A DNA stretch of 64,000 bases, taken from positions 682,001-746,000 of the forward strand of contig NZ_CP076129.1 in assembly GCF_018736065.1 (NCBI RefSeq), in the 5' to 3' direction. This document shows positions 1 to 64,000 of the stretch, piece by piece. The notes below the pieces were generated by a model that had not been told where the DNA came from, ran no database searches, and saw only the letters and a program-made list of their open reading frames with translations. The translations under genes and the position numbers were made by a program. Origin of the DNA: Flammeovirga kamogawensis. Lineage in GTDB: Bacteria > Bacteroidota > Bacteroidia > Cytophagales > Flammeovirgaceae. Position 1 is the first letter of the stretch. Every line of letters starts with the position of its first letter.

Positions 1-3000
1 GAATTTACTGTGTTTTCAATATATCCTGCATCAATATAGTTATCACCTATTGCACTTTCTCCTTTCTCTATTGCTATAAAGTGCATCTGCTCTGCTGTAA
101 TTGCTTCTATTGTACTTTCTTGTCCAATTAATTTATAGTCAAAACCAATAGGCGTTACATTTCTAATTTGAATTACTTTCGTTTTATTCTCATTATCAGA
201 AACTACATTAGTAAGCACAACAGGGGGATTTATAAAAGATCCTTCAAAATTATAGGTCTGCCAACTATCGTTTACTGTCAGTTCTCCTTTATCTATTTTT
301 AGGTTGCCAAAAGAGTTAAGTGCAGGTACAACAGCTAAAAAATACAATACTTCTTTATTATGAATTCTGTTCAGGTAATCCCATTCTCTAATTTGAATTT
401 CAAAACCATTTTCGGTACAATTTCTAATACGGTAAGTCGACGGATCACTTCCATTAAAAGATAAAGGTCCTAATGTTACAACTGGTGTTTGTACTAATGG
501 ATTTGTAAAGTTTACTTGTGTCCAAGTATCTGGCTCTAATTGATTGAAAGTAACTTTTCCGTATTGAAATAGTTCACTTTCAGAAGTATAAACATTTAAA
601 TCGAATGGTATAATTGTTTCTCCTGCTCCACAACTATTCTGGATAACTAATTCCCATTGACCATCCCAACTATCGTTATCAATTGCTTGCCATGATAGTG
701 AAGTATTCATTGGTTGCTCTTGTCCGTTTGGTGATCTCCAGAAATAATTATCCTTTAAATTTACATTTGCACTCAATGTAATTTGGTCTCCCCCAAATAC
801 ATCTACAGCAGTAGCATAATAATCTGAATTGTTATTTAATGAATAAGAAATGATATTATCTAGTTCATTTCCATTCTTTTTAATTTGATAAGTAGTACCA
901 TCCGTATCAGATGAGTTATAATTTACTACAAGATTGCCAAAACTATTATTATCAATAATCACGTATTTTTGCTCGTTTATAAATTGATTTAGAGGCAAAA
1001 CATCTTGTATTGGTGTTGTTATAGTAACATCTAATGGCGAGTTTCTATGGTATCCATTTTGAAGACTTAAAGTTCCATCAAGTTCCCATTTATAGGATAA
1101 ATAAGCCTCTACTAATTCTCTCTGAGAATCATTTAATTTTCTATCAAAAATAATTACTTCGGAAATTAAACCATCATGATATCTTGCTTGATTTTTACCT
1201 ACACTAATTTGCCCTAACATTAAAGCATTTTGATTAGAAAGACGATCATCAGCATTTATTTCAAAATCATGCTCTAGTTGACCATTATTGTAAGATTGTA
1301 GTTGTAAACCTTTTTTTGATAAAACTGAAACTTTACTCATTGGAAATAAATTAGGTCCCGAGTTTAATGTTGTAAATCCACCTGATAATGCTTCTTGACC
1401 TGTTTTTGATACTCTATAGAAAAAGCCATCTTCTGTGAGTCCATTCTTATTACCAATAGTATTCGACCAATTATCCACATTATCAATAGTATGAACAACA
1501 AATATTGTCCAATCTTCTTCTAAGAAATCCGTTTCCGAAGCTTCAATAAGTTTTAAGCCACTACTTACCTTGTCTTTTCCAAAAACAACTGCTGGCTTAC
1601 CTCTAAATGCATGGCTTGAATAAACAGGGATTGCACTTTCGTTTAGAATAGACGCGTTCTGTAATCCCGTTGCTTTATTTTCCCAAGTTCTTACTTCAGC
1701 TCCATCTTCTAAAGTAGAATTTGAAATTTGATAGGCATCTAACCAAAGTATAGGGTCTATTTCTAATTCTAATTTATATGTAATTTCATCACCAATACAT
1801 GCTAATGTATTATTAATTGGTTGCCATTCTCCCTCATTTATTTTTGATAAAATGGTAATATCATTAGGGATTACAATAGTATCTGAAACACTGAAAGAGG
1901 TTAAACAAGATGCATTACTTGTAAAATGACAAACAATACTATCTCCTGCATGTAAAAAGTTTTTTGGTAACTCTTTTCCATAATAAGAGACTGCATTACC
2001 GTTCACTTCCCAAATATATTCAGGGCTTACTCCTTCACTTGACACAACTGCTTTTACAACATTTATTTCGTTAAAAAATTTCGCATTATTTGGTAATTGA
2101 AGTTGCAGGTGAGGAGTTAGATCAAAAGACCAATCAATATTAGGCCATGCTTCTGTACTCCAATCAATCATTTCTTGTACTATAGAACAATCTACTCCAA
2201 ACTTAATAGCTTGCTGAATAGACCAATACATATGGTCTGCATAAAGCGGTGCTGATGGATCTAATTCACTAAATATAGGATCTCCATCATTTAAAGTTAT
2301 ATCTATCACCTCAGATTTAGCAATAGGATCTAGGTATTGAGACGCATCAGTATTGTTAATACCGTCCCATCTTTTCCATGTTGAAAGATCATGTTTCTTA
2401 ACCGCTTCTAAAAATTCAGTTAATAATGCTTCTATCACCCATTTTCCTAAACCAGGATATACTTCATCCAATAACGAGGGCCAATACCCAGGACTAAATC
2501 CTTTAAATTGAGACCTTTGGGCATCTGGTTCTTTACCAAAAAAGTACCACGGACCTTGAACTCTAATTCTAAAACCGTAACCATCATTTGGATTAAGATC
2601 TCCAGACCATGTTTTAATTTGATACAACGAAGCTAGACTGTGATAATATCTTAGTACATCGTAAATCCCTGATGAATGAGAACTTAATAAGATGAACTCT
2701 GGTTGGTAATTATAATCAACAGGACCGTTCCACCATTGTTCTCCTTCTCCACCTGCTAAAATCGATTGAAGGTGATACCAAACAGAAGATTCGTACTCAC
2801 CAGTTGCATTTGGTTGGCCATCAAAAGTAAGACAATCCCCATCAACACACCCTGTCATATGAGCAGGTACTTCAAATACGTGTTTTGAGTCGCCATGGAA
2901 CCATTGTCTTGGGTTTGGGTTATCTTCTGCCAAGATATGATCAGGCGCTTTATCTTGAAGATTAAACTCTTGCATAAACTCAAAATTTTTCACGGCCATT

Positions 3001-5159
3001 AATCTTGCTAAACTTGTAGCAGCTAACTCTTGTCCAATATCATCTGATAACGCATTCAACCCTTTTCCTACCTTAGTACGCCAATGATCTACATTAGCAT
3101 TGGGATCTAAATCTGTAGCCCCTTGTGCCTGAAAATATCTATAATTCCATCGGAAAGTTTCATGATAGTACTTCAACTCGTCTATCGCTTCATCTGACAT
3201 TGCCGATAGATTTATAGAAATACCATCGCCTAATTTTGGTAATGATAATAAATGATCTCTCAGGATTTCATAAGCTGCATCAGGATTACGTGTTATTTTC
3301 TCACCACCTTCTTTTATAAATTCAGCATTCTTAACCTCATCGTATGTTTGATTATAGAAGTTGTCTTTATTGAAGGCATCTTTAGGGTGTACCATTGGCA
3401 ACCAATGTTTCCAATCAGGAAATTGAATGGCTAACGGTAAAACAGTTCTATCTTCAAATTTATCTGCATCAAAATAGTCCTTTACACTACTTTCATTTAC
3501 TCCATTTGGGAACATGTATTCTAGCATATCGCTATCATGATCAAGAACGGCATCTAAACCTGCACCTGCTGCCCAATAATCTATACTTTTTCCTTTTAAA
3601 GAAGGCCCCGGTTGATAAGGAGGGTTCCAAGGTCTTCCGTGTCTATTAATATTATCGTGAGTTCCTGATAACGATCTTATATAGCTTGCTATTTTTCTTC
3701 CTTCATTTTCTGAAAGGTTATGAAATTTTGCTCTTTCAATAATAGATTTATTAGAATAAGAAAACAACTCAAGGTCTCTACCATCTTGTGTATGACAATC
3801 TGCACACTTTGCAGACAAAGGTTGGTGTGCCTGTAATTCGTATCCATACCAAAATCCTTTTTGTCCTTCTTCAAGATAATTTGACCATAAATTTCCTTCT
3901 CTCCATAATGTTTCTCCTTCTGCAATAGATTGTTCATCTGTATAAGGTCCTACCCAATCAATTGGTGCTACTTTGGTAAAGAAATCTTCTTCTAAAAGCC
4001 TTGCTTTATTTTCATCAAGAAGGTTAAAATCTATCACTCTAAAACCATTTGAGATAGCATCAGAATGATTAAATTTAAAATAAAAAGTATTTTCTCCTAC
4101 TGATAGATTTTGAGTTGGTATTGATAAACGAATTGTATTAAAACCACCGTGTTGCATACCTCCTCTTGCTTTTTCTTGAGATTGCATAATGACCGATTCA
4201 TGATTTAGGTTATACCATGAACCATTATTGATTTTTACAGAAACTTTATTTTCATAACTCAGATTATTGATCTGTAACCAAAGTTGTTTTGCTGTAGCAA
4301 CTTGCTCTTGAGATAAATCAAAAGATCTTGTTTCAATAGTACCTTGTGCGCCTACTACTTCAATAGGTAAAGGAATACCACACCAATAATCTCTTAATTT
4401 AGAATACTCATATTTAAAAGTTTCAGAGGTTAAGGCTTCATCATATACTTTCACCTCTCCAACGTTCCCTATAAAATACCTCGCGTAATTATTTGCAGAC
4501 CCTATATTAAACTCTGCCAATGTAAAATCACTTGGCGGAATAGAAAGCGTATGTGTTAAAAGGTTTTTTGAATCCCAAAAAACAAGTTCTTCAGTGAGCT
4601 TATTATAATTACAAGCAACAACAATAGATTCTCCCTCTTTTACTTTTGCTCCAGGTACTATCATAGATACTTTACCTAGATAAATTTCAAATTCTCCGTT
4701 AGATTTATAGCGTATGCCAAATCCGTTCTTTTCAATACTAGAATTATTACCAACAAGGTCGTTATTACCGTCAACAATTTCAGCTACACTAAATGCTACT
4801 AAAATCGAAAAACCAGTATTATCAATTGCCTCGCCCGAAAAATCTAACCAAGCATCTGTTTTTATACCATTAAATAAACGGAGGTAATTTCTTGCATTAC
4901 CAAAGTCTAAACCTATCTGTTTACCTGAAGAAATTGACGAAGAAGGAAAAATCACATCTCCTGACCTTGGCGTTGCGTGATTGTTATTCCCAGATAGATC
5001 TGTCCATTTTATCACTTTTCCAGATTCATCTGTAATGACTGATTCATAACTTCTAATAGAAGATAAATGTTGGATGGGTACCTGGGCATTCGCAATTTCT
5101 CCAATCAGTAGAAAACTTAAAAATGGCAATAAGTAGTTCAATAGTAGTAATTTTTTCAT
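1..5159 (-). CDS. Secreted LamG / c-type cytochrome / lectin-like multidomain protein (partial)
   Basis: The gene starts at ATG 5159 with a Sec signal peptide (MKKLLLLNYLLPF...) and stays open to the window edge, so the C-terminus is missing after about 1,719 residues. I see a concanavalin/LamG-like segment near residues 30-250, a beta-sandwich, and a c-type haem motif CADCH at residues 452-456. A long conserved block containing HGRPWNPPYQPGP follows, then a second LamG-like segment from about residue 1130. Two tandem jelly-roll repeats resembling H-type lectins occupy roughly 1530-1715. It is a full-length paralogue of the protein at 48871-53979, which ends in a T9SS sorting domain, so export by T9SS is likely here too. 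Function is unknown; haem plus glycan-binding folds suggests a secreted redox protein acting on or near polysaccharide (inference). It has its own promoter with a five-unit 11-bp repeat array upstream. Confidence 0.88.
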   Translation of the reverse strand, partial: MKKLLLLNYLLPFLSFLLIGEIANAQVPIQHLSSIRSYESVITDESGKVIKWTDLSGNNNHATPRSGDVIFPSSSISSGKQIGLDFGNARNYLRLFNGIKTDAWLDFSGEAIDNTGFSILVAFSVAEIVDGNNDLVGNNSSIEKNGFGIRYKSNGEFEIYLGKVSMIVPGAKVKEGESIVVACNYNKLTEELVFWDSKNLLTHTLSIPPSDFTLAEFNIGSANNYARYFIGNVGEVKVYDEALTSETFKYEYSKLRDYWCGIPLPIEVVGAQGTIETRSFDLSQEQVATAKQLWLQINNLSYENKVSVKINNGSWYNLNHESVIMQSQEKARGGMQHGGFNTIRLSIPTQNLSVGENTFYFKFNHSDAISNGFRVIDFNLLDENKARLLEEDFFTKVAPIDWVGPYTDEQSIAEGETLWREGNLWSNYLEEGQKGFWYGYELQAHQPLSAKCADCHTQDGRDLELFSYSNKSIIERAKFHNLSENEGRKIASYIRSLSGTHDNINRHGRPWNPPYQPGPSLKGKSIDYWAAGAGLDAVLDHDSDMLEYMFPNGVNESSVKDYFDADKFEDRTVLPLAIQFPDWKHWLPMVHPKDAFNKDNFYNQTYDEVKNAEFIKEGGEKITRNPDAAYEILRDHLLSLPKLGDGISINLSAMSDEAIDELKYYHETFRWNYRYFQAQGATDLDPNANVDHWRTKVGKGLNALSDDIGQELAATSLARLMAVKNFEFMQEFNLQDKAPDHILAEDNPNPRQWFHGDSKHVFEVPAHMTGCVDGDCLTFDGQPNATGEYESSVWYHLQSILAGGEGEQWWNGPVDYNYQPEFILLSSHSSGIYDVLRYYHSLASLYQIKTWSGDLNPNDGYGFRIRVQGPWYFFGKEPDAQRSQFKGFSPGYWPSLLDEVYPGLGKWVIEALLTEFLEAVKKHDLSTWKRWDGINNTDASQYLDPIAKSEVIDITLNDGDPIFSELDPSAPLYADHMYWSIQQAIKFGVDCSIVQEMIDWSTEAWPNIDWSFDLTPHLQLQLPNNAKFFNEINVVKAVVSSEGVSPEYIWEVNGNAVSYYGKELPKNFLHAGDSIVCHFTSNASCLTSFSVSDTIVIPNDITILSKINEGEWQPINNTLACIGDEITYKLELEIDPILWLDAYQISNSTLEDGAEVRTWENKATGLQNASILNESAIPVYSSHAFRGKPAVVFGKDKVSSGLKLIEASETDFLEEDWTIFVVHTIDNVDNWSNTIGNKNGLTEDGFFYRVSKTGQEALSGGFTTLNSGPNLFPMSKVSVLSKKGLQLQSYNNGQLEHDFEINADDRLSNQNALMLGQISVGKNQARYHDGLISEVIIFDRKLNDSQRELVEAYLSYKWELDGTLSLQNGYHRNSPLDVTITTPIQDVLPLNQFINEQKYVIIDNNSFGNLVVNYNSSDTDGTTYQIKKNGNELDNIISYSLNNNSDYYATAVDVFGGDQITLSANVNLKDNYFWRSPNGQEQPMNTSLSWQAIDNDSWDGQWELVIQNSCGAGETIIPFDLNVYTSESELFQYGKVTFNQLEPDTWTQVNFTNPLVQTPVVTLGPLSFNGSDPSTYRIRNCTENGFEIQIREWDYLNRIHNKEVLYFLAVVPALNSFGNLKIDKGELTVNDSWQTYNFEGSFINPPVVLTNVVSDNENKTKVIQIRNVTPIGFDYKLIGQESTIEAITAEQMHFIAIEKGESAIGDNYIDAGYIENTVN

Positions 5160-5202
5160 CTCAAATCATTGTAATGGTTAATCTGTATAAAAGCTGATAT
5201 AA

Positions 5203-5271
5203 TAAATGTAAATAAAACACTATAACAGATATTTAATACTCTATTAATCAACTATTAACCAAAGATTAATG
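5203..5271 (-). promoter_or_regulatory. Promoter with five 11-bp-spaced TTAAT heptamers
   Basis: Read toward the gene starting at 5159, heptamers CATTAAT, GGTTAAT, GATTAAT, TATTAAA and TGTTATA begin exactly 11 bp apart (plus-strand starts 5265, 5254, 5243, 5232, 5221). A -7-like box TACATTTA (5210-5203) begins 17 bp after the start of the last heptamer. This is one base off the 16-bp register seen at other promoters in the window. It is the most regular array found and a candidate operator for the SARP-type regulator encoded next door. Confidence 0.7.
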
Positions 5272-5318
5272 ACTACACTATATATTGATTATCAATAACT
5301 TACCTAGGTATTTTCTTA

Positions 5319-7955
5319 CTAAATCTCATGCGATGTTAGGTCTGATTTAAGAAACTCATTATAATCTAAATCAAATTTTTCATTATATAATAAAGAGTAT
5401 TCTTGTTCAAATTTTTCGAACGTATCCTTTGCCATACTGTGCATTCCTTGCAGAGTATAGATTTGGCATTTTATATGAATTGCTTCTTCATTTAAAGCAT
5501 CATATTTTAATATTAAATCACTTATTTTAAGTTTCTCTTTTACTGTTAACGTAATACTATCGCTAATCAAATAATTATGTAACTTTTCAATTATTCCATT
5601 TATAATTTGAGCCATCATTTCCTCCATCCAAGGATACTCAGTACCAAACAATAGTTTACCGTTTTTCAAGATTTTTGTAATCTCTTTAAGGTTCTCTTCT
5701 GACTGCTCTTTTTCTAGTAATTCTTTAAGGTCAAAAAGTGGAAAAGTTACCGTTTTATCAAACTTAAGATTCCAGAAGTCTCCTGTTTTAACAAGGTTAA
5801 TATTACCAATTAACTTAAAAAGTTGTTTTAACTTGGCAATATTTACACTTCTATTATTTCTTGCTTTTTTAAGCGGCATATCACTCCAAAATACCTCTGT
5901 CATTTGATCTACCGTTACACCTCTCCCATTGTGGAATTGTGATAAGATAATCAATAAGAAAATCTGCTTAATAAGTGGTGTAAATTTATTAGAAATATCA
6001 TTACCGTTTTCATCAATTATACGGAAACCACCAAAGAAATTAATTACCGACGTTGCTTTAATATCTTCTTGTAGTTGCTTTATCTCTTGGGATTCTGCTG
6101 CTACTTTTTCTTCTTCTACCTCAACAACAATCTTATCTTTTACTATAGGTAATTTCTTTTCAGAAACCTTAGGTTCAACTTTTATTGTTGTTACTTGTTC
6201 TTTTTCAGCAACTATACTTTTACGCGTCTTGTATTTATATAATGCAAAAGCTACAATACTTAAAAGCAAAGTTCCAATCAAATAGAAAATCCAACTTAAA
6301 CCTTTATCATTAGCAGTAACAACTTGAGTTTGTTCTTCAAAATTCATAAAGTTACCCCCTGTAACATCCAAGGCATATATGTCTACTTTAGTCTTTTTCC
6401 CTTTTCTATTTAACACTATAGAGTACAACTTTTGGTACTCCTTGTCATATTTCAACTCTATAGTTGTTTGCGTATCAAAAAATTCAAAAGGAATATCATT
6501 TGCTATTACTTTAACTTTTCTTGTTGTAATATCAAAAAGCTTCAGTTTTAAATTATTCTTACGCACATGGTTATCAAATGTAAGTGCTAAAAACTGATTT
6601 TTAGCTGTATCCACAACTATATTTCTTGAAACTACAAATGATTCATCTGTTGTTTCCCAAGTTGCTATTTTTCTCGTTTTATGTGTGTTTTCATCAAAAT
6701 CATAAAGATCATAATAGTTTTCTGGGTGAGCTATTTGTTTACCCGTCTTACTACCATATCCGCCAAAAATAAAGTGATGTCCATTGTTTGCTCTTCCACT
6801 ACCTGCAAAATATCTAGGTGATATCTTATCGCCCTTAAAAGATAGATTCTCGAAGGATAATTTATTTAAATCAATTTCTGAAAAGTTATCAGAATATTCA
6901 TAATTACCATACCCTCCAAAAAACAATAGTTCCGTTTGTTTATCATTAATCCAACTTATATGTTGAGTTGTACTTTTTTTATAAGGAAACTCAATAGTTG
7001 CTTTATTCATCTTACTATCTTCCACCCCAAATCGATAAAAATCATTAGTAATAAAGTTATAAAAAATAAGGTCTTTATTTTTCTTCTCTACAACACGTAA
7101 TTTTGAATGATTAAGAAATGGATAATTTCCTGATGTAACGTATACAGGATGTTCTTGATACATATCTTTTCTAAAAAGAGTATCATTTTTCATGAAATAA
7201 TAGTAAGAATATTGTTCGTTAAAATAGAATAAAGAACCATCAATTGCTCTTTTATCTACTTTTTCCCACTTTGATTGTAGTTCGTTTAGCCAAATTCCGT
7301 TAGTAAGTACCCCGTTATAAATCTCGCCTTGTTTACAATTTACAATGGTTCCATTTTTTTCGTTTAATGGCCATTCTAGTTTTTGATTATCTAATTGTAG
7401 TTCAATATTTCTAATAGTGATAGGGGCAACATCATGTACCTTAAAGTATGGGTTGTTATTGGCTCCAAAATAATATTTAAGATTTGTAAATCTCTGTATA
7501 TCAGATAATACTATAGTTTTACTTTGATCTCCAATGGTTAAGCTAATTTTATTCTCAGGTATATTAACTTCTAATCTTAATTTCTTCCACTCGTTTAATG
7601 CTTTTTTCTGATCTTTAAAATTAAACTGAATTGGAGTAATATCATGGTCATATATTAGGCTAAAATTATAATTATCTGGATTATTATAATTGTAGACAAT
7701 ATCAATATTCCTATGGTTACTATCAATTATTCTTAATATGTAACCAAAATAATGTTTACGGGTTTTATTAAATAAAATATCTGTTGATAAGGTCATCAAG
7801 TCATTCGCATTAACTTTACTTTCTTCTAATAAAATTAACGACGTACGTTCTTCTAAGTCATGATCATGACTCTTAAATTTAACCCCTCCTTGGTTTTGTG
7901 CGAATAAAGAAGAAGAAATGATAGTTAAAAATATAGTAAATAAAAAGTGCTTCAT
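5319..7955 (-). CDS. Transmembrane one-component regulator: LamG/kelch sensor with SARP-type (wHTH + BTAD) output
   Basis: Start chosen at ATG 7955 (878 aa): it gives a clean signal sequence (MKHFLFTIFLTIISSSLFAQ), and a TACCTTTG box at 8000-7993 would leave an in-frame upstream ATG at 7982 almost no 5' leader. Residues ~25-200 look like a concanavalin/LamG fold. Residues ~330-450 carry kelch-like FFGGYG and FGGYG repeats. A membrane segment lies at about 552-574, followed by a charged linker. Residues ~635-735 resemble an OmpR/SARP winged helix and ~740-875 the helical bacterial transcriptional activator domain. The predicted topology puts the sensor in the periplasm and the DNA-binding domain in the cytoplasm, as in other membrane one-component regulators. 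It is the only recognisable PUL-type regulator here, and lies between the SusCD operon and a co-regulated secreted protein. Its ligand is unknown, presumably a glycan fragment. Confidence 0.82.
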   Translation of the reverse strand: MKHFLFTIFLTIISSSLFAQNQGGVKFKSHDHDLEERTSLILLEESKVNANDLMTLSTDILFNKTRKHYFGYILRIIDSNHRNIDIVYNYNNPDNYNFSLIYDHDITPIQFNFKDQKKALNEWKKLRLEVNIPENKISLTIGDQSKTIVLSDIQRFTNLKYYFGANNNPYFKVHDVAPITIRNIELQLDNQKLEWPLNEKNGTIVNCKQGEIYNGVLTNGIWLNELQSKWEKVDKRAIDGSLFYFNEQYSYYYFMKNDTLFRKDMYQEHPVYVTSGNYPFLNHSKLRVVEKKNKDLIFYNFITNDFYRFGVEDSKMNKATIEFPYKKSTTQHISWINDKQTELLFFGGYGNYEYSDNFSEIDLNKLSFENLSFKGDKISPRYFAGSGRANNGHHFIFGGYGSKTGKQIAHPENYYDLYDFDENTHKTRKIATWETTDESFVVSRNIVVDTAKNQFLALTFDNHVRKNNLKLKLFDITTRKVKVIANDIPFEFFDTQTTIELKYDKEYQKLYSIVLNRKGKKTKVDIYALDVTGGNFMNFEEQTQVVTANDKGLSWIFYLIGTLLLSIVAFALYKYKTRKSIVAEKEQVTTIKVEPKVSEKKLPIVKDKIVVEVEEEKVAAESQEIKQLQEDIKATSVINFFGGFRIIDENGNDISNKFTPLIKQIFLLIILSQFHNGRGVTVDQMTEVFWSDMPLKKARNNRSVNIAKLKQLFKLIGNINLVKTGDFWNLKFDKTVTFPLFDLKELLEKEQSEENLKEITKILKNGKLLFGTEYPWMEEMMAQIINGIIEKLHNYLISDSITLTVKEKLKISDLILKYDALNEEAIHIKCQIYTLQGMHSMAKDTFEKFEQEYSLLYNEKFDLDYNEFLKSDLTSHEI

Positions 7956-7992
7956 CGATAGTAAGTGTTTAAAAAAATACAACCAAAATGGT

Positions 7993-8000
7993 CAAAGGTA
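7993..8000 (-). promoter_or_regulatory. Candidate -7 box of the regulator gene
   Basis: TACCTTTG on the minus strand matches the Bacteroidota TAnnTTTG consensus exactly. It lies 37 bp upstream of the preferred ATG at 7955. A single TTTTAAC heptamer begins 27 bp upstream of it, in the same register as the arrays at other promoters. In such AT-rich DNA that alone is weak evidence for autoregulation. Confidence 0.5.
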
Positions 8001-8400
8001 AACATCTTAAAATACTTGTAGTTAAAAGTATAATAAATTCTATTTAAAAAAATAATGTGCAATGCCTTAACACATTGTCACAATATCTTAAAATAAATTA
8101 AAACAAAAAAGGTTAATCTGTGCTGAATAATGGTAAATATAAAACCATTTCTATCATAATGATAGATTTAACAGGGATAACATTCTGCAAAATTAATTCT
8201 TTATCAATTATTCAATATAACTTCCTTATACTATATATTATTCTCCACCTAAGATAATTTCTTTTAAAAACATTAATTATTTACCCATTCTTTTAGAGTT
8301 CAATATCAGCTGGAACAATATATCACCTCTTTTTTCTTGAAAATACTGATGATGAATATCAGTAGATTGTTATTTAAATAATATCTTTTTGATGATTATT
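8001..8400. other. Intergenic stretch with no gene recognised
   Basis: This very AT-rich stretch lies between the 3' end of the GH92 operon and the regulator promoter. I see no convincing reading frame, RNA gene or period-11 array. It contains scattered TTAA words only. Confidence 0.5.
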
Positions 8401-8443
8401 TTTTGCCCTCCAAATAAATCAGGGAGTTATTCGGAGGGCAAAA
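8401..8443 (-). terminator. Perfect 11-bp inverted repeat just after the GH92 stop codon
   Basis: TTTTGCCCTCC (8401-8411) pairs perfectly with GGAGGGCAAAA (8433-8443) around a 21-nt loop, 7 bp after the end of the GH92 gene. On the minus strand no U-run follows the stem, so it may be a 3'-end stabilising hairpin rather than a classic intrinsic terminator. Confidence 0.55.
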
Positions 8444-8450
8444 TTTAAAT

Positions 8451-10751
8451 CTAAATATTTATATCCTGCTTCTTAAAAGCATTTTTGTTTGGCTCATCAG
8501 TCATATAAAATTCCAATGTTTTACCAGCCATAATATCTTTATGATCTATAAATGGTTTATCCAACGGAACTCCATCTAAAACTAGCTTATCAATATATTT
8601 ATTTTTATAGCTATTATTATGTGCCACTATTTCGAATGTTTTTCCATTCTCAAGATTTACTTTTACTTGATCAAATAATGGGCGTCCGATTGTATAAGTT
8701 GTCACTCCTGGGCTCATTGGATAGAAACCCATACTACTTAAGATATACCATGCCGACATTTGTCCACAATCTTCATTACCAATTATTCCTGCAGGTGTTG
8801 CTTCATAATGATTATTCAATAAATAATCTGCCATATATTGTGTTTTATACTCTGCACCAATGTAGTTATACATATAAGCAATATGATGACTTGGTTCGTT
8901 TCCGTGGGCATACTGTCCAACCATTCCAGAAATATCATTACTTACATCATTTCCTTCTAGTTTAGAACTTGTCATGAAAAGAGTGTCTAACTTTTCTTCC
9001 ATTAATCTTTTACCACCAATTAATGTTGCTAAGCCTTCTACATCATGCGGTACATACCAACTCCACTGATAAGCATTTCCTTCTGTGTAGTCATCCTTAC
9101 GGTGTTTACTAAATCTTGGATTGAAAGGCTCTCTCCATCCTCCTGTACTTAATTTACCACGCATAAAACCAGTTTCTGGATCATAATATTGTTTATACCT
9201 TTGTGATCTCTCAAGGTATTCTTCATATACTTTGTCTTTACCAAGTTCTTTAGCAAATAAGGCTATACAATAATCATTGTAAGCGTATTCTAAAGCTTTA
9301 GTTACAGATTCATTTTCAAGATCAGCTGGAATATAGCCTAAAGAGTCATTATATAATTTAGCATTTGGCATTAGCTTCTCTTTAACTGATGCAGAATGTG
9401 CTACAAAATCTAAATCTCTAGAAAATGTACTCGTTTCTATCATTGCTTTAAAAGCCTTATCCACATCAAAGTTTTTATTCCCTTTTCTATAGGCATCCAC
9501 CATAACAGGTACTGCGTGGTATCCGGTCATTGTTCCTGTATAATTTCCTGCTAACTCCCACTTTGGTAAGATGCCACCTTCATCATATTTTCTCAATAAT
9601 GTTTGTATGTATTTTTCATTTTGAGAAGGATCGACGATAGTTAATAAAGGATGGAAAGCTCTGTAGGTATCCCATAATGAGAAAACTGTATAAGAGTCAT
9701 AATTCTCATCTTTCTTTATTTTTCCATCTAAAGTTCTGTATCTATGGTCTGCATCAGAATAGTTCATTGGAGCAATAAAAGAATGATACATAGAGGTATA
9801 AAATATCTCTTTTTGTTCCTCATTTTTACCCTCCACATCAATCAAGGCTAATTTTTCAGACCACATTAACTCCGCTTTCTCTTTTTGTGCATAAAAGTCC
9901 CAATCTTTAATATCTGAGAAGAGGTTATTTTTAGCTCCAGCAATATCAACATTGCTAATCCCTACTTTTACCTTTACTTTCTCTCCTGCTTTTGTGCTAA
10001 AGTTTAAAACTGCTTTTGCATTTTTACCTTCGTAGTTTTCTCCTTCAACCAACTTATCATTTCCTAAAATATAGGACTTAAATGGCTTATCAAATTTTGC
10101 ATAGAAATAGATATAATGTTCTTTTGCCCATCCTTTAGTATATTTCATACCTGCAATTTCTGTATCACTAATCACTTTTATTTCGTGCTTAGGGTTTCTA
10201 TGCATATGAATAGTAGGAGATAAATCGATAATTACCCCTGCCTCATCAGCTTCTGGGAAAGTATATTGATGAAAACCTACTCTCGGCGATGCTGTTAATT
10301 CAACATCAATATCGTAATCTTCTAATTTTACGTTGTAGTAACCAGGTGAAGCACTCTCCTGTTCATGAGAGTAACGTGATCTATAACCACTATCAGGATC
10401 TGAAGGATCTCCTTGAGATAACTTTGCTGTACCTGTAAAAGGCATCATCAAGATATCTCCCATATCACCAATTCCTGTTCCAGATAAATGCGTATGAGAG
10501 AAACCAACTATTGATGAATCCTCATAATAATAGCCACCACATGCATCCCAACCTTCAAATCTTGTATCTGGACTTAATTGCACCATACCATTAGGTGTAG
10601 TTGCACCAGGAAAAGTATGTCCATGAAAACCCGTTCCAATAAATGGGTCTACATAAGACATTGCATTTGAAGTGTTTTCTTTCTTCTCTTCTGTTAACTT
10701 CTGACAACTAAATGTCCCGAGAAGTAACAGTACTAATAAATTCCTTTTCAT
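8451..10751 (-). CDS. GH92 alpha-mannosidase lipoprotein
   Basis: A 766-residue GH92 exo-alpha-mannosidase of normal family length. The N-terminus MKRNLLVLLLLGTFSCQ is a lipoprotein signal with a lipobox Cys. Family hallmarks include YVDPFIGTG, TFPGATTPNGMVQLSPDTR and GFSHTHLSGTG near the N-terminus. The TEGNAYQW motif carries Glu557, matching the position of the catalytic acid in characterised GH92 mannosidases, and GNEDCGQMSAW carries Asp661 in the catalytic-base region. A Glu rather than Gln at the acid position is consistent with action on ordinary mannosides. Enzymes of this family use Ca2+ and remove terminal alpha-mannose; the exact linkage cannot be read from sequence. The start codon directly abuts the stop of the upstream gene, making it the last gene of the SusCD operon. 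The product is probably anchored in the periplasm or on the cell surface. Confidence 0.95.
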   Translation of the reverse strand: MKRNLLVLLLLGTFSCQKLTEEKKENTSNAMSYVDPFIGTGFHGHTFPGATTPNGMVQLSPDTRFEGWDACGGYYYEDSSIVGFSHTHLSGTGIGDMGDILMMPFTGTAKLSQGDPSDPDSGYRSRYSHEQESASPGYYNVKLEDYDIDVELTASPRVGFHQYTFPEADEAGVIIDLSPTIHMHRNPKHEIKVISDTEIAGMKYTKGWAKEHYIYFYAKFDKPFKSYILGNDKLVEGENYEGKNAKAVLNFSTKAGEKVKVKVGISNVDIAGAKNNLFSDIKDWDFYAQKEKAELMWSEKLALIDVEGKNEEQKEIFYTSMYHSFIAPMNYSDADHRYRTLDGKIKKDENYDSYTVFSLWDTYRAFHPLLTIVDPSQNEKYIQTLLRKYDEGGILPKWELAGNYTGTMTGYHAVPVMVDAYRKGNKNFDVDKAFKAMIETSTFSRDLDFVAHSASVKEKLMPNAKLYNDSLGYIPADLENESVTKALEYAYNDYCIALFAKELGKDKVYEEYLERSQRYKQYYDPETGFMRGKLSTGGWREPFNPRFSKHRKDDYTEGNAYQWSWYVPHDVEGLATLIGGKRLMEEKLDTLFMTSSKLEGNDVSNDISGMVGQYAHGNEPSHHIAYMYNYIGAEYKTQYMADYLLNNHYEATPAGIIGNEDCGQMSAWYILSSMGFYPMSPGVTTYTIGRPLFDQVKVNLENGKTFEIVAHNNSYKNKYIDKLVLDGVPLDKPFIDHKDIMAGKTLEFYMTDEPNKNAFKKQDINI

Positions 10752-11798
10752 TTAATTTTTCTTTGTCTGATTTCTTAATAATTGTAGAGAACTACTACCA
10801 TAACTATCAGCAGGTTCTAGTTGTGTATTAAAATTCCAATCGTTAAAAGAGTTAACTATTATAGTTCTTGAAGGACCTATATTCTTTTTAGCTACATTTA
10901 GAATAGACCAAAAGAAATTTGTATCTCTTTCTATGATATATGTTGATGCATTTGGATTACTAATTTTTGGATTAATAGAAGGTGCTACTGTTGGAATAAG
11001 TTCAATGCCCTCTTTATCCATATAATAATCTTTGCTATACTGCCAATGTTGATCTAGAGATTGTGGTAAGAAAACATGTCTATCGTACCATGCATTATTA
11101 AACATGTTTGTAAAAGTTACTGCATCTAAAGCATTAAAATAATAATGTTCAAATCTTGCTGGAGGTGTCCAACCGGTTTGTTCACCAGTTAAATACAAAT
11201 CATACCCCAACGCGCTCATTTCCTCTCTTAATTCATGGTAAACAAGTTCTAAACTATCACAGTAAAATTGATTTGCTGCAATTATATTTACCACATATTT
11301 ACCGTCAACTTTTTGATAAGTGGGTTGATCAAAATAAGGTATCATATCTTTAAAAGATTGAATGAAGTCCTCTTTCTTACCCTGTCCCTCTAAAGTATTT
11401 TCCTTTGTTAAGTTCATTTGAGCGAAATTATAACGCAAGGCAAAGTTTAGAAGACTATCTGTATTTTGATTAAGGAAAGCGGATAAGATATCATTATCTG
11501 CATTTACAGTAGGATAAGAATACCTAAATATAAAATAATCTATTGCTGCAGAGTCTGCCCATAAAATATGTTGTTTCATGGCTTCTTCATCTCCATTTAA
11601 GTAGTGTCCTGCCAAAGGAACTTCTTCAATATTCGAACTCCAATTATTCACAACATATAATGCACCAACAGTGTAATCTTCTGTAACAGGTACTTCTTCA
11701 ATATCATAACTAATTAGATGATCTTCTGCTGTAATTTCTTCTTGCTGGCAAGAAAACAAGCCTAAAGCAATAAAAAGAATACTATAAATGTTTTTCAT
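10752..11798 (-). CDS. GH99/WbsX-like lipoprotein with degenerate catalytic motif
   Basis: A 348-residue lipoprotein (MKNIYSILFIALGLFSCQQ) encoded between SusD and GH92, 11 nt after SusD. Its layout resembles GH99/WbsX-type (beta/alpha)8 proteins: an early YFIFRYSYP segment, a central VIPTVAPS-like strand and a C-terminal SFNDWNFNTQLEPADSYG block. In active GH99-like proteins the last block reads like NEWxEGTxxEP, with two glutamates three residues apart. Here these align with Asp and Phe, so ordinary GH99 catalysis looks lost. It may act as a surface glycan-binding protein, since this slot after SusD is often filled by SusE/F-type binders, or it may have another activity. The fold assignment is by motif only. 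Tight spacing on both sides shows it is an integral part of the operon. Confidence 0.7.
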   Translation of the reverse strand: MKNIYSILFIALGLFSCQQEEITAEDHLISYDIEEVPVTEDYTVGALYVVNNWSSNIEEVPLAGHYLNGDEEAMKQHILWADSAAIDYFIFRYSYPTVNADNDILSAFLNQNTDSLLNFALRYNFAQMNLTKENTLEGQGKKEDFIQSFKDMIPYFDQPTYQKVDGKYVVNIIAANQFYCDSLELVYHELREEMSALGYDLYLTGEQTGWTPPARFEHYYFNALDAVTFTNMFNNAWYDRHVFLPQSLDQHWQYSKDYYMDKEGIELIPTVAPSINPKISNPNASTYIIERDTNFFWSILNVAKKNIGPSRTIIVNSFNDWNFNTQLEPADSYGSSSLQLLRNQTKKN

Positions 11799-11809
11799 TT
11801 CTTATCTCT

Positions 11810-13519
11810 TTAAAGTTCTTCTAAAATTTTATAGTCCACTCCTTGAGCATCTAACTCTTCAACAGTACTTCCGTACCAGTGGCTTAAAAGGTCATTATTC
11901 ATATCAGGTTGCATTGCTCCCCAATCTTTCCATTCTCGGTTTTTAGAAAAAATTAATGGAACATCTAGGTAGTCAACTCCTCCTAATAAACTTACGCCCT
12001 CATTATACCCTACTCCATTCAAACTCATTTCAGACGAAGGATACACCATTCTTTCAGGAACATTTGTACCTAATCCACCTCTATTTAAAGCGTTAAAATG
12101 AGGAGGGATATCGAAATAATCAGTTCTTCTAATTAAACACCATCCATCAAACGGTTGGAAATAACCATCAATCCATCTTTGTGTAATTACTTGTTGTATT
12201 GGGCCTCTACTAATTTTTGACGAAACTATACCTCTAAAATCTCTCACTCCTGCAGAAGAAGAACCCCATCTTACCCCATCATTAGATAAATATTCGGTCA
12301 CCTTATCTGCCATACCTTTTTTATGGAACGAGGCATAAATACCTTCTTCATATAAAGATTTAGGTGTTCTGCTTCCTCCCCAATTTAACAATCCTGCTTC
12401 TGCTCTAATAAAGCAAGTTTCTGCGTACCCTATAAAAGTAACCTCTAAATCTGCTGCTAAATATTCCTCACCAACATTAGAAAAACTTTCTCTTCCAAGA
12501 CCCGCATAAGGATTGTCTTGATCGTCCATTAACCAATTATCATGAAATTGAAGTGTTTTTGGTGCTCCCAAATAAGGGGCAACATATTGTGCTATCACTT
12601 TAGACCCATCAGCACGAGATAAGGTATCTAAAATATAATAATCAAGTTCCGGTTTTTGGGCATATTTAGATATTCTTGGGTCTTTCAAATCCCTCATAAA
12701 AGTAAGGAAATAATGACCTGTTTTAAAGGATACTATATTCCTTACAAAAACGTATCTTTTATAAAACCAGCTCCAGTTTTCTTCTGCTGTTCCCCAAGAT
12801 GCCGTTACAGCTTCCTCTTCACTACTAATAAAATCTTGCTCTCTCTGTAAAGCCAATTTTCCAAACTCTCTACATTCTGAAGAAGAATTTTGATAACGTA
12901 AAGCTAATTTTAGAATCAAAGTATTGGCAAATTTTTTCCACTTTGAGATGTCCCCTTGAAAAATGGGCTCATTCATTGTATCCTTTGTAATGTCTAGTGT
13001 ATCATACACCTCATTCACTTGGGTAAGAAGATCAATAATAATTTCTTCTTCGCTATCATATCCCATTGATAAAGCTCCAGTTAAACTCTCTGTATAAGGC
13101 ACTGGTCCCCATGTACCTACAACTACAGACATTACATACGCTTTCCAAATTTTGAAAATTCCTACTCTGTTTACGTAATCTTCTTTGCCTTCAAATTGCA
13201 CAATCACATCTTCCACATTTTGTAAGATATCTACATAATTGTATTTCCACCAATTTGTAATATTTGGATGCGAATAAAAATAAGCTGCAAAAGTACCTCC
13301 ACCCATAGATTGATGATGCGCGTATTGAATGTACATTTGGTTAGCCATATCTCCCTTAATGTAATCTAGACTTCTCTTTACTACACCAGGAAATACTATT
13401 TCAGGTTCAATCGTTTGATACTCGTGTCTATTGGTATTGATTTCTTCAAACTGATCAGTACATGAGTTAAAAGATAACAAGAAGATCAATACACCTAAAC
13501 TATATATATATGTTTTCAT
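11810..13519 (-). CDS. SusD/RagB family outer-membrane glycan-binding lipoprotein
   Basis: A 569-residue SusD-type lipoprotein whose signal ends at a lipobox Cys (LSFNSCTDQF). The opening EINTNRHEYQTIEPEIVFPG and the helical body belong to the SusD-like group with PEYVFP-type N-termini, and length is normal. Members sit on the cell surface as a lid over the SusC barrel and capture oligosaccharides. It follows the SusC gene by 12 nt and precedes the GH99-like lipoprotein by 11 nt, so all four genes are probably one transcript from the promoter at 16846-16913. No frameshift or truncation is seen. The bound glycan cannot be deduced from this protein alone; the operon suggests a mannose-containing one. 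Confidence 0.93.
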   Translation of the reverse strand: MKTYIYSLGVLIFLLSFNSCTDQFEEINTNRHEYQTIEPEIVFPGVVKRSLDYIKGDMANQMYIQYAHHQSMGGGTFAAYFYSHPNITNWWKYNYVDILQNVEDVIVQFEGKEDYVNRVGIFKIWKAYVMSVVVGTWGPVPYTESLTGALSMGYDSEEEIIIDLLTQVNEVYDTLDITKDTMNEPIFQGDISKWKKFANTLILKLALRYQNSSSECREFGKLALQREQDFISSEEEAVTASWGTAEENWSWFYKRYVFVRNIVSFKTGHYFLTFMRDLKDPRISKYAQKPELDYYILDTLSRADGSKVIAQYVAPYLGAPKTLQFHDNWLMDDQDNPYAGLGRESFSNVGEEYLAADLEVTFIGYAETCFIRAEAGLLNWGGSRTPKSLYEEGIYASFHKKGMADKVTEYLSNDGVRWGSSSAGVRDFRGIVSSKISRGPIQQVITQRWIDGYFQPFDGWCLIRRTDYFDIPPHFNALNRGGLGTNVPERMVYPSSEMSLNGVGYNEGVSLLGGVDYLDVPLIFSKNREWKDWGAMQPDMNNDLLSHWYGSTVEELDAQGVDYKILEEL

Positions 13520-13531
13520 TGTTTACTCTAA

Positions 13532-16500
13532 TTAAAAGTTTATTCTAAAATCAACACCAAGTGTACTTGTTGGCGGTAATGATCCGATTTCAATACCTTG
13601 GCCATTACCAGAGTAAGATGCTGCCTCAGGGTCAATACCTCTAGGTGTATTTTGATAAATAATCCATAAGTTTCTACCTACAGCAGCAATACGCATTCTC
13701 TTGATTTTAAATTTCCTCAATAATTTCTGTGGTATGTTATACCCAATAGAAACTTCTCTTAGTTTTACATATGATGCATCGTACGTATTGTATTCATTTG
13801 CATTCGACGTTCCTAATTGATAGAATAATTGAGGACTCATATAAGCATCGTTCTTCTTTACTGCTTCCCATTCTCCTGTTTCAGGATTTCTTTCAGCAAC
13901 CCAAGCATCTAACATAATACCTTTGCTTCTGTCAAGGTCTCCGTAAGCTCTTCCATCTTCACCAATACCTGCTCTTTCTGAGTTATTTTCACCCAAAATC
14001 ACGTTACTGTACCAATAGTCATCTCTACCTTCTAATGATGATTTTGTGTTCCCCCAAGTTTCTGCTCTAGAATACGTTTCACTAAATATCTGTCCTCCAA
14101 TCTTCGCATCAATTAAAACGCTTAAATCAAAATTCTTATACTTAAATGAATTACTTATTGCTCCTAACCAATCTGGCTGTGCATTACCAAGAATTTGTTC
14201 TTGATCTTGAATCGGAACTCCATTAGATGTTACTAATTTTCTTCCTTCATCATCAGTTAACCATTTCGAACCTCTAATTACCCCAAATGGTTGTCCTACT
14301 TCTGCATTTACAGAAATATTACTCACACCTCTGTATCTAATTTGGGTAATATCAACCCCAGATTGCTCATCTTTATATAAAGAATTTACTATTGATGTGT
14401 TCTTTGACCAGTTGACATTCATATCCCAACTAAAAGCCTTACTATCAATTATTTTAGTTCCTAAAACCAACTCAATACCAGAGTTTTGTACCTCACCTGC
14501 ATTAATCATCTTATAGTCATAACCAGAACCCTTTGGCATGTTAATTCTAATAATCTGATTTGAAGTTACATTGTCATAATATGTTGCATCTAAGGATACT
14601 CTATTTCCAAAAAACTTTAATTCAGTACCTAATTCCCAAGATGTTGTACTTTCTGGTTTTAGGTCTGTATTTCTTTTCAATGTTTGGTTTGTTACCCAAG
14701 CATAACCATTGTAATTACCACCATAATTATATGTATTATTGATTTGGTTGAAATCTGTATCATTTCCTACTTGAGCAAGTGATCCTCTAAGTTTACCAAA
14801 AGAAAGGATACTACTTGACATTTGTAATGCATTTGTGAAGATAAAAGAAGTACCTACACTCGGATAGAAATAAGAATTATTACCTTCAGGTAAAGTAGAA
14901 CTCCAGTCATTACGAGCTGATATATCTACATAAAGAATATCATTATAACCAATAGATGTAGTGGCAAAAACGGAGTTAATTCGTTTTTTCTCTTCTGTTT
15001 GGTATACTTCAGGATAAGATGCTGCATTAGCACTACTACCAAAATCTGGAGCTACTAAAGAATTAAATTCTGTTCTAGAAAAATTCATTACTCTATCAAA
15101 CCTACTTGCTCCAACGTTTACTTGAATATCAAACTTACCTTTTCTCTTAGTATAGTTTAAAAACGCTTCATAATTCCAAACAGCAATATCTCTATTAAAG
15201 GTACTGTAATAACCGTCCGGATCATTTACAGATCCTTTATTATTAAATAATTCACCTTTTCTAAACTGTACATCACCACCTATTCTAGTTTTGAACGAAA
15301 GCCCATCAACAATTTTAGCATTTAACGTAATTGTAGGTAAAATTCTATCCATTTGGTCATTATTTGAATTCTCATAAATAGCCCAATAAGGGTTAGAGAA
15401 TGTATTTCTTTGACCAAATTCATTTCCGTTAGCATCTTTCCATGGTTTTAAATCTTCTAAGTTGGCATTTCTATGCATAAAGGTAAATACATAATAAGGG
15501 TTATGAACACTACCATTTTTTTGCATTCTATTGTCTGTTTTTTCCCCTACATACGTCATTTTAGTATCTACATCTAAAAAATCTGTAATCTTAGAAGTGG
15601 CTCTTATATTAAAAGTATTTCTTACCTGTAAATTCTGAGTATCAACTATATCATCAGCATTTAAATGCGTATATGAAATATAAACTGAGCTATTCTTTCC
15701 ACTTTTTTGTAAAGAGATAGAATTCGTCATAGTACTTCCTCTTTGGAAGAAATCTTTTATATTATTTTCATTTACATCATATGTAGTAGGCTGCCCATTG
15801 TAACCGATAACATCCTGCCCTAACATTGGTGAACCCCAACTTCTATTGTATTGGTTTAAAAGAGGTAAACCTGTTTCAGGATCTCTATATCGTTCAGAAG
15901 CAGCTAAACGAAAAGCATTACCTGCTCCATATTTATTTTGATAATCAGGATATTGTGCTACTTCACGGATTTGATAATTAAAGCCATAAGACACTCCCCA
16001 CCCTTTATTCTTTTTACTACTTTTCTTTGTTGTAATCATGATTACACCATTTGTAGCTCTAGAACCATATAATGCAGCAGCATTTGCTCCTTTTAATACT
16101 TGTATATCTGCGATATCTTCTGGGTTAACAAAACTTGCACCTCCACCATAGTCAATATTATTATCAGATCCACCAACAGAAACACCAGAATCACCAGAAC
16201 CGCTTTCAATCGGCACACCATCGATTACATATAAAGGTTGATTATCTTTTGCTAAAGAAGATACACCTCTTATTACTACTCTACTAGATCCCGTTGGAGA
16301 GTCTGATGCAGTAACTTGAACACCAGCTACTTTACCAGATAAGTTTGTTACAAAATCAGATTGTTTACCTTGAAGTAACTCCTCTGTATCTACCTGCTGC
16401 GTTGCATAACTTAAACTTTCTTTATCTCTATCAATTCCTAAAGCTGTTACAACAATTTCTTTTAAATGTTTGGTATCTTCTTTAAGAGTTACACGAACCG

Positions 16501-16771
16501 ATGTTTGATACCCAACTTTCACTTCCTTTGGTTGCATACCAATAAATGAAAATACAAGAATGTCTTCTACACTAGCTTGTAAACTAAAATTACCTTCTAT
16601 ATCAGTTACCGCACCTTTGGCAGTACCTTTAATAAGAACATTCACACCAGGTAAAGGAATGTCAGTTGCTTCGTCAAACACTACACCATTAACAATATGT
16701 ATTTCATTTTGGGCTTGTGTTAATGAATAAATACTGAGTAATAATAGTAGAGTTGTAATTATTCTTTTCAT
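13532..16771 (-). CDS. SusC/RagA TonB-dependent outer-membrane transporter
   Basis: A 1,079-residue SusC-type TonB-dependent transporter. It has a signal peptide (MKRIITTLLLLLSIYSLTQA) and a carboxypeptidase-regulatory-like domain at about 27-112 (GVNVLIKGTAKGAVTDIEGN). The segment LKEIVVTALG follows, then a plug domain with VVIRGVSSL, PLYVIDGVP and the SusC signature LKGANAAALYGSRATNGVI. A long beta-barrel ends in a terminal Phe (GVDFRINF), as expected for BAM-dependent insertion. It imports oligosaccharides into the periplasm with TonB/ExbBD energy, in complex with SusD. It is the first gene of the SusC-SusD-GH99like-GH92 operon, and its promoter faces the divergent GH99-like operon across a 333-bp region. 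There is no N-terminal FecR-anti-sigma-interacting domain, which fits control by the separate SARP-type regulator rather than an ECF sigma pair. Confidence 0.96.
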   Translation of the reverse strand: MKRIITTLLLLLSIYSLTQAQNEIHIVNGVVFDEATDIPLPGVNVLIKGTAKGAVTDIEGNFSLQASVEDILVFSFIGMQPKEVKVGYQTSVRVTLKEDTKHLKEIVVTALGIDRDKESLSYATQQVDTEELLQGKQSDFVTNLSGKVAGVQVTASDSPTGSSRVVIRGVSSLAKDNQPLYVIDGVPIESGSGDSGVSVGGSDNNIDYGGGASFVNPEDIADIQVLKGANAAALYGSRATNGVIMITTKKSSKKNKGWGVSYGFNYQIREVAQYPDYQNKYGAGNAFRLAASERYRDPETGLPLLNQYNRSWGSPMLGQDVIGYNGQPTTYDVNENNIKDFFQRGSTMTNSISLQKSGKNSSVYISYTHLNADDIVDTQNLQVRNTFNIRATSKITDFLDVDTKMTYVGEKTDNRMQKNGSVHNPYYVFTFMHRNANLEDLKPWKDANGNEFGQRNTFSNPYWAIYENSNNDQMDRILPTITLNAKIVDGLSFKTRIGGDVQFRKGELFNNKGSVNDPDGYYSTFNRDIAVWNYEAFLNYTKRKGKFDIQVNVGASRFDRVMNFSRTEFNSLVAPDFGSSANAASYPEVYQTEEKKRINSVFATTSIGYNDILYVDISARNDWSSTLPEGNNSYFYPSVGTSFIFTNALQMSSSILSFGKLRGSLAQVGNDTDFNQINNTYNYGGNYNGYAWVTNQTLKRNTDLKPESTTSWELGTELKFFGNRVSLDATYYDNVTSNQIIRINMPKGSGYDYKMINAGEVQNSGIELVLGTKIIDSKAFSWDMNVNWSKNTSIVNSLYKDEQSGVDITQIRYRGVSNISVNAEVGQPFGVIRGSKWLTDDEGRKLVTSNGVPIQDQEQILGNAQPDWLGAISNSFKYKNFDLSVLIDAKIGGQIFSETYSRAETWGNTKSSLEGRDDYWYSNVILGENNSERAGIGEDGRAYGDLDRSKGIMLDAWVAERNPETGEWEAVKKNDAYMSPQLFYQLGTSNANEYNTYDASYVKLREVSIGYNIPQKLLRKFKIKRMRIAAVGRNLWIIYQNTPRGIDPEAASYSGNGQGIEIGSLPPTSTLGVDFRINF

Positions 16772-16845
16772 ACTAAATAGATTGTCTTTAAATAATTAAC
16801 ATTTCATCACTTCTAAAAAATTTCAATCTGTTAAATTGAATAGTT

Positions 16846-16913
16846 CAAATGTAGTTTTGTGTGTTAATTGAATCATAGTAACCAATTAACACAGTATTAA
16901 TAGACTATTTAAG
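16846..16913 (-). promoter_or_regulatory. SusC promoter: TACATTTG -7 box with upstream 11-bp repeat array
   Basis: In gene sense, CTTAAAT, TATTAAT, TGTTAAT, TACTATG (weak) and AATTAAC start every 11 bp (plus-strand starts 16907, 16896, 16885, 16874, 16863). A perfect TAnnTTTG box, TACATTTG (16853-16846), begins 16 bp after the start of AATTAAC. The predicted 5' leader is about 70 nt. No good TTG -33 element is seen, which fits an activator-dependent promoter whose operator covers that region. Confidence 0.75.
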
Positions 16914-17021
16914 CTTAAAAAATTGTTGGTATATACCAGTAGTAAAGTTTAAAAATGATTGTTTTTAGCTGTTTTTCAAAAAAAAAGATACTTTCTCTAT
17001 TAATATTTATATTATTGACCC

Positions 17022-17067
17022 TATTAATGTGTGGTTAATACTTTTTTATAGCCAAAAAATATCTTTA
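17022..17067 (+). promoter_or_regulatory. Divergent promoter of the GH99-like operon with 11-bp repeats
   Basis: TATTAAT (17022-17028), GGTTAAT (17033-17039) and a weaker TTTTATA (17044-17050) are spaced by 11 bp. A -7-like TATCTTTA (17060-17067) begins 38, 27 and 16 bp after their starts, the same register as the SusC promoter. An isolated TATTAAT at 16998 is out of phase. The predicted transcript start lies about 30 nt before ATG 17105. Confidence 0.65.
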
Positions 17068-17104
17068 TGAAGTATTATAGTTGATAACACTAATTCAATC
17101 TGAA

Positions 17105-20100
17105 ATGAATTTATTATTACCAAAACTAAATAACTATACAAATAAGGTATTGTTATTTGTCTTACTTTTAACTTCGACATTAACTTTTGCACAAGAAAAA
17201 AGTTCAATGATTGAGGTAATACTTCATGAATACAAGGAAGCTACAAACTTGGCTCCTATTAAAGACAATCATGAAGTCGCTTCAATTAAAGGAAAAGGAG
17301 CATGGAAATTAAATAAGAAAGAGGGGAGCACTCTTTCATATCTTTACCTTGATTTGAATGATAAACTTTTCAAAGTTAAAGGTCAGACCTTAACCATTAC
17401 TTTAGAATATCTTTCAAAAGGGCCTGGCTATATTCAATTTAAATATGATAGTTATGATCAGAAAGTAAAGGTGAAAAATGCTGAAAGTGGAGCTTGGAAA
17501 CTAGGAAAACAAGTCAACTTTACAAAACAAAATAAGTGGTTGACAACAACTTTTACAGTTGAGGATGCTCGTTTTAATAAAAATTGCGACAAACATTCAA
17601 TTGCTATTATTGCTGGTTCTGAAGAAGATGTTTATGTACGCTCTTTAAAGTTTTCAAGAGATCCTAGTTCTGCACCAAAAGTAATAGCGTCTATTTCTGC
17701 AACATTAGGAAATAAAGCTACTTTTAATAAAGTAATTGCTATTAAAGGAAATGGTGAAACTGTTACTGCACCGATTACCATAGATGGCAAAGAGGCATGG
17801 GACATAAAATCAAAAAAGAATAACCAATTAAAAATGGTTTATTTTGATGTGAATGCTAAAAACTTTATTGCAGGTGGAGAAAAACTGTATGCTTACTTAG
17901 AATACCTTGATCGTGGTAATGGTAATGCTGTCATATTTTATGATAGTAAAGACCAAAATGTTAATAAAAATCCAAAAGCAAAACCTGGTGCTTGGAAAAA
18001 AGCTCATGGTTTTAAGCTAACTAACTCTGGGAAATGGAAAAAAGCTTATTTTGAATTGGCTGACGCACGTTTTGAAAAGAATTGTAACGGACACGATATA
18101 AGAATCAATTTTAACTCTGACAATAAAGCCATTATAAGTCGTTTGAAATTTGCAAAAAATAAAGACGAGTTAAATAAAGAGGCTACTGCTGCTGGAGTAA
18201 ATCAACCTCAAGGTATTTCTGCAACTCTTGGTGAAACACCTGTTTTTGATAATATTCAGGCAATTAGAGGTGGAAACGAAACACAGACTAAGCCGATAAC
18301 TATTAATGGAAAAAGTGCTTGGGATATACTATCAAAGGCTAATAACAACGTTAAGATGATCTACTTTGATGTGAAATCGAAAGAATACATCAATGGAGAC
18401 GAAACTATTTATGCTTACTTAGAATATTTAGATCAAGGCAATGGTACTATAGCACTTCTTTATGATAGTAAAGATGAAAGTGTAAAAAGAAACCCAAAAG
18501 CAAAACCGGGATCTTGGAAAAAAGCTCATGCATTTAAATTAACCAATACTGGAAAATGGAAAAAAGCCTACTTTGAATTTCCTGACGCTCGCTTCCAAAA
18601 AAATTGTAACGGCCATGATATAAGAATCAATATCAATTCTGATGATAAGGCTATTATTCATCGATTAAAATTTGCTAAAAGTAAAGAGGCATTAAATAGT
18701 GACGGTGCTAATGGTGCAAACTCAACAATTATTGCAGCTGCTTCTTTAGGTAAAAAACCAACGTTTACTGGTTTAATTGCTATTAGAGGAGGTAATGAAA
18801 CGATCACTGAACCTATTAATATTGAGGAAGTTGAAGCTTGGAATGTGAAATCGAAAGCGAACAACAATGTGAAGATGCTCTATTTTGATGTGAAATCGAA
18901 AGAGATTGTTAAAGCAGGTAAAATATATGCTTACTTAGAATATTTAGATTTAGGAACTGGTAATGCAGCCCTTCTTTATGATAGTAAAGATGAAAGTGTA
19001 AAAAGAAACCCAAAAGCAAAGCCAGGATCATGGAAGAAAGCTCATGGATTTAAATTCACTAATACTGGGAAATGGAAGAAAACGTATTTCGAGATTGCTG
19101 ATGCTCGCTTCCAAAAAAATTGTAATGGCCATGATATAAGAATCAATTTCAATTCTAATGATAAAGTAATTATCAAAGAGATGAAGTTCTCCAATTCTAA
19201 AGAAGGTTTAAATAAAAAAGTAGTAACAACTGCTGCTGCAAAAGTAAAAAAGCCTGCTGTAAAAATGAATACTAAACACAGCAAGACATTTAATTTCTCA
19301 ACAGCAGACATGAAAGTATATACAGGGTATCAAGGGTGGTTTAATACTCCTGGTGATGGTTCTGGTTTACATTGGAAACATTATCAAAAAAATGCTAGAA
19401 AAGGAGATCCTTTATCTGTAGAAAATATTAGAGTAGATGCATGGCCAGACCTTACTGAGTTTCCTAAATCTGCAAAATACGATACACCATTTAAACACAA
19501 AGATGGTGCTACTGCACAACTTTTTTCTTCTGCAGATCCTATTACACAAGATATTCATTTCCGTTGGATGAAGGAATACAATATTGATGCTGCTTTTGTA
19601 CAACGTTTTGTTACTTCTGCTGCGGCTCCTCATATTAACCCAAATCTTAATAAAGTGCTTGTAAACAGTCTTGAAGCAGCTAAAAAGCACAAAAGAGGTG
19701 TGGCAATTATGTATGATTTATCAGGAATGAAAGGTGATCAGGGAGTTGCTTCTTTTATTAAAGATTGGAAGGAATTGGTGGATAATATTAAACTAACGAC
19801 AAAATATAAAGATGTTTATTTATCTACGAACGGAAAACCTTTAGTAGCTATTTGGGGTGTGGGTTTTGATCCTCAAAAGAAAAAGAGAAAGTATTATTTA
19901 GAAGACTGTGAAAGAATTATAGATTTTCTTCAAAATGACCCTGTTTATGGTGGATGTTCTGTGTTATTAGGTGTACCTACTCGTTGGAGAGATGGTGTGA
20001 AAGATGCAACAAGTGATCCATTATTCCATGAATTAGTAAAGAGATCGGACATTGTTTTACCATGGTATACAGGTAGAGTGAAAACAGGTAGATATAATGA

Positions 20101-20494
20101 AATTTACCCTATTGTAGAAGGTGATGTTACTTGGTGTAAAAATGAAAAACTTGGATTTATGCCTGTTTTATTCCCTGGGTTTAGTTGGCACAATATGAAC
20201 CCTGACACTAAACTTAATCAAACACCTCGAGAAAAAGGGCAATTTTTCTGGAATCAAATGCATGGTGCTGCAAAAGCAGGTGCTGAGATGGTATATATTG
20301 GTATGTTCGATGAAATTGATGAAGCAACTTGTTTCTTTAAAATTACTAGCGACATTCCTGTTGGTTTAGAAATGATTGACAACGAAGGCTTACCTTCTGA
20401 TCATTATTTATGGTTGGTAAAAGAAGGTAGAAAGATGTTGGGAAATCCATCAAAATTAAAGGCAAAAATGCCTGAAAGAAAATTATCCAATTAA
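17105..20494 (+). CDS. GH99-like glycoside hydrolase with four tandem N-terminal binding repeats
   Basis: Start set at ATG 17105 (1,129 aa); the frame also opens upstream at a TTG, but the signal peptide begins here. Residues ~35-720 hold four repeats of ~155 residues, each with a YFDV...YAYLEYLD strand pair, a YDSKD segment and a W-K-K-A-Y-F-E...DARFxKNC ending. They look like carbohydrate-binding beta-sandwiches; repeats 2-4 are very similar and the first is divergent. From about residue 736 (VYTGYQGWF) a GH71/99-like barrel follows, with HFRWMKEYNIDAAFVQRF, MYDLSGM, FPGFSWHN and FDEIDEAT. The last supplies Glu1070 and Glu1073, the ExxE spacing of GH99 catalytic glutamates. Probable endo-acting enzyme on a mannose-type backbone (inference). 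No sorting domain is seen. It is first in an operon with the beta-helix gene downstream, and the same barrel occurs in the sulfatase fusion at 25941-29708. Confidence 0.85.
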   Translation: MNLLLPKLNNYTNKVLLFVLLLTSTLTFAQEKSSMIEVILHEYKEATNLAPIKDNHEVASIKGKGAWKLNKKEGSTLSYLYLDLNDKLFKVKGQTLTITLEYLSKGPGYIQFKYDSYDQKVKVKNAESGAWKLGKQVNFTKQNKWLTTTFTVEDARFNKNCDKHSIAIIAGSEEDVYVRSLKFSRDPSSAPKVIASISATLGNKATFNKVIAIKGNGETVTAPITIDGKEAWDIKSKKNNQLKMVYFDVNAKNFIAGGEKLYAYLEYLDRGNGNAVIFYDSKDQNVNKNPKAKPGAWKKAHGFKLTNSGKWKKAYFELADARFEKNCNGHDIRINFNSDNKAIISRLKFAKNKDELNKEATAAGVNQPQGISATLGETPVFDNIQAIRGGNETQTKPITINGKSAWDILSKANNNVKMIYFDVKSKEYINGDETIYAYLEYLDQGNGTIALLYDSKDESVKRNPKAKPGSWKKAHAFKLTNTGKWKKAYFEFPDARFQKNCNGHDIRININSDDKAIIHRLKFAKSKEALNSDGANGANSTIIAAASLGKKPTFTGLIAIRGGNETITEPINIEEVEAWNVKSKANNNVKMLYFDVKSKEIVKAGKIYAYLEYLDLGTGNAALLYDSKDESVKRNPKAKPGSWKKAHGFKFTNTGKWKKTYFEIADARFQKNCNGHDIRINFNSNDKVIIKEMKFSNSKEGLNKKVVTTAAAKVKKPAVKMNTKHSKTFNFSTADMKVYTGYQGWFNTPGDGSGLHWKHYQKNARKGDPLSVENIRVDAWPDLTEFPKSAKYDTPFKHKDGATAQLFSSADPITQDIHFRWMKEYNIDAAFVQRFVTSAAAPHINPNLNKVLVNSLEAAKKHKRGVAIMYDLSGMKGDQGVASFIKDWKELVDNIKLTTKYKDVYLSTNGKPLVAIWGVGFDPQKKKRKYYLEDCERIIDFLQNDPVYGGCSVLLGVPTRWRDGVKDATSDPLFHELVKRSDIVLPWYTGRVKTGRYNEIYPIVEGDVTWCKNEKLGFMPVLFPGFSWHNMNPDTKLNQTPREKGQFFWNQMHGAAKAGAEMVYIGMFDEIDEATCFFKITSDIPVGLEMIDNEGLPSDHYLWLVKEGRKMLGNPSKLKAKMPERKLSN

Positions 20495-20582
20495 TTATTT
20501 GCATTCAGATTCACCCATGATCTTAATTGGTCGTGGGGTTTAAATGCTATCTCTACTTAAAAGTAAATTGCTAATAATTATC

Positions 20583-22811
20583 ATGAGAATTAACACAACA
20601 TTTTTATTTGTTTTATTTTTTATAATTACAAATTCAATAACTACGTTTGGACAAGAAACTTGGCAATCTGATCTTCTTAAAATAGACGAAGAAGGCAACC
20701 TTTCTTATTTCTCAGACCCTGCCTCTGGTATTCAGCTACCCGATTTTTCTGCGGCTGGTTATAAAAGTGGAAATGAAGAAATTCCTGATGTAGCTGTCAA
20801 AATAACAATAGACCCTATTGATGGTGATAACACTTTACATTTGCAAACTGCGATCAATACAGTAAGTAATATGACTGCAGATGAAAACGGAATAAAAGGA
20901 GCTGTTTTACTGAATCCTGGAGTGTATGAAATCCATGACATTGTCCGCTTAAAACATTCAGGTGTAATTTTAAGAGGTGCTGGACATGGTGATGATATTA
21001 CGCAAAATACGCACCTTATTGGTGTGGGGAATAACCCTGCTGGTAGACCTGTTATTCATATTGGTGGTGGACAAAACACAACATTTTCTAACCAAGTACC
21101 CAATACCAAATCAAATATTTTAGACGATACTGTTAAGGTAGGGCAAAAATATTTTAGAGTAGAAGATGCTAGTAAATATAAAGTGGGCGATGAAATTATA
21201 ATTCACCATCCTTGTACTGAAAAATGGATTGAAAGTGTAGATTTTGGCGGTACTGCAGGCGATGATCCTTGGAAGGAAGAGGAACAGCCTATTATCTACC
21301 ACACTACCATTACTGCAATTAAATGTAATACCATTTATACCAATAGCCCTGTATTTAACAATCTCGTTAGAAGCTTATCACAATCGTATATTTATGTACA
21401 TGACAATACTGGTTTTATTGAAAATGTTGGACTTGAAAATATACGTGTCGATATTGAATATGACACATCAAACTCTGAAGATAAAAACCATGCTAGTTCA
21501 GCTGTAAAGTGTACTCAATTACAAGATTCTTGGATTAAAAATTGTGAATTCTTACACTTCTATTATGCAGGTGTAGATATGTATTCATCGCGAAATATAA
21601 CGGTAGAAGATTGTGAGGCCAATGAGCCTATTGGTCCTTCAAGTGGAGGGTATAAATATAATTTCTGTACAAATACCGCTACTCAAAACGTGTTATTTAC
21701 AAATTGTATTGCAAGAAAAGGACGTCATAACTTTGTATCTAATGGAACAAGTTCAGTAGCAGGAATTGTATTCCATAAGTGTACATCTATTGATCCTCTT
21801 ACTGCTTCTGAAGGGCATAGAAGGTGGACTACAGGAATGTTATTTGATAATCTTAGAGATTATGGTGAAAACCCTGGTCGTGTACTTGGACTTTTTAATA
21901 GAGGAAACTGGGGTACAGGTCATGGATGGTCTGCTGCCAATTCTGTTGCATGGAATTGTAATACCACAAGAGAAAATGGAGAACACGGACAAATTGTAAT
22001 TCAAAAGCCTCCTACTGCTCAAAATTTTGCTATTGGATGTAAAGGAATCGTTGATAATTTAGGCCCGTTTAGTAATCCTGTAGGGTATATTGAAGGGACT
22101 AATAATGAAGCTGAACTGCTACCTTCTTCTCTCTATGAGGCCCAGTTGGAAAGCCGTTTAAATGTGATTGATAACAATATCTTAGTACATATAGACGAAC
22201 AAATTGCTTGTAGACAATACACATGGATTAACGGTAAAACGTATATTGAAAGTACAAATGAACCCACGTATACGCTACAAGATATGCATGGTTGTGATTC
22301 TTTAGTACAACTAAACCTAACTATCAATAAAATTGACGTAAAGAATATTTCTGTAAATAATAACATACTTACTGCTAACAACCCCAATGCATCCTATATT
22401 TGGGTAGATTGTGATAATAATTATAGTGTTATTGAGGGAGAAACAAGTGAAACATTTGAGGCGACTGAAAATGGCAATTATGCAGTAATGCTTACAGAAG
22501 GGGAATGTACAGTTATCTCTGGTTGTGTGAGTATAACAACCATGACCACTGTTGGTATACTTGATAACCAACTAGGCATAAAAGTAAATGTATTCCCCAA
22601 CCCTACTACGCAAACATTTAAAGTTGATTTAGGAGATGTATATGATCTAACTAAAGTAGAATTACGCAATGTAAATGGTCAACTACTTTTAGCTAAAGAA
22701 TTTCATCATCAACAAGTGCTTGATTTATCCATTGATCAGCCAAAAGGAATATATATTCTTTCTATTATTGGAGCAGAAGGAAAAGCAACTATTAGAGTGA
22801 TAAAAGAATAA
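20583..22811 (+). CDS. T9SS-secreted right-handed beta-helix protein (possible lyase or hydrolase)
   Basis: The preferred start is ATG 20583 (742 aa), where the signal peptide MRINTTFLFVLFFIITNSIT begins; an earlier in-frame ATG at 20544 would add 13 residues. Residues ~70-450 form a pectate-lyase-like parallel beta-helix: LQTAINTV, GAVLLNPGVYEI, LRGAGHGDD, then rungs such as NCEFLHFYYAGVDMYSSRN and the motif GHGWSAANSVAWNC. An Ig-like segment with paired cysteines follows, then a type A T9SS sorting domain (NVFPNPTTQTFKVDL, ending IRVIKE). It probably cleaves or binds polysaccharide at the cell surface or in the medium. The catalytic class cannot be decided from sequence, and its family may be one of the unassigned DUF-type beta-helix groups. 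It lies downstream of the GH99-like gene in the same operon and upstream of a strong terminator. Confidence 0.82.
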   Translation: MRINTTFLFVLFFIITNSITTFGQETWQSDLLKIDEEGNLSYFSDPASGIQLPDFSAAGYKSGNEEIPDVAVKITIDPIDGDNTLHLQTAINTVSNMTADENGIKGAVLLNPGVYEIHDIVRLKHSGVILRGAGHGDDITQNTHLIGVGNNPAGRPVIHIGGGQNTTFSNQVPNTKSNILDDTVKVGQKYFRVEDASKYKVGDEIIIHHPCTEKWIESVDFGGTAGDDPWKEEEQPIIYHTTITAIKCNTIYTNSPVFNNLVRSLSQSYIYVHDNTGFIENVGLENIRVDIEYDTSNSEDKNHASSAVKCTQLQDSWIKNCEFLHFYYAGVDMYSSRNITVEDCEANEPIGPSSGGYKYNFCTNTATQNVLFTNCIARKGRHNFVSNGTSSVAGIVFHKCTSIDPLTASEGHRRWTTGMLFDNLRDYGENPGRVLGLFNRGNWGTGHGWSAANSVAWNCNTTRENGEHGQIVIQKPPTAQNFAIGCKGIVDNLGPFSNPVGYIEGTNNEAELLPSSLYEAQLESRLNVIDNNILVHIDEQIACRQYTWINGKTYIESTNEPTYTLQDMHGCDSLVQLNLTINKIDVKNISVNNNILTANNPNASYIWVDCDNNYSVIEGETSETFEATENGNYAVMLTEGECTVISGCVSITTMTTVGILDNQLGIKVNVFPNPTTQTFKVDLGDVYDLTKVELRNVNGQLLLAKEFHHQQVLDLSIDQPKGIYILSIIGAEGKATIRVIKE

Positions 22812-22816
22812 ATGTT

Positions 22817-22850
22817 AAAGGCTATCTCTTAAACAGTGAGATAGCCTTTT
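22817..22850 (+). terminator. Intrinsic terminator of the GH99-like/beta-helix operon
   Basis: Arms AAAGGCTATCTC (22817-22828) and GAGATAGCCTTT (22838-22849) pair perfectly over 12 bp around a 9-nt loop and run into TTTT, six bases after the stop codon of the beta-helix gene. Confidence 0.9.
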
Positions 22851-22874
22851 ATCGTTTATTTCAAGATCATGTAA

Positions 22875-23366
22875 TTACTCAACATCTATATGCTGAATCT
22901 CCTCTAAAAGTTGAATACCTAATTGAAAAAAATCTGAGCTTGTACCAATATTTGGAGTTTTAGCTAATATTTACTCACATATATTTTTTCAAAATGATAG
23001 TTCAATACTGTCTATTTTAAAATGATAGATTGAATCTGAGTTCTCAAATTTTAGAGTGCTTATTAATTCTTCAATAGAATCAGTTCATTGTTTAATACTA
23101 TAATCATAAGCTAACTCTTTCGTATGATATATTGATACTTCTTGATGTCTTAATTCTCGAATAATCTCACGTGAGTAAAAGTCTATCTCTATATCCGATA
23201 CATCTATATTAAAAGAGATATTTAATTCAATTAAATCTTCATGGCATTCATTTATTTTTATGTAACCATGTGGTTGTTCAGACACGCTATCAATGTCTAC
23301 AATTATTAAAGCAATAAATAATTTTCTTCTTAATTCTTTGAGCTGTGAATTATTCAACTGTGTCAC
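22875..23366 (-). pseudogene. Decayed gene of unknown function with three in-frame stops
   Basis: One reading frame runs from 23366 to a TAA at 22875-22877, but is broken by TGA at 23085-23087, TGA at 22989-22991 and TAA at 22971-22973. Peptide-like sequence continues through all of them (for example TDSIEELISTLKFENSDSIY, then PNIGTSSDFFQLGIQLLEE). The longest intact part, 93 codons from a GTG at 23366, may be only a fragment. Just upstream, sequence that looks coding (IPFDGKINEKTIIG) sits in another frame, suggesting a frameshift near 23370. No family is recognised. It lies in a small island between two glycan operons, together with another small unknown gene. Confidence 0.6.
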
Positions 23367-23457
23367 AAAATATGGCTTATCCTGATTCCAATAATGGTTT
23401 TTTCATTTATTTTTCCATCGAATGGAATCTCAATATTTATAGCAATCGAAAATTCAT

Positions 23458-23835
23458 TCAAATTAATTGAAATGGGTCAACTTTATATGGATTACTTAAA
23501 AACAATAAAGTATCAACGGCTATAGGTAAGTACTTACCTTTATGTTTCATAATTTTTAAAGGAGTCTTCATTTTGATTAATAATGAATCCTCTGTTAGGT
23601 ATAAAATTTGACCTATGTTATCATATCGAGTATCAAAGTTACTAAACTTTTCAAATAACATACTTGTAGATGTGTTTGCTATTTTAAATCCATTACTTGA
23701 GTCATGCTTTAATATCATACCTTGTAAATATCCAAACTCATCTAACTCTAATGGATCTATATATTTATACCAATTCTTCTTTTCTACTACAAGAAAATAC
23801 ACTAAGCAGTATTGATAAATAAAAAAGTATACCAA
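23458..23835 (-). CDS. Small hypothetical protein with N-terminal membrane segment
   Basis: A 125-residue frame whose first ~17 residues are hydrophobic (FFIYQYCLVYFLVV), as in a membrane anchor or uncleaved signal. The remainder is hydrophilic and globular (YIDPLELDEFGYLQG, YLTEDSLLIKM). I recognise no family. It sits upstream of the decayed gene at 22875-23366 on the same strand, so the two may be leftovers of one acquired unit. Codon use looks like that of true genes, but no promoter or ribosome-binding signal supports expression. Confidence 0.5.
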   Translation of the reverse strand: MVYFFIYQYCLVYFLVVEKKNWYKYIDPLELDEFGYLQGMILKHDSSNGFKIANTSTSMLFEKFSNFDTRYDNIGQILYLTEDSLLIKMKTPLKIMKHKGKYLPIAVDTLLFLSNPYKVDPFQLI

Positions 23836-23913
23836 TAATATTTTTTATCACATTTCAATTTAATAATATTTCTATTGCATGACAAAAAATAAAGCCTAAT
23901 AATGGATAAAAGA

Positions 23914-23949
23914 AAAAAACATCAATTAAATAATAATTGATGCTTTTTC
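23914..23949 (-). terminator. Bidirectional intrinsic terminator downstream of the sulfatase gene
   Basis: CATCAATTA (23920-23928) pairs with TAATTGATG (23934-23942), flanked by seven A on the left and five T on the right. Read on the minus strand it ends the sulfatase transcript whose stop lies at 24063. Confidence 0.75.
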
Positions 23950-24062
23950 GGTCGTCCTTATTTTAATTGTCATTACTAGGCCACACACTGTCGGGTCTCA
24001 TGATCTAGTAGCACCTAAACATATAGCACATTTAGGATTTTAAGTAGGTAATTCGAAGTAAA

Positions 24063-25694
24063 CTACCCGTTATTGGCATATTTTGATTCAATATATTTTT
24101 TCAATAATCTTTGATCAATCTCAGAACTATCTTTATACTTTACACGTAAAGCTGCTAGATCTTTTTTCATTTTTTCTACTACAGCTTTATACACAGGATC
24201 ATCGTAAACATTTTTCAATTCATTCGGATCGTTCTTTCTATCAAACAATTCCCATTCGTCTACATCATAGTAGTAATGAATTAATTTGTATTCTTTTGTG
24301 ATAATGGCATAATGACGCTTCACCATATGAATAGAAGGATATTCATAATAATGGTAGTAAACAGCTTCTCTATCCCAAGCAGCATCATTACCCGTTAATA
24401 AAGGCATTAAACTTTCCCCTTGCATATCTGAAGGTGCTTCAATTCCAGCAGCTGCTAAAAACGTTTGTGCAAAATCTAAGTTTTGTACCATTTCTTCGTT
24501 AGTAATCCCTGCCTTAATTTTGTTTGGCCAACGGATAAGTAGCGGTGTTTTGAATGATTCATTATAAGCAAATCGTTTATCAAACCAACCGTGCTCCCCT
24601 AAATAGAATCCTTGATCAGAAGTATACACTACCAAAGTGTTATCAGCCAATTTATTCTCATCTAAATAATCCAGAACTCTACCTACATTTTCATCTACAG
24701 AAGCAATTGTACCTAAGTAATCTTGCATATATCTTTGGTATCTCCACTTCATTAAATCTTTCTCATTCATTGAAGCATATTGCTTACTGAATTCCTTGTT
24801 CATAGGCATATACACTTTATCCCAAGCTTCTCTTTGCTCTGGCGTCATTCTATCTCTTTCTTTATTGAAAGCATCATAATCCCAATGCGATCCCTCAGGA
24901 ATCCCTAAAGCCTCCATTGTTGAAGGGTATAATTTTGAATCCCCTGCCCAGTTCATGTGCTTTAAGATATTCATTTCAGCAGTATGTGCAGCAGTTGCTC
25001 TACCTTCATAATTATCAAACAATGTTTCTGGCTCCTTAAAAGTCTTTTTCGTAAACTCTTTGTAATGTTTCTCTTTTGGCAACCATTCACGGTGTGGTGC
25101 TTTATGTAAGTACATCAACATAAAAGGCTTTTCCTTATCGCGTTCTTTGTCTAACCAATCTAATGTCATATCTGTAACAATATCTGTTACATAACCAGGA
25201 TAGTCCTTTTTCCCTTCCTCCTTTGTGATAAAAGTAGGGTTGTAATAATGCCCTTGCCCAATTAGTATTTTAAACTGATCAAAGCCTTTTGGATTATTTC
25301 CAAAGTGAAGTTTACCAAACATGGCTGTTTGATATCCCGCCTGTTGGAATATCTGAGGAAACGTTACATTATCTTTATTAAATGGAAAATGATTATCTGT
25401 TTTACCATTAATATGAGAGTGTTTTCCTGTTAAGATGACAGCTCTTGATGGGGAACAAATTGAATTAGTAACACAAGCATTATTAAATATCATTCCCTCT
25501 TCTGCTAACCTATCAATATTTGGCGTTGAAGTGAGTGTATTATCATAAGCACTAATGGCTTGATATGCATGGTCATCAGACATTATAAATAGGATATTAG
25601 GTCGTTCTGATGTTTCCGTAACCTTTTTTTGTGGTTGTATTGCACAACTAAAAAATGAACCTATAAAAAGGAGAAGTAAATTTGAATATTTCAT
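24063..25694 (-). CDS. Sulfatase lipoprotein (S1 family)
   Basis: A 543-residue type I sulfatase with a lipoprotein signal (MKYSNLLLLFIGSFFSCAI). Metal-site residues appear in PNILFIMSDDHAYQ, and the maturation motif CSPSR has Cys80, which in this family is converted to formylglycine. Further landmarks are LTGKHSHINGKT, FGKLHFG, YTSDQGFYLGEHGWFDKRF and the C-terminal WELFDRKNDPNELKNVYDD block. It should hydrolyse sulfate esters of the target glycan or its oligosaccharides, in the periplasm or at the surface. It is transcribed alone from a promoter with a four-unit 11-bp array at 25759-25815 and ends at the terminator near 23930. The maturase (anSME) needed to activate it is not in this window. 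Substrate and S1 subfamily cannot be assigned by eye. Confidence 0.94.
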   Translation of the reverse strand: MKYSNLLLLFIGSFFSCAIQPQKKVTETSERPNILFIMSDDHAYQAISAYDNTLTSTPNIDRLAEEGMIFNNACVTNSICSPSRAVILTGKHSHINGKTDNHFPFNKDNVTFPQIFQQAGYQTAMFGKLHFGNNPKGFDQFKILIGQGHYYNPTFITKEEGKKDYPGYVTDIVTDMTLDWLDKERDKEKPFMLMYLHKAPHREWLPKEKHYKEFTKKTFKEPETLFDNYEGRATAAHTAEMNILKHMNWAGDSKLYPSTMEALGIPEGSHWDYDAFNKERDRMTPEQREAWDKVYMPMNKEFSKQYASMNEKDLMKWRYQRYMQDYLGTIASVDENVGRVLDYLDENKLADNTLVVYTSDQGFYLGEHGWFDKRFAYNESFKTPLLIRWPNKIKAGITNEEMVQNLDFAQTFLAAAGIEAPSDMQGESLMPLLTGNDAAWDREAVYYHYYEYPSIHMVKRHYAIITKEYKLIHYYYDVDEWELFDRKNDPNELKNVYDDPVYKAVVEKMKKDLAALRVKYKDSSEIDQRLLKKYIESKYANNG

Positions 25695-25758
25695 ACTTTA
25701 AAAAATTGATAATCGTCTTTTATAATATAAGTCTGCCAATAAAGACATGCTATTAAAA

Positions 25759-25815
25759 CAAACGTAAAAAATTAGGTTAATTAGTTTCTAACTATAGCTT
25801 AATATGGACTTAATA
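25759..25815 (-). promoter_or_regulatory. Sulfatase promoter: TACGTTTG -7 box with four 11-bp repeats
   Basis: In gene sense, TATTAAG, TATTAAG, AGTTAGA and AATTAAC start 11 bp apart (plus-strand starts 25809, 25798, 25787, 25776). TACGTTTG (25766-25759), a perfect TAnnTTTG, begins 16 bp after the start of AATTAAC, exactly as at the SusC promoter. A further CATTAAT upstream is one base out of phase. Confidence 0.75.
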
Positions 25816-25940
25816 CCCTAATTAATGCCATTTTCTATATAGAAATAATTAACCTTTAATGATTACAATCAACAAGACTTTTTCAAAAACGATTATTCAT
25901 TATTAAGCCTTGTTACTATATATATAATCTGGCAATACCA

Positions 25941-28900
25941 TTAGGAATGTATAAACTTTATAACAGCTTTGCCAACTCTTAAATAATACATGCCATGTGG
26001 TAATTTTGAAGGGATTGGCAATTGTATCTTTGCTGTATTTTTGATATTACTATGATACAATAACTGTCCTTGTAAATTATAAATAGCAATAGGTAATTCT
26101 TTGTAAGAGGCACTAAAATTATGATGAATATTAATTACATTTCCATTTGTTGGATTAGGAAATACGTTTAATTCAATAAGTGCATTTTCGGTACTATTCA
26201 AAATATCTTCTGGAAGAATTTCCATTACTACATTTTCCGTTTGATCTCCAAAAGAAGAATCATTTTGGAACATTTGCCATTGAAAATTAATCTCCTTCTC
26301 TGTTACTCCTTCCTTTACTTCAATAGCAAATTCAAAGTTTTTAGTTTGATTTGGAGGAACCACCTCTCCTTTTTCAAGAAAGACAATATTCTCTTTCCAA
26401 TTTAAATCGCCAATATTTTGAAGATGAAAATCAGTAGCAGTCCATGTTGTTGTACCTGTATTTTTCATACTGATACTAACATTGTTTTTTTCTTTTAGAC
26501 GAATACTCGATTGTAATTCTTGATCAATAAATTCGGCCTGATGAATAGGTTCTGCGTAAGAGATTGGAATATGTGATGATAAATCAATTTTTCCTTCTAG
26601 CATTTTTTGAGAAGCTCCTGCTAATCTTAAATACCAATCGTTCTCACAAGGGTAGCCATCCATGTCTAACGTAACTATACGTTCTTGTGCTTCTACAGGT
26701 AAATCTTCTTTTTTGACTACCATTTTGAACATGGCTGTTCCTTCGTCTACCTCATCAAACATGGCAACATATAGAAAACGATTGCCCGCTTCTAAAGCAT
26801 TGTACACTTGTTTCCAGTAAAACTCCCCACCGTTACGTGGAATTTGATTGAGTCCTCCTTGCTTAATATTTAGCCACGAGAAGCCTGGCCAAACAACAGG
26901 CATATAATCTATATTTTGTGTATTACATTCTTCTAAATCGGGTTGAATATATTCTTGATTCCATTTATCCATGCTTGCATCGTTGTTGTAACGACCAACA
27001 GACCAAGGAGAAAGCATGTCTAACTGTCTGTAAATATCTGCCCATCCTTGTTCTGTTGCAGAAGAGCGTGATAGTGTTCTCCAACCATCTGGCACACCAC
27101 CAACAATATAAGCCTGGTATTTCGGATCGGCATCTTTATGGAAATAATCTATTATTTTTTGGAAAGTCTCTACTTTTAGCCCCCTATCTTTAAAACCGAC
27201 TCCCCACAATCCAATTACAGGTTTCCCATTTTGAAGTACATACTCTTGTTGTTCTAAAATCTTATGCTCGTCTACAATGTATTCCCAATCTGTAATCAAT
27301 TTATTAAACAATTCCCCATCATCTGCTACTCCTGAAAGATCATACATGACTGCAAAATGACGATCGTGCGTTACTGCTGCTGTTTTTACATTGTCTAAAA
27401 TATCATTTCTAACTTTAAACATTCTTTGGTCTGAAAGAGGATTTAAAAAACGTTGAAGGTAGACACCATAAATGCCATAGTTTTTCATCCATTCAAAATG
27501 CTTTTGGGTGGTACTTAGATCATGCGATGAAAAAACAGTGGCTGCTTCTCCATTACTCATTGTCATGTCAATAGGATACGTATCTGTATATTCAGACATA
27601 TCTGGATAATAATCAAAACCTAAATCATCAGCCGTACTATTGTCTGATGAAGTAAACCAATGTTTCCATTTATCAAAACCTGAATTATCTCCTTTTGCCA
27701 AAAACCAACCCTGATAACCCATCATCATTTTATAGCTTAGTTGATTGTCTTCCTCAGAAACATTACCAACAGATAATGTCATTTTTGGAGATAGCACTTC
27801 ACCCCAACTTGACGATTGATTTTTTAATTTCCATTGGAAATCATACAGCCCATTTTTTGAAGGTGCAGTAATTTCAAACGAAAATGTATGTGACTGTAAA
27901 GGAGCTATTGATTTGTCTAATGTTATACTTTTCGTACCTACCCACGCAGTATTCGTATTGTTTTCTAAAACAAATTTATCATTAATTTCCCATGTTTCAT
28001 TCGATCTATTTTGAAAGGTAATGTATACCTCTTGCTTTGCATTGCTTGTTAATGTATGCGGAACCGTTTGAGAAATAAAAGAGGCCGAAGAAGAAGAAAG
28101 TAGTACTTTATTTTTAATGATACTCGTTCTTGCAGAACTTTTGTCTTCTAACCATTCTACCAAATACTTTTGCAAACGATCTACTTGTGCTTTATATGAA
28201 AAACGGTCAGGATTAGAACCTAAAAGGTTGATCATCTCATGTGGATCATCATTTAGGTTGTAAAGAGCATCTAATGTAGAATTTTTCTCATTATAACTCG
28301 TAATTAATTTCCACCCATCGTCTGTAATGACCATATAGTTGGGCTGATTATTTCCATTATAATCCCATTCAGTAACTGCATAGTCTCTTGTTTCATTCTT
28401 TTCTATTACACCTCTCAAAGAATTCCCATCTCTCTGCTCTGTGTCAATATCCAAGTAATCCATAATAGTTGGATATAGATCAATTAGAGAGACTGGACTT
28501 TCTACTTTAGTTGGTTTAATTTTACCAGGATGCCAAATAATTAAAGGAATATGTGCAGACTCTTCAAAGAATACATTTTTCTCTCTCATACCATGCCCCC
28601 CTAACATTTCTCCATGGTCACTCGTGAAAATAATCAAAGTATTTTCATCCATACCGTAGTCTTCTAAGTCTTCTAGAATACTCCCTAAATAATGATCAAT
28701 TTCACTTATTAATCCAAAATAATTAGACATCATGTATTTTACCTTATTCGGATCCGAATACTCTGGCATGATGGTTCTTTTATTTGAATTTATATATGGA
28801 GAATTGGCCATGTTATCATGAATACTTTCTGGCATAGGCATATCTTCCAAAGGGTACATTTGATACCATTGTGCTGTAGGAAGCATTGGTGCATGAGGGA

Positions 28901-29708
28901 AGAAATATGAGATCGTAATATTAAAAGGCTTCTCTTGTTGTGAGGCTCTTTCTAATGCTGCTCTTACTTTCTGTGTCTGAAAATTGGTTAAGCTTAATTC
29001 TTGTGGAAGGTTTAGTTTTCCATGTTCATCTGGCTGCGTTCTATTTAATAGGTTACCGTTCGCATCTTCTCTCTTAAAATCTTCTCCTTTCTGATAACGG
29101 GAATCAATAGGATCTGGGGTATAAAAGTTTTTAAAGAAACTACTGAGCAAATCATCCTCGTCGATCTTAATGCCATTTTCATTGGCGTAACTTTTCAGCA
29201 GATTATTGTATTCCTTTTTATCTTGTAGCGTATAAATATTACTAGCGTTGGTATCATAACCAAATTCAGAATACCCCTCTGCCAAATGTATCGGAGAATG
29301 ATACTTACCAATATACTCTCCATAATACCCCTTTTCTATTAATACTTGATCAAAAGATGGTTGCTCACAATAGTTCTCTTCATTGGGATCATTGTAAGCA
29401 AAATCGTTTTTTCTTACACCATTATTCTCCACCGTTTGTCCTGTAAGAATCACTGTTCTAGCAGGTGCACACACAGCACATGGCGTATAAGCATTAGTAA
29501 AATAAGCACCTTCGTCTGCAAGTTTATCCATTGTAGGAGTTTGTAAAAAATCAAACTCACCCGCTTTACCAATTGCATCAAACCTTTGTTGGTCTGTTAT
29601 AATAAAAAGTAAATTGGTTTTATTTCCTTCTTCTTGTGCTTGTATGTAAGGTGTTAGTAATAAAAAGAAGGATAGGAAAGTAAGTATATGGCAGATTATT
29701 CTTGTCAT
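25941..29708 (-). CDS. Sulfatase-GH99-like fusion enzyme with T9SS sorting domain
   Basis: A 1,255-residue two-enzyme protein. Start placed at ATG 29708: the signal peptide begins there, and the in-frame ATG at 29744 lies in a leader whose duplicated copy at 36.9 kb contains a stop codon. Residues ~25-530 are an S1 sulfatase (NLLFIITDQQRFDAIGKAG; CAPAR with Cys80; TSDHGEMLGGHGMREK). Residues ~540-655 are an Ig-like domain of the NBR1 type. Residues ~655-1040 are a GH71/99-like barrel with MGYQGWF, MKNYGIYGVYLQRF and FDEVDEGT (Glu986, Glu989). A second Ig-like domain and a type A T9SS sorting domain (NVFPNPTNGNVI) complete the chain. The sulfatase part closely resembles the stand-alone sulfatase at 58596-60212, and the barrel that of 17105-20494. 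It probably desulfates and cuts the same polymer outside the cell. Confidence 0.92.
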   Translation of the reverse strand: MTRIICHILTFLSFFLLLTPYIQAQEEGNKTNLLFIITDQQRFDAIGKAGEFDFLQTPTMDKLADEGAYFTNAYTPCAVCAPARTVILTGQTVENNGVRKNDFAYNDPNEENYCEQPSFDQVLIEKGYYGEYIGKYHSPIHLAEGYSEFGYDTNASNIYTLQDKKEYNNLLKSYANENGIKIDEDDLLSSFFKNFYTPDPIDSRYQKGEDFKREDANGNLLNRTQPDEHGKLNLPQELSLTNFQTQKVRAALERASQQEKPFNITISYFFPHAPMLPTAQWYQMYPLEDMPMPESIHDNMANSPYINSNKRTIMPEYSDPNKVKYMMSNYFGLISEIDHYLGSILEDLEDYGMDENTLIIFTSDHGEMLGGHGMREKNVFFEESAHIPLIIWHPGKIKPTKVESPVSLIDLYPTIMDYLDIDTEQRDGNSLRGVIEKNETRDYAVTEWDYNGNNQPNYMVITDDGWKLITSYNEKNSTLDALYNLNDDPHEMINLLGSNPDRFSYKAQVDRLQKYLVEWLEDKSSARTSIIKNKVLLSSSSASFISQTVPHTLTSNAKQEVYITFQNRSNETWEINDKFVLENNTNTAWVGTKSITLDKSIAPLQSHTFSFEITAPSKNGLYDFQWKLKNQSSSWGEVLSPKMTLSVGNVSEEDNQLSYKMMMGYQGWFLAKGDNSGFDKWKHWFTSSDNSTADDLGFDYYPDMSEYTDTYPIDMTMSNGEAATVFSSHDLSTTQKHFEWMKNYGIYGVYLQRFLNPLSDQRMFKVRNDILDNVKTAAVTHDRHFAVMYDLSGVADDGELFNKLITDWEYIVDEHKILEQQEYVLQNGKPVIGLWGVGFKDRGLKVETFQKIIDYFHKDADPKYQAYIVGGVPDGWRTLSRSSATEQGWADIYRQLDMLSPWSVGRYNNDASMDKWNQEYIQPDLEECNTQNIDYMPVVWPGFSWLNIKQGGLNQIPRNGGEFYWKQVYNALEAGNRFLYVAMFDEVDEGTAMFKMVVKKEDLPVEAQERIVTLDMDGYPCENDWYLRLAGASQKMLEGKIDLSSHIPISYAEPIHQAEFIDQELQSSIRLKEKNNVSISMKNTGTTTWTATDFHLQNIGDLNWKENIVFLEKGEVVPPNQTKNFEFAIEVKEGVTEKEINFQWQMFQNDSSFGDQTENVVMEILPEDILNSTENALIELNVFPNPTNGNVINIHHNFSASYKELPIAIYNLQGQLLYHSNIKNTAKIQLPIPSKLPHGMYYLRVGKAVIKFIHS

Positions 29709-29718
29709 TTTATTGTCA

Positions 29719-29842
29719 GTTGAAAAAAAATTGTCTTTTAGCATATTTGAAATAAAGCTTTCAAATGTGCTCTAAATTTAATTTTAACACATAACAAGAA
29801 CTTAAAATTCTATTAATAGGGTATTAAGAGGGGTGGGATATA
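29719..29842. repeat. Direct repeat, left copy (native promoter and leader of the fusion gene)
   Basis: About 124 bp are repeated in the same orientation at 36854-36976. A 70-bp core (29763-29832 and 36897-36966) is identical; the rest differs by scattered substitutions and small gaps. The left copy contains the promoter array and leader of the fusion gene and is presumably the original. The two copies bracket about 7 kb of accessory genes. Confidence 0.9.
29762..29829 (-). promoter_or_regulatory. Fusion-gene promoter with four 11-bp repeats
   Basis: Gene-sense heptamers TCTTAAT, TATTAAT, TTTTAAG and TGTTATG start 11 bp apart (plus-strand starts 29823, 29812, 29801, 29790). A -7-like CACATTTG (29769-29762), one mismatch from TAnnTTTG, begins 27 bp after the start of TGTTATG. 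That is in register with the SusC and sulfatase promoters, with one position unoccupied. Confidence 0.7.
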
Positions 29843-29961
29843 GCTTATTATTCATAGGATAGCTGCACATTAGAGGAAATAGATATGTATAATAAGTTTA
29901 TGAGATTGAAGGATAAAGATCATTTTTTCATACAAGAGTATAGTAAATATCAGAAGAGAAA

Positions 29962-30312
29962 TTATACCATTGATGAATAATTAAACTTCATGATGTTTAC
30001 TAAAAAGCCAATAACTTTAGAAAAATTTATATCTACACATAAAATGCTTCCTTTATTATCTTTATTCAAAATAATGACAATTATTTCTTTAGAATTTAGC
30101 GGTTCTAAATTCGAAATTAATTCTTCTAAAGAGTGAATAATTTTGATATCTGAATCTTTTTCTTGTTTATATATTTTATATCGAGTTTTATAAACCCTCA
30201 AAAAGTAATCTTTATTTACAATATCTTGAGTATATATTGTAAAGTCATGAATTATATCTCTTTTAAATTTTGAGTTATTCAACAAGTGTTCTATGTCTTC
30301 TATTGTTTTCAA
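29962..30312 (-). CDS. Hypothetical protein, candidate orphan immunity protein
   Basis: A 116-residue soluble protein (MKTIEDIEHLLNNSKF...) with alternating acidic helices and beta strands (EIIVIILNKDNKGSILCVDI) and no signal peptide. No family is recognised. It starts 5 nt after the stop of the small membrane-protein gene upstream, so the two are probably cotranscribed. It is the last gene of a run of small unknown genes downstream of an RHS remnant. In that position, small acidic single-domain proteins are commonly toxin-immunity proteins (inference from context only). Confidence 0.55.
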   Translation of the reverse strand: MKTIEDIEHLLNNSKFKRDIIHDFTIYTQDIVNKDYFLRVYKTRYKIYKQEKDSDIKIIHSLEELISNLEPLNSKEIIVIILNKDNKGSILCVDINFSKVIGFLVNIMKFNYSSMV

Positions 30313-30317
30313 TTTAG

Positions 30318-30509
30318 CTAAGTTATTAAACTACTTTTTTCTGATAAAATACCGTATTTTAAAAACATTATAGATAACGGTACATAACCTATAATATAGT
30401 CATATAGTAAATCTGGACGTTGAATACTTCCAGCAACAATTATAGTGAAGAATAAAATTGGAGTAGCTAATAGTAAAAATTCTGCTTTTCCATTTAATTC
30501 CTTATTCAT
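30318..30509 (-). CDS. Small two-helix membrane protein
   Basis: A 63-residue protein with two hydrophobic helices (FLLLATPILFFTIIVAGSI and a second near YIIGYVPLSIMFLKYGIL). It has no recognised family. It starts about 22 nt after the mini-lipoprotein leader at 30532-30675 and runs into the 116-residue gene, so a three-cistron unit is likely. It might be a membrane immunity protein for a pore-type toxin, but only its place next to the RHS remnant suggests this. Confidence 0.5.
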   Translation of the reverse strand: MNKELNGKAEFLLLATPILFFTIIVAGSIQRPDLLYDYIIGYVPLSIMFLKYGILSEKSSLIT

Positions 30510-30531
30510 CTTTAGTTTCTATTTATGAAAA

Positions 30532-30675
30532 TTAGACTATTAACCAATCTTCGTATCTCACTTGTACTATTAACTTTTCTGATAGTTCTTCTATTTCAAC
30601 TTCTGTTTCAGTACAGGAAAAGAGTGCTGAAGTGAGAAGAATGAAGTTGAAGAGTGTGTTTGCTTTTTTTGTCAC
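30532..30675 (-). pseudogene. Leader copy C: 47-codon fragment of the fibronectin-type lipoprotein gene
   Basis: A GTG-started 47-codon frame reproduces the first ~43 residues of the lipoprotein encoded at 35911-36831: KKANTLFNFILL, lipobox FSCTETEVE, then VQVRYEDW. It then ends at an unrelated stop. The signal peptide and lipobox are intact, so a 47-residue mini-lipoprotein could still be made. Similarity stops abruptly at 30543, where the small membrane-protein cistron takes over. This looks like the 5' end of a former operon with its middle deleted. Confidence 0.7.
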
Positions 30676-30714
30676 AGTTGTTTGTTTTTAAACTAAAACT
30701 GCCTACTACATAAT

Positions 30715-31608
30715 TTATTTAGAAGAGGTTAAAAGATGAGAATCTAAAATTATTTGAATAATAAGGTCACTATGACTTTCAATATATTTGCTCACATCTT
30801 CAAACCAATTAAAAACTTCATGCTTAATATTATTTTCGTTATTTCTTTCATGGAAAAACATTTTATATGACAAGTCATCTAAAATTGTTGACAACCTAAT
30901 AACATGAAAATCAGCTAAGTTATTGTCATGTAAATAATCATTCTGACTCTTAAAGTCTAACTCTAAATTTTTATTAATGATCTCATAATTAAGTATAGGT
31001 ATAGGAAATTTATTAGTGAAATTTTTCTTTAGCATATCAAAATCAACTGAAATTGAAAAAAGATATTTTTCATTAAGTTCTTTCGTAAATCGCTTTATTT
31101 TATATTTAGAATATTTCTTATTGTGAGTAAAACTACGAAAGTGATAATGGAAATTTTCCATATAATATTTCATTGCATTTTTTTCATCGATGGTCATCAT
31201 TCCATTTGCATGATAAGACTTTTCCCTAAAAGTCTTTGGTAATCTTGTGAAGGGTAAATGAAAAGATTTGAGACTATATGCTGCAAGGTTTTCTTTAAAC
31301 TCTACCTTATATTCTTCATAAGGAAAAGAGTCATAAAATTTATTCCATTCAGACCTTGAACATTTATTTACATTGAAGTTTCCACTATCTTCACTTGACC
31401 AATTAATAACATAAGAGTAAGAGTTTTTTATGTAAAAGTCTAAAAATTTATTGCGGTCTTTTTTTCTAACTAATAATAAAACTGTATAAGATTTAAAGTT
31501 ACCTCCGTAATCAAAATTTAACATTTCTAATACTCTCTCTTTTATTATTGCTTTAACTGAATCAGAGTTGAAATATTCATAAAAATCTAAATTAAAGTTT
31601 TTCATCAT
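30715..31608 (-). CDS. Hypothetical protein, 297 aa
   Basis: A soluble 297-residue protein rich in Lys, Asn, Tyr and Phe (MMKNFNLDFYEYFN...), with no signal peptide, membrane helix or family I recognise. The N-terminal third alternates strands and helices (YTVLLLVRKKDRNKFLDFYI), and the middle is basic (RSFTHNKKYSKYKIKRFTKE). It begins about 40 nt after leader copy B (31646-31820), just as the 63/116-residue pair follows leader copy C. By the same logic it could be a retained immunity gene or a toxin-associated protein. ATG codons at the first and second positions are equally possible starts. Confidence 0.6.
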   Translation of the reverse strand: MMKNFNLDFYEYFNSDSVKAIIKERVLEMLNFDYGGNFKSYTVLLLVRKKDRNKFLDFYIKNSYSYVINWSSEDSGNFNVNKCSRSEWNKFYDSFPYEEYKVEFKENLAAYSLKSFHLPFTRLPKTFREKSYHANGMMTIDEKNAMKYYMENFHYHFRSFTHNKKYSKYKIKRFTKELNEKYLFSISVDFDMLKKNFTNKFPIPILNYEIINKNLELDFKSQNDYLHDNNLADFHVIRLSTILDDLSYKMFFHERNNENNIKHEVFNWFEDVSKYIESHSDLIIQIILDSHLLTSSK

Positions 31609-31645
31609 TTATTATAAATTCATTATTGTAAAAATCAGCTTATAG

Positions 31646-31820
31646 GGAAGGTTCTATAATAACTGTGATGTCATCGTTTTAAGAGGCAGGCCCCCAATCT
31701 TCGTACCTCACTTGTACTGTTAACTTTTCTGATAATGCTTCTATTTCAACTTCTGTTTCAGTACAGGAAAAGAGTTCTGAGGTGAGAAGAATGAAGTTGA
31801 AGAGTGTGTTTGCTTTTTAG
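31646..31820 (-). pseudogene. Leader copy B: 5' fragment of the fibronectin-type lipoprotein gene, no start codon
   Basis: About 175 bp are nearly identical to the 5' end of the gene at 35911-36831 (KANTLFNFILLTS to RYEDWGPAS). A stop directly precedes the first conserved codon, no start codon remains, and a TAA at 31679-31681 breaks the frame. DNA similarity continues past that stop to about 31646. It is clearly a dead remnant and is one of three copies of the same leader in 6.3 kb. Confidence 0.8.
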
Positions 31821-31913
31821 TAAAAAAAAGTTTGCATTTTCTAGGTGATAAGTTGGAATTTAAATAATTGAATAGCTCGGAATAATATCACCCCTAGAAA
31901 AATTATAGGTACT

Positions 31914-32570
31914 TTATTTAATTCCCTTTTCAATCCAAGAATAATCTGAATCAAATGTAATATTTTTTAAAGTATCATTTTCAAATATATATGAGGTGAA
32001 TGCTTCACCTGTTTCATCTTCATATATATTGAACTGTATTACTTTATCAAAAGTTTGTGTTGGTTGAAAAACTAATTCTAATAAATCATTCTTTAACATT
32101 CCTATTTGAATAGTGTTACCATTAATCAAGGTATTATTATTTATCATTCCACACACTAAATCAGTACGCATTACATCTGGATGTCTATTATAATATTTTT
32201 TCACGAATGATGTTCCTAGATAAAACACATCAATTTGATGTACTTCATTATCAAAATTATACTTTTCAATTGACTTATAAAATTTATTGAAATCAATCTT
32301 ATCAATTATGTTTAAAGTATTATATCCAACTATACTTAATAGACTATCTTCAATCGATGATAAGTAATAATCATATTCCTCATTTAATATAGAGTCAAGA
32401 TTAATTCGTTTATCAAAAAATACTTGCTCATTTGTTTGTTCTTGTACTTCATCTACAATCACATTAATAGTATCTGAGATGATTGTAGAATCTATGTTTT
32501 TAATACTAGATTCACTATTTTTAGGTGAACAACCAATCATAATGAATAATATAAAAAAGAAATTTCTCAT
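31914..32570 (-). CDS. Lipoprotein of unknown function, candidate immunity protein
   Basis: A 218-residue protein with a short signal ending at a lipobox Cys (FFILFIMIGCSPK), then an acidic, Asp/Ser/Thr-rich stretch and a compact C-terminal domain (VIQFNIYEDETGEAFTSYIF). No family is recognised. It lies 75 nt downstream of the RHS-core remnant, the usual position of an immunity gene. A periplasmic or outer-membrane lipoprotein would suit immunity to a toxin acting in the envelope (inference). An imperfect stem-loop follows at 31840-31905. Confidence 0.6.
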   Translation of the reverse strand: MRNFFFILFIMIGCSPKNSESSIKNIDSTIISDTINVIVDEVQEQTNEQVFFDKRINLDSILNEEYDYYLSSIEDSLLSIVGYNTLNIIDKIDFNKFYKSIEKYNFDNEVHQIDVFYLGTSFVKKYYNRHPDVMRTDLVCGMINNNTLINGNTIQIGMLKNDLLELVFQPTQTFDKVIQFNIYEDETGEAFTSYIFENDTLKNITFDSDYSWIEKGIK

Positions 32571-32645
32571 GTTTATTTTTTTATGTTAATCTAATTTTAA
32601 TATTCCTGTATAAGTATCACCTTGAAATAAGGACATAAAATTATC

Positions 32646-33114
32646 TCATTCATTTACATCTATTATAATACATCCTTCAGATATACCATGATAAGGAAAT
32701 TTCACTTTCAAAAAACTTATATCATCAAAAAAACCTAAGGTACTTTTAAACCAAACTTGTGAATAATATGTACAAGTAAAGTTGCTATTCCAATCCACTG
32801 CCATCCATCTACCGATCACAGGATCATAAGTCCTTGCCTCAAAGAAGTTCCAGCCTGTTTCCTCATCTTCTTCAGCAAAATCACCTTGGTAGCCGAAGCG
32901 GTAGTTGCCAAGTTCACCTGTAGATGAAGCCATTTTGTGGCCGTATGGGTAATAATCAGACCATTGATTGGTTTTTAATAGATCTCCATTCCAATAGGCT
33001 AAAGCACGAACATTGCCCAAATGATCTTTCAGATCATACACACTTTTACTTAATGTAATAGCAATAGGATCCACTTTAAAAGTACCTAATCTTGTTTTTC
33101 TTATTCAATTTCAT
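32646..33114 (-). pseudogene. Truncated RHS-repeat core with divergent C-terminal tip
   Basis: The frame from GTG 33074 encodes 142 residues including the RHS core hallmark YDLKDHLGNVRALAYW and FGYQGDF...ETGWNFFEARTYDPVIGRWMAVD. It then departs into about 50 unrelated residues. RHS polymorphic toxins normally carry over a thousand residues before this core; here they are absent. An ATG at 33114 starts a 12-codon frame (MKLNKKNKIRYF) in a different phase, suggesting a junction with a frameshift. The short tip resembles no toxin I know. It is read as the degenerate end of a deleted RHS toxin gene, following four envelope-protein genes on the same strand. Confidence 0.8.
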
Positions 33115-33144
33115 AGTTGTTAAAATTTTAAGTGATTTTACTAA

Positions 33145-33891
33145 CTAATACACGTTCATCTTACTATTCCCTTCTCTTGTTTCTTTCTTACTCAAATCAA
33201 TATTGAAACCAATTCTCATTTGGAAAATGGAAGCATTAAAGGGTTTATCATATTCTTTATCATATGTATTACGGCCTCCTTCTTGGGCAAAAGGGTTTTT
33301 ATTTATAGAAAATTCGGTAACAGGTACATCTACTCCTGCTAAAGGTTTAACAATAAAACCTATTTCAAAACTTTTATAGGTAATCCCTCCTTCTAAACAA
33401 AGTTCTAAACTACTGGCAGTTCCTGTTTTAATGGTACCATTCGCCACTATTTCTTCTAACCATTCATCTTCTACTGACCACTCATAACCTCCCAAATTAT
33501 ACATAAAATAACTGATCATTAGACCTAAGTAGGGCTTGATAGATTTACGACCAAAATGTTTTCTTAACTTTAAGTTTAAAGATCCGATAGAAGTTGATGT
33601 TTGATTTGAGTAGGTCATCTTTCCTGATCCTCTGTAGGTTTCGAGTGGTACAAAAGCATTTGACCAACTATTATTGTATTCTAAACCAAATGATAAGTTA
33701 CGAATTGGCTCGTACATGAAATTCAGCCAAATATTTGGACCAAAGTTATTGTCATCAGTATTTTTTAGTACGGTATTAGAAACACCTGAACCTATACCAA
33801 AAGTTACTTTCTGTTTGTGTTCTTGTGCCTTTGTTAATGATGTAAAAGTAACTATAAGGATGATTAAAAAAGAGAAAAATTTGTTTTTCAT
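33145..33891 (-). CDS. Outer-membrane beta-barrel protein (OprF/porin-like)
   Basis: A 248-residue protein with a signal peptide (MKNKFFSFLIILIVTFTSLT) and alternating amphipathic strands typical of small Bacteroidota outer-membrane barrels (FGIGSGVSNTVL, LSFGLEYNNSWS, LNLKLRKHFGRK, MRIGFNIDL). It has no catalytic motif. It is the fourth gene of an apparent operon with the three lipoprotein genes upstream, and the RHS remnant follows after about 30 nt. It may anchor or export the former RHS protein, or be an unrelated structural protein; context is the only evidence. Confidence 0.7.
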   Translation of the reverse strand: MKNKFFSFLIILIVTFTSLTKAQEHKQKVTFGIGSGVSNTVLKNTDDNNFGPNIWLNFMYEPIRNLSFGLEYNNSWSNAFVPLETYRGSGKMTYSNQTSTSIGSLNLKLRKHFGRKSIKPYLGLMISYFMYNLGGYEWSVEDEWLEEIVANGTIKTGTASSLELCLEGGITYKSFEIGFIVKPLAGVDVPVTEFSINKNPFAQEGGRNTYDKEYDKPFNASIFQMRIGFNIDLSKKETREGNSKMNVY

Positions 33892-33924
33892 ATTTGCTTG
33901 TTTTTGAAGTTAAAAAATTATTCC

Positions 33925-34668
33925 TTATTGCAGATGTTCTGAACAGGCTTGTCCTAAGAATTTTATTTTAAACTTTGAATCACTTACCCATACGGAATCA
34001 TAGCTATATTTTTGATAGCCAACACTTTTCTTATTATAAAGCATTAAGGAGTAGCTACCTTCTAATAAAAATCCCTGGGAATTTATTCTATTCTCCTCCT
34101 CTGGTGCGTGATATATTTCTGTAATTTTATCAATTCTGAAATAGGCTTCAGGATGATGGATTTTCAAACCGCTTCTATATACTATATCTTTTTGTTTATC
34201 ATAATAAGATACTCTATAACTTGGTAAGTAGCCAACTGTATTATTACACAAAAATACTTCGTCATCCCATTGTAAATATTCTGTTTGACATAAAATGTGG
34301 TCTCCTGTGGTGAAAATTTCATCTAAAAAATCAGCAATACAATAAAACCGCTCTTGATCAATTTTCTGTGAACGTACATCTGATTCAAACCCTATTCCCA
34401 TTCGCATGCTTTCAGTTTCAAATTTTCCATCTCTAAAAATATGTCCTTTATATTTTTGACTCCCTGCTGCTGAACTGTAAAACCCTTCCATATCCATTCT
34501 ATAATTTGCTTTTTCAGTTTCAGATACATTGGGTGAAGTACTAAAAAAAAGATTTACAGAATCTGCAAAATTCATTTCCATAAATTCTACAGTTTCTACT
34601 ACTATTTCTTCTTTTGCACAACTTGAAAAGAATAAAAGTAGACACGCAATAAAATTGTAATTCTTCAT
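33925..34668 (-). CDS. Lipoprotein of unknown function, 247 aa
   Basis: A 247-residue lipoprotein (MKNYNFIACLLLFFSSCAKE) with several cysteines and aromatic-rich strands, and no recognised family. Its ATG overlaps the stop of the upstream gene by one base (TAATG), indicating translational coupling. It is part of the four-gene envelope operon running from 36831 to 33145. All its products carry export signals, so they may form one surface complex. Confidence 0.72.
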   Translation of the reverse strand: MKNYNFIACLLLFFSSCAKEEIVVETVEFMEMNFADSVNLFFSTSPNVSETEKANYRMDMEGFYSSAAGSQKYKGHIFRDGKFETESMRMGIGFESDVRSQKIDQERFYCIADFLDEIFTTGDHILCQTEYLQWDDEVFLCNNTVGYLPSYRVSYYDKQKDIVYRSGLKIHHPEAYFRIDKITEIYHAPEEENRINSQGFLLEGSYSLMLYNKKSVGYQKYSYDSVWVSDSKFKIKFLGQACSEHLQ

Positions 34669-35918
34669 TATCTCTTAAATCTTAAAGTGTAAATGTAATT
34701 ATGTAGATATCCACTGCGTTCTATTGAAAATTCAAAAATGGTATCTGTTACTTTCTGAATTAAAATTAAAGAACGTCCTCTTTTTATTGCCCAACCTCCA
34801 TATTCAACATTATCAACTCTTTTCCATTCTTCATTTTTAGGAAAAATGCGTTCACTATTTTCACTTATAAAGTAACTATTAACCTGACCACAAAAGTATA
34901 ATTGATTTTTTAGATGTGTTGGATCAATTGAAATATTCATTTCATCACTAGAACAAGGTTTCTCAGAATATTTTTTTAAAGTTGACATTTCTTCTCCTTC
35001 CCGTGGTTCTCTTGTATTCAATTTCTCTGTCATGAATTCAAAATGCCAAGCACCTGAAAGAGAAAAGTCAAAGTGATCTTTCCAAAATTTATCTTTTGCT
35101 TCATTCAAAGTTTTTGCCTCAAAGGTGAACTCACAATCTACACATCTGTCTTCTTCTGGAATTGTACTATTAGAAGGATAGAAAGTGGCTAATCTTAATG
35201 TCCCCTTATTCAATTCTACAACATTAAAGCCTATAGAATCTAAGAGAATTTGGGTGTAATCTTCATTAAAATTCCATCTTCCCATAACTGGCCAAAGCTT
35301 TTGTAAAGAAGTTCGCCCTGTGGTTTGCAAATTATGAGTGAGAAGTGTACCCTCTCCCATATACCCCGTAAACAATAGTTTTAAAGACGCTGAAGGAAGT
35401 GACGGAAATTGAGAATTGGTTATTGTGGCTGATTTCAATTGCCATTCTGATGTAATAAGAGGCTTACTTTTCTGTGTTTCTATTGAATAGAATTCTTCTG
35501 CCGAATATGAATACTTTTCAGATTCACAGCCATTGTCATTATACATATAATAACTTATATTTTCTGTATCATAAATAGTAATATTGGTATGTGTATGTAC
35601 TTTACTTAATGACAATGTATCAACCCTATTATCCATCTCAATAACAAAATTACAAGGTAGATGTTTTTCGTCGATGATAAGATTGAATACCGCTTCAGCT
35701 CTAAATGTACCTTGATAAGCTGCGATAATACCGTTTTCACGAACAGGGTACATCATGTTTCTCGAATAGTCATATTCAAATGAAAAATTATTGAAATCAT
35801 CACAACTGACAGGTTGATCTGAAACCTCTTTCTCTCCAAAGATTTCACAACTAGTGATGGACATTAAGAAAGGATAGAACAGAAAAAGAAGAAGGAGTTT
35901 GTTTGTTGTTTTATTCAT
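34668..35918 (-). CDS. Lipoprotein with lipocalin-like segment, 416 aa
   Basis: A 416-residue lipoprotein: hydrophobic start MNKTTNKLLLLFLFYPF, lipobox Cys in SITSCEIF. The central part (SEWQLKSATIT ... GRWNFNEDYTQILLDS) resembles the lipocalin-like beta-barrel domain common in Bacteroidota lipoproteins. Several cysteine pairs (CVDCE and others) suggest disulfides. It overlaps the upstream gene by 8 nt and the downstream gene by 1 nt, so translation is coupled on both sides. No enzymatic motif is seen. Confidence 0.72.
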   Translation of the reverse strand: MNKTTNKLLLLFLFYPFLMSITSCEIFGEKEVSDQPVSCDDFNNFSFEYDYSRNMMYPVRENGIIAAYQGTFRAEAVFNLIIDEKHLPCNFVIEMDNRVDTLSLSKVHTHTNITIYDTENISYYMYNDNGCESEKYSYSAEEFYSIETQKSKPLITSEWQLKSATITNSQFPSLPSASLKLLFTGYMGEGTLLTHNLQTTGRTSLQKLWPVMGRWNFNEDYTQILLDSIGFNVVELNKGTLRLATFYPSNSTIPEEDRCVDCEFTFEAKTLNEAKDKFWKDHFDFSLSGAWHFEFMTEKLNTREPREGEEMSTLKKYSEKPCSSDEMNISIDPTHLKNQLYFCGQVNSYFISENSERIFPKNEEWKRVDNVEYGGWAIKRGRSLILIQKVTDTIFEFSIERSGYLHNYIYTLRFKR

Positions 35919-36831
35919 TATTATTGGTCGTTACGGTATTACTCACACTATAATACCCCGCTGAGTTGTATACTCTTAAGTAATAAAAAATGGAATCCGC
36001 TACAGGGATATCCTCATCTAAATACATCATTGCTGACGGTCCTAATGTGGCTATTTTTTCTAACGAAAAATCATCATTTGTCTCTCTGTAAATTTCATAG
36101 CCAGATACTTCATCATCTTCATTATCCCAATACAGACTAACGGTGTTATCCTCATTCTTAGTAAGGTTTAAAACAACATTTTTAGTGGCCGATGTATTTA
36201 AGATTAAATTCTTTGTAGTAACTATATCTAGATTATTACTCACTTCTATTGCTAAAGTATGTATTTGATTTGCTGAAGGGTGAACAACTATTTTCTTTTG
36301 TGCGTCATCTAAAAATTCCTCACTGATAATGTCAATTTCTCCATCAACATCACTGATACATTTAAAATGTAATTCGTCTAATGCTGTAAGACTATCCCAT
36401 ACTGTTAGTAGTATAGCTATTTGTTCATCAGGTGAAAACCCTTCATAATCGTTGGGAGAATTGATCGTTACTTTGGGATCAATGAACTGTTCTTCCAACA
36501 TGAATAGATTTATTTTAGAAAGACTATCTTCCGTAGAAACAATTGTCTTTCCACTTCCATACGTGCTATTGTAGGCATACAATGTATATGTCCCTTTCTC
36601 CGAAAATTCTACAAAAGCTTTTCCTGTTTCATTTAAGGAATAGGTTTCCATAGAAGGTTCCACAATAACTGTGATGTCATCGTTTTGGGAGGCAGGCCCC
36701 CAATCTTCGTACCTCACTTGTACTGTTAACTTTTCTGATAATGCTTCTATTTCAACTTCTGTTTCAGTACAGGAAAAGAGTACTGAGGTGAGAAGAATAA
36801 AGTTGAAGAGTGTGTTTGCTTTTTTTATCAA
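35911..36831 (-). CDS. Fibronectin type III lipoprotein, first gene of the RHS-associated operon
   Basis: A 306-residue lipoprotein with signal IKKANTLFNFILLTSVLFSC. A carboxypeptidase-regulatory-like beta-sandwich follows (residues ~25-110), then a middle domain and a C-terminal fibronectin type III domain (VSLYWDNEDDEVSGYEIYRE ... YYLRVYNSAGYYSVSN). Its first ~50 codons occur twice more as broken copies at 31646-31820 and 30532-30675. Directly upstream is the second copy of the fusion-gene promoter repeat. It leads a coupled operon of four envelope proteins ending in the RHS remnant. It is likely surface-exposed; its role is unknown. Confidence 0.8.
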   Translation of the reverse strand: MIKKANTLFNFILLTSVLFSCTETEVEIEALSEKLTVQVRYEDWGPASQNDDITVIVEPSMETYSLNETGKAFVEFSEKGTYTLYAYNSTYGSGKTIVSTEDSLSKINLFMLEEQFIDPKVTINSPNDYEGFSPDEQIAILLTVWDSLTALDELHFKCISDVDGEIDIISEEFLDDAQKKIVVHPSANQIHTLAIEVSNNLDIVTTKNLILNTSATKNVVLNLTKNEDNTVSLYWDNEDDEVSGYEIYRETNDDFSLEKIATLGPSAMMYLDEDIPVADSIFYYLRVYNSAGYYSVSNTVTTNNNE

Positions 36832-36853
36832 AGTTGTTTGGTTTTTAGTTATA

Positions 36854-36976
36854 AGTTGAAAAAATTGGCTTTTAGCATATTTGTGATAAAGCTTTTAAAT
36901 GTGCTCTAAATTTAATTTTAACACATAACAAGAACTTAAAATTCTATTAATAGGGTATTAAGAGGGCTTGGATATA
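36854..36976. repeat. Direct repeat, right copy, with the duplicated period-11 promoter
   Basis: Same orientation and 70-bp identical core as 29719-29842. The heptamers are all kept (plus-strand starts 36924, 36935, 36946, 36957). The -7-like box is CACATTTA here (36903-36896), one base weaker than in the left copy. The duplicated leader contains an ATG followed after nine codons by a stop. It now stands in promoter position for the fibronectin-lipoprotein/RHS operon. Confidence 0.85.
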
Positions 36977-37190
36977 TTACTTTTTATAAAATGACTTCAC
37001 ACTCTTGCTATTAAGCTATACAACCTTTTAATCTTATTTCTTCTTCATTTTTGCCTTAACACAGAACGAGTAACATTGTCAATACAATTATTCAAATACA
37101 ATAATTCGTGAGCAATTGCGAAAACTTGTGCTACAAATGATAATGATGGAAATTTTCTATTTACGGAGTGACTAATAATTAAAAGGCATA
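36977..37190. other. Intergenic stretch between the RHS operon and the HTH gene
   Basis: AT-rich, with no frame, RNA gene or terminal inverted repeat that I can support. It might contain the outer boundary of the insert, but no target duplication is visible by eye. Confidence 0.4.
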
Positions 37191-37231
37191 AAAAAATCAC
37201 CTAAATAGTTTTTAATAACTATCTAGATGAT
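37190..37231 (-). terminator. Probable terminator of the HTH-protein gene
   Basis: ATCACCTAAATAGTT (37196-37210) pairs with AACTATCTAGATGAT (37217-37231), with two mismatches that are wobble pairs on the transcript. Read on the minus strand it is followed by a T-rich run. It lies about 60 nt after the stop at 37290. Confidence 0.55.
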
Positions 37232-37289
37232 GTATAAAAGCTTGAATTTATTATCTCTTAGGTTCTAATAAAAATTGAGACATAGTAGT

Positions 37290-37841
37290 TTAGGCTACTT
37301 CTTTTCTAGAAGTACAAACCACTATAGTTTTTGTTTGCGGCTTTGTTTTTTGATGTATTTTTTTTGACTGTAGTACTGTGTGCTCTACTTTCCATTTCTC
37401 CTCTTCGAATTGTATTAGTTGACTAATCAATTCTATATCATTTCTATAATGATACAATTTTTCTAATCCCCATCTTATTTTGTATCGAGTAAAGCGCCAA
37501 CGTCTATTTGAGTAAACAATAAAATATTTTTTCCGTTGCCAAGGGGTATCTGAATGCCAATAAATAAAACGGCGTTGAGCATACAACTCATATTTATTTT
37601 TTCTTCTAACAGCATCCTTTGTTTTATATTTCCTTAAGCTCCCCACTACTTTTTTCCGAGCAGTGGCTAATTGATGTGCTTTTTCTCCACTATAATTTCC
37701 ATTGACACTGTTTCTTTTAATTTCTCTATATATTGTAGATAAATGCACACCGAGGGCCATGGCAATTTTTACCTTAGTCACCTCTGCTTCTAATAATTTT
37801 TCTAATTCAATACGTTGTTCTTTAAAAAGTTGCATGTGCAC
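37290..37841 (-). CDS. IS30-type helix-turn-helix protein without transposase domain
   Basis: A 183-residue basic protein whose first ~50 residues match the HTH of IS30 transposases (FKEQRIELEKLLEAEVTKVK, IAMALGVHLSTIYREIKRN). No DDE integrase core follows. Instead there is a Lys/Arg/Tyr/Trp-rich segment (RRFIYWHSDTPWQRKKYFIV) and a Lys-rich tail. No terminal inverted repeats were found around it, so it is not a simple intact IS. It could be a transposase remnant or a small DNA-binding protein paired with the coiled-coil gene upstream, from which it is separated by a strong hairpin. Confidence 0.65.
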   Translation of the reverse strand: MHMQLFKEQRIELEKLLEAEVTKVKIAMALGVHLSTIYREIKRNSVNGNYSGEKAHQLATARKKVVGSLRKYKTKDAVRRKNKYELYAQRRFIYWHSDTPWQRKKYFIVYSNRRWRFTRYKIRWGLEKLYHYRNDIELISQLIQFEEEKWKVEHTVLQSKKIHQKTKPQTKTIVVCTSRKEVA

Positions 37842-37853
37842 TATATAGATAGA

Positions 37854-37885
37854 AACTAGGTTAGTGGCTGACGCACTAACCTAGT
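37854..37885. terminator. Perfect 13-bp hairpin between the coiled-coil and HTH genes
   Basis: AACTAGGTTAGTG (37854-37866) and CACTAACCTAGTT (37873-37885) pair perfectly around a 6-nt loop, followed by TTTT on the plus strand and a shorter T-run on the minus strand. It can end transcripts in either direction, in particular that of the coiled-coil gene at 37899-38396. Confidence 0.75.
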
Positions 37886-37898
37886 TTTTTCAAAAAAA

Positions 37899-38396
37899 TT
37901 AAACAGCTACTGCCTCAAGTTCTTTCAATTGAGGAGAATTTAAAACCCATCCATTTGTAGTGGCATGGTCCTTAATATGATGTAGTAATTCTAATAAAAC
38001 ATACGTTTCTGTATGTTGAACAATACGGTCTAATTGTTCAAAGTAGACTTCTAAACCATCATTTTGTTCCAGTTTTAGTTCTAACTCACTAATTTCTGCA
38101 ACAAGCTTGTTTTTTTCTACTACCTTTTCTTTGTATTTAGAATGAGTTGGAAGCATAGTTTCTAACTCTCCTTCAACATACGTCAGTTGGCTTTTCTTTT
38201 CACTGAGTGAAGTCGTTCTACCCTCAAAACGGTTTTTCTTTCTTTCCGTAGAAATAACTTTTAAGACATTAGAAGAATCTTGGTATTTGTATTCTTGGTA
38301 AATACCATTATATGTAGTTTGGGTATCAACTTCTGTTGTACATGATAAAGATACTACTCTCCCGAATAGATCCATTTTTGCTTGATTATCTAACAT
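37899..38396 (-). CDS. Coiled-coil hypothetical protein, 165 aa
   Basis: A 165-residue soluble protein with a Lys/Glu heptad-rich middle (about residues 55-115, ELETMLPTHSKYKEKVVEKN, ISELELKLEQ) predicted to form a coiled coil, and a helical C-terminus ending EAVAV. No signal peptide and no known family. Same strand as the HTH gene downstream, across a hairpin. The pair may be a mobile or regulatory unit specific to this lineage. Confidence 0.6.
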   Translation of the reverse strand: MLDNQAKMDLFGRVVSLSCTTEVDTQTTYNGIYQEYKYQDSSNVLKVISTERKKNRFEGRTTSLSEKKSQLTYVEGELETMLPTHSKYKEKVVEKNKLVAEISELELKLEQNDGLEVYFEQLDRIVQHTETYVLLELLHHIKDHATTNGWVLNSPQLKELEAVAV

Positions 38397-38792
38397 GATC
38401 GTTAATGTTTGATTATTTAAAGTTTGCTTCTGGATGAATCGTTAATCGTCAGCATTAGTTTGCTCATCGAGAAATTTATTTATGTCACAATGTTAATAGT
38501 TGTAAATTATTTAAGCCAAATTATTTGTAAGAATATTATAGCAAAAGCTTTAAGGTTTATATTTTTTGGTGGAATAGTGATGTTTAAATAAAAATAGGTA
38601 TAAAGATTTAACGTGAATATTAAAGAAAATACAATTTCATAATGGTAAAAAATTCGTTTATAATAGGATTTAAATAAAAATTAAACAAGGTTTAAATAAT
38701 TAGAATTTAGTATTTAACAAGAAACTAATTAACAAACTTCAAAAAACTTTTGATATAGAATAATTTATTTATGTTATTGTACTACAAATTTA
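38397..38792. other. Intergenic stretch upstream of the defence cassette
   Basis: A divergent region between the coiled-coil gene (-) and the PLD gene (+). ATTAACGAT occurs as a spaced repeat near 38399 and 38446 (read on the minus strand), close to the coiled-coil gene, and might be an operator. No TAnnTTTG box in the period-11 register and no RNA gene were recognised. Confidence 0.4.
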
Positions 38793-38816
38793 ATGGTGTG
38801 TTACCCTTTTTTTATT

Positions 38817-39509
38817 ATGGCTGAATTTTTGACAACACAAGGAATTTCTTTTCATCTAGAAAACCTTATACTTAATGCACAAAAAAAACTGGTATTAGTT
38901 TCTCCTTATTTACAAACTTCTAAAACTTTATATGAAAGATTAAAAGATTCTACCTCGAGAGGTGTCCAAGTAAAAATCATTTATGGAAAAGATGAATTGA
39001 AACCAAATCAACGAAATTCCCTAGCTGAACTTGAGAATTTAGAACTCTATTATTTCGAAAATTTACATGCAAAATGTTATTTTAATGAATGGCATATGAT
39101 TATTACATCAATGAATATGTATGAATTCTCAGAAAAGAATAATAGGGAAATGGGTGTTTTAATTGATAGGAAACTTGATACTGAATTGTTTAATAAAGCT
39201 GTAAATGAAACTTTGTCTATTGTTCAGTCAGCAGAACATATCCCATTAAAGGCAAAATTGATAGCTGCTAAAAAAGAAAAAACAGCAACAAAACCCCAAA
39301 AAAGAAGAGGTTATTGTATTCGATGTGAGACTAGAATTGATTATAATCCCAAAACACCTTATTGTAAAGATTGTTATCAAAGTTGGTCATATTGGGAAAA
39401 TTTTGATTTTGAAGAAAATTCATGTCATAAATGTGGTCAATATATAGAGTCGACTATGAATAAACCTGAATGTTATACTTGTTATAAAGAATCAAGATCT
39501 TTAGGATAA
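38817..39509 (+). CDS. PLD-family nuclease with two C-terminal zinc ribbons
   Basis: From ATG 38817 (230 aa; an in-frame ATG at 38793 adds 8 residues, and residue numbers below use that longer form). Residues ~15-160 form a single phospholipase D-like domain with HAKCYFNE (His92, Lys94, Glu99) and the supporting Ser/Asn in ITSMNMYEFSEKNNREMG. With only one HKD motif the protein should act as a dimer. Two Cys4 zinc ribbons follow: CIRC...CKDC and CHKC...CYTC. PLD nucleases of this size act on DNA or RNA in several restriction and defence systems. It ends 9 nt before the McrB-like gene and is cotranscribed with it, so it is likely an effector or accessory nuclease of that system. Asp is the usual last motif residue; here it is Glu. 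Confidence 0.82.
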   Translation: MAEFLTTQGISFHLENLILNAQKKLVLVSPYLQTSKTLYERLKDSTSRGVQVKIIYGKDELKPNQRNSLAELENLELYYFENLHAKCYFNEWHMIITSMNMYEFSEKNNREMGVLIDRKLDTELFNKAVNETLSIVQSAEHIPLKAKLIAAKKEKTATKPQKRRGYCIRCETRIDYNPKTPYCKDCYQSWSYWENFDFEENSCHKCGQYIESTMNKPECYTCYKESRSLG

Positions 39510-39518
39510 TAATTATAT

Positions 39519-41147
39519 ATGAAAAATTTATGGTTTTTTAAAAGTAGTGGTAGTAATGCTGTTTATGGAGATGGTAAAGACTGGTACGATGATGAAATTG
39601 CTCAACAATATGAATTTGATAATAATGTTGCAAATAGCCAACAAATAAAAGAAGGTGATTCAGTAATTATTTTTGATAAAATAAAAGCTTTAGGTATTGC
39701 TGAAGTTATTAAACTTGATAAATGGGCAACTACAAAAAAATTATATCGATGTCCACATTGCAAAAATACAACATTTGATAAGCGAAAAACAATCAAACCG
39801 AAATATAAATGTGGAAAATGTAAAAGTGAGTTTGAAGAACCACTTTCTGAACTAAAAGACATTACAAAATTTCGTGTATCGTATGAAGATTCTTTTAAAA
39901 GAATTGAAAAACAAATACTTATTACCTCAATAAAAGCAGAAGACAGATATTTTCCTAAAAATTATAATAGAAACATGTCTATACAACTTCTTGACCCATC
40001 GTTAGTTACTGATTATGATTTAGATGTAATTAAAACGAGAACTTCTTTTGATACTAAGACAAATGATATGATTTCAAATTTTAATGAAGACCTGAGTAAT
40101 TCAAATTTATTTTTTCATAATTTATTAATTACTAGATATATTTCATCACTAATCACCAAACCATTTGTCCTTCTTTCTGGTCTTTCAGGTTCAGGTAAAA
40201 CCAAGCTTGCTCAATCTTTTGCTATGTGGATTTGTGAAGATAGTTCTCAATATGAAATTGTAGCAGTAGGTGCAGATTGGACAAATAGAGAACCTTTATT
40301 AGGATATCCTAATGCATTAAACAGTAAAGAATATATTAAGCCTGACAATGGTGCTTTAGATTTGATTACCAATGCAAATGCTAATTCTGAAAAACCTTAT
40401 TTTCTCATTTTAGATGAAATGAATTTAAGTCATGTTGAAAGGTATTTCGCTGACTTTTTAAGTGCCATGGAATCTAAAGATGAGATAAAACTTCATTCTT
40501 CAGATGATATCAAAAAAGTTCCAAAGAAAATCACTTTACCTAAGAATCTGTTTATTATTGGAACAGTTAATATTGATGAGACAACTTATATGTTTTCTCC
40601 TAAAGTATTAGATAGGGCGAATGTAATTGAATTTAGATTAACAGAGGATGATATTGATAACTTCTTTAAGTTGGATGACAATATTGATTTAGAGTTACTT
40701 AAATCTAAAGGAAGTAATCAAGTGCAAAATTTTCTTGATCTTGTAAATGAAAATTATACGATAAAAGATATTGTTTTAAAAGAAACTTTATTGAAAGCTT
40801 TTACTGAACTCAAAAAGGTAGGAGCTGAGTTTGGATATAGAAGTGCAAATGAGATTACAAGATTATGTGGAGTTATTAATTCAATAAACTCTTCTATTGA
40901 TATTAATGGACAAATAGATATCGCAATTATGCAAAAACTATTACCAAAACTACATGGATCAAGAAGAAAACTTATTCCTGTTTTGAATGCGTTGGGTAAT
41001 TTGTGTTTAGAAACGGAACTAAAAGAAGTCAATGAATTTGAAGATCTCCTTGGTAAAAAAATACGTTTTCCAATTTCATTTGAAAAACTGAAAAGAATGT
41101 ATAAAAATGTAGTTGATAATGGTTTTGCAAGTTACGCTGAAGCATAA
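39519..41147 (+). CDS. McrB-like AAA+ NTPase with N-terminal PUA/EVE-like domain and zinc ribbon
   Basis: A 542-residue motor subunit. The N-terminus (LWFFKSSGSNAVYGDGKDWY ... GDSVIIFDK ... GIAEVIKLDKW) resembles PUA/EVE-type readers of modified bases, with a zinc ribbon inserted (CPHC at 78-81, CGKC at 98-101). The AAA+ part has Walker A GLSGSGKT (221-228), Walker B LILDEMN (Asp299, Glu300) followed by the McrB-type HVERYFADFLSAME, and the sensor block GTVNIDETTYMFSPKVLDR. McrB proteins normally hydrolyse GTP and drive a partner nuclease along modified DNA. The gene is followed after 3 nt by the McrC-like gene and preceded by the PLD gene. Together they form a type IV restriction-like antiphage cassette; specificity is unknown. 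Confidence 0.88.
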   Translation: MKNLWFFKSSGSNAVYGDGKDWYDDEIAQQYEFDNNVANSQQIKEGDSVIIFDKIKALGIAEVIKLDKWATTKKLYRCPHCKNTTFDKRKTIKPKYKCGKCKSEFEEPLSELKDITKFRVSYEDSFKRIEKQILITSIKAEDRYFPKNYNRNMSIQLLDPSLVTDYDLDVIKTRTSFDTKTNDMISNFNEDLSNSNLFFHNLLITRYISSLITKPFVLLSGLSGSGKTKLAQSFAMWICEDSSQYEIVAVGADWTNREPLLGYPNALNSKEYIKPDNGALDLITNANANSEKPYFLILDEMNLSHVERYFADFLSAMESKDEIKLHSSDDIKKVPKKITLPKNLFIIGTVNIDETTYMFSPKVLDRANVIEFRLTEDDIDNFFKLDDNIDLELLKSKGSNQVQNFLDLVNENYTIKDIVLKETLLKAFTELKKVGAEFGYRSANEITRLCGVINSINSSIDINGQIDIAIMQKLLPKLHGSRRKLIPVLNALGNLCLETELKEVNEFEDLLGKKIRFPISFEKLKRMYKNVVDNGFASYAEA

Positions 41148-41150
41148 AAT

Positions 41151-43412
41151 ATGACAAAAGATCAGATTTCTATACCTATAAATGATAAAGCTGAGTTAAT
41201 CATTACACCTCAAGCTGTTGATAAACCAATTCTATATGAGATTGATAAAGAAGAAGCATATAGAAATGCAGAATCACCTTATCAATTAATAGAAGGTTTT
41301 ACTTACGATTGGGAAATTATCAATGAAGAATACCATCTTGAAGTTGATAAAAATATAGTTTTTAATACTTCAAACTATATTAACAGAGGGGTGATCAAAC
41401 CTAATATATTTGTTGGAACTCTCTCTATTCCTGTTTTTAAAAATAGTACTTTTATTAAAACAATTGAGATAGAAGTACGGTCTTTAAAAGCGTCTTATAG
41501 AAAAGATTATCGTCAGATGTTAACTGATATTTCAGAATATTGCACTGATTTATTAATGCAGACTACTTCTCCTGCTTCTCAACAATACACTGTTGATCAT
41601 GATAATAGGTCAGAAACGTTATATCAGAAATTTTCTTTTGTTAAATCAATTATTGACTCCGATGAATTTGAAGAGGCGATCTATCAAATTACTGAATTAC
41701 CAAACTCAAAATGGGAAGTATTTGAAGAAGAACAAGATATTCGTAGAGTAGGTAGAATTACAAATAAAATAGCTAAACGGTTTGTAAAAGTATCAAATAG
41801 AATTCCTATAAATGATGAATTATTAAAAAGAAATTTTGGAAGTTTAAATTCTTTACCAAAATCAGTAAGTTTAAAAAAGACAAGAGATACCGTTGATACT
41901 ATAGAAAATCAGTTTATCAAGTTTGTACTGGAAACGTTTTTGTTTTTTTGTGAAGATTTAAAACCTAAACTCGCTAAGAAGAAGAATAGATTTAATAAAG
42001 AGATAAATCAGGTCATCTATAAGCTAGAGGATTATTTACAACATAATATTTTTCGAGATATTAGCCAATTGAAAATGATGCCTTTAAACAATCCTCTATT
42101 ACAAAGAAAAGGAGGGTATAAAGAAGTATACAAATCTTGGCTGATGTTTGATCTTGCTGCTAAACTTTTTTGGAAAGGTGGAGATGATGTATATCGAGCA
42201 GGTAAAAGAGATGTAGCTACATTATATGAATATTGGGTCTTTTTTGCACTTCTAGAGATTATTAAACAAATTTTTGAAATAAAAAAAACCGATATATCAT
42301 CTTTAATAAGTGATACAAAAGATGGTTTAGGACTACAATTAAAACAAGGTGTTCATACTGCTTTAGAAGGGAAATATATATCTGATCAGAGAGAGTTAAA
42401 TATCAAATTTAGTTTTAATAGAACATTCAGTAGAAAAAATAAAATTTCCGAAGAAGGAAGCTGGACAAAGCAAATGAGACCCGATTATACTATCACTTTG
42501 TGGCCCTCACAATTTTCGGAGAAACAAGCAATCGTAAATGATTTAATTACTCATATTCATTTTGATGCTAAATACAAGATAGCCAATATCACACAATTGT
42601 TAGGATCAGATAGTGAAGATGATTTTGATGAATCCTCAACATATAAGAGAGTAGATTTGTTAAAGATGCATGCTTATAAGGATGCAATTAGAAGGTCAAG
42701 TGGTGCATATGTTATTTACCCAGGTAAAAAAGAAAGTGATAAAATCAGAAGTTTTCATGAAATTTTACCTGGGTTAGGAGCTTTTCCTTTGAGACCAACT
42801 AGGGACAAGCAAGGATTATCTGAAATAAAATTATTTATCAAAGATGTTATAAAGCACTATCTTGACAGAACCTCTCAAAGAGGTAGTATAGAATTTCATA
42901 AGAACAGAATTCTAAAAGGAGGTAATAAAAAAGATGTATTGATTAAATATATCCCTGAATTACAGCCAAATAATAAATTACTTATTCCATCTGAAACAAA
43001 TGTAATAATTGGATATTATAAAAATGATAATCATTTAGCTTGGATATTGGAAACATGGGCTTATAATATAAGAGCAGATGCTGAAAGAAATGGAGGCATG
43101 CAATTGTCTCCTCAATTAATCTCTGCAAAATATATTTTACTTCATAATAGCTCAAAGTCCAATAATCAAGTTTTATTATTTGTGACTTCAAACGGACCTA
43201 AAGTCCAGTTAAAATCACAATTAGACGGTTATCCATCTTCAGATGGAAAAGATCATCAGTATTTTGTTTTTGATGTAGAAAAAGTAATTAACACAAAATT
43301 TCAAAGATATCATTTTGATATTAAAGAATTAGCAGGATTTACAAAAGAAAATCTTGATGGTTGTCCTTATGTAACAACTTTAGAAAAATTATTTTCTGTA
43401 TCAGATTCATAA
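41151..43412 (+). CDS. DUF2357/McrC-like PD-(D/E)XK nuclease
   Basis: A 753-residue protein. The N-terminal half resembles DUF2357 (beta-rich start, then RKDYRQMLTDISEYCTDLL and long helices). The C-terminal half carries a PD-(D/E)XK nuclease core with PDYT (Asp445) and HFDAKYK (Asp472, Lys474), then a conserved helix containing MHAYKDA. DUF2357 proteins are known partners of McrB-type AAA+ motors, taking the McrC place. It starts 3 nt after the McrB-like gene and ends 35 bp before the convergent beta-helix gene. A divergent C-terminal ~150 residues (from about 595) may be an extra sensor or a McrC-type finger. No mutation of the active site is apparent, so the cassette looks functional. Confidence 0.85.
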   Translation: MTKDQISIPINDKAELIITPQAVDKPILYEIDKEEAYRNAESPYQLIEGFTYDWEIINEEYHLEVDKNIVFNTSNYINRGVIKPNIFVGTLSIPVFKNSTFIKTIEIEVRSLKASYRKDYRQMLTDISEYCTDLLMQTTSPASQQYTVDHDNRSETLYQKFSFVKSIIDSDEFEEAIYQITELPNSKWEVFEEEQDIRRVGRITNKIAKRFVKVSNRIPINDELLKRNFGSLNSLPKSVSLKKTRDTVDTIENQFIKFVLETFLFFCEDLKPKLAKKKNRFNKEINQVIYKLEDYLQHNIFRDISQLKMMPLNNPLLQRKGGYKEVYKSWLMFDLAAKLFWKGGDDVYRAGKRDVATLYEYWVFFALLEIIKQIFEIKKTDISSLISDTKDGLGLQLKQGVHTALEGKYISDQRELNIKFSFNRTFSRKNKISEEGSWTKQMRPDYTITLWPSQFSEKQAIVNDLITHIHFDAKYKIANITQLLGSDSEDDFDESSTYKRVDLLKMHAYKDAIRRSSGAYVIYPGKKESDKIRSFHEILPGLGAFPLRPTRDKQGLSEIKLFIKDVIKHYLDRTSQRGSIEFHKNRILKGGNKKDVLIKYIPELQPNNKLLIPSETNVIIGYYKNDNHLAWILETWAYNIRADAERNGGMQLSPQLISAKYILLHNSSKSNNQVLLFVTSNGPKVQLKSQLDGYPSSDGKDHQYFVFDVEKVINTKFQRYHFDIKELAGFTKENLDGCPYVTTLEKLFSVSDS

Positions 43413-43447
43413 TCATTACTTCTCTAAATATATATTTTTAATCCTAA

Positions 43448-46400
43448 TCAATCCCGAACCAATTTTAACTGTGAATACTTACCATTTGCATGTTCAATAT
43501 TCAAGATATATATACCTTTATTCAGCTTCGAAATATCAAGTGTTATTGTTTTTTCATCAACATTTTTCTGTAATACCTCCCTGCCCAATCGATCCAAAAT
43601 TCTAATTCTTTTTATTGTATTAGAAGAAATTACATTGACTTTATTTTGAGCTGGATTCGGATAAGCTCTATAGAAAATATCATCGCTCTTTACAAGCACT
43701 CGTATTGGAGTAGTTATACTGTAATCGCCATCAAAATCATACTGAATTAATCTGTAATACGATTCTACATTTAAGGTAGCATTATCATCTTTAAAGTTGT
43801 ACGTATTCGTAACATCAGAATTACCAGCTCCGTTTTGTGTTCCAATTGTAGTCCATTGTTGTCTATCTATAGAGCTTTGAATTTCAAAATAATCGTTGTT
43901 TACTTCACTTGCTGTAACCCAAGTTAATTGTACTATTCTATCCATTACATTTGCATCAAAACGTATTAATTCCACAGGTAAATTACTGCCCGAATCATCT
44001 ACAAGTGCTGTCCCATCTAATTGGTAAGCACCGCAATCTATTTTCCCGCTGTTAGCGGTACGAAGATTGTTTAATTGATCTAATACGTTTCCACTACCCT
44101 CTTCTTTAGTGTATAAATCAACATTTGCAAAAGCAACAGGAAGTGCATCATTGGCAAAACCTACTACTCCATTCTCATCAATAGCTAATAAAGATAATGA
44201 TGGAACATCGCTTGCTACAGCACCTGATACTGTACCGTTCTGTGTGATACCATCGTCTGTAAACATGGCATTATTTACAGATTCGACAACAGTACCAACT
44301 ATTGATGAATTGACCACTCCAATAACATTTAGTTTTAATGATAAATCTGACATCAATTCATTTACAGTACCATAATTACTCTCGTTTTCATATAAAATTG
44401 TATTGTTGATTAAAACATCTAGAGAAAGATTTACTACTCTTATACCTCCTCCATTACCAATGGTATTTAAGGTATAATTATTTGTAATGGTACTATTTTC
44501 AAAGGTTAAATTACTAACTGTAGAACCTGTTCCAAAAATAGCTCCTCCAGCATTTGTTGTACCATTGTTATAGAGTGTTGAATTTTGAATAAATACATTA
44601 CTTGAATTATTACTTCCTTCAATGATCATAACACCGCCATGATTATCAGATACATTATCTTTCATTAATGACTGGTAAATATTAATATCACAATCTCCGC
44701 CATTAGAATTTACTAAAAACACTCCCCCATTGGTTCCTGAAGTTGTTTCATTACCAATAAATGAAGAAGACATGATATTCACAGTTCCTGATTGAACAGC
44801 TAATGCCCCTCCTCCTTTAGCTGTTTTATTGTTCTCAAAAATACAATTGTCGATAGTCAAAGTCCCGACAGTATTAATAAGCATTGCGCCTCCTAATTGT
44901 GCTGTTGCTCCATCTGTCGTTCCATTTCCATTTTTAAAACTTATATTTTCTAACGTCAAATAACTTCCATCTGTCTTGTCTAAATAACTGATAAATTTAA
45001 TAGCGTCACCTCCGTCTAGTACAGCATCATTTTGACCAATAATTTCTAGACTTTCATTAATTGTAACTGCTTCAGTGTGTGTAATTGTTCCATCAATAAT
45101 AATTTTATCATTATCGCTTGTCAACTCAACTGCTTTCTTTAAAGTAGCTACAGCGTTAACAGAATTAAGCCCTGAATTTGTATCATCGCCAGCGGTATTT
45201 ATATAAATTGTTACCGTATCTGTTACAGAAAGTGTGCTAAATGATGTTGAATTTTCGGAGGATTTATCACCAACATAATTTTTTGAAAGCACAAAAACAT
45301 CATAGTCAGTAGCAGCAGTTAATCCTTCTAAAACATAAGAAAATTCACTTGTTTCATAAGTTGTCCCATCAATTCTAACTTCAAATGATAATCCATCGTC
45401 TGCAGGGTCGTCCCATGTTACAATTGCTTCTGTTTGAGAAACTTCTTTTACCAAAACATTTGTAGGTACAATTGGCGTAGCAGGTTCTTCTAATGTAGTG
45501 GTTGTTTCACTCACTACATTAGAGGTGTTCCCTGCAATATCTACTGCTGTCACACTCACCTCATATGCTGTTTCAGCCGCTAGACTTTCAAATTTATAAT
45601 TTGTCTCAAATACTTCGATCTGACTTCCTCCGTCCAATTGTATTTTATAACTTGTCACCTCTATGTTATCAGTTGATGCAGTCCATGATACATCAATTGA
45701 ATTATAGGTTACTTCATCAAAAGTAATGGTTGCAACATCTGTTGGAGCTTGATTATCCTCTAGAACTAAAGCAATGTTAGAAGTAGCATCTACTTGGTAA
45801 GCACCACAATCTATTTTATCATCTTCTACAATTCTTACATTATCCAATTGATCTACTAAATACGTCTCATGAGTAGGGTAAGCTGAAAGGTATGATGCTA
45901 AACCATGGTTGGCAGCAATGGCATCACTATCAAAGGTGACTACGTTATCTGCATTTATAGCATTTAAAGTTAATTCAGGTGCATCACTTCCATTCACTGT
46001 TCCATTTAATGTATTACTACCATTAATAGTATTACTAGCAACTATTGCACTAACAATACTATGGTTTATAGTAAAGTTGGGGTAATCATTAGTAGAAATA
46101 TCTGAAATTGACCCGCTACCATCAGCATCATTATAATTTGCGAGGTTGTTATATACTATAGAGTTATTAATTGTTACAACAGCATCTTCATTAATAGAAC
46201 GAATACCTCCACAATTTCCTTCATTTGCTAATGTTCTATTGTTCACCATTGTCACATTAGTTAGTGATAATGTACCATCACCTGTGTTCCCTAAAAAAAT
46301 CACACCACCTGCTGAACTAGTTTGATTCTCATAGAAAGTTGAATTTGTAAATGATGCATCAAACCTAAAGCCATTTGCTGAATTAGTTTGTACATTTAAC

Positions 46401-48583
46401 ACCCCTCCATGTGTTGCTGAAGTATTATTTAGAAAAGCTGTTTGGTTGACTTTTAAAACAACATCGTTTGTGGTTGATAAAAGGTGAATTACTCCACCAC
46501 TAATAGAAACACCACCAGCAGAATTATTCTTAAAAAGAGATGCATTAATTTCAACTTCTCCATCTTGAATTGCTAAAACTCCTCCATTTTTTTCAGAAGT
46601 ATTACTATCAAAAATACATTCAGTAATTGTCACTTTTCCTGGTGAATTCATTAGTATAGCACCTCCCATCTGAGCTGTACTGCCATTATATTCACCGTTA
46701 CCATTTATAAATGATATATTTTCTATTTCCAAGTAACTATCCGTTTCAGATTTAGTGAAGTTAAAAAACTTCAATGTATTTTGGGCATCTAAAGTGGCAG
46801 TATTCACACCTCTAATTGTTAGGTTTTTAGTGATACCAATTGATGTATCATATACTATAGTTCCATCTATTTCAATAGTATCTCCATCTATTGCATTGTT
46901 GTAGGCTTTTAATAAAGTAGCATAAGGTGCATCAGCAGAAAGTCCGTCATTTCCTGTATCATCACCTGCTTTTACATAAATCACTTTATTGGCAGTTACC
47001 TGATCAACTGTAACTACATTAGACTCATTTCCATTATAATCTATTGCTTTTATTTTTACCGTATACGAAGTACTTATTGTTAAACCACTAAAAGAAATCG
47101 TCAATTCAGTAGTTGTAATTGGTGTTGCATCATTCAATTGTACTTCATAATGGCTAAACATGATATCATCTGTAGCGGCATCCCATGCAACATCAAAACT
47201 AGTTGTCTCTATGTTTGAAAACACAAGATTACTTGGGTCAGTTGGTGCAATAACATCGGCTAAAACTTCTTCAACAGTTGCTTCTCCATCTAACTGATAA
47301 GCTCCAGCATCTATGGCATTGTTTACTTCTCTTCTTACGTTTCCTAATTGATCAGATAAGAATGAATGATCATCACTACCCGTTAATAAAGTGGCATCTG
47401 CAAAGTTGATAGGTAGTGCATCAGACGCAAATGAAAACACGCCATTCGCTGCATCATAAGTAAGTGTTAATGTTGGAATATTCTCATTTGTTGCTGTAGC
47501 TATTGAACCATAAACAGTTTGCTCATCAAGTGATGTATTTGCATTACTATCGTCTTCTAGAAATGTGATATCATTCTTAACAATTGCACCAAAAATAGTA
47601 GACTTAATGGTAATTTTTGCGGCATCATTCATTGATAAATCTGAGATTGCCTCTCCATTAGAGAATGTCTTGTTTCCATAAATAATACTATTCTCAATTA
47701 AATAAGTAGATGTTGCACTATTTAGCATTAAACCACCACTATTACCTGCATTTCCATCTGTTTTGTTACCTGAAATGGTCACATTTTCAAATTCTATAGT
47801 TCCTTCCCCTGTACTAATATCATTAACTACTCCACCAGATTTAAGAGATGAATTATTATAAAAAGTACTATTTGTTACTTTAAAATTCTTTAAATAAGTA
47901 TCTGTAGCATGATCTTTAAACAACAGACTTACTACCCCTCCATTGCCTTGTACAGTATTTTCTGTAAATAAACATTCAGTAATTGTTATATCTACTGCCA
48001 AATCAGTTTCTGAATAGATTACTCCACCATTAAAATTTCCTGCAAGGTTATTGTTATTAAACACACAAGATTCAAAAAGTACATTCCCTTGTTGAATTGA
48101 AAATACACCACCATGCTTAGTAGTTGAATGCCCTTCAAAAACACAATCTTTAAGTGTTAGAGTACCTGTTGTATTTACAAAAAAGCCCCCCCCTCTTTGA
48201 TAATCTGTATCATAATACCCATTACCATTTATAAATGAGATATTTTCTACCGTTAAATAAGCATCTACATCTTTTGGTGTATAGTTAAATATTTTTCTAT
48301 TTCCATCAGCATCAATTATTGCATTATTCTGCCCTCTTACTGTGAGGTATTTATTCATTGCAAATTCCGTTGGATGAGCAATCACACCAGCCGTTCCATC
48401 AACTATAATCACGTCTCCATTACTTGCCAACGTAAAAGCGGTATATAAATCTGCTACCGCATCTAACGCTAATGATGTTCCACCATGACTGTTATCTCCA
48501 TCAGCAGATACATATATATCTTTAGCATAGGAGAATTGAGAAACAACCAGAAAAAGGTATAAAAGTATAGATTTGTTATTCAT
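43448..48583 (-). CDS. Giant T9SS-secreted beta-helix / fibronectin III protein
   Basis: A 1,711-residue secreted protein. After the signal peptide come three ~300-residue parallel beta-helix modules, each opening with a YVSADGDN-like or YVKAGDD-like motif and DGDxIxIDGT, and continuing with GGxF/GGxL rungs. Three fibronectin type III domains separate them (for example PSNLVFSNIETTSFDVAWDA). The end has an Ig-like module (LPVELIRFDANV...) and a type A T9SS sorting domain (YRAYPNPAQNKVNVISS). Rungs resemble PMP/polysaccharide-lyase-like helices, but no catalytic set can be named. Adhesin or polysaccharide-binding protein is as likely as enzyme. Its C-terminal ~170 residues closely match those of the neighbouring gene at 48871-53979. 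A double period-11 array lies upstream. Confidence 0.85.
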   Translation of the reverse strand: MNNKSILLYLFLVVSQFSYAKDIYVSADGDNSHGGTSLALDAVADLYTAFTLASNGDVIIVDGTAGVIAHPTEFAMNKYLTVRGQNNAIIDADGNRKIFNYTPKDVDAYLTVENISFINGNGYYDTDYQRGGGFFVNTTGTLTLKDCVFEGHSTTKHGGVFSIQQGNVLFESCVFNNNNLAGNFNGGVIYSETDLAVDITITECLFTENTVQGNGGVVSLLFKDHATDTYLKNFKVTNSTFYNNSSLKSGGVVNDISTGEGTIEFENVTISGNKTDGNAGNSGGLMLNSATSTYLIENSIIYGNKTFSNGEAISDLSMNDAAKITIKSTIFGAIVKNDITFLEDDSNANTSLDEQTVYGSIATATNENIPTLTLTYDAANGVFSFASDALPINFADATLLTGSDDHSFLSDQLGNVRREVNNAIDAGAYQLDGEATVEEVLADVIAPTDPSNLVFSNIETTSFDVAWDAATDDIMFSHYEVQLNDATPITTTELTISFSGLTISTSYTVKIKAIDYNGNESNVVTVDQVTANKVIYVKAGDDTGNDGLSADAPYATLLKAYNNAIDGDTIEIDGTIVYDTSIGITKNLTIRGVNTATLDAQNTLKFFNFTKSETDSYLEIENISFINGNGEYNGSTAQMGGAILMNSPGKVTITECIFDSNTSEKNGGVLAIQDGEVEINASLFKNNSAGGVSISGGVIHLLSTTNDVVLKVNQTAFLNNTSATHGGVLNVQTNSANGFRFDASFTNSTFYENQTSSAGGVIFLGNTGDGTLSLTNVTMVNNRTLANEGNCGGIRSINEDAVVTINNSIVYNNLANYNDADGSGSISDISTNDYPNFTINHSIVSAIVASNTINGSNTLNGTVNGSDAPELTLNAINADNVVTFDSDAIAANHGLASYLSAYPTHETYLVDQLDNVRIVEDDKIDCGAYQVDATSNIALVLEDNQAPTDVATITFDEVTYNSIDVSWTASTDNIEVTSYKIQLDGGSQIEVFETNYKFESLAAETAYEVSVTAVDIAGNTSNVVSETTTTLEEPATPIVPTNVLVKEVSQTEAIVTWDDPADDGLSFEVRIDGTTYETSEFSYVLEGLTAATDYDVFVLSKNYVGDKSSENSTSFSTLSVTDTVTIYINTAGDDTNSGLNSVNAVATLKKAVELTSDNDKIIIDGTITHTEAVTINESLEIIGQNDAVLDGGDAIKFISYLDKTDGSYLTLENISFKNGNGTTDGATAQLGGAMLINTVGTLTIDNCIFENNKTAKGGGALAVQSGTVNIMSSSFIGNETTSGTNGGVFLVNSNGGDCDINIYQSLMKDNVSDNHGGVMIIEGSNNSSNVFIQNSTLYNNGTTNAGGAIFGTGSTVSNLTFENSTITNNYTLNTIGNGGGIRVVNLSLDVLINNTILYENESNYGTVNELMSDLSLKLNVIGVVNSSIVGTVVESVNNAMFTDDGITQNGTVSGAVASDVPSLSLLAIDENGVVGFANDALPVAFANVDLYTKEEGSGNVLDQLNNLRTANSGKIDCGAYQLDGTALVDDSGSNLPVELIRFDANVMDRIVQLTWVTASEVNNDYFEIQSSIDRQQWTTIGTQNGAGNSDVTNTYNFKDDNATLNVESYYRLIQYDFDGDYSITTPIRVLVKSDDIFYRAYPNPAQNKVNVISSNTIKRIRILDRLGREVLQKNVDEKTITLDISKLNKGIYILNIEHANGKYSQLKLVRD

Positions 48584-48752
48584 AGCTTACACAATAAAGC
48601 AAAGATTAATATTCATTTCATTTGTAATAAATACTCATCAATTTTTAAAACTGAAGTATTTTATCGAAGTGATATTTTAAAGTAAGTGCAAGAGAAAATT
48701 TTCATTTCATAAACATTGAATCACTATCGATAAAATGAAGTACTGAAAAATC

Positions 48753-48838
48753 AATAACAGTATTCTAATAGTGTATTAATTGTCTATTAATCGATGATTA
48801 TAGGCTATTATTTACGCTGTATTAATTATTTATTAAAT
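48753..48838 (-). promoter_or_regulatory. Double 11-bp repeat array upstream of the giant beta-helix gene
   Basis: Gene-sense heptamers CTATAAT, GATTAAT, AATTAAT, TATTAGA and TGTTATT form one 11-bp-phased set (plus-strand starts 48797, 48786, 48775, 48764, 48753). ATTTAAT, AATTAAT and CGTAAAT form a second set just upstream, two bases out of phase. The -7 box is poor: TATCGATA at 48732-48725 lies in the expected register but lacks TTTG. The array ends 170 bp before the ATG. Confidence 0.6.
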
Positions 48839-48870
48839 GAGGAAAGTGTGTTATTAAGTTGTTTCTTCTG

Positions 48871-51800
48871 TTACTTTTTAATCATCTTTTGATGTAATAC
48901 TTCTCCATTAGTATACTTTATTAGAAGTATATATATTCCTTTATTTAATTGGTTAAATTTTATAAAAGATGTTTTCTTTCCTATTTGTTTCCTTTTAATT
49001 TCTCGTCCTAATTGATCACAAACCGTAATCTCAAGAATGGTAGTAGAAGAGTTAACATATATCTGGTTGTCAAACGGGTTAGGATAAATAGTCAAGTAAT
49101 TGTTTAAGCTGTTAACGTACACCTGAATTGGTGAAATTATGCTATAATTACCATCAAAATCGTACTGAATTAACCTATAATACGATCGGGAATTTACAAA
49201 AGGGTTTTTATCTTCAAAGTAGTAGTTATTTACCACTGTAGAATTTCCCGCTCCTTTTTGTCTTCCTATAGTTTCCCAAGTCCTACCATCTATAGAGTTT
49301 TGAATTTCGAAATAATCGTTATTTATTTCACTGGCAGTAACCCAACTTAACCTTACAGTGTTATCAATTACAACACCCTTAAAATCTACTAATTCAACAG
49401 GTAAATTATTTTCAAGTTCTGATGCTAATACAACTGCTACATTTACTTCTACAGCAGCACTCATACTTGAACAATCCCCATCCAAAACAACTAACTTCCA
49501 AGTACCATTTTTATCGTCTATTAAATTTGTTTGCCAAATAGGATCGGTATTCATAAGCATTTGAGTTCCATCTGGCTCTTCCCAATAATAATCATTCGAT
49601 AAACCTTCTTTAGGCATTAGTTTGAGTTCTTGATTTTCAATTAATCGAATTACATTTCCTTGTTGCTTATGGTCGTTATTAATTGAATAGTTTACTGTAG
49701 AGTATTTTTCTTCAAAAAGTGAAGGGTTAACCAATTCAATAGTAATTGGTTCCATTCTTGTAAAATGAGGTGTAAAAACCATATTGCCATAGTCCTCTTC
49801 TTCATTAATTTGGTAATCAAAAGTTACCTTTTTACTATTTAAAGTATTTGTTTCTGTATTGGGGTACTCAATGTCAAAAGCAACTGGAGAATCGAATAGA
49901 AATGGGCTTGTAGGAGATAGTATTTCCTCCATTCCCCATTTGTGCGTTAAATAACCTTCTATTAATTCTTGCTCTTCATCAGAAATCTTTCGATCAAAAA
50001 TAATCACTTCCGCAATCATTCCCTTATGGTGTCTAGTTTGATTATTGTAGCCTAATTGCCCTAAAGTAAGATCACTGTCATTAGATAACTTAGCGGCATC
50101 GGGTAAGACCATTTCAAAATCTAAAGTGCCATTGTGGTATGTTTCTAGCAATTGGTCATCTCTTCTAATCATATTAATAGCTTGTAAAGGCACACCATAA
50201 GCAGTACCTGAACCATTTTGATCGTCAGCTGAAATAGAGAATTTACCTGTGGTAGAAACTCTAAAAAACATCCCATCCTCTGTCAAATCATTTTTATTTG
50301 CTATAGTATTGGTTTGAGCGGTTACTGGGTCTAATTGATGAACAATAAATAGTGTGAAATCACCATCCAATAGGTCTGTATTATCACTTTCTAATAACCT
50401 TAATGATGAACTATTGTCCTTACCAAAAACTAAAGCGGGTAATCCATTGAACCCTTCTTTTGAGAATAACGGAACATTATCATTATTCATGGCTACAGCA
50501 TCATTTCCATTTCCAGATACATCAGACCATAGCAGTACTTTATCCTCTTCTTCTAAATCATTATTACTTGCTAAATCTTGTGCATCGAGCCAAACTAATG
50601 GTGCGATATCTAAACCTATTTTAATAGAAATAATATCGTCCATACAGGCTACTACCGTTTCTGTTTCTTTCCATTCCTCTTCATTTATTTTCATCATAAA
50701 TTTAAGATCTGACGGAATTCCGATGGTATCTAACGCGATGTTTGTATCATAACATGTTGCATCAGAAATAGCCTGACAAGTTACTTCATCGCCGGGTTGA
50801 AGTGCACCTGTGGATAATTTGTTGTCTGTTACATCGGATAAAACACCGTTGATTTTCCATTCATAAATGGGGTCTTCTCCTGGTGTACTAATAATGGCTT
50901 CTATATATTCTAGATCACGGTATAAATGGGCATTATCATTAAACTTAAGATTCACCTGAGGTTTCATCTCAAAAGACCAATCAATATTAGGCCATGCTTC
51001 TTCACTCCAATCTATGAGTTCTTGAATTACTTCACAGTCTAAACCAAAATTGATGGACTGCTCTATTACCCAGTACATATGATCAGCCCAAAGAGGTTCA
51101 AAATCTTCATCATCTGCCGCATCAGCACTAGATGCAGTCACATCTATAACTGCTGATTTATCTATAGGATCTAAATAATTAGAAGGTTCTAGTCCTGTTT
51201 CCCACCTTGTCCAATCAGCTATTTCATGCTTTCTTACAGCTTTAATAAATTCTCTGCATTGTGCTTCCAATACCAACTTGGACATGCCGGGTTGAATTTC
51301 ATCCAGTAAAGTTGGCCAATAACCTTCTTCAAAACCATGGAGTTTTGTATCTAATCCTTCTCCTTCTTTACCAAAAAAGTACCATGGTCCTTGTACTCGA
51401 ATTCTAAAACCCATACCATCATTAGTGGTTAAATCTCCAGACCATGTTTTTGTCTTGTACATTGTACTTAATGAATGATAGTACCGTAGCGGTTGGTATA
51501 ATTCTGTATATCGTGAGCTTTTTAAAATATATGCAGGCTGATAATTATAATCAACAGGACCATTCCACCATTGGTACCCTTCTCCTCCAGCTAAAATGGT
51601 TTGAAGTTGATACCATAAAGAGGATTCAAACGTACCTAATGCATCCGACTGACCATCAAATGAAAGGCAATTATCATCTTGACAACCTGTGAAATGAGGA
51701 GGAACTTCAAACACATGCATAGACAATCCATGAAACCATTGACGCGTAGTTGGATGATCCACTTCATGATTAGGAATATAATCTAAGGCTTGGTCTTGAA

Positions 51801-53979
51801 GGTTAAATTCCTGCATAATTTCAAAATTCTTAACGGCCATTAACCTCGCCATACTCGTGTTTGCAAACTCCATAGGTACATCATCAGATAGAGCGTCCAA
51901 ACCTCTCCCAGATCTTGCTCTCCAATGTAATTTATCTGTACTGCCTTGTGCTAAAAACCATCGGAAGTTATATCTAAATTCTTCGTGAGCTGCTCTAAAG
52001 TTGGCTAATAGTGTAGGGTCTGCAGCTACTTGTTGCATATCGACTGTTACTCCATCACTTTTCTTTGGTAAATTTTCTATTGCGTCTCTTATTATCTCAA
52101 TTCCTTTTTCTGGGTTTAATTTACTATCCTCTGGGTTTTTATAAGGTTCCCGATCAGTGTAGGTTTCTTCATAGAGGCCATCCTTAGTAAAAGCATCTTT
52201 AGGGTGAATCATAGGAAGCCAATGTTTCCAATCTGGAAACTGTAAAGGCATGGGTAATGTTGTTCTATCTTCTCCACCATCTTGATTAAAAAGTGCTGCA
52301 ACAGACTCTTCGGTCACGCCACCTGGAAATAAGTAATTTAAAAGATCTTCATCTTTCTCAAGCACAGCATCTAATCCTGCTCCTGCCGCCCAATATTCAA
52401 TTGCTTTACCTTCTAATTCTGGTCCGGGTTGATAAGGTGGGTTCCACGGTCTACCATGACGGTTCACATTGTCATTTTTATCTTTTAAGGAACGAATGTA
52501 AGAAGCTATTTTTTTACCTTCTTCTTCTGTCAGCTTATGAAATTTAGCCCTTTCTATGATCGATTTATTAGAATATGAAAATAATTCTAAGTCTCTACCA
52601 TCTTGAGTATGACAATCAGAACATTTGGCTTGAATTACTACATTGGATTGAAGTTCATGATTATACCAAAAACCACTTTCTCCATCTGCCAAATAATTAG
52701 ACCATAAATCTCCATTCCTCCATAAGTCTTCTCCTTCATTAATTGCTGTATTATCTGTATATGGGCCTACCCATAAATTAGGGTCTTCTTCATAGAAAAA
52801 ACTATCTGGTAGAATATTTTCGTCGTATCCATCTAGTAAATTAAAACGAACAACTCTAAATCCATTTGATATTCCATCAGAATCATTAAATCTGAACAAA
52901 ACAGTATTTTCACCTTCTATAAAATCATCAGAATTAAAGGTTAATCTTATTGTATTGTACCCTCCGTGTACCATACCACCTCTGTTTAATTCTTGGATAG
53001 AAATATCTACCGATTCATGGTTTAAGTTATACCAGTCTCCCTCATTTACTTGGATGGATGCTTTGTTTTCATAACTCAAATTATTTACCTGAATTCCAAT
53101 TTTTTTTGTGGCTTCTGCTTCTTCTGCTGTAAGTGTAAATGTTCTTGGTTCTATAACTCCTTCTTCGCCTAAAACCTCTACTGGCAACATAAACTTTAGC
53201 CAGTTATCTCTCATTTTACTGCATTCATAAAAGAACTCTTGCTCTGATAAAACTTGGTTAAAGACTTTTACCTCTCCAATCATTCCATTTAGAAAGTGTG
53301 CCCCATTTGTAGTAGAACCAATACGAAATTTAAAGAAATTAAAATCTGCCTTAGGAACATTAATCGTATTGGTAAGGGCATTTTGAGAATCCCAAAAAGT
53401 AAAATCGCCTGTAGTGGCATTATAATTACAAGCCATTACAATAGAATGTTCTTTTATTACTTTTGCTCCTGGTACTTTTAATGATTGTCCACCTAAATAA
53501 AACTGATACTGACCATTGGCGTCATATTTCATTCCAAATCCAGTATTAGAAGTAGCCGATGTATTCCCAATCACGTCACCATTGTTTGCATGAAAGTCAT
53601 CTACCTGAAAAGCAATCAAAACACTAAAACCAGTATTACTTGCCGCATCGCCTGTAAAATCAAATATTGATGCTGCATCTGATTGGTTCAATAATAATAA
53701 ACTATTTCTGGTATCCCCTACATCTACACCTTGAACACCTGAAAATGAGGTAGATGTTGAAGGATAATTTACAGTTCCTAAATCTGGACTTGCATGATGA
53801 TTATTTCCAGAAATATCATTCCAACTAGTAATTTCACCATCGGCATTTGTAATGATATTTGATGCATCATACGCAGATAAATGTATATAAGGTAACTGTG
53901 CAAATAAATTATGAGGTAGAGTAAAGCAAAGTAGTAGTAATAATAATGTTTGCTTTATTTCAGTACTATTTCCTTTCAT
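48871..53979 (-). CDS. Secreted LamG / c-type cytochrome protein with T9SS sorting domain
   Basis: A 1,702-residue paralogue of the partial gene at 1-5159. Order: signal peptide, LamG-like domain (about 30-255), beta-sandwich with HGGYNTIRL, haem motif CSDCH at 453-457, then a long block with HGRPWNPPYQPGPELEG, RQWFHG and EYQWWNGPVDYNYQP-type motifs shared with the paralogue. A second LamG-like domain (PLVWLDAQDL) starts near residue 1130, followed by an Ig-like module and a T9SS sorting domain (IYPNPFDNQIYVNSS). One covalent haem in an extracellular protein is unusual, and its redox partner is unknown. Unlike the paralogue it ends in the Ig/sorting module rather than lectin-like repeats. No period-11 array is visible upstream. 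It may be read with the oxidoreductase gene 197 bp upstream. Confidence 0.88.
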   Translation of the reverse strand: MKGNSTEIKQTLLLLLLCFTLPHNLFAQLPYIHLSAYDASNIITNADGEITSWNDISGNNHHASPDLGTVNYPSTSTSFSGVQGVDVGDTRNSLLLLNQSDAASIFDFTGDAASNTGFSVLIAFQVDDFHANNGDVIGNTSATSNTGFGMKYDANGQYQFYLGGQSLKVPGAKVIKEHSIVMACNYNATTGDFTFWDSQNALTNTINVPKADFNFFKFRIGSTTNGAHFLNGMIGEVKVFNQVLSEQEFFYECSKMRDNWLKFMLPVEVLGEEGVIEPRTFTLTAEEAEATKKIGIQVNNLSYENKASIQVNEGDWYNLNHESVDISIQELNRGGMVHGGYNTIRLTFNSDDFIEGENTVLFRFNDSDGISNGFRVVRFNLLDGYDENILPDSFFYEEDPNLWVGPYTDNTAINEGEDLWRNGDLWSNYLADGESGFWYNHELQSNVVIQAKCSDCHTQDGRDLELFSYSNKSIIERAKFHKLTEEEGKKIASYIRSLKDKNDNVNRHGRPWNPPYQPGPELEGKAIEYWAAGAGLDAVLEKDEDLLNYLFPGGVTEESVAALFNQDGGEDRTTLPMPLQFPDWKHWLPMIHPKDAFTKDGLYEETYTDREPYKNPEDSKLNPEKGIEIIRDAIENLPKKSDGVTVDMQQVAADPTLLANFRAAHEEFRYNFRWFLAQGSTDKLHWRARSGRGLDALSDDVPMEFANTSMARLMAVKNFEIMQEFNLQDQALDYIPNHEVDHPTTRQWFHGLSMHVFEVPPHFTGCQDDNCLSFDGQSDALGTFESSLWYQLQTILAGGEGYQWWNGPVDYNYQPAYILKSSRYTELYQPLRYYHSLSTMYKTKTWSGDLTTNDGMGFRIRVQGPWYFFGKEGEGLDTKLHGFEEGYWPTLLDEIQPGMSKLVLEAQCREFIKAVRKHEIADWTRWETGLEPSNYLDPIDKSAVIDVTASSADAADDEDFEPLWADHMYWVIEQSINFGLDCEVIQELIDWSEEAWPNIDWSFEMKPQVNLKFNDNAHLYRDLEYIEAIISTPGEDPIYEWKINGVLSDVTDNKLSTGALQPGDEVTCQAISDATCYDTNIALDTIGIPSDLKFMMKINEEEWKETETVVACMDDIISIKIGLDIAPLVWLDAQDLASNNDLEEEDKVLLWSDVSGNGNDAVAMNNDNVPLFSKEGFNGLPALVFGKDNSSSLRLLESDNTDLLDGDFTLFIVHQLDPVTAQTNTIANKNDLTEDGMFFRVSTTGKFSISADDQNGSGTAYGVPLQAINMIRRDDQLLETYHNGTLDFEMVLPDAAKLSNDSDLTLGQLGYNNQTRHHKGMIAEVIIFDRKISDEEQELIEGYLTHKWGMEEILSPTSPFLFDSPVAFDIEYPNTETNTLNSKKVTFDYQINEEEDYGNMVFTPHFTRMEPITIELVNPSLFEEKYSTVNYSINNDHKQQGNVIRLIENQELKLMPKEGLSNDYYWEEPDGTQMLMNTDPIWQTNLIDDKNGTWKLVVLDGDCSSMSAAVEVNVAVVLASELENNLPVELVDFKGVVIDNTVRLSWVTASEINNDYFEIQNSIDGRTWETIGRQKGAGNSTVVNNYYFEDKNPFVNSRSYYRLIQYDFDGNYSIISPIQVYVNSLNNYLTIYPNPFDNQIYVNSSTTILEITVCDQLGREIKRKQIGKKTSFIKFNQLNKGIYILLIKYTNGEVLHQKMIKK

Positions 53980-54176
53980 ACTTTTATAGAGAAAACTTGT
54001 ACCTTCAATCTTTTTTAGAAATCAAATATTCAAGGCAGTGAAGTATAAAAAAGGTTACTTTTACTATGTAACCCCTCTTAATGATAATTTTTTTGAAAAT
54101 GCTGATAGCATAAAACGTGTGCTATTTGCAGTCTTTGGACTTTAGTAAAGTGATGTAATCTCTAGTTGTATTCACT

Positions 54177-55274
54177 TTACAAAGTTATCTTTTTCCCCTT
54201 CTTTGCACTTTTCTTTGCCTTTTCTAAAATCTCAACAACTATCATATTATTTTCTAGAGTTGATGGGCTATAGTTAGGTAATTTTATTTCTTTTCTGACA
54301 ACATGAGCAAACATAGAGAAAGGGTTATTAAAGGGATATGCTCTATCTTTCATATTGTAATTTGTTTGATCATAGTCGGAATAATTTTTAGAGATTTTCA
54401 TAGTTACCTCTTGAGGGTTGGGTGCATCTATAACTCCTTTCAATCCAAAAACTTCCATATCTTTTCTTCCAATTGGCCAATTCCAAGAACCTTGGATTAC
54501 ACCAACTTTACTTTTATACTCCACTAGAATAATGGACTCATCATCGACATTAGGGTTGTTTTCTGGTTGATATTGTGCTGTAATTGCTGTAATCGCTACT
54601 GGCTTTTCGCCATCAAATAACCAAGTGAGTAGGTTTGCTCCATAACAGCCAAAGTCAATAATTGCACCACCGCCATTCAACTTTTCATCTGTTAGCCATT
54701 CTAAAAACTCCTCTTCAACATGAATATTTTTTGGGCCTTTATGCCCATCGTTTATTACTACTTTTCTTACTTCACCAATCTTATCTTCATGAATTAACTC
54801 ATACGCTTTTTCATTAGAAGGGTACCATGTAGTCTCATAGTTTGTAAGTACATCAATATCATATTTTATGGCCAAGTCATGGATCTTTTTAGCATGCTCC
54901 ATATTTACCGCCAAAGGCTTTTCTACCATTACATCAATACCTAATGGAGCACAGGCTTCTACAATTGATAAATGATCATAAATATTACCAAACCCTAGTA
55001 CTGCCTCCGGTTGTATTTCAGCTAGCATCTGATGAATAGTAGTATAAATTATATCTTTTGAATAGCCGTATTTTTCAGCGTATTTATGTGCTAAAGCCAC
55101 ATTCGACTCTACAACAGCTACAATTTCAATATCCTTATTTTCCTTGTCTCTAAATAAACCGTGAACATGTCCGTGGGTAAGACCAATAACGCCAATTTTA
55201 ACAGGTTTATCTACTGCGAAAGTTGTAAGAGAAAATAGTAAAACGAGACTAAAAAGTAATGTGATTTTTTTCAT
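54177..55274 (-). CDS. Exported Gfo/Idh/MocA family oxidoreductase
   Basis: A 365-residue member of the Gfo/Idh/MocA family with a Sec signal peptide (MKKITLLFSLVLLFSLTTFA). The nucleotide-binding segment KIGVIGLTHGHVHG stands where GxGxxG is usual, and the EKPLAV motif is intact. The C-terminal alpha/beta domain has GGGAIIDFGCYGANLLTWLF. Such exported relatives carry tightly bound NAD(P) and act on sugars, some as NAD-dependent glycosidases (GH109 type). It is probably periplasmic and may process desulfated sugars. It lies 97 bp downstream of the sulfatase gene at 55372, likely in one transcript with two sulfatases. The substrate is unknown. Confidence 0.87.
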   Translation of the reverse strand: MKKITLLFSLVLLFSLTTFAVDKPVKIGVIGLTHGHVHGLFRDKENKDIEIVAVVESNVALAHKYAEKYGYSKDIIYTTIHQMLAEIQPEAVLGFGNIYDHLSIVEACAPLGIDVMVEKPLAVNMEHAKKIHDLAIKYDIDVLTNYETTWYPSNEKAYELIHEDKIGEVRKVVINDGHKGPKNIHVEEEFLEWLTDEKLNGGGAIIDFGCYGANLLTWLFDGEKPVAITAITAQYQPENNPNVDDESIILVEYKSKVGVIQGSWNWPIGRKDMEVFGLKGVIDAPNPQEVTMKISKNYSDYDQTNYNMKDRAYPFNNPFSMFAHVVRKEIKLPNYSPSTLENNMIVVEILEKAKKSAKKGKKITL

Positions 55275-55371
55275 AGTAATCAGTGAAAAATTATAATATG
55301 TGATTTAGTTTAATTGTTAAGGTTTGCGATTTATGTTAGTCGAAAAGAAGAGTAATCAAATTTAAAATTCA

Positions 55372-56763
55372 CTAGTGAATTGCGGCTTCTTTTTGATGAA
55401 ACTCTTTCTTCATTTGTCTTAATATTTTCTCATATTTTCTAGCAATTTCAGGTTCTTGAGCAGTAAGATCTACTTTCTCTCCTTTATCACTTTCAATATC
55501 ATAGAGCTTGATTTTATTGAGGTGTAAATGTGCTTTCCACTTTCCGTCTCTTACAGTATACCAATTCGGTTTATCACTAAAAAAAGCCATTTTTGTTCTA
55601 GGATGTGTATTGCCTAAAACTGCTTTACTCATATCCTCTCCATCAATTACTAAATCTTTGGGTGTTTCTGCTCCAACCATTGCAGATAACGTGGGTAGAA
55701 AATCTACGCCTGTAAGAATCGTTTCTGTATCTGTGATTCCTTTTTTGATATATTTGGGCCAAGAAATAATCCATGGAGCTCTAATTCCCCCTTCATACAT
55801 ACTCCCTTTTCTACCTTGAAACTCTCCTACAGAACCTACAGAATTAACCAATAAGGGTTTTGTAATAAATCTTTTTTGGAGCTTTTCAATATTGTTTAAG
55901 ATTGGACCCGGACCGTTATCACTTGAGAAAATAATGATGGTATTTTTATCCAATTTCATTTTCTTTAAAGCAGTCAATAGTCTTCCAATTTCATCATCTA
56001 AATTCGCCACATCAGCACAATATGCTTGCATAGACTTATTGATGTCTGTGTGTTTTGACATATACGTAAGAAAGTCCCTTTGCGCTTCCCCTTCAAAATC
56101 ATCAATATTTACCTTTAAGTCTTTAAACCTCTCCAAATACTGTGGAAGTGGGTTGATGTAAGAGTGTGTAGGATACAACCATAGATTGATAAAGAAAGGC
56201 TCTTTCTTATTTCTCTTTGCAAAATCGATGGCCAAATCAATATACTTTGTCGTTGTGTGTTCTCTGTAATGAGGTAATTTTTTGTCTTCACGCGTAAAAC
56301 CATCTCCTGTAGATTGAGTGGTAAAACTTTCATCTATTCCGTACGCAGAAGGAGGTGGTGCATTGGGAGATCGTTTACCGCCTCCAATATGCCATTTCCC
56401 AAAATGAGCCGTTTTATACCCCCCATTATGTAAAATTTTTGTGATCGAAGGTTTTTCTACATCAATGCAAAAAGTAGATAAAAATTCTCTTGCTGGATAA
56501 ATACCCGTCATTAAAGCCGCTCTAGATGGACTACACCAAGCTGCAGACATATATCCTTGCGTAAACACTTTGCCACTATTTGCTAACTTATCTAGATGTG
56601 GTGTTTTTGTATAAGGATGCCCATAAACTTCCATATCACCATAGCCCATATCATCTGCTAGAATGAAAATGATATTTGGTTGCTCTTGTGCAGAGACCTT
56701 TGTGATTAAACAAAGTAAAAGTACTAGGCAATTGATAATTTTTTTGAAGCGACTTTTCATCAT
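55372..56763 (-). CDS. Sulfatase (S1 family)
   Basis: A 463-residue exported sulfatase. The signal peptide begins at the first or second ATG (MMKSRFKKIINCLVLLL). Key motifs: PNIIFILADDMGYGD (metal ligands), CSPSRAALMTG with Cys77 as the formylglycine precursor, HFGKWHIGG, FSSDNGPGP and GGIRAPWIISWP. This arrangement is typical of exo-acting glycan sulfatases. It lies between the iduronate-sulfatase-like gene (95 bp upstream) and the oxidoreductase (97 bp downstream), all on one strand, so they probably form an operon. It has no lipobox and is predicted to be soluble and periplasmic. The sulfate position attacked cannot be inferred. Confidence 0.94.
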   Translation of the reverse strand: MMKSRFKKIINCLVLLLCLITKVSAQEQPNIIFILADDMGYGDMEVYGHPYTKTPHLDKLANSGKVFTQGYMSAAWCSPSRAALMTGIYPAREFLSTFCIDVEKPSITKILHNGGYKTAHFGKWHIGGGKRSPNAPPPSAYGIDESFTTQSTGDGFTREDKKLPHYREHTTTKYIDLAIDFAKRNKKEPFFINLWLYPTHSYINPLPQYLERFKDLKVNIDDFEGEAQRDFLTYMSKHTDINKSMQAYCADVANLDDEIGRLLTALKKMKLDKNTIIIFSSDNGPGPILNNIEKLQKRFITKPLLVNSVGSVGEFQGRKGSMYEGGIRAPWIISWPKYIKKGITDTETILTGVDFLPTLSAMVGAETPKDLVIDGEDMSKAVLGNTHPRTKMAFFSDKPNWYTVRDGKWKAHLHLNKIKLYDIESDKGEKVDLTAQEPEIARKYEKILRQMKKEFHQKEAAIH

Positions 56764-56858
56764 TCTATTTATTTATGAAATACCCATTTTATAAAAAACC
56801 TCCATCAAAACACATGAATTACCTTCAGACGTAAATGATGGAGGTACTCTAAAATGAA

Positions 56859-58349
56859 TTACTTGCCTTGTATTTCTAATGCTTCACATTCCTCTATTTT
56901 TTCCTTATAAATTGCTCTCATTTCTTTTAATACATCAGTATAAGAAGCATCATAAATAAGGTTCTTATATTCTTTAGGGTCTTTTTCATAATCATACAAC
57001 TCAGCCACCTTCTCATCATCGCCCCATTGTGTATATCTATAACGATTCGTTCTTACAGATTTACCTACTAACTGTCCTCTTTTGGCATAAGTTAACGCCA
57101 CTTTATCAAAATTCTTATCTTCTGGATTATCCAATAAAGTAGTAAGGCTTTCTCCTTTTACAGTCACCGGGGTTTCGATATCTACTAAATCAGTAACTGT
57201 TGGAAAAACATCTAAAAGCTCCACTGTTTTATTCACCTGCTCGCCATTGTGTTTATTTCCGGGAACTCTAATAATTAGAGGTGATTTAGCACTCTCTTCA
57301 TACAATGATACTTTTCCATACAAGAAATGATTTCCCATGTGATACCCATGATCACTAAAAAATACAATAATCGTATCTTCATACAGGTTCTTTTCTTTTA
57401 ATTTAGTGATCAATTGTCCTAATAAATCATCAATATATGTGATACAGGCATAATACCCTTGCATGTATCTTTTTCTAGCATCCATCTGGCTTAATCCAAA
57501 ATACACATCTTCAAAAGCCTCATATCTTTTCCAATTAGCAATTAAGGGTTTTTCATTCCAATCGTCAAAAGGTACTTTTTCTGGATGAATATCTTCCAAT
57601 GGATACATATCAAAAAATCGTTGTGGAGCAGTATATTGTACGTGTGGCTTATGAAAACCGTACGCTATAAAAAAGGGTTTATCACCGTATGCTTCTTCAT
57701 CCATCCATTCATTAAAAGTAGTCACATTAAGATCATCTTCTAAAGGCACCCCATCTTTTATTGGCAAAGGCAATGCGTGTCCCCCCTGACGGTCATCTTC
57801 AGCGTATTGAGCACTCAAAATTTTCCAAGCTTTTTTCTCTTCAGGTGTATCGATAGTACCGTATTCTGCTTCGAACTTATCTCTTAAATGAAGCACTAAA
57901 TCATTGTCCTCCATTTTTAATTTCCTTGTAGCATCCCATTCAAAATCCTCAGAATGTGGGTGATATACTTTACCTGTATTTGCTACCCAATAGTCGTTAT
58001 CTTTAAATACTTTACCAATACTTACAGCATCGGGTCTTGTATCTATTACATGTGGACCATTGGTTAAAATTTTTGTTTGCATTGGGTACATGCTTGTTAA
58101 AAACGAAGCCCTTGATGGACCACATACAGGATATTGACAAAAAGCTTGATTGAACAAGATTCCTTCATTTGCTAGTTTATCAATGTTAGGAGTAATCACT
58201 TCATTATATCCGAAAAGTGGGATATGCGTATTTAAATCATCTACTGTAATAAATAAAACATTAGGCTTTTTATTCTTTTTTGGTTTCTTTTCAGCATAGG
58301 CAATCATTGTTGAAAACAATGCCAATAGTAAAAATAATTTCTTCATCAT
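56859..58349 (-). CDS. Iduronate-2-sulfatase-like sulfatase (S1 family)
   Basis: A 496-residue exported sulfatase with a signal peptide (LFLLLALFSTMIAYA). PNVLFITVDDLNTHIPLFGY, CGPSRASFLTS (Cys76), NTGKVYHPH and FFSDHGYHMGNHFLYGK match the iduronate-2-sulfatase-like branch of S1. In marine Bacteroidota these act on many algal glycans, so uronic acid specificity should not be assumed. It is the first gene of the run sulfatase-sulfatase-oxidoreductase. Its upstream region (58404-58444) has TATTAAT and TCTTAAT words 11 bp apart, but no matching -7 box in gene sense. Confidence 0.94.
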   Translation of the reverse strand: MMKKLFLLLALFSTMIAYAEKKPKKNKKPNVLFITVDDLNTHIPLFGYNEVITPNIDKLANEGILFNQAFCQYPVCGPSRASFLTSMYPMQTKILTNGPHVIDTRPDAVSIGKVFKDNDYWVANTGKVYHPHSEDFEWDATRKLKMEDNDLVLHLRDKFEAEYGTIDTPEEKKAWKILSAQYAEDDRQGGHALPLPIKDGVPLEDDLNVTTFNEWMDEEAYGDKPFFIAYGFHKPHVQYTAPQRFFDMYPLEDIHPEKVPFDDWNEKPLIANWKRYEAFEDVYFGLSQMDARKRYMQGYYACITYIDDLLGQLITKLKEKNLYEDTIIVFFSDHGYHMGNHFLYGKVSLYEESAKSPLIIRVPGNKHNGEQVNKTVELLDVFPTVTDLVDIETPVTVKGESLTTLLDNPEDKNFDKVALTYAKRGQLVGKSVRTNRYRYTQWGDDEKVAELYDYEKDPKEYKNLIYDASYTDVLKEMRAIYKEKIEECEALEIQGK

Positions 58350-58523
58350 TGTATATAGTTTACTCTTTTCTATAATTTCGATAGTACAATTTTAACGCAC
58401 ACCTATTAATAGCAGTATTGCCTATGTATTAATGAATTCTTAATCGAATGAAATAATAGTGTTATACAGCCGTTTTTAGTAAAAAACCTTCATAAAATTT
58501 TCAATCTTATACTTTTTAATTTC

Positions 58524-58569
58524 CATTAAGAGCTCATTAAGTTTTTTTTATTCCCTCTGTTTAGATTTG
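58524..58569 (+). promoter_or_regulatory. Promoter of the plus-strand sulfatase: TAGATTTG with two CATTAAG repeats
   Basis: CATTAAG at 58524-58530 and again at 58535-58541 are spaced by exactly 11 bp. A perfect TAnnTTTG box, TAGATTTG (58562-58569), begins 27 bp after the start of the second copy and 38 bp after the first. This is the same register as at the SusC and other promoters. The predicted leader to ATG 58596 is about 20 nt. Confidence 0.72.
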
Positions 58570-58595
58570 AGAATACAATTTTTTAATTACTAGAA

Positions 58596-60212
58596 ATGAA
58601 ATCAATGAGACACCTATTAAGCCAACTCTTCCTACTGCTCTTACTTACTACAACTCTTTTTGGTCAGAAGAAAAGCAGCGACAAAACCAACTTACTATTT
58701 ATCATAACAGATCAACAACGTTTTGATGCAATTGGGAAAGCAGGTACTTTTAAATTTTTAAAAACACCTAATATTGATAAGTTAGCAGATGAAGGTGCTT
58801 ATTTTACTAACGCTTACACTCCATGTGCCGTTTGTGCCCCTGCAAGAACTTCTATCCTAACAGGACAAACTGTAGAGAACCATGGAGTAAGAAAAAATGA
58901 CTATGCATATAATGCTCCAGATGAAGGAAATTATTGTAATCTTCCTTCTTTTGATCAAGTGTTAATTGAAAATGGTTATTATGGTGAATATTTAGGAAAA
59001 TACCACTCTCCAATTCATTTAACAGAAGGATATTCTGAATTTGCTTATAAAAAGAATAAGCACAATGTATATACCTTAAAAAATAAGAAAACCTACCAAG
59101 ATAAAGTTGTCGCCTACCTAAACACACAAGGGAAAAAGGTAACAGATTATGATTTAAAAGATAAGTTTTTTAAAAACTATTATACTCCAGATCCTATTGA
59201 TATGCGATACAAAAAAGGAGATGATTATAGAAGAACTCATGTAGTATCGCATAAAGAAATGAAAATATCACAACCCGATGGACATGGTAAACTACATCTT
59301 CCAGACAATTTAAGTTTAACTAACTACCAAACAGAAACGTTAAGAAAAGCACTAAAGAGGGCTTCTAAACAAGAGAAACCTTTCAATTTAACGGTATCTT
59401 ATTTCTTCCCACATTCACCAATGCTTCCTACAGAACCTTGGTACAGTATGTACAATCCTGAAGATATGCCTATACCTGAAAGTATAAAAGATGATATGAA
59501 AACAAGTCCGTATAAAAACGGAAATAATAGAAAGTCAATGCCTGAGTATAGCGACCCCGAAAAAGTAAAATATATGATGTCTAATTACTTTGGTCTTATC
59601 TCTGAGATTGATCATTACTTAGGCAAAATTATAAGTGATTTAGAAAAATATGATATGGATGAAAACACTTTAATCATATTTACTAGTGACCATGGAGAGA
59701 TGTTGGGGGCACATGGAATGAGAGAAAAAAATGTGTTTTATGAAGAGTCTGCTCATATTCCATTAATAATGTGGTACCCAGGGAGAATACAACCAACAAA
59801 AGTTACTAGCCCTGTCTCATTAATTGATTTGTACCCTACTATAATGGATTATTTAGACGTAGAAGGAGGAACAAGAGATGGAGCATCTTTAAGAACTATT
59901 ATTGAAGGCAAAGAAGTTAGAAAATATACAGTTACTGAATGGGATTACAACGGTCCAAAACAGCCAAATTATATGGTAGTTTCTAATGACGGTTGGAAAT
60001 TTATTACTTCTTATTCAACTGATAGACCTGACTTGGATGTTCTGTATAATCTAAACGATGATCCTAATGAAGTTGTCAATTTAATACGAGATAACCCCAA
60101 TGCTAATCAATACAAAAATAAAGTAGAAGAACTAAAAGGCTATTTGATAGAATGGCTTGAGAAAAATAATTCATCAAGAGTTAATTTAATAAAGAATAGA
60201 ACGATTTTATAA
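58596..60212 (+). CDS. Sulfatase (S1), stand-alone paralogue of the fusion's sulfatase domain
   Basis: A 538-residue exported sulfatase with a signal peptide (MRHLLSQLFLLLLLTTTLFG, from ATG 58605 or 58596). It is highly similar throughout to residues ~25-540 of the fusion protein at 25941-29708, including TNLLFIITDQQRFDAIGKAG, the CAPAR motif (Cys80 from 58596), FFPHSPMLPTE and TSDHGEMLGAHGMREKNVF. The Ala in CxPxR is less common than Ser and is shared by both paralogues. It has no GH domain, Ig module or sorting tail, so it should stay periplasmic while the fusion is secreted. Both may desulfate the same linkage in different compartments. It is a single gene on the plus strand with its own period-11 promoter and terminator. 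Confidence 0.94.
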   Translation: MKSMRHLLSQLFLLLLLTTTLFGQKKSSDKTNLLFIITDQQRFDAIGKAGTFKFLKTPNIDKLADEGAYFTNAYTPCAVCAPARTSILTGQTVENHGVRKNDYAYNAPDEGNYCNLPSFDQVLIENGYYGEYLGKYHSPIHLTEGYSEFAYKKNKHNVYTLKNKKTYQDKVVAYLNTQGKKVTDYDLKDKFFKNYYTPDPIDMRYKKGDDYRRTHVVSHKEMKISQPDGHGKLHLPDNLSLTNYQTETLRKALKRASKQEKPFNLTVSYFFPHSPMLPTEPWYSMYNPEDMPIPESIKDDMKTSPYKNGNNRKSMPEYSDPEKVKYMMSNYFGLISEIDHYLGKIISDLEKYDMDENTLIIFTSDHGEMLGAHGMREKNVFYEESAHIPLIMWYPGRIQPTKVTSPVSLIDLYPTIMDYLDVEGGTRDGASLRTIIEGKEVRKYTVTEWDYNGPKQPNYMVVSNDGWKFITSYSTDRPDLDVLYNLNDDPNEVVNLIRDNPNANQYKNKVEELKGYLIEWLEKNNSSRVNLIKNRTIL

Positions 60213-60239
60213 TTCACCAATTTGATTATCTATATGAAT

Positions 60240-60279
60240 AAGAGGCTTTTTCACAACAAACCGTGAATTAGTCTCTTTT
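60240..60279 (+). terminator. Probable terminator of the plus-strand sulfatase gene
   Basis: Arms AAGAGGCTTTTTCAC (60240-60254) and GTGAATTAGTCTCTT (60263-60277) pair with one wobble and a two-base internal mismatch, running into TTTTC. It lies 28 nt after the stop codon. Confidence 0.65.
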
Positions 60280-60300
60280 CATTTTATTATAAGATACGCC

Positions 60301-60336
60301 AAAAAAAAGACACCTCTATATATAGTAGAAGTGTCT
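60301..60336 (-). terminator. Intrinsic terminator of the minus-strand sulfatase gene
   Basis: On the minus strand AGACACTTCTA (60336-60326) pairs with TAGAGGTGTCT (60318-60308), with one wobble, and is followed by a run of nine T. It begins about 27 nt after the stop codon at 60364. Confidence 0.85.
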
Positions 60337-60363
60337 CTCATAAAGATCTATAAAATTGCTTTT

Positions 60364-61776
60364 TTATTCTGCAACCCACCATTTATCTCCACTTAATGTA
60401 GGGAAAACTCTATCTTTTAATTGAGCATTCCAATGGTTCCATTCTTTTGTTAAATCAGCTACTACTTTTTTATGTTCTGATTTAATATTTATAGTTTCAG
60501 CACCATCTTTAGATAAATCAAATAATTCACTAGGAGTAGTATCTTGATTGCTATTGGCTACTAATTTATAATTTCCATAACGGACCGCCATTGCATTCTT
60601 CTCCCACTTTCTCCAGAATAAATAATCATGCGGTGCTCCTTTGTTTTTACCCGTTAAATAAGGAATTAAATTCACACCATCTAAAGGTCTTTCCTTACTA
60701 ATTTTCACATCTGTCTGAGCTACAATTGTTGCCATAATATCTAAAGAAGAAACTGCGTTCTCATACGTTTGTCCTTCTGGAATTACACCTTTCCAACGCA
60801 TTGCAAACGGCACCCTCACACCACCTTCAAATAGATCGCCTTTTTTACCTCTTAAAGGTCCGTTATCAGATGCATTATTATGTGCTCCTCCATTGTCTGA
60901 AAGAAACACAATAATTGTATTTTCATCTACTCCTTTGTCCTTTAAAGTTTGTAAAACTCTACCCACACCATCGTCTACAGCACTTACCATAGCTGCATAT
61001 GTTTTTCTTTTTTTATTGGTGATATTAGGAAAACGAGATAAGTATTTTTCTGTAGCTTGTAATGGTGTATGCGGTGCATTATAGGCCAAATAGACCATAA
61101 AATTTTCTCCAGCATCTGCTTGCTTTTTGATATATTTTACTGCAGAGTTCGTCAATTCATCCGTAAGGTAATCTGTTGTTTCAACGTTCTCTCTGTTCTC
61201 TATAATTTTAGTTCTGTACCAACCCCATTTAGAAGTTACTTCTGATAAACCATTTAACGTTAAATTTTCTGGAAAGTAATTATGACCACCAGAAAGAAAA
61301 CCATAAAAATAATCGAAACCTCTTACTAAAGGATGAAAAACGGGATTAGTACCCATGTGCCATTTACCAATAATTGCACTTTTATAGTCCGCTTTATTTA
61401 AAACCTGAGCGATTGTTTCTTCCTCTACAGGCAAACCAGAAATTGCATTATTTGGATCAATAGAAGGGTTTGTTGTATATCCAAATCTATCTTGATAACG
61501 CCCAGTTAAAAACCCTGCCCTACTAGGTCCGCATACAGGAAAACTAACATATCCTTCATTAAACTTTACACCTTGGTCTGCAATTACATCTATATTAGGT
61601 GTTGGAATATCTTTACAGCCATTAAAACCAACATCTGCCCATCCCATATCATCTGTCATGATTACAATTAAATTGGGCGATTTATTCTTCTTCTTAATTG
61701 GCTGATCAATCGCTATTCCGGCTACAGTTATCAAACCAAGTACCAACAATAATAAAAAATATGAAATCTTTTTCAT
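60364..61776 (-). CDS. Sulfatase (S1 family, arylsulfatase-type)
   Basis: A 470-residue exported sulfatase with an N-terminal hydrophobic signal (MKKISYFLLLLVLGLITVAG). Motifs: LIVIMTDDMGWADVGFNG, CGPSRAGFLTGRY with Cys82, IIGKWHMG, FLSDNGGAHNNASDNGPLRG and GGVRVPFAMRW, all characteristic of active S1 enzymes. It ends with ELFDLSKDGAETIN and a Trp-rich tail. It is transcribed alone, between the MBG-repeat gene upstream (same strand, own terminator) and a strong terminator downstream. No period-11 array is evident in its 200-bp upstream region, so it may be controlled differently from the other locus genes. Confidence 0.94.
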   Translation of the reverse strand: MKKISYFLLLLVLGLITVAGIAIDQPIKKKNKSPNLIVIMTDDMGWADVGFNGCKDIPTPNIDVIADQGVKFNEGYVSFPVCGPSRAGFLTGRYQDRFGYTTNPSIDPNNAISGLPVEEETIAQVLNKADYKSAIIGKWHMGTNPVFHPLVRGFDYFYGFLSGGHNYFPENLTLNGLSEVTSKWGWYRTKIIENRENVETTDYLTDELTNSAVKYIKKQADAGENFMVYLAYNAPHTPLQATEKYLSRFPNITNKKRKTYAAMVSAVDDGVGRVLQTLKDKGVDENTIIVFLSDNGGAHNNASDNGPLRGKKGDLFEGGVRVPFAMRWKGVIPEGQTYENAVSSLDIMATIVAQTDVKISKERPLDGVNLIPYLTGKNKGAPHDYLFWRKWEKNAMAVRYGNYKLVANSNQDTTPSELFDLSKDGAETINIKSEHKKVVADLTKEWNHWNAQLKDRVFPTLSGDKWWVAE

Positions 61777-61916
61777 TAAAAAATTATTTAGTTTATCATT
61801 TCAAGTCACACTTTAATTTACTGAATAAATACTATTTTGATGGCCTCCATTCATCTATTCAATTCACAAAGGTGATATGGAGTTTACATTGATCAAATTT
61901 ATGTTACTCTATAAAT

Positions 61917-61951
61917 TAAAAAGAAGGTTCCTCAGTTATTGAGAAACCTTC
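61917..61951 (-). terminator. Intrinsic terminator of the MBG-repeat gene
   Basis: On the minus strand GAAGGTTTCTCA (61951-61940) pairs with TGAGGAACCTTC (61934-61923) through one U-G pair, followed by TTTTT. It starts about 20 nt after the stop codon at 61971. Confidence 0.85.
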
Positions 61952-61970
61952 AGTAGTATTTATATTTTTA

Positions 61971-64000
61971 TTACTTAATTAAAAGTTTCTGTGTTGAAAC
62001 TACATTATCACTCACAATTTTAACCACTACTACACCATGTATATTTGTTGGTAATGTGATATGAGATTGTTGTTGTACAGTTGTACTAAATACTTCTTTA
62101 CCTGATAAAGTAATTACAGATAACTGAGCTTCTGCAGAATTTATCAATTTCACTGTAAACTCACCTTGGCTAGGATTTGGAAAAATATCCATTGATAATT
62201 GTTGCTCATCAACAGATAATGGATCTGCACTATTTCCTTCATTAATTACTAAAGTTTCCATTGCAAAACCTTTATAATTCGGGTCTACAATATCTACAGC
62301 AACTGAATATTCTCCAGGAAGATGAGGTAATGTTGTAGCTCCATTATATGTTACAAAATAACCTTCAACTTCTTTGCCTGCAGTTATTGTTACTTCTTTT
62401 ACCTCTCCATCATAATCAAACTCAAGGTTGCTTATTGTAAGTTCAACAATTCCTTTTTCTACGATAAAATTACCTTCCACAGAACCAAAATATGATGGAT
62501 CATTTATTGTTGCTACTACTTTGTAAGACCCTACTGCTACGGGTAGTACATCTTGGTCGTTATAAGTATAACTAAATTCTACATCACCTATTTCTGATTC
62601 GGCTACTGCAGCATGACTTTCACCATTGTAATTTGCAGTTAATGTTGTGAAAGTAACTGAAGCTTCAATTTTATTAATTACAAACGTAGCTGCTAAAGAT
62701 CCTTTATAATTTAAATCATTGATAGTCGCAATTACAGCATATTCTCCGCCAATTATTGGACTAGCATTATCTCCATCATAAGAGAAATCAACAGATAAAC
62801 CTTCAACACTTGTTGTATAAGAAGGATTTTTCTCTGTGCCATCATAATCAACTGATAGATCAGATAACACTATTGTTGCTTCAGCTTTTTCAATTACTAA
62901 AGTTTCACTTGTTTCACCTTGGTAATTGCTATCATTAATTGATGCTTTAACTGTATATTCTCCAGCATTAACAGGTAACTCAATAGATTCCTCATACATT
63001 ACGTCAACATCCACATCACCCATTGCTAAAACAACTGTAGCTTCTTTGCCTGTACCATCATAAGTATAATTCAAATTAGTAAGGCTTACTTCTAAAACTG
63101 CTTTTTCAATAGAATAATCAATCAAAACCTCTGCAGCGTAGTTTACCTCATTTAGAGTTACTTTTAGTTGATGTTCTCCTGCTGTTGTACCGTCTCCAAT
63201 TGTTAGTTCAGAAACAGCATTTAAACCTTCTTCTGAAATAGTAAACATTGGTAATTGTACATCTCCTGTATATGTTAAAACACCAACGTCTTTAGTAATC
63301 GTAACTTCTTTTTTACCAATAGAATAATTGAATTTACTTATGCCTAAATAATTATCATCACTTACATTAATCACTACTTCGTATTCTCCTGCATCTGTTG
63401 GAGTTTCATCTAATCCATTGTAGGTAATTGATACCCCATCAGAAGTAATTGCATTTCCATCAATATCAGTAATTGAATAGACAACTTCTTGTGGATTACC
63501 ATTATAAACCACAGGAGATTCATCTACTACAACTACAGCAAGCATTTTATCTGAAATTACAAAGTCAGCTGTAGCTTCACCTTCATAGTTTATATCATCT
63601 ATTACAGCTGTTACCACATACTCTCCTACATCTTTTGGAGAAACAACTGGATCACCATCTAAAGTATATGATATGTTTACAGTAACATCAACTTCTTCAT
63701 TATCAACACCTATTACAGTATACGAAGCACTTTTTTCTGTATCATCACCTACATGAACCAATTCTGATAATTTAATCTCAGCAGTTGCTTTAGTAATAGT
63801 ATAACTTGTTACATTTTCACCTTTATAATTAGGGTCTGCAACTGTTGATGTTAATGTATAACTACCAACATCAATACCTAAATCATTATCACCAGAGATT
63901 ACTTTTTCAACAGTTACTTCTGCAGGAGAAATTGTTACTGTTGGCATCTGAGAAGCACCATTATATTCCATACTTAAATCACCTCCTACAGTAAATTCTA
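61971..64000 (-). CDS. MBG-domain repeat protein with T9SS sorting domain (N-terminus off window)
   Basis: The frame is open through the right edge of the window; the Met codon at 63971 is internal (EFTVGGDLS precedes it), so the true start lies outside. The visible ~676 residues consist of about eight ~72-residue MBG-type beta-sandwich repeats. Each contains a YDG/YNG segment, a P-V/T-x-x-G-x-Y-x-V turn and a x-I-x-D-x-N-Y-x-G strand, ending VIxK. A type A T9SS sorting domain follows (MDIFPNPSQGEFTVKL ... STQKLLIK). Such repeats build stalks or adhesin-like fibres displaying an N-terminal functional domain that cannot be seen here. It might be an extracellular glycan enzyme or an adhesin. 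Confidence 0.85.
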   Translation of the reverse strand, partial: EFTVGGDLSMEYNGASQMPTVTISPAEVTVEKVISGDNDLGIDVGSYTLTSTVADPNYKGENVTSYTITKATAEIKLSELVHVGDDTEKSASYTVIGVDNEEVDVTVNISYTLDGDPVVSPKDVGEYVVTAVIDDINYEGEATADFVISDKMLAVVVVDESPVVYNGNPQEVVYSITDIDGNAITSDGVSITYNGLDETPTDAGEYEVVINVSDDNYLGISKFNYSIGKKEVTITKDVGVLTYTGDVQLPMFTISEEGLNAVSELTIGDGTTAGEHQLKVTLNEVNYAAEVLIDYSIEKAVLEVSLTNLNYTYDGTGKEATVVLAMGDVDVDVMYEESIELPVNAGEYTVKASINDSNYQGETSETLVIEKAEATIVLSDLSVDYDGTEKNPSYTTSVEGLSVDFSYDGDNASPIIGGEYAVIATINDLNYKGSLAATFVINKIEASVTFTTLTANYNGESHAAVAESEIGDVEFSYTYNDQDVLPVAVGSYKVVATINDPSYFGSVEGNFIVEKGIVELTISNLEFDYDGEVKEVTITAGKEVEGYFVTYNGATTLPHLPGEYSVAVDIVDPNYKGFAMETLVINEGNSADPLSVDEQQLSMDIFPNPSQGEFTVKLINSAEAQLSVITLSGKEVFSTTVQQQSHITLPTNIHGVVVVKIVSDNVVSTQKLLIK

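Follow-up and report, generated by a model that had tools for sequence, protein, structure and literature searches.

The window, by which we mean the whole stretch of 64,000 nucleotides analysed, contains a cluster of glycan-utilisation genes of Flammeovirga kamogawensis, and several promoters of this cluster carry TTAA-containing heptamers at a pitch of 11 bp. The question raised by this locus is whether these repeats constitute an operator and, if so, which protein reads it. Polysaccharide utilisation loci are usually assigned to HTCS, ECF sigma or SusR-type regulators, and HTCS and SusR-like regulators are described for such loci in the accessible part of one study (PMC3878776). We found no description of an operator of the present kind in the open literature searched. 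The genes behind the SusC promoter are arranged as follows.

8451-16771, minus strand: run of genes after the SusC promoter (Pfam; homologues in other loci)
13532-16771, minus strand: SusC (Pfam, TonB barrel, E 5e-20)
11810-13519, minus strand: SusD-like protein, named from position and sequence alone
10752-11798, minus strand: GH99/WbsX-like protein (Pfam GH99 below cut-off)
8451-10751, minus strand: GH92 alpha-mannosidase (Pfam GH92, E 9e-173)

The match to Pfam GH99 stays below cut-off at 10752 and 17081 and is above cut-off at L019:15342-16649. SusC/D together with GH92 and GH99-type genes is the combination of an alpha-mannan utilisation locus, with the SusD-like member assigned by position and sequence; the locus genes appear to serve the degradation of an algal sugar resembling mannan.

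The 11-bp array at the locus promoters

A comparison with shuffled DNA, suggested in the preliminary description, was carried out on the intergenic DNA of the window and gave 17 TTAA pairs at lag 11 against a mean of 2.1 (maximum 8) in 500 dinucleotide shuffles, and 5 three-unit TTAA chains against a mean of 0.05 (maximum 2). The pattern TTAAN7TTAAN7TTAA matches 5 times in the window (shuffles: mean 0.15, largest 2), and lags 22 and 33 are also raised (9 and 7 pairs against about 2.6 expected per lag). In the background, represented by 13 stretches of this genome chosen at round coordinates, 7 TTAA pairs at lag 11 stand against about 9.4 expected. The window has a G+C content of 32%; chance from AT-richness is rejected by the shuffles and the background stretches, in agreement with the earlier view that AT-richness hardly explains the phase locking. 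When the 4-mers with 6 or more occurrences are ranked at lag 11, TTAA comes first in six of eight regulator-linked stretches, the exceptions being G004 contig 426 (TAAT level) and the small G009 contig 153 (AATT ahead). The phased 11-bp array at the glycan-locus promoters is confirmed by these data, and its units and associated boxes are distributed as follows.

5233-5269, minus strand: array of gene 5159, TTAA at 5233, 5244, 5255 and 5266
5203-5210, minus strand: box of gene 5159, TACATTTA (one mismatch), phase +1
16864-16912, minus strand: array of the SusC gene (16771), TTAA at 16864, 16886 and 16897, and at 16909 via a 12-bp step
16846-16853, minus strand: box of the SusC gene, TACATTTG, distance 14
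17000-17038, plus strand: array of the GH99-like gene (17105), TTAA at 17000, 17024 and 17035
17060-17067, plus strand: box of the GH99-like gene (17105), TATCTTTA (one mismatch)
25777-25825, minus strand: array of sulfatase gene 25694, TTAA at 25777, 25799 and 25810, and at 25822 via a 12-bp step
25759-25766, minus strand: box of sulfatase gene 25694, TACGTTTG
29802-29827, minus strand: array of the sulfatase-GH99 fusion gene (29708/29744), TTAA at 29802, 29813 and 29824
29762-29769, minus strand: box of the sulfatase-GH99 fusion gene, CACATTTG (one mismatch)
36936-36961, minus strand: near-copy of the array at 29802, in front of gene 36831, box degenerate
38670-38695, plus strand: exact array before PLD/AAA/PDDEXK_7 genes, TTAA at 38670, 38681 and 38692
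48776-48836, minus strand: two TTAA pairs far upstream of gene 48583 (48776/48787 and 48822/48833)
58429-58443, minus strand: weak two-unit array of the divergent sulfatase gene 58349, TTAA at 58429 and 58440
58516-58540, plus strand: array of sulfatase gene 58596, TTAA at 58526 and 58537, and at 58516 via a 10-bp step
58562-58569, plus strand: box of sulfatase gene 58596, TAGATTTG

The heptamers had initially been described as recurring exactly every 11 bp. The phased array stands, but 22-bp steps are frequent and steps of 10, 12 and 24 bp occur at the promoters of 58596, 25694 and 17105, respectively. Gene 48583 had been listed among the genes with such heptamers upstream; its promoter region has two TTAA pairs, at a distance of some 190-250 bp, and a search allowing 0-1 mismatch found no box in phase with them. 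No in-phase box was seen at the 38670 array either, which is probably a chance occurrence. Orthologous promoters of the SusC gene (16771) were aligned.

On the scale of the genome (6.97 Mb), 9 of 17 exact three-unit arrays fall inside 62 kb at this locus, or 7 of 15 if overlaps are merged, and the clustering at the 82-kb locus has a binomial probability of 1e-13 (unmerged) or 2e-10 (merged). The genome-wide scan that had been proposed thus yielded clustering and in-phase boxes at the locus but no raised total (17 exact arrays versus 21 for the control pattern read backwards); it is the clustering, not the genome total, that stands out. The operator set continues upstream of the window as far as C2:658686. 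GH92 genes as the driver of the arrays were rejected, as no exact array lies within 100 kb of any of the 8 other GH92 genes in this genome.

Phase relative to the -7 box

Distances are given here from TTAA to the box, so that 14, 25, 36 and 47 correspond to the 16, 27, 38 and 49 bp that were previously counted from the first base of the heptamer. Among pairs of TTAA and exact TAnnTTTG at distances of 10-53, 17 of 39 in the locus of the window's own genome (G000) and 42 of 75 in the loci of relatives show one of these four distances; the background contains a single pair at distance 14, with a mean of 2.2 per distance. Counted as one event per box with similar promoters collapsed, 5/5 events in G000 and 13/13 in all Flammeovirga loci are in phase. 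A genome-wide search for the composite of array and -7 box placed 7/7 locus rows (6 boxes) in phase versus 2/40 elsewhere. The spacing claimed for TAnnTTTG holds in these locus rows; the boxes of 29708 and 17105 carry one mismatch. The spacing of 17 reported for the 5159 promoter was recovered as an offset of +1, and this box also has one mismatch. The phase is weaker if one mismatch is allowed (5/17 in G000, 13/48 in all Flammeovirga), and the exact box is rare, the 13 independent events coming from 69 array-bearing Flammeovirga promoters.

In other Bacteroidota, exact TAnnTTTG gave 4 independent events from 192 array-bearing promoters. With 3 of these 4 as its basis, the phase outside Flammeovirga looks like 15+11n and not 14+11n; allowing one mismatch puts 10 and 11 of 51 events in two neighbouring phases. 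The raw phase count of 18/23 outside Flammeovirga stems for the most part from a single Dyadobacter promoter that recurs in orthologues.

The candidate reader and its association with arrays

5319-7955, minus strand: candidate array reader (Pfam, AlphaFold, Foldseek, orthologue alignment, homologue TM scan)

The protein encoded at 5319-7955 is the likely reader of the arrays. The listed open reading frame, 5319-7982, begins with TTG, and the ATG at 7955 is the likelier start. A signal peptide (recognised by eye) is followed by an N-terminal beta domain, a kelch propeller, one transmembrane helix and a cytoplasmic part with a wHTH and a BTAD-like domain. The propeller was matched as kelch by both Pfam and Foldseek, and kelch-type propeller domains are all that Pfam finds in this protein at E<=1e-3; the histidine kinase, receiver and AraC HTH that make up an HTCS were not detected by Pfam. 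For the wHTH-BTAD-like part, AlphaFold predicts an OmpR-type winged helix with all-helical BTAD-type helices after it, in the order known from SARPs (pLDDT 93.2), and in a Foldseek search of the PDB with this C-terminal domain AfsR (8k60/8hvr, E 2e-4) and EmbR (2fez, E 6e-4) were the sole matches at E<=1e-3 (query TM 0.56-0.61, identity 12-15%). The statement that a SARP-type regulator is encoded in the locus is thereby upheld by predicted structure, although Pfam BTAD (PF03704) and Trans_reg_C (PF00486) gave no match in this protein at E<=5. Across 50 members, PF03704 appears weakly in 5 (best E 0.014) and PF00486 weakly in 3 (best E 0.043). A PDB profile search by sequence returned EmbR (E 0.8) as the sole relevant one of 4 weak matches; the same search with a larger alignment found nothing, and a scan against NCBIfam gave one irrelevant weak match. 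This wHTH-BTAD-like domain is the only one found in its own genome and is located at the array cluster, and Pfam recognised no other transcription factor among the 26 locus proteins scanned.

A search for related loci with the single regulator protein found none, and with an alignment as query 79 of 183 relatives were kept. Alignment A3 comprised 49 of these 79 loci plus the window and alignment A6 31 loci plus the window; 36 regulator homologues were taken into the TM scan. The 76 homologue loci from the rest of Bacteroidota contain 174 recurrences of TTAAT/ATTAA at 11 bp versus 13.2 expected, a 13-fold enrichment to which 66 of the 76 loci contribute. In six of these genomes, arbitrary background stretches picked at round coordinates gave 6 versus 4.5 expected and the regulator loci 34 versus 5.5. 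The arrays sit upstream of genes (spacers without a gene start: 5 versus 3.8), and their unit is asymmetric relative to transcription in other Bacteroidota, but not in Flammeovirga. Array genes include GH92, GH99 and SusC among the 46 of 126 scanned, which were selected to omit regulators and near-copies. Exact arrays near the regulator were sought in the genomes belonging to 6 of the 79 loci; among the matches listed, which cover G021 in part and do not extend to G023, exact arrays lie within about 120 bp of the regulator in G018, G019 and G020, and none is near the second regulator of G018.

The family was covered by 18 genomes. Close-orthologue loci in four other Flammeovirga genomes (two loci in G003, one each in G004, G007 and G009) have a lag-11 excess, and distant-homologue loci show little or no excess of TTAA; two of the latter have 2 TTAA pairs versus 0.7-0.9 expected, counts so small that a weak signal may be present there, and a search around distant homologues for other 4-mers with an 11-bp pitch gave nothing convincing. 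Of eight relatives, one (G004) has a genome-wide number of exact arrays clearly above control. In a phylum sample the regulator occurs in 5 of 296 genomes, own genome included: a clean three-unit array is present in G272, G259 has a diverged helix and a raised TTAA lag 11 with no clean array, and G116 and G207 have no array (0 and 1 TTAA pair). Compared with background stretches, homologue loci show that arrays go together with the regulator across species, and at the level of sequence this pairing recurs in many genera of Bacteroidota.

Proposed mechanism, alternatives and known systems

We consider it very probable that the arrays serve as the operator for a transmembrane one-component activator with a SARP fold that the locus itself encodes, 5319-7955. 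The periplasmic beta domain and kelch propeller would sense an oligosaccharide, presumably from an alpha-mannan-like, sulfated glycan, and the signal may pass through the single membrane helix. Cytoplasmic wHTH-BTAD domains would then bind side by side, presumably as dimers, one per 11-bp unit (core ATTAAT) and on one face of the DNA. As a single fixed step separates the end of the array from the sigma-ABfr type -7 box, the last protomers would overlap the -33 region, and they may recruit RNA polymerase in the manner of AfsR.

PhoB-family regulators likewise act on direct repeats of heptamers spaced at 11 bp, and another binder of the OmpR/PhoB kind or a factor encoded elsewhere could act on arrays that are real operators. 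PhoP also recognises the AfsR repeats at afsS, according to the available part of PMC10972967; the scan for regulators covered a part of the locus proteins, 26 in number, in which no second regulator was recognised. We judge this alternative unlikely, since arrays occur at close-orthologue loci and hardly at distant-homologue ones, and since the 13-fold enrichment is tied to regulator-anchored loci with no clear excess in the six-genome background. A/T tracts phased at 11 bp bend DNA, and in this AT-rich genome such tracts, or UP-like elements, might function with no specific protein. This is very improbable, as the signal is absent from dinucleotide shuffles and background intergenic DNA, is carried mainly by one word (TTAA/ATTAAT) and not by A tracts, clusters at one genome locus, and has a unit that is asymmetric outside Flammeovirga. 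That the arrays are recent duplicates of one promoter within the locus is hardly credible: the 29802 and 36936 arrays do lie in a 118-bp duplication with 95% identity, but the other promoters have dissimilar linkers with units and phase preserved, and the phase persists after similar promoters are collapsed. Duplication was rejected as a general cause and accounts for the 36936 copy alone.

Beyond this locus, the protein 5319-7955 probably exemplifies a Bacteroidota-wide class of transmembrane one-component SARP activators with an outside kelch sensor, which would read a conserved ATTAAT 11-bp array phased to a sigma-ABfr -7 box and control alpha-mannoside (GH92/GH99) utilisation as an alternative to HTCS, a conserved NNR-containing recognition helix setting the heptamer. 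If so, polysaccharide utilisation loci would have a new regulator-operator pair in which an antibiotic-activator fold is placed behind a membrane sensor, possibly with SARP-like activation geometry at promoters of an unusual Bacteroidota sigma factor. The array sites are recognisable by sequence, and regulons should thus be directly predictable in other regulator-bearing genomes; the locus itself offers a compact phase-locked promoter open to testing.

The pho box of PhoB, whose direct repeats recur at 11 bp and have a 7-bp core, resembles the present array in its pitch; the core sequence differs, and 5319-7955 has no receiver domain found by Pfam and has BTAD-type helices after the wHTH. EmbR of Mycobacterium (wHTH-BTAD-FHA) shares the wHTH-BTAD fold; unlike 5319-7955 it has an FHA domain, as far as the accessible description goes. 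EmbR is not known to carry a membrane sensor. The comparison with SARPs drawn at the outset is supported. According to the available part of PMC10936776, the direct repeats of a SARP site follow each other at 11 or 22 bp, and 8 bp separate the 3' repeat from the -10 element. Most steps in the present arrays measure 11 or 22 bp, and where the TTAA-box distance is 14, a gap of 9 bp is left between the last heptamer, NNTTAAT, and TAnnTTTG. Streptomyces SARPs (AfsR with its afs box, ActII-ORF4, DnrI) share with the present system the wHTH-BTAD fold and the spacing of repeats and core box (PMC10936776 and PMC10972967, as far as available). AfsR carries its SARP domain N-terminally, whereas here it is C-terminal, behind a membrane helix and kelch ectodomain, and missed by Pfam models; the phylum is Bacteroidota, the genes serve glycan utilisation, the unit is an AT-rich ATTAAT and the -7 box is of sigma-ABfr type. 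HTCS_Man-1, -2 and -3 of Bacteroides alpha-mannan loci are likewise sensor-regulators of SusC/D and mannosidase genes with direct-repeat sites, there predicted by comparative genomics. Their motifs, in the part of PMC3878776 available, consist of a pair of 16-bp sites separated by 5 bp, in contrast to the arrays of 11-bp units and the protein with no kinase domain found by Pfam here. The TAACTGA heptamer repeats of Beggiatoaceae were rejected as a counterpart, being a different word for which the accessible part of PMC4679880 suggests a post-transcriptional role.

Phased heptamer arrays at the locus promoters

That heptamers close to NNTTAAT recur at 11-bp pitch upstream of the glycan-locus genes is confirmed by pattern counts against shuffles, and the observation extends far beyond the window. 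Its intergenic DNA holds 17 TTAA pairs 11 bp apart and five three-unit TTAA chains, compared with means of 2.1 (maximum 8) and 0.05 (maximum 2) in 500 dinucleotide shuffles; the pattern TTAAN7TTAAN7TTAA matches five times in the window (shuffles: mean 0.15, maximum 2). TTAA lags of 22 and 33 are also elevated. No lag-11 excess was present in 13 stretches elsewhere in the genome (7 versus about 9.4). The preliminary description gave the pitch as exactly 11 bp. Such steps do occur at the seven promoters, but 22 bp is frequent and 10, 12 or 24 bp occasional. For five promoters it also placed the heptamers 16+11n bp before a TAnnTTTG-like -7 box, which held for all five, three of them having an exact box; the one-base offset at 5159 is as claimed.

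Table. Boxes by reading of the promoters, named by gene start
16771 (SusC), 25694 (sulfatase), 58596 (sulfatase): exact in-phase box
17105 (GH99-like), 29708 (sulfatase-GH99 fusion): in-phase box with one mismatch
5159: box with one mismatch, one base out of phase
48583: TTAA pairs; no in-phase box with 0-1 mismatch found

The window corresponds to positions 682001-746000 of contig 2 in a genome of 6.97 Mb. Nine of the 17 exact three-unit arrays of this genome lie between 658802 and 720695, or seven of 15 once overlapping ones are merged (binomial probability 1e-13 and 2e-10, respectively, for the 82-kb locus); one of the nine, at 38670 in the window, is probably due to chance. The genomic total does not exceed that of the control pattern (17 versus 21), and clustering alone stands out. 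A composite search of the genome, in which two units had to precede TAnnTTTG and the spacer could take any length from 6 to 36 bp, gave 47 matches (control pattern 65). All seven in the locus, representing six separate boxes, have spacers of 10, 21 or 32 bp, as do two of the 40 outside it, where 3.6 are expected. If any TTAA at a distance of 10-53 from a box is counted, a single phase of eleven takes 17 of 39 in the locus and 42 of 75 in relatives. Counted once per box and with similar promoters collapsed, 5/5 events are in phase in this genome and 13/13 in all Flammeovirga regulator loci, the 13 being drawn from 69 promoters with arrays, where a divergent spacer counts once for each direction; with one box mismatch permitted the proportion is 13/48.

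A putative SARP-fold regulator

The regulator encoded in the locus has the following parts:
5319-7982 (-): open reading frame, likely start 7955; signal peptide by eye
Residues 1 to about 220 of the ectodomain model: N-terminal beta domain
Kelch propeller: Pfam; AlphaFold pLDDT 80.7; Foldseek matches mostly kelch domains
Single membrane helix: found by a simple scan in 32 of 36 homologues; basic residues mostly C-terminal of it (by eye)
Cytoplasmic domain: AlphaFold pLDDT 93.2

A Foldseek search of the cytoplasmic domain against the PDB returned four matches at E<=1e-3, namely AfsR initiation complexes (8k60 twice, 8hvr) and EmbR (2fez). The sequence link to SARPs is weak: the best of the Pfam BTAD matches, seen in 5 of 50 members, has E 0.014, and EmbR is found at E 0.8. 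Only one SARP-fold domain of this kind was found in the genome (E<=1e-3), and a scan of 26 locus proteins recognised no further transcription factor.

The comparison with SARP sites made in the preliminary description is supported by predicted structure, array geometry and co-occurrence. SARP sites are described in passages of PMC10936776 as direct repeats spaced at 11 or 22 bp, the 3' repeat lying 8 bp from the -10 element, with a side-by-side SARP dimer contacting sigma region 4. The Flammeovirga steps of mostly 11 and 22 bp, with a gap of 9 bp after the heptamer NNTTAAT, agree closely. TAnnTTTG is the sigma-ABfr -7 box, according to a portion of PMC7366714. Whereas the SARP domain of AfsR is N-terminal, that of the Flammeovirga regulator is C-terminal, behind the membrane. 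Because of this position, and because the domain is unrecognised by Pfam's BTAD, we call the protein a putative SARP-fold regulator that would work like a SARP, outside the strict Streptomyces family. In B. thetaiotaomicron, control of the alpha-mannan loci is attributed in PMC3878776 to HTCS, whose paired 16-bp sites are separated by a 5-bp spacer. Searches of the open-access literature listed no description of a membrane-bound SARP-fold regulator combined with an 11-bp array.

The sequence of the recognition helix is ARNNRSVNIAKLK in 33 of 50 rows of an alignment of 49 of the 79 phylum loci plus the window regulator, with variants in the remaining rows. Where arrays are scarce or absent from a locus, the homologue carries other residues there. 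This correlation, into which one Bacteroidota genome (G259) does not fall neatly, fits a match between helix and heptamer.

Co-occurrence of arrays and regulator

Among 18 family genomes, including its own, a homologue was found in nine (E<=1e-20).

Table. Family genomes: TTAA pairs at lag 11 (mean of other lags) and exact three-unit arrays
G000 (own genome): 30 (7.0)
G003: contig 6, 16 (1.6); contig 11, second regulator, 43% identical, 22 (3.0); arrays, 7/10 within about 46 kb of its two regulators
G004: contig 426, 10 (1.5); distant homologues, contig 398, 2 (2.0), contig 405, 0; arrays, 2/22 near regulator, 9/22 on a phage-like contig
G007: 11 (1.2); arrays, 2/10 near regulator
G009: three contigs, 2, 4 and 3 (about 0.4); arrays, 2/11, on contigs bearing locus genes, different from the regulator's contig
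G008, G010: distant homologues, 2 (0.7) and 2 (0.9); arrays, 8 and 5, none within 100 kb of the regulator homologue
G011, G012: distant homologues, 0 at two loci each
G005, G006: regulator not found; arrays, 2 and 7

Exact-array totals in the genus rise clearly above the control pattern in G004 only. The SusC promoters of G000, G003 and G004 share three identical TTAA units with only partly conserved linkers.

An alignment query on genome contigs gave 183 relatives, of which 79 loci were retained: Mucilaginibacter, Dyadobacter, Pedobacter, Sphingobacterium, Chitinophaga, Emticicia and others (26-30% identical), and three Flammeovirga. The family is sparse, occurring in five of 296 genomes of an even phylum sample (E<=1e-60). 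In the intergenic DNA of the 79 loci, lag 11 tops the 5-mer self-matches (744, followed by lag 8 with 612; most other lags give 250-450) and exceeds the locus's own mean in 68. The leading word, TTAAT/ATTAA, forms 174 pairs at lag 11 versus 13.2, in 66 of the 76 non-Flammeovirga loci; relatedness among the 79 loci means that pair counts across them are not independent events. Pairs accumulate upstream of the regulator (59 versus 8.4), SusC (34 versus 5.2) and other genes (163 versus 20.7), and spacers lacking a gene start show no excess (5 versus 3.8). Twelve arbitrary stretches of six genomes gave 6 versus 4.5, and eight regulator loci of those genomes 34 versus 5.5. Exact arrays within 40 kb of the regulator number 3/23, 2/15, 2/10 (overlapping), at least 5/32 among the matches listed, and 1/16 in G018-G022, five other Bacteroidota with whole-genome control totals of 5, 2, 21, 9 and 5.

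Outside Flammeovirga the unit approximates TTTATTAATC, read along transcription, and is asymmetric: among 83 units of 32 dissimilar promoters, C occurs at +5 in 33 versus 6 on the reverse strand, and T at -2 in 42 versus 17. In Flammeovirga units ATTAAT alone is clear and no asymmetry was seen. The box phase outside Flammeovirga appears to be 15+11n, judged from three of four independent exact events; the raw 18/23 in phase stems largely from one Dyadobacter promoter.

Clusters of three exact TTAA arrays also occur at G018 C1:2427531-2445456 and G022 C57:112060-118413, where no regulator of the SARP-fold family was found nearby; other regulators may use such arrays. TTTAAA-type clusters at 11-bp pitch, apparently unrelated to the regulator, lie on G004 contig 255, in short gene junctions of a contig phage-like by appearance, and at G018 contig 1:6432721-6456818.

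Genes of the locus and likely substrate

SusC, SusD-like, GH92, sulfatase, GH99, flavin reductase, FMN/4Fe-4S and regulator proteins, among others, have homologues in all other loci, as does a 615-aa protein without family assignment. Pfam analysis of 46 array genes from other Bacteroidota recognised GH92 in ten, the TonB plug in nine, GH95 in six and GH99 in four. None of the eight further GH92 genes of the F. kamogawensis genome has an exact array within 100 kb. Since the locus combines GH92 and GH99-like proteins with several sulfatases, its substrate is likely a sulfated alpha-mannan-like glycan.

Further features of the locus:
25941-29744: single protein in which a sulfatase is joined to a GH99-like domain that scores below cut-off, and to a type IX secretion tail
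29725-29842: fusion promoter region; its 118-bp duplicate (95%) lies at 36859-36976, upstream of gene 36831
30497-30690, 31647-31840, 36653-36846: 194-nt segment present three times, two of the copies matching the reference copy at 72% and 92%
38793-43412: PLD-like, AAA and DUF2357-PDDEXK_7 genes inserted into the glycan locus

The duplication and the three-copy segment, beside an IS30-like transposase fragment seen by eye, point to local rearrangement. The inserted genes, which we take to be McrBC-like and perhaps defensive, are preceded by an exact TTAA array, with no in-phase box seen.
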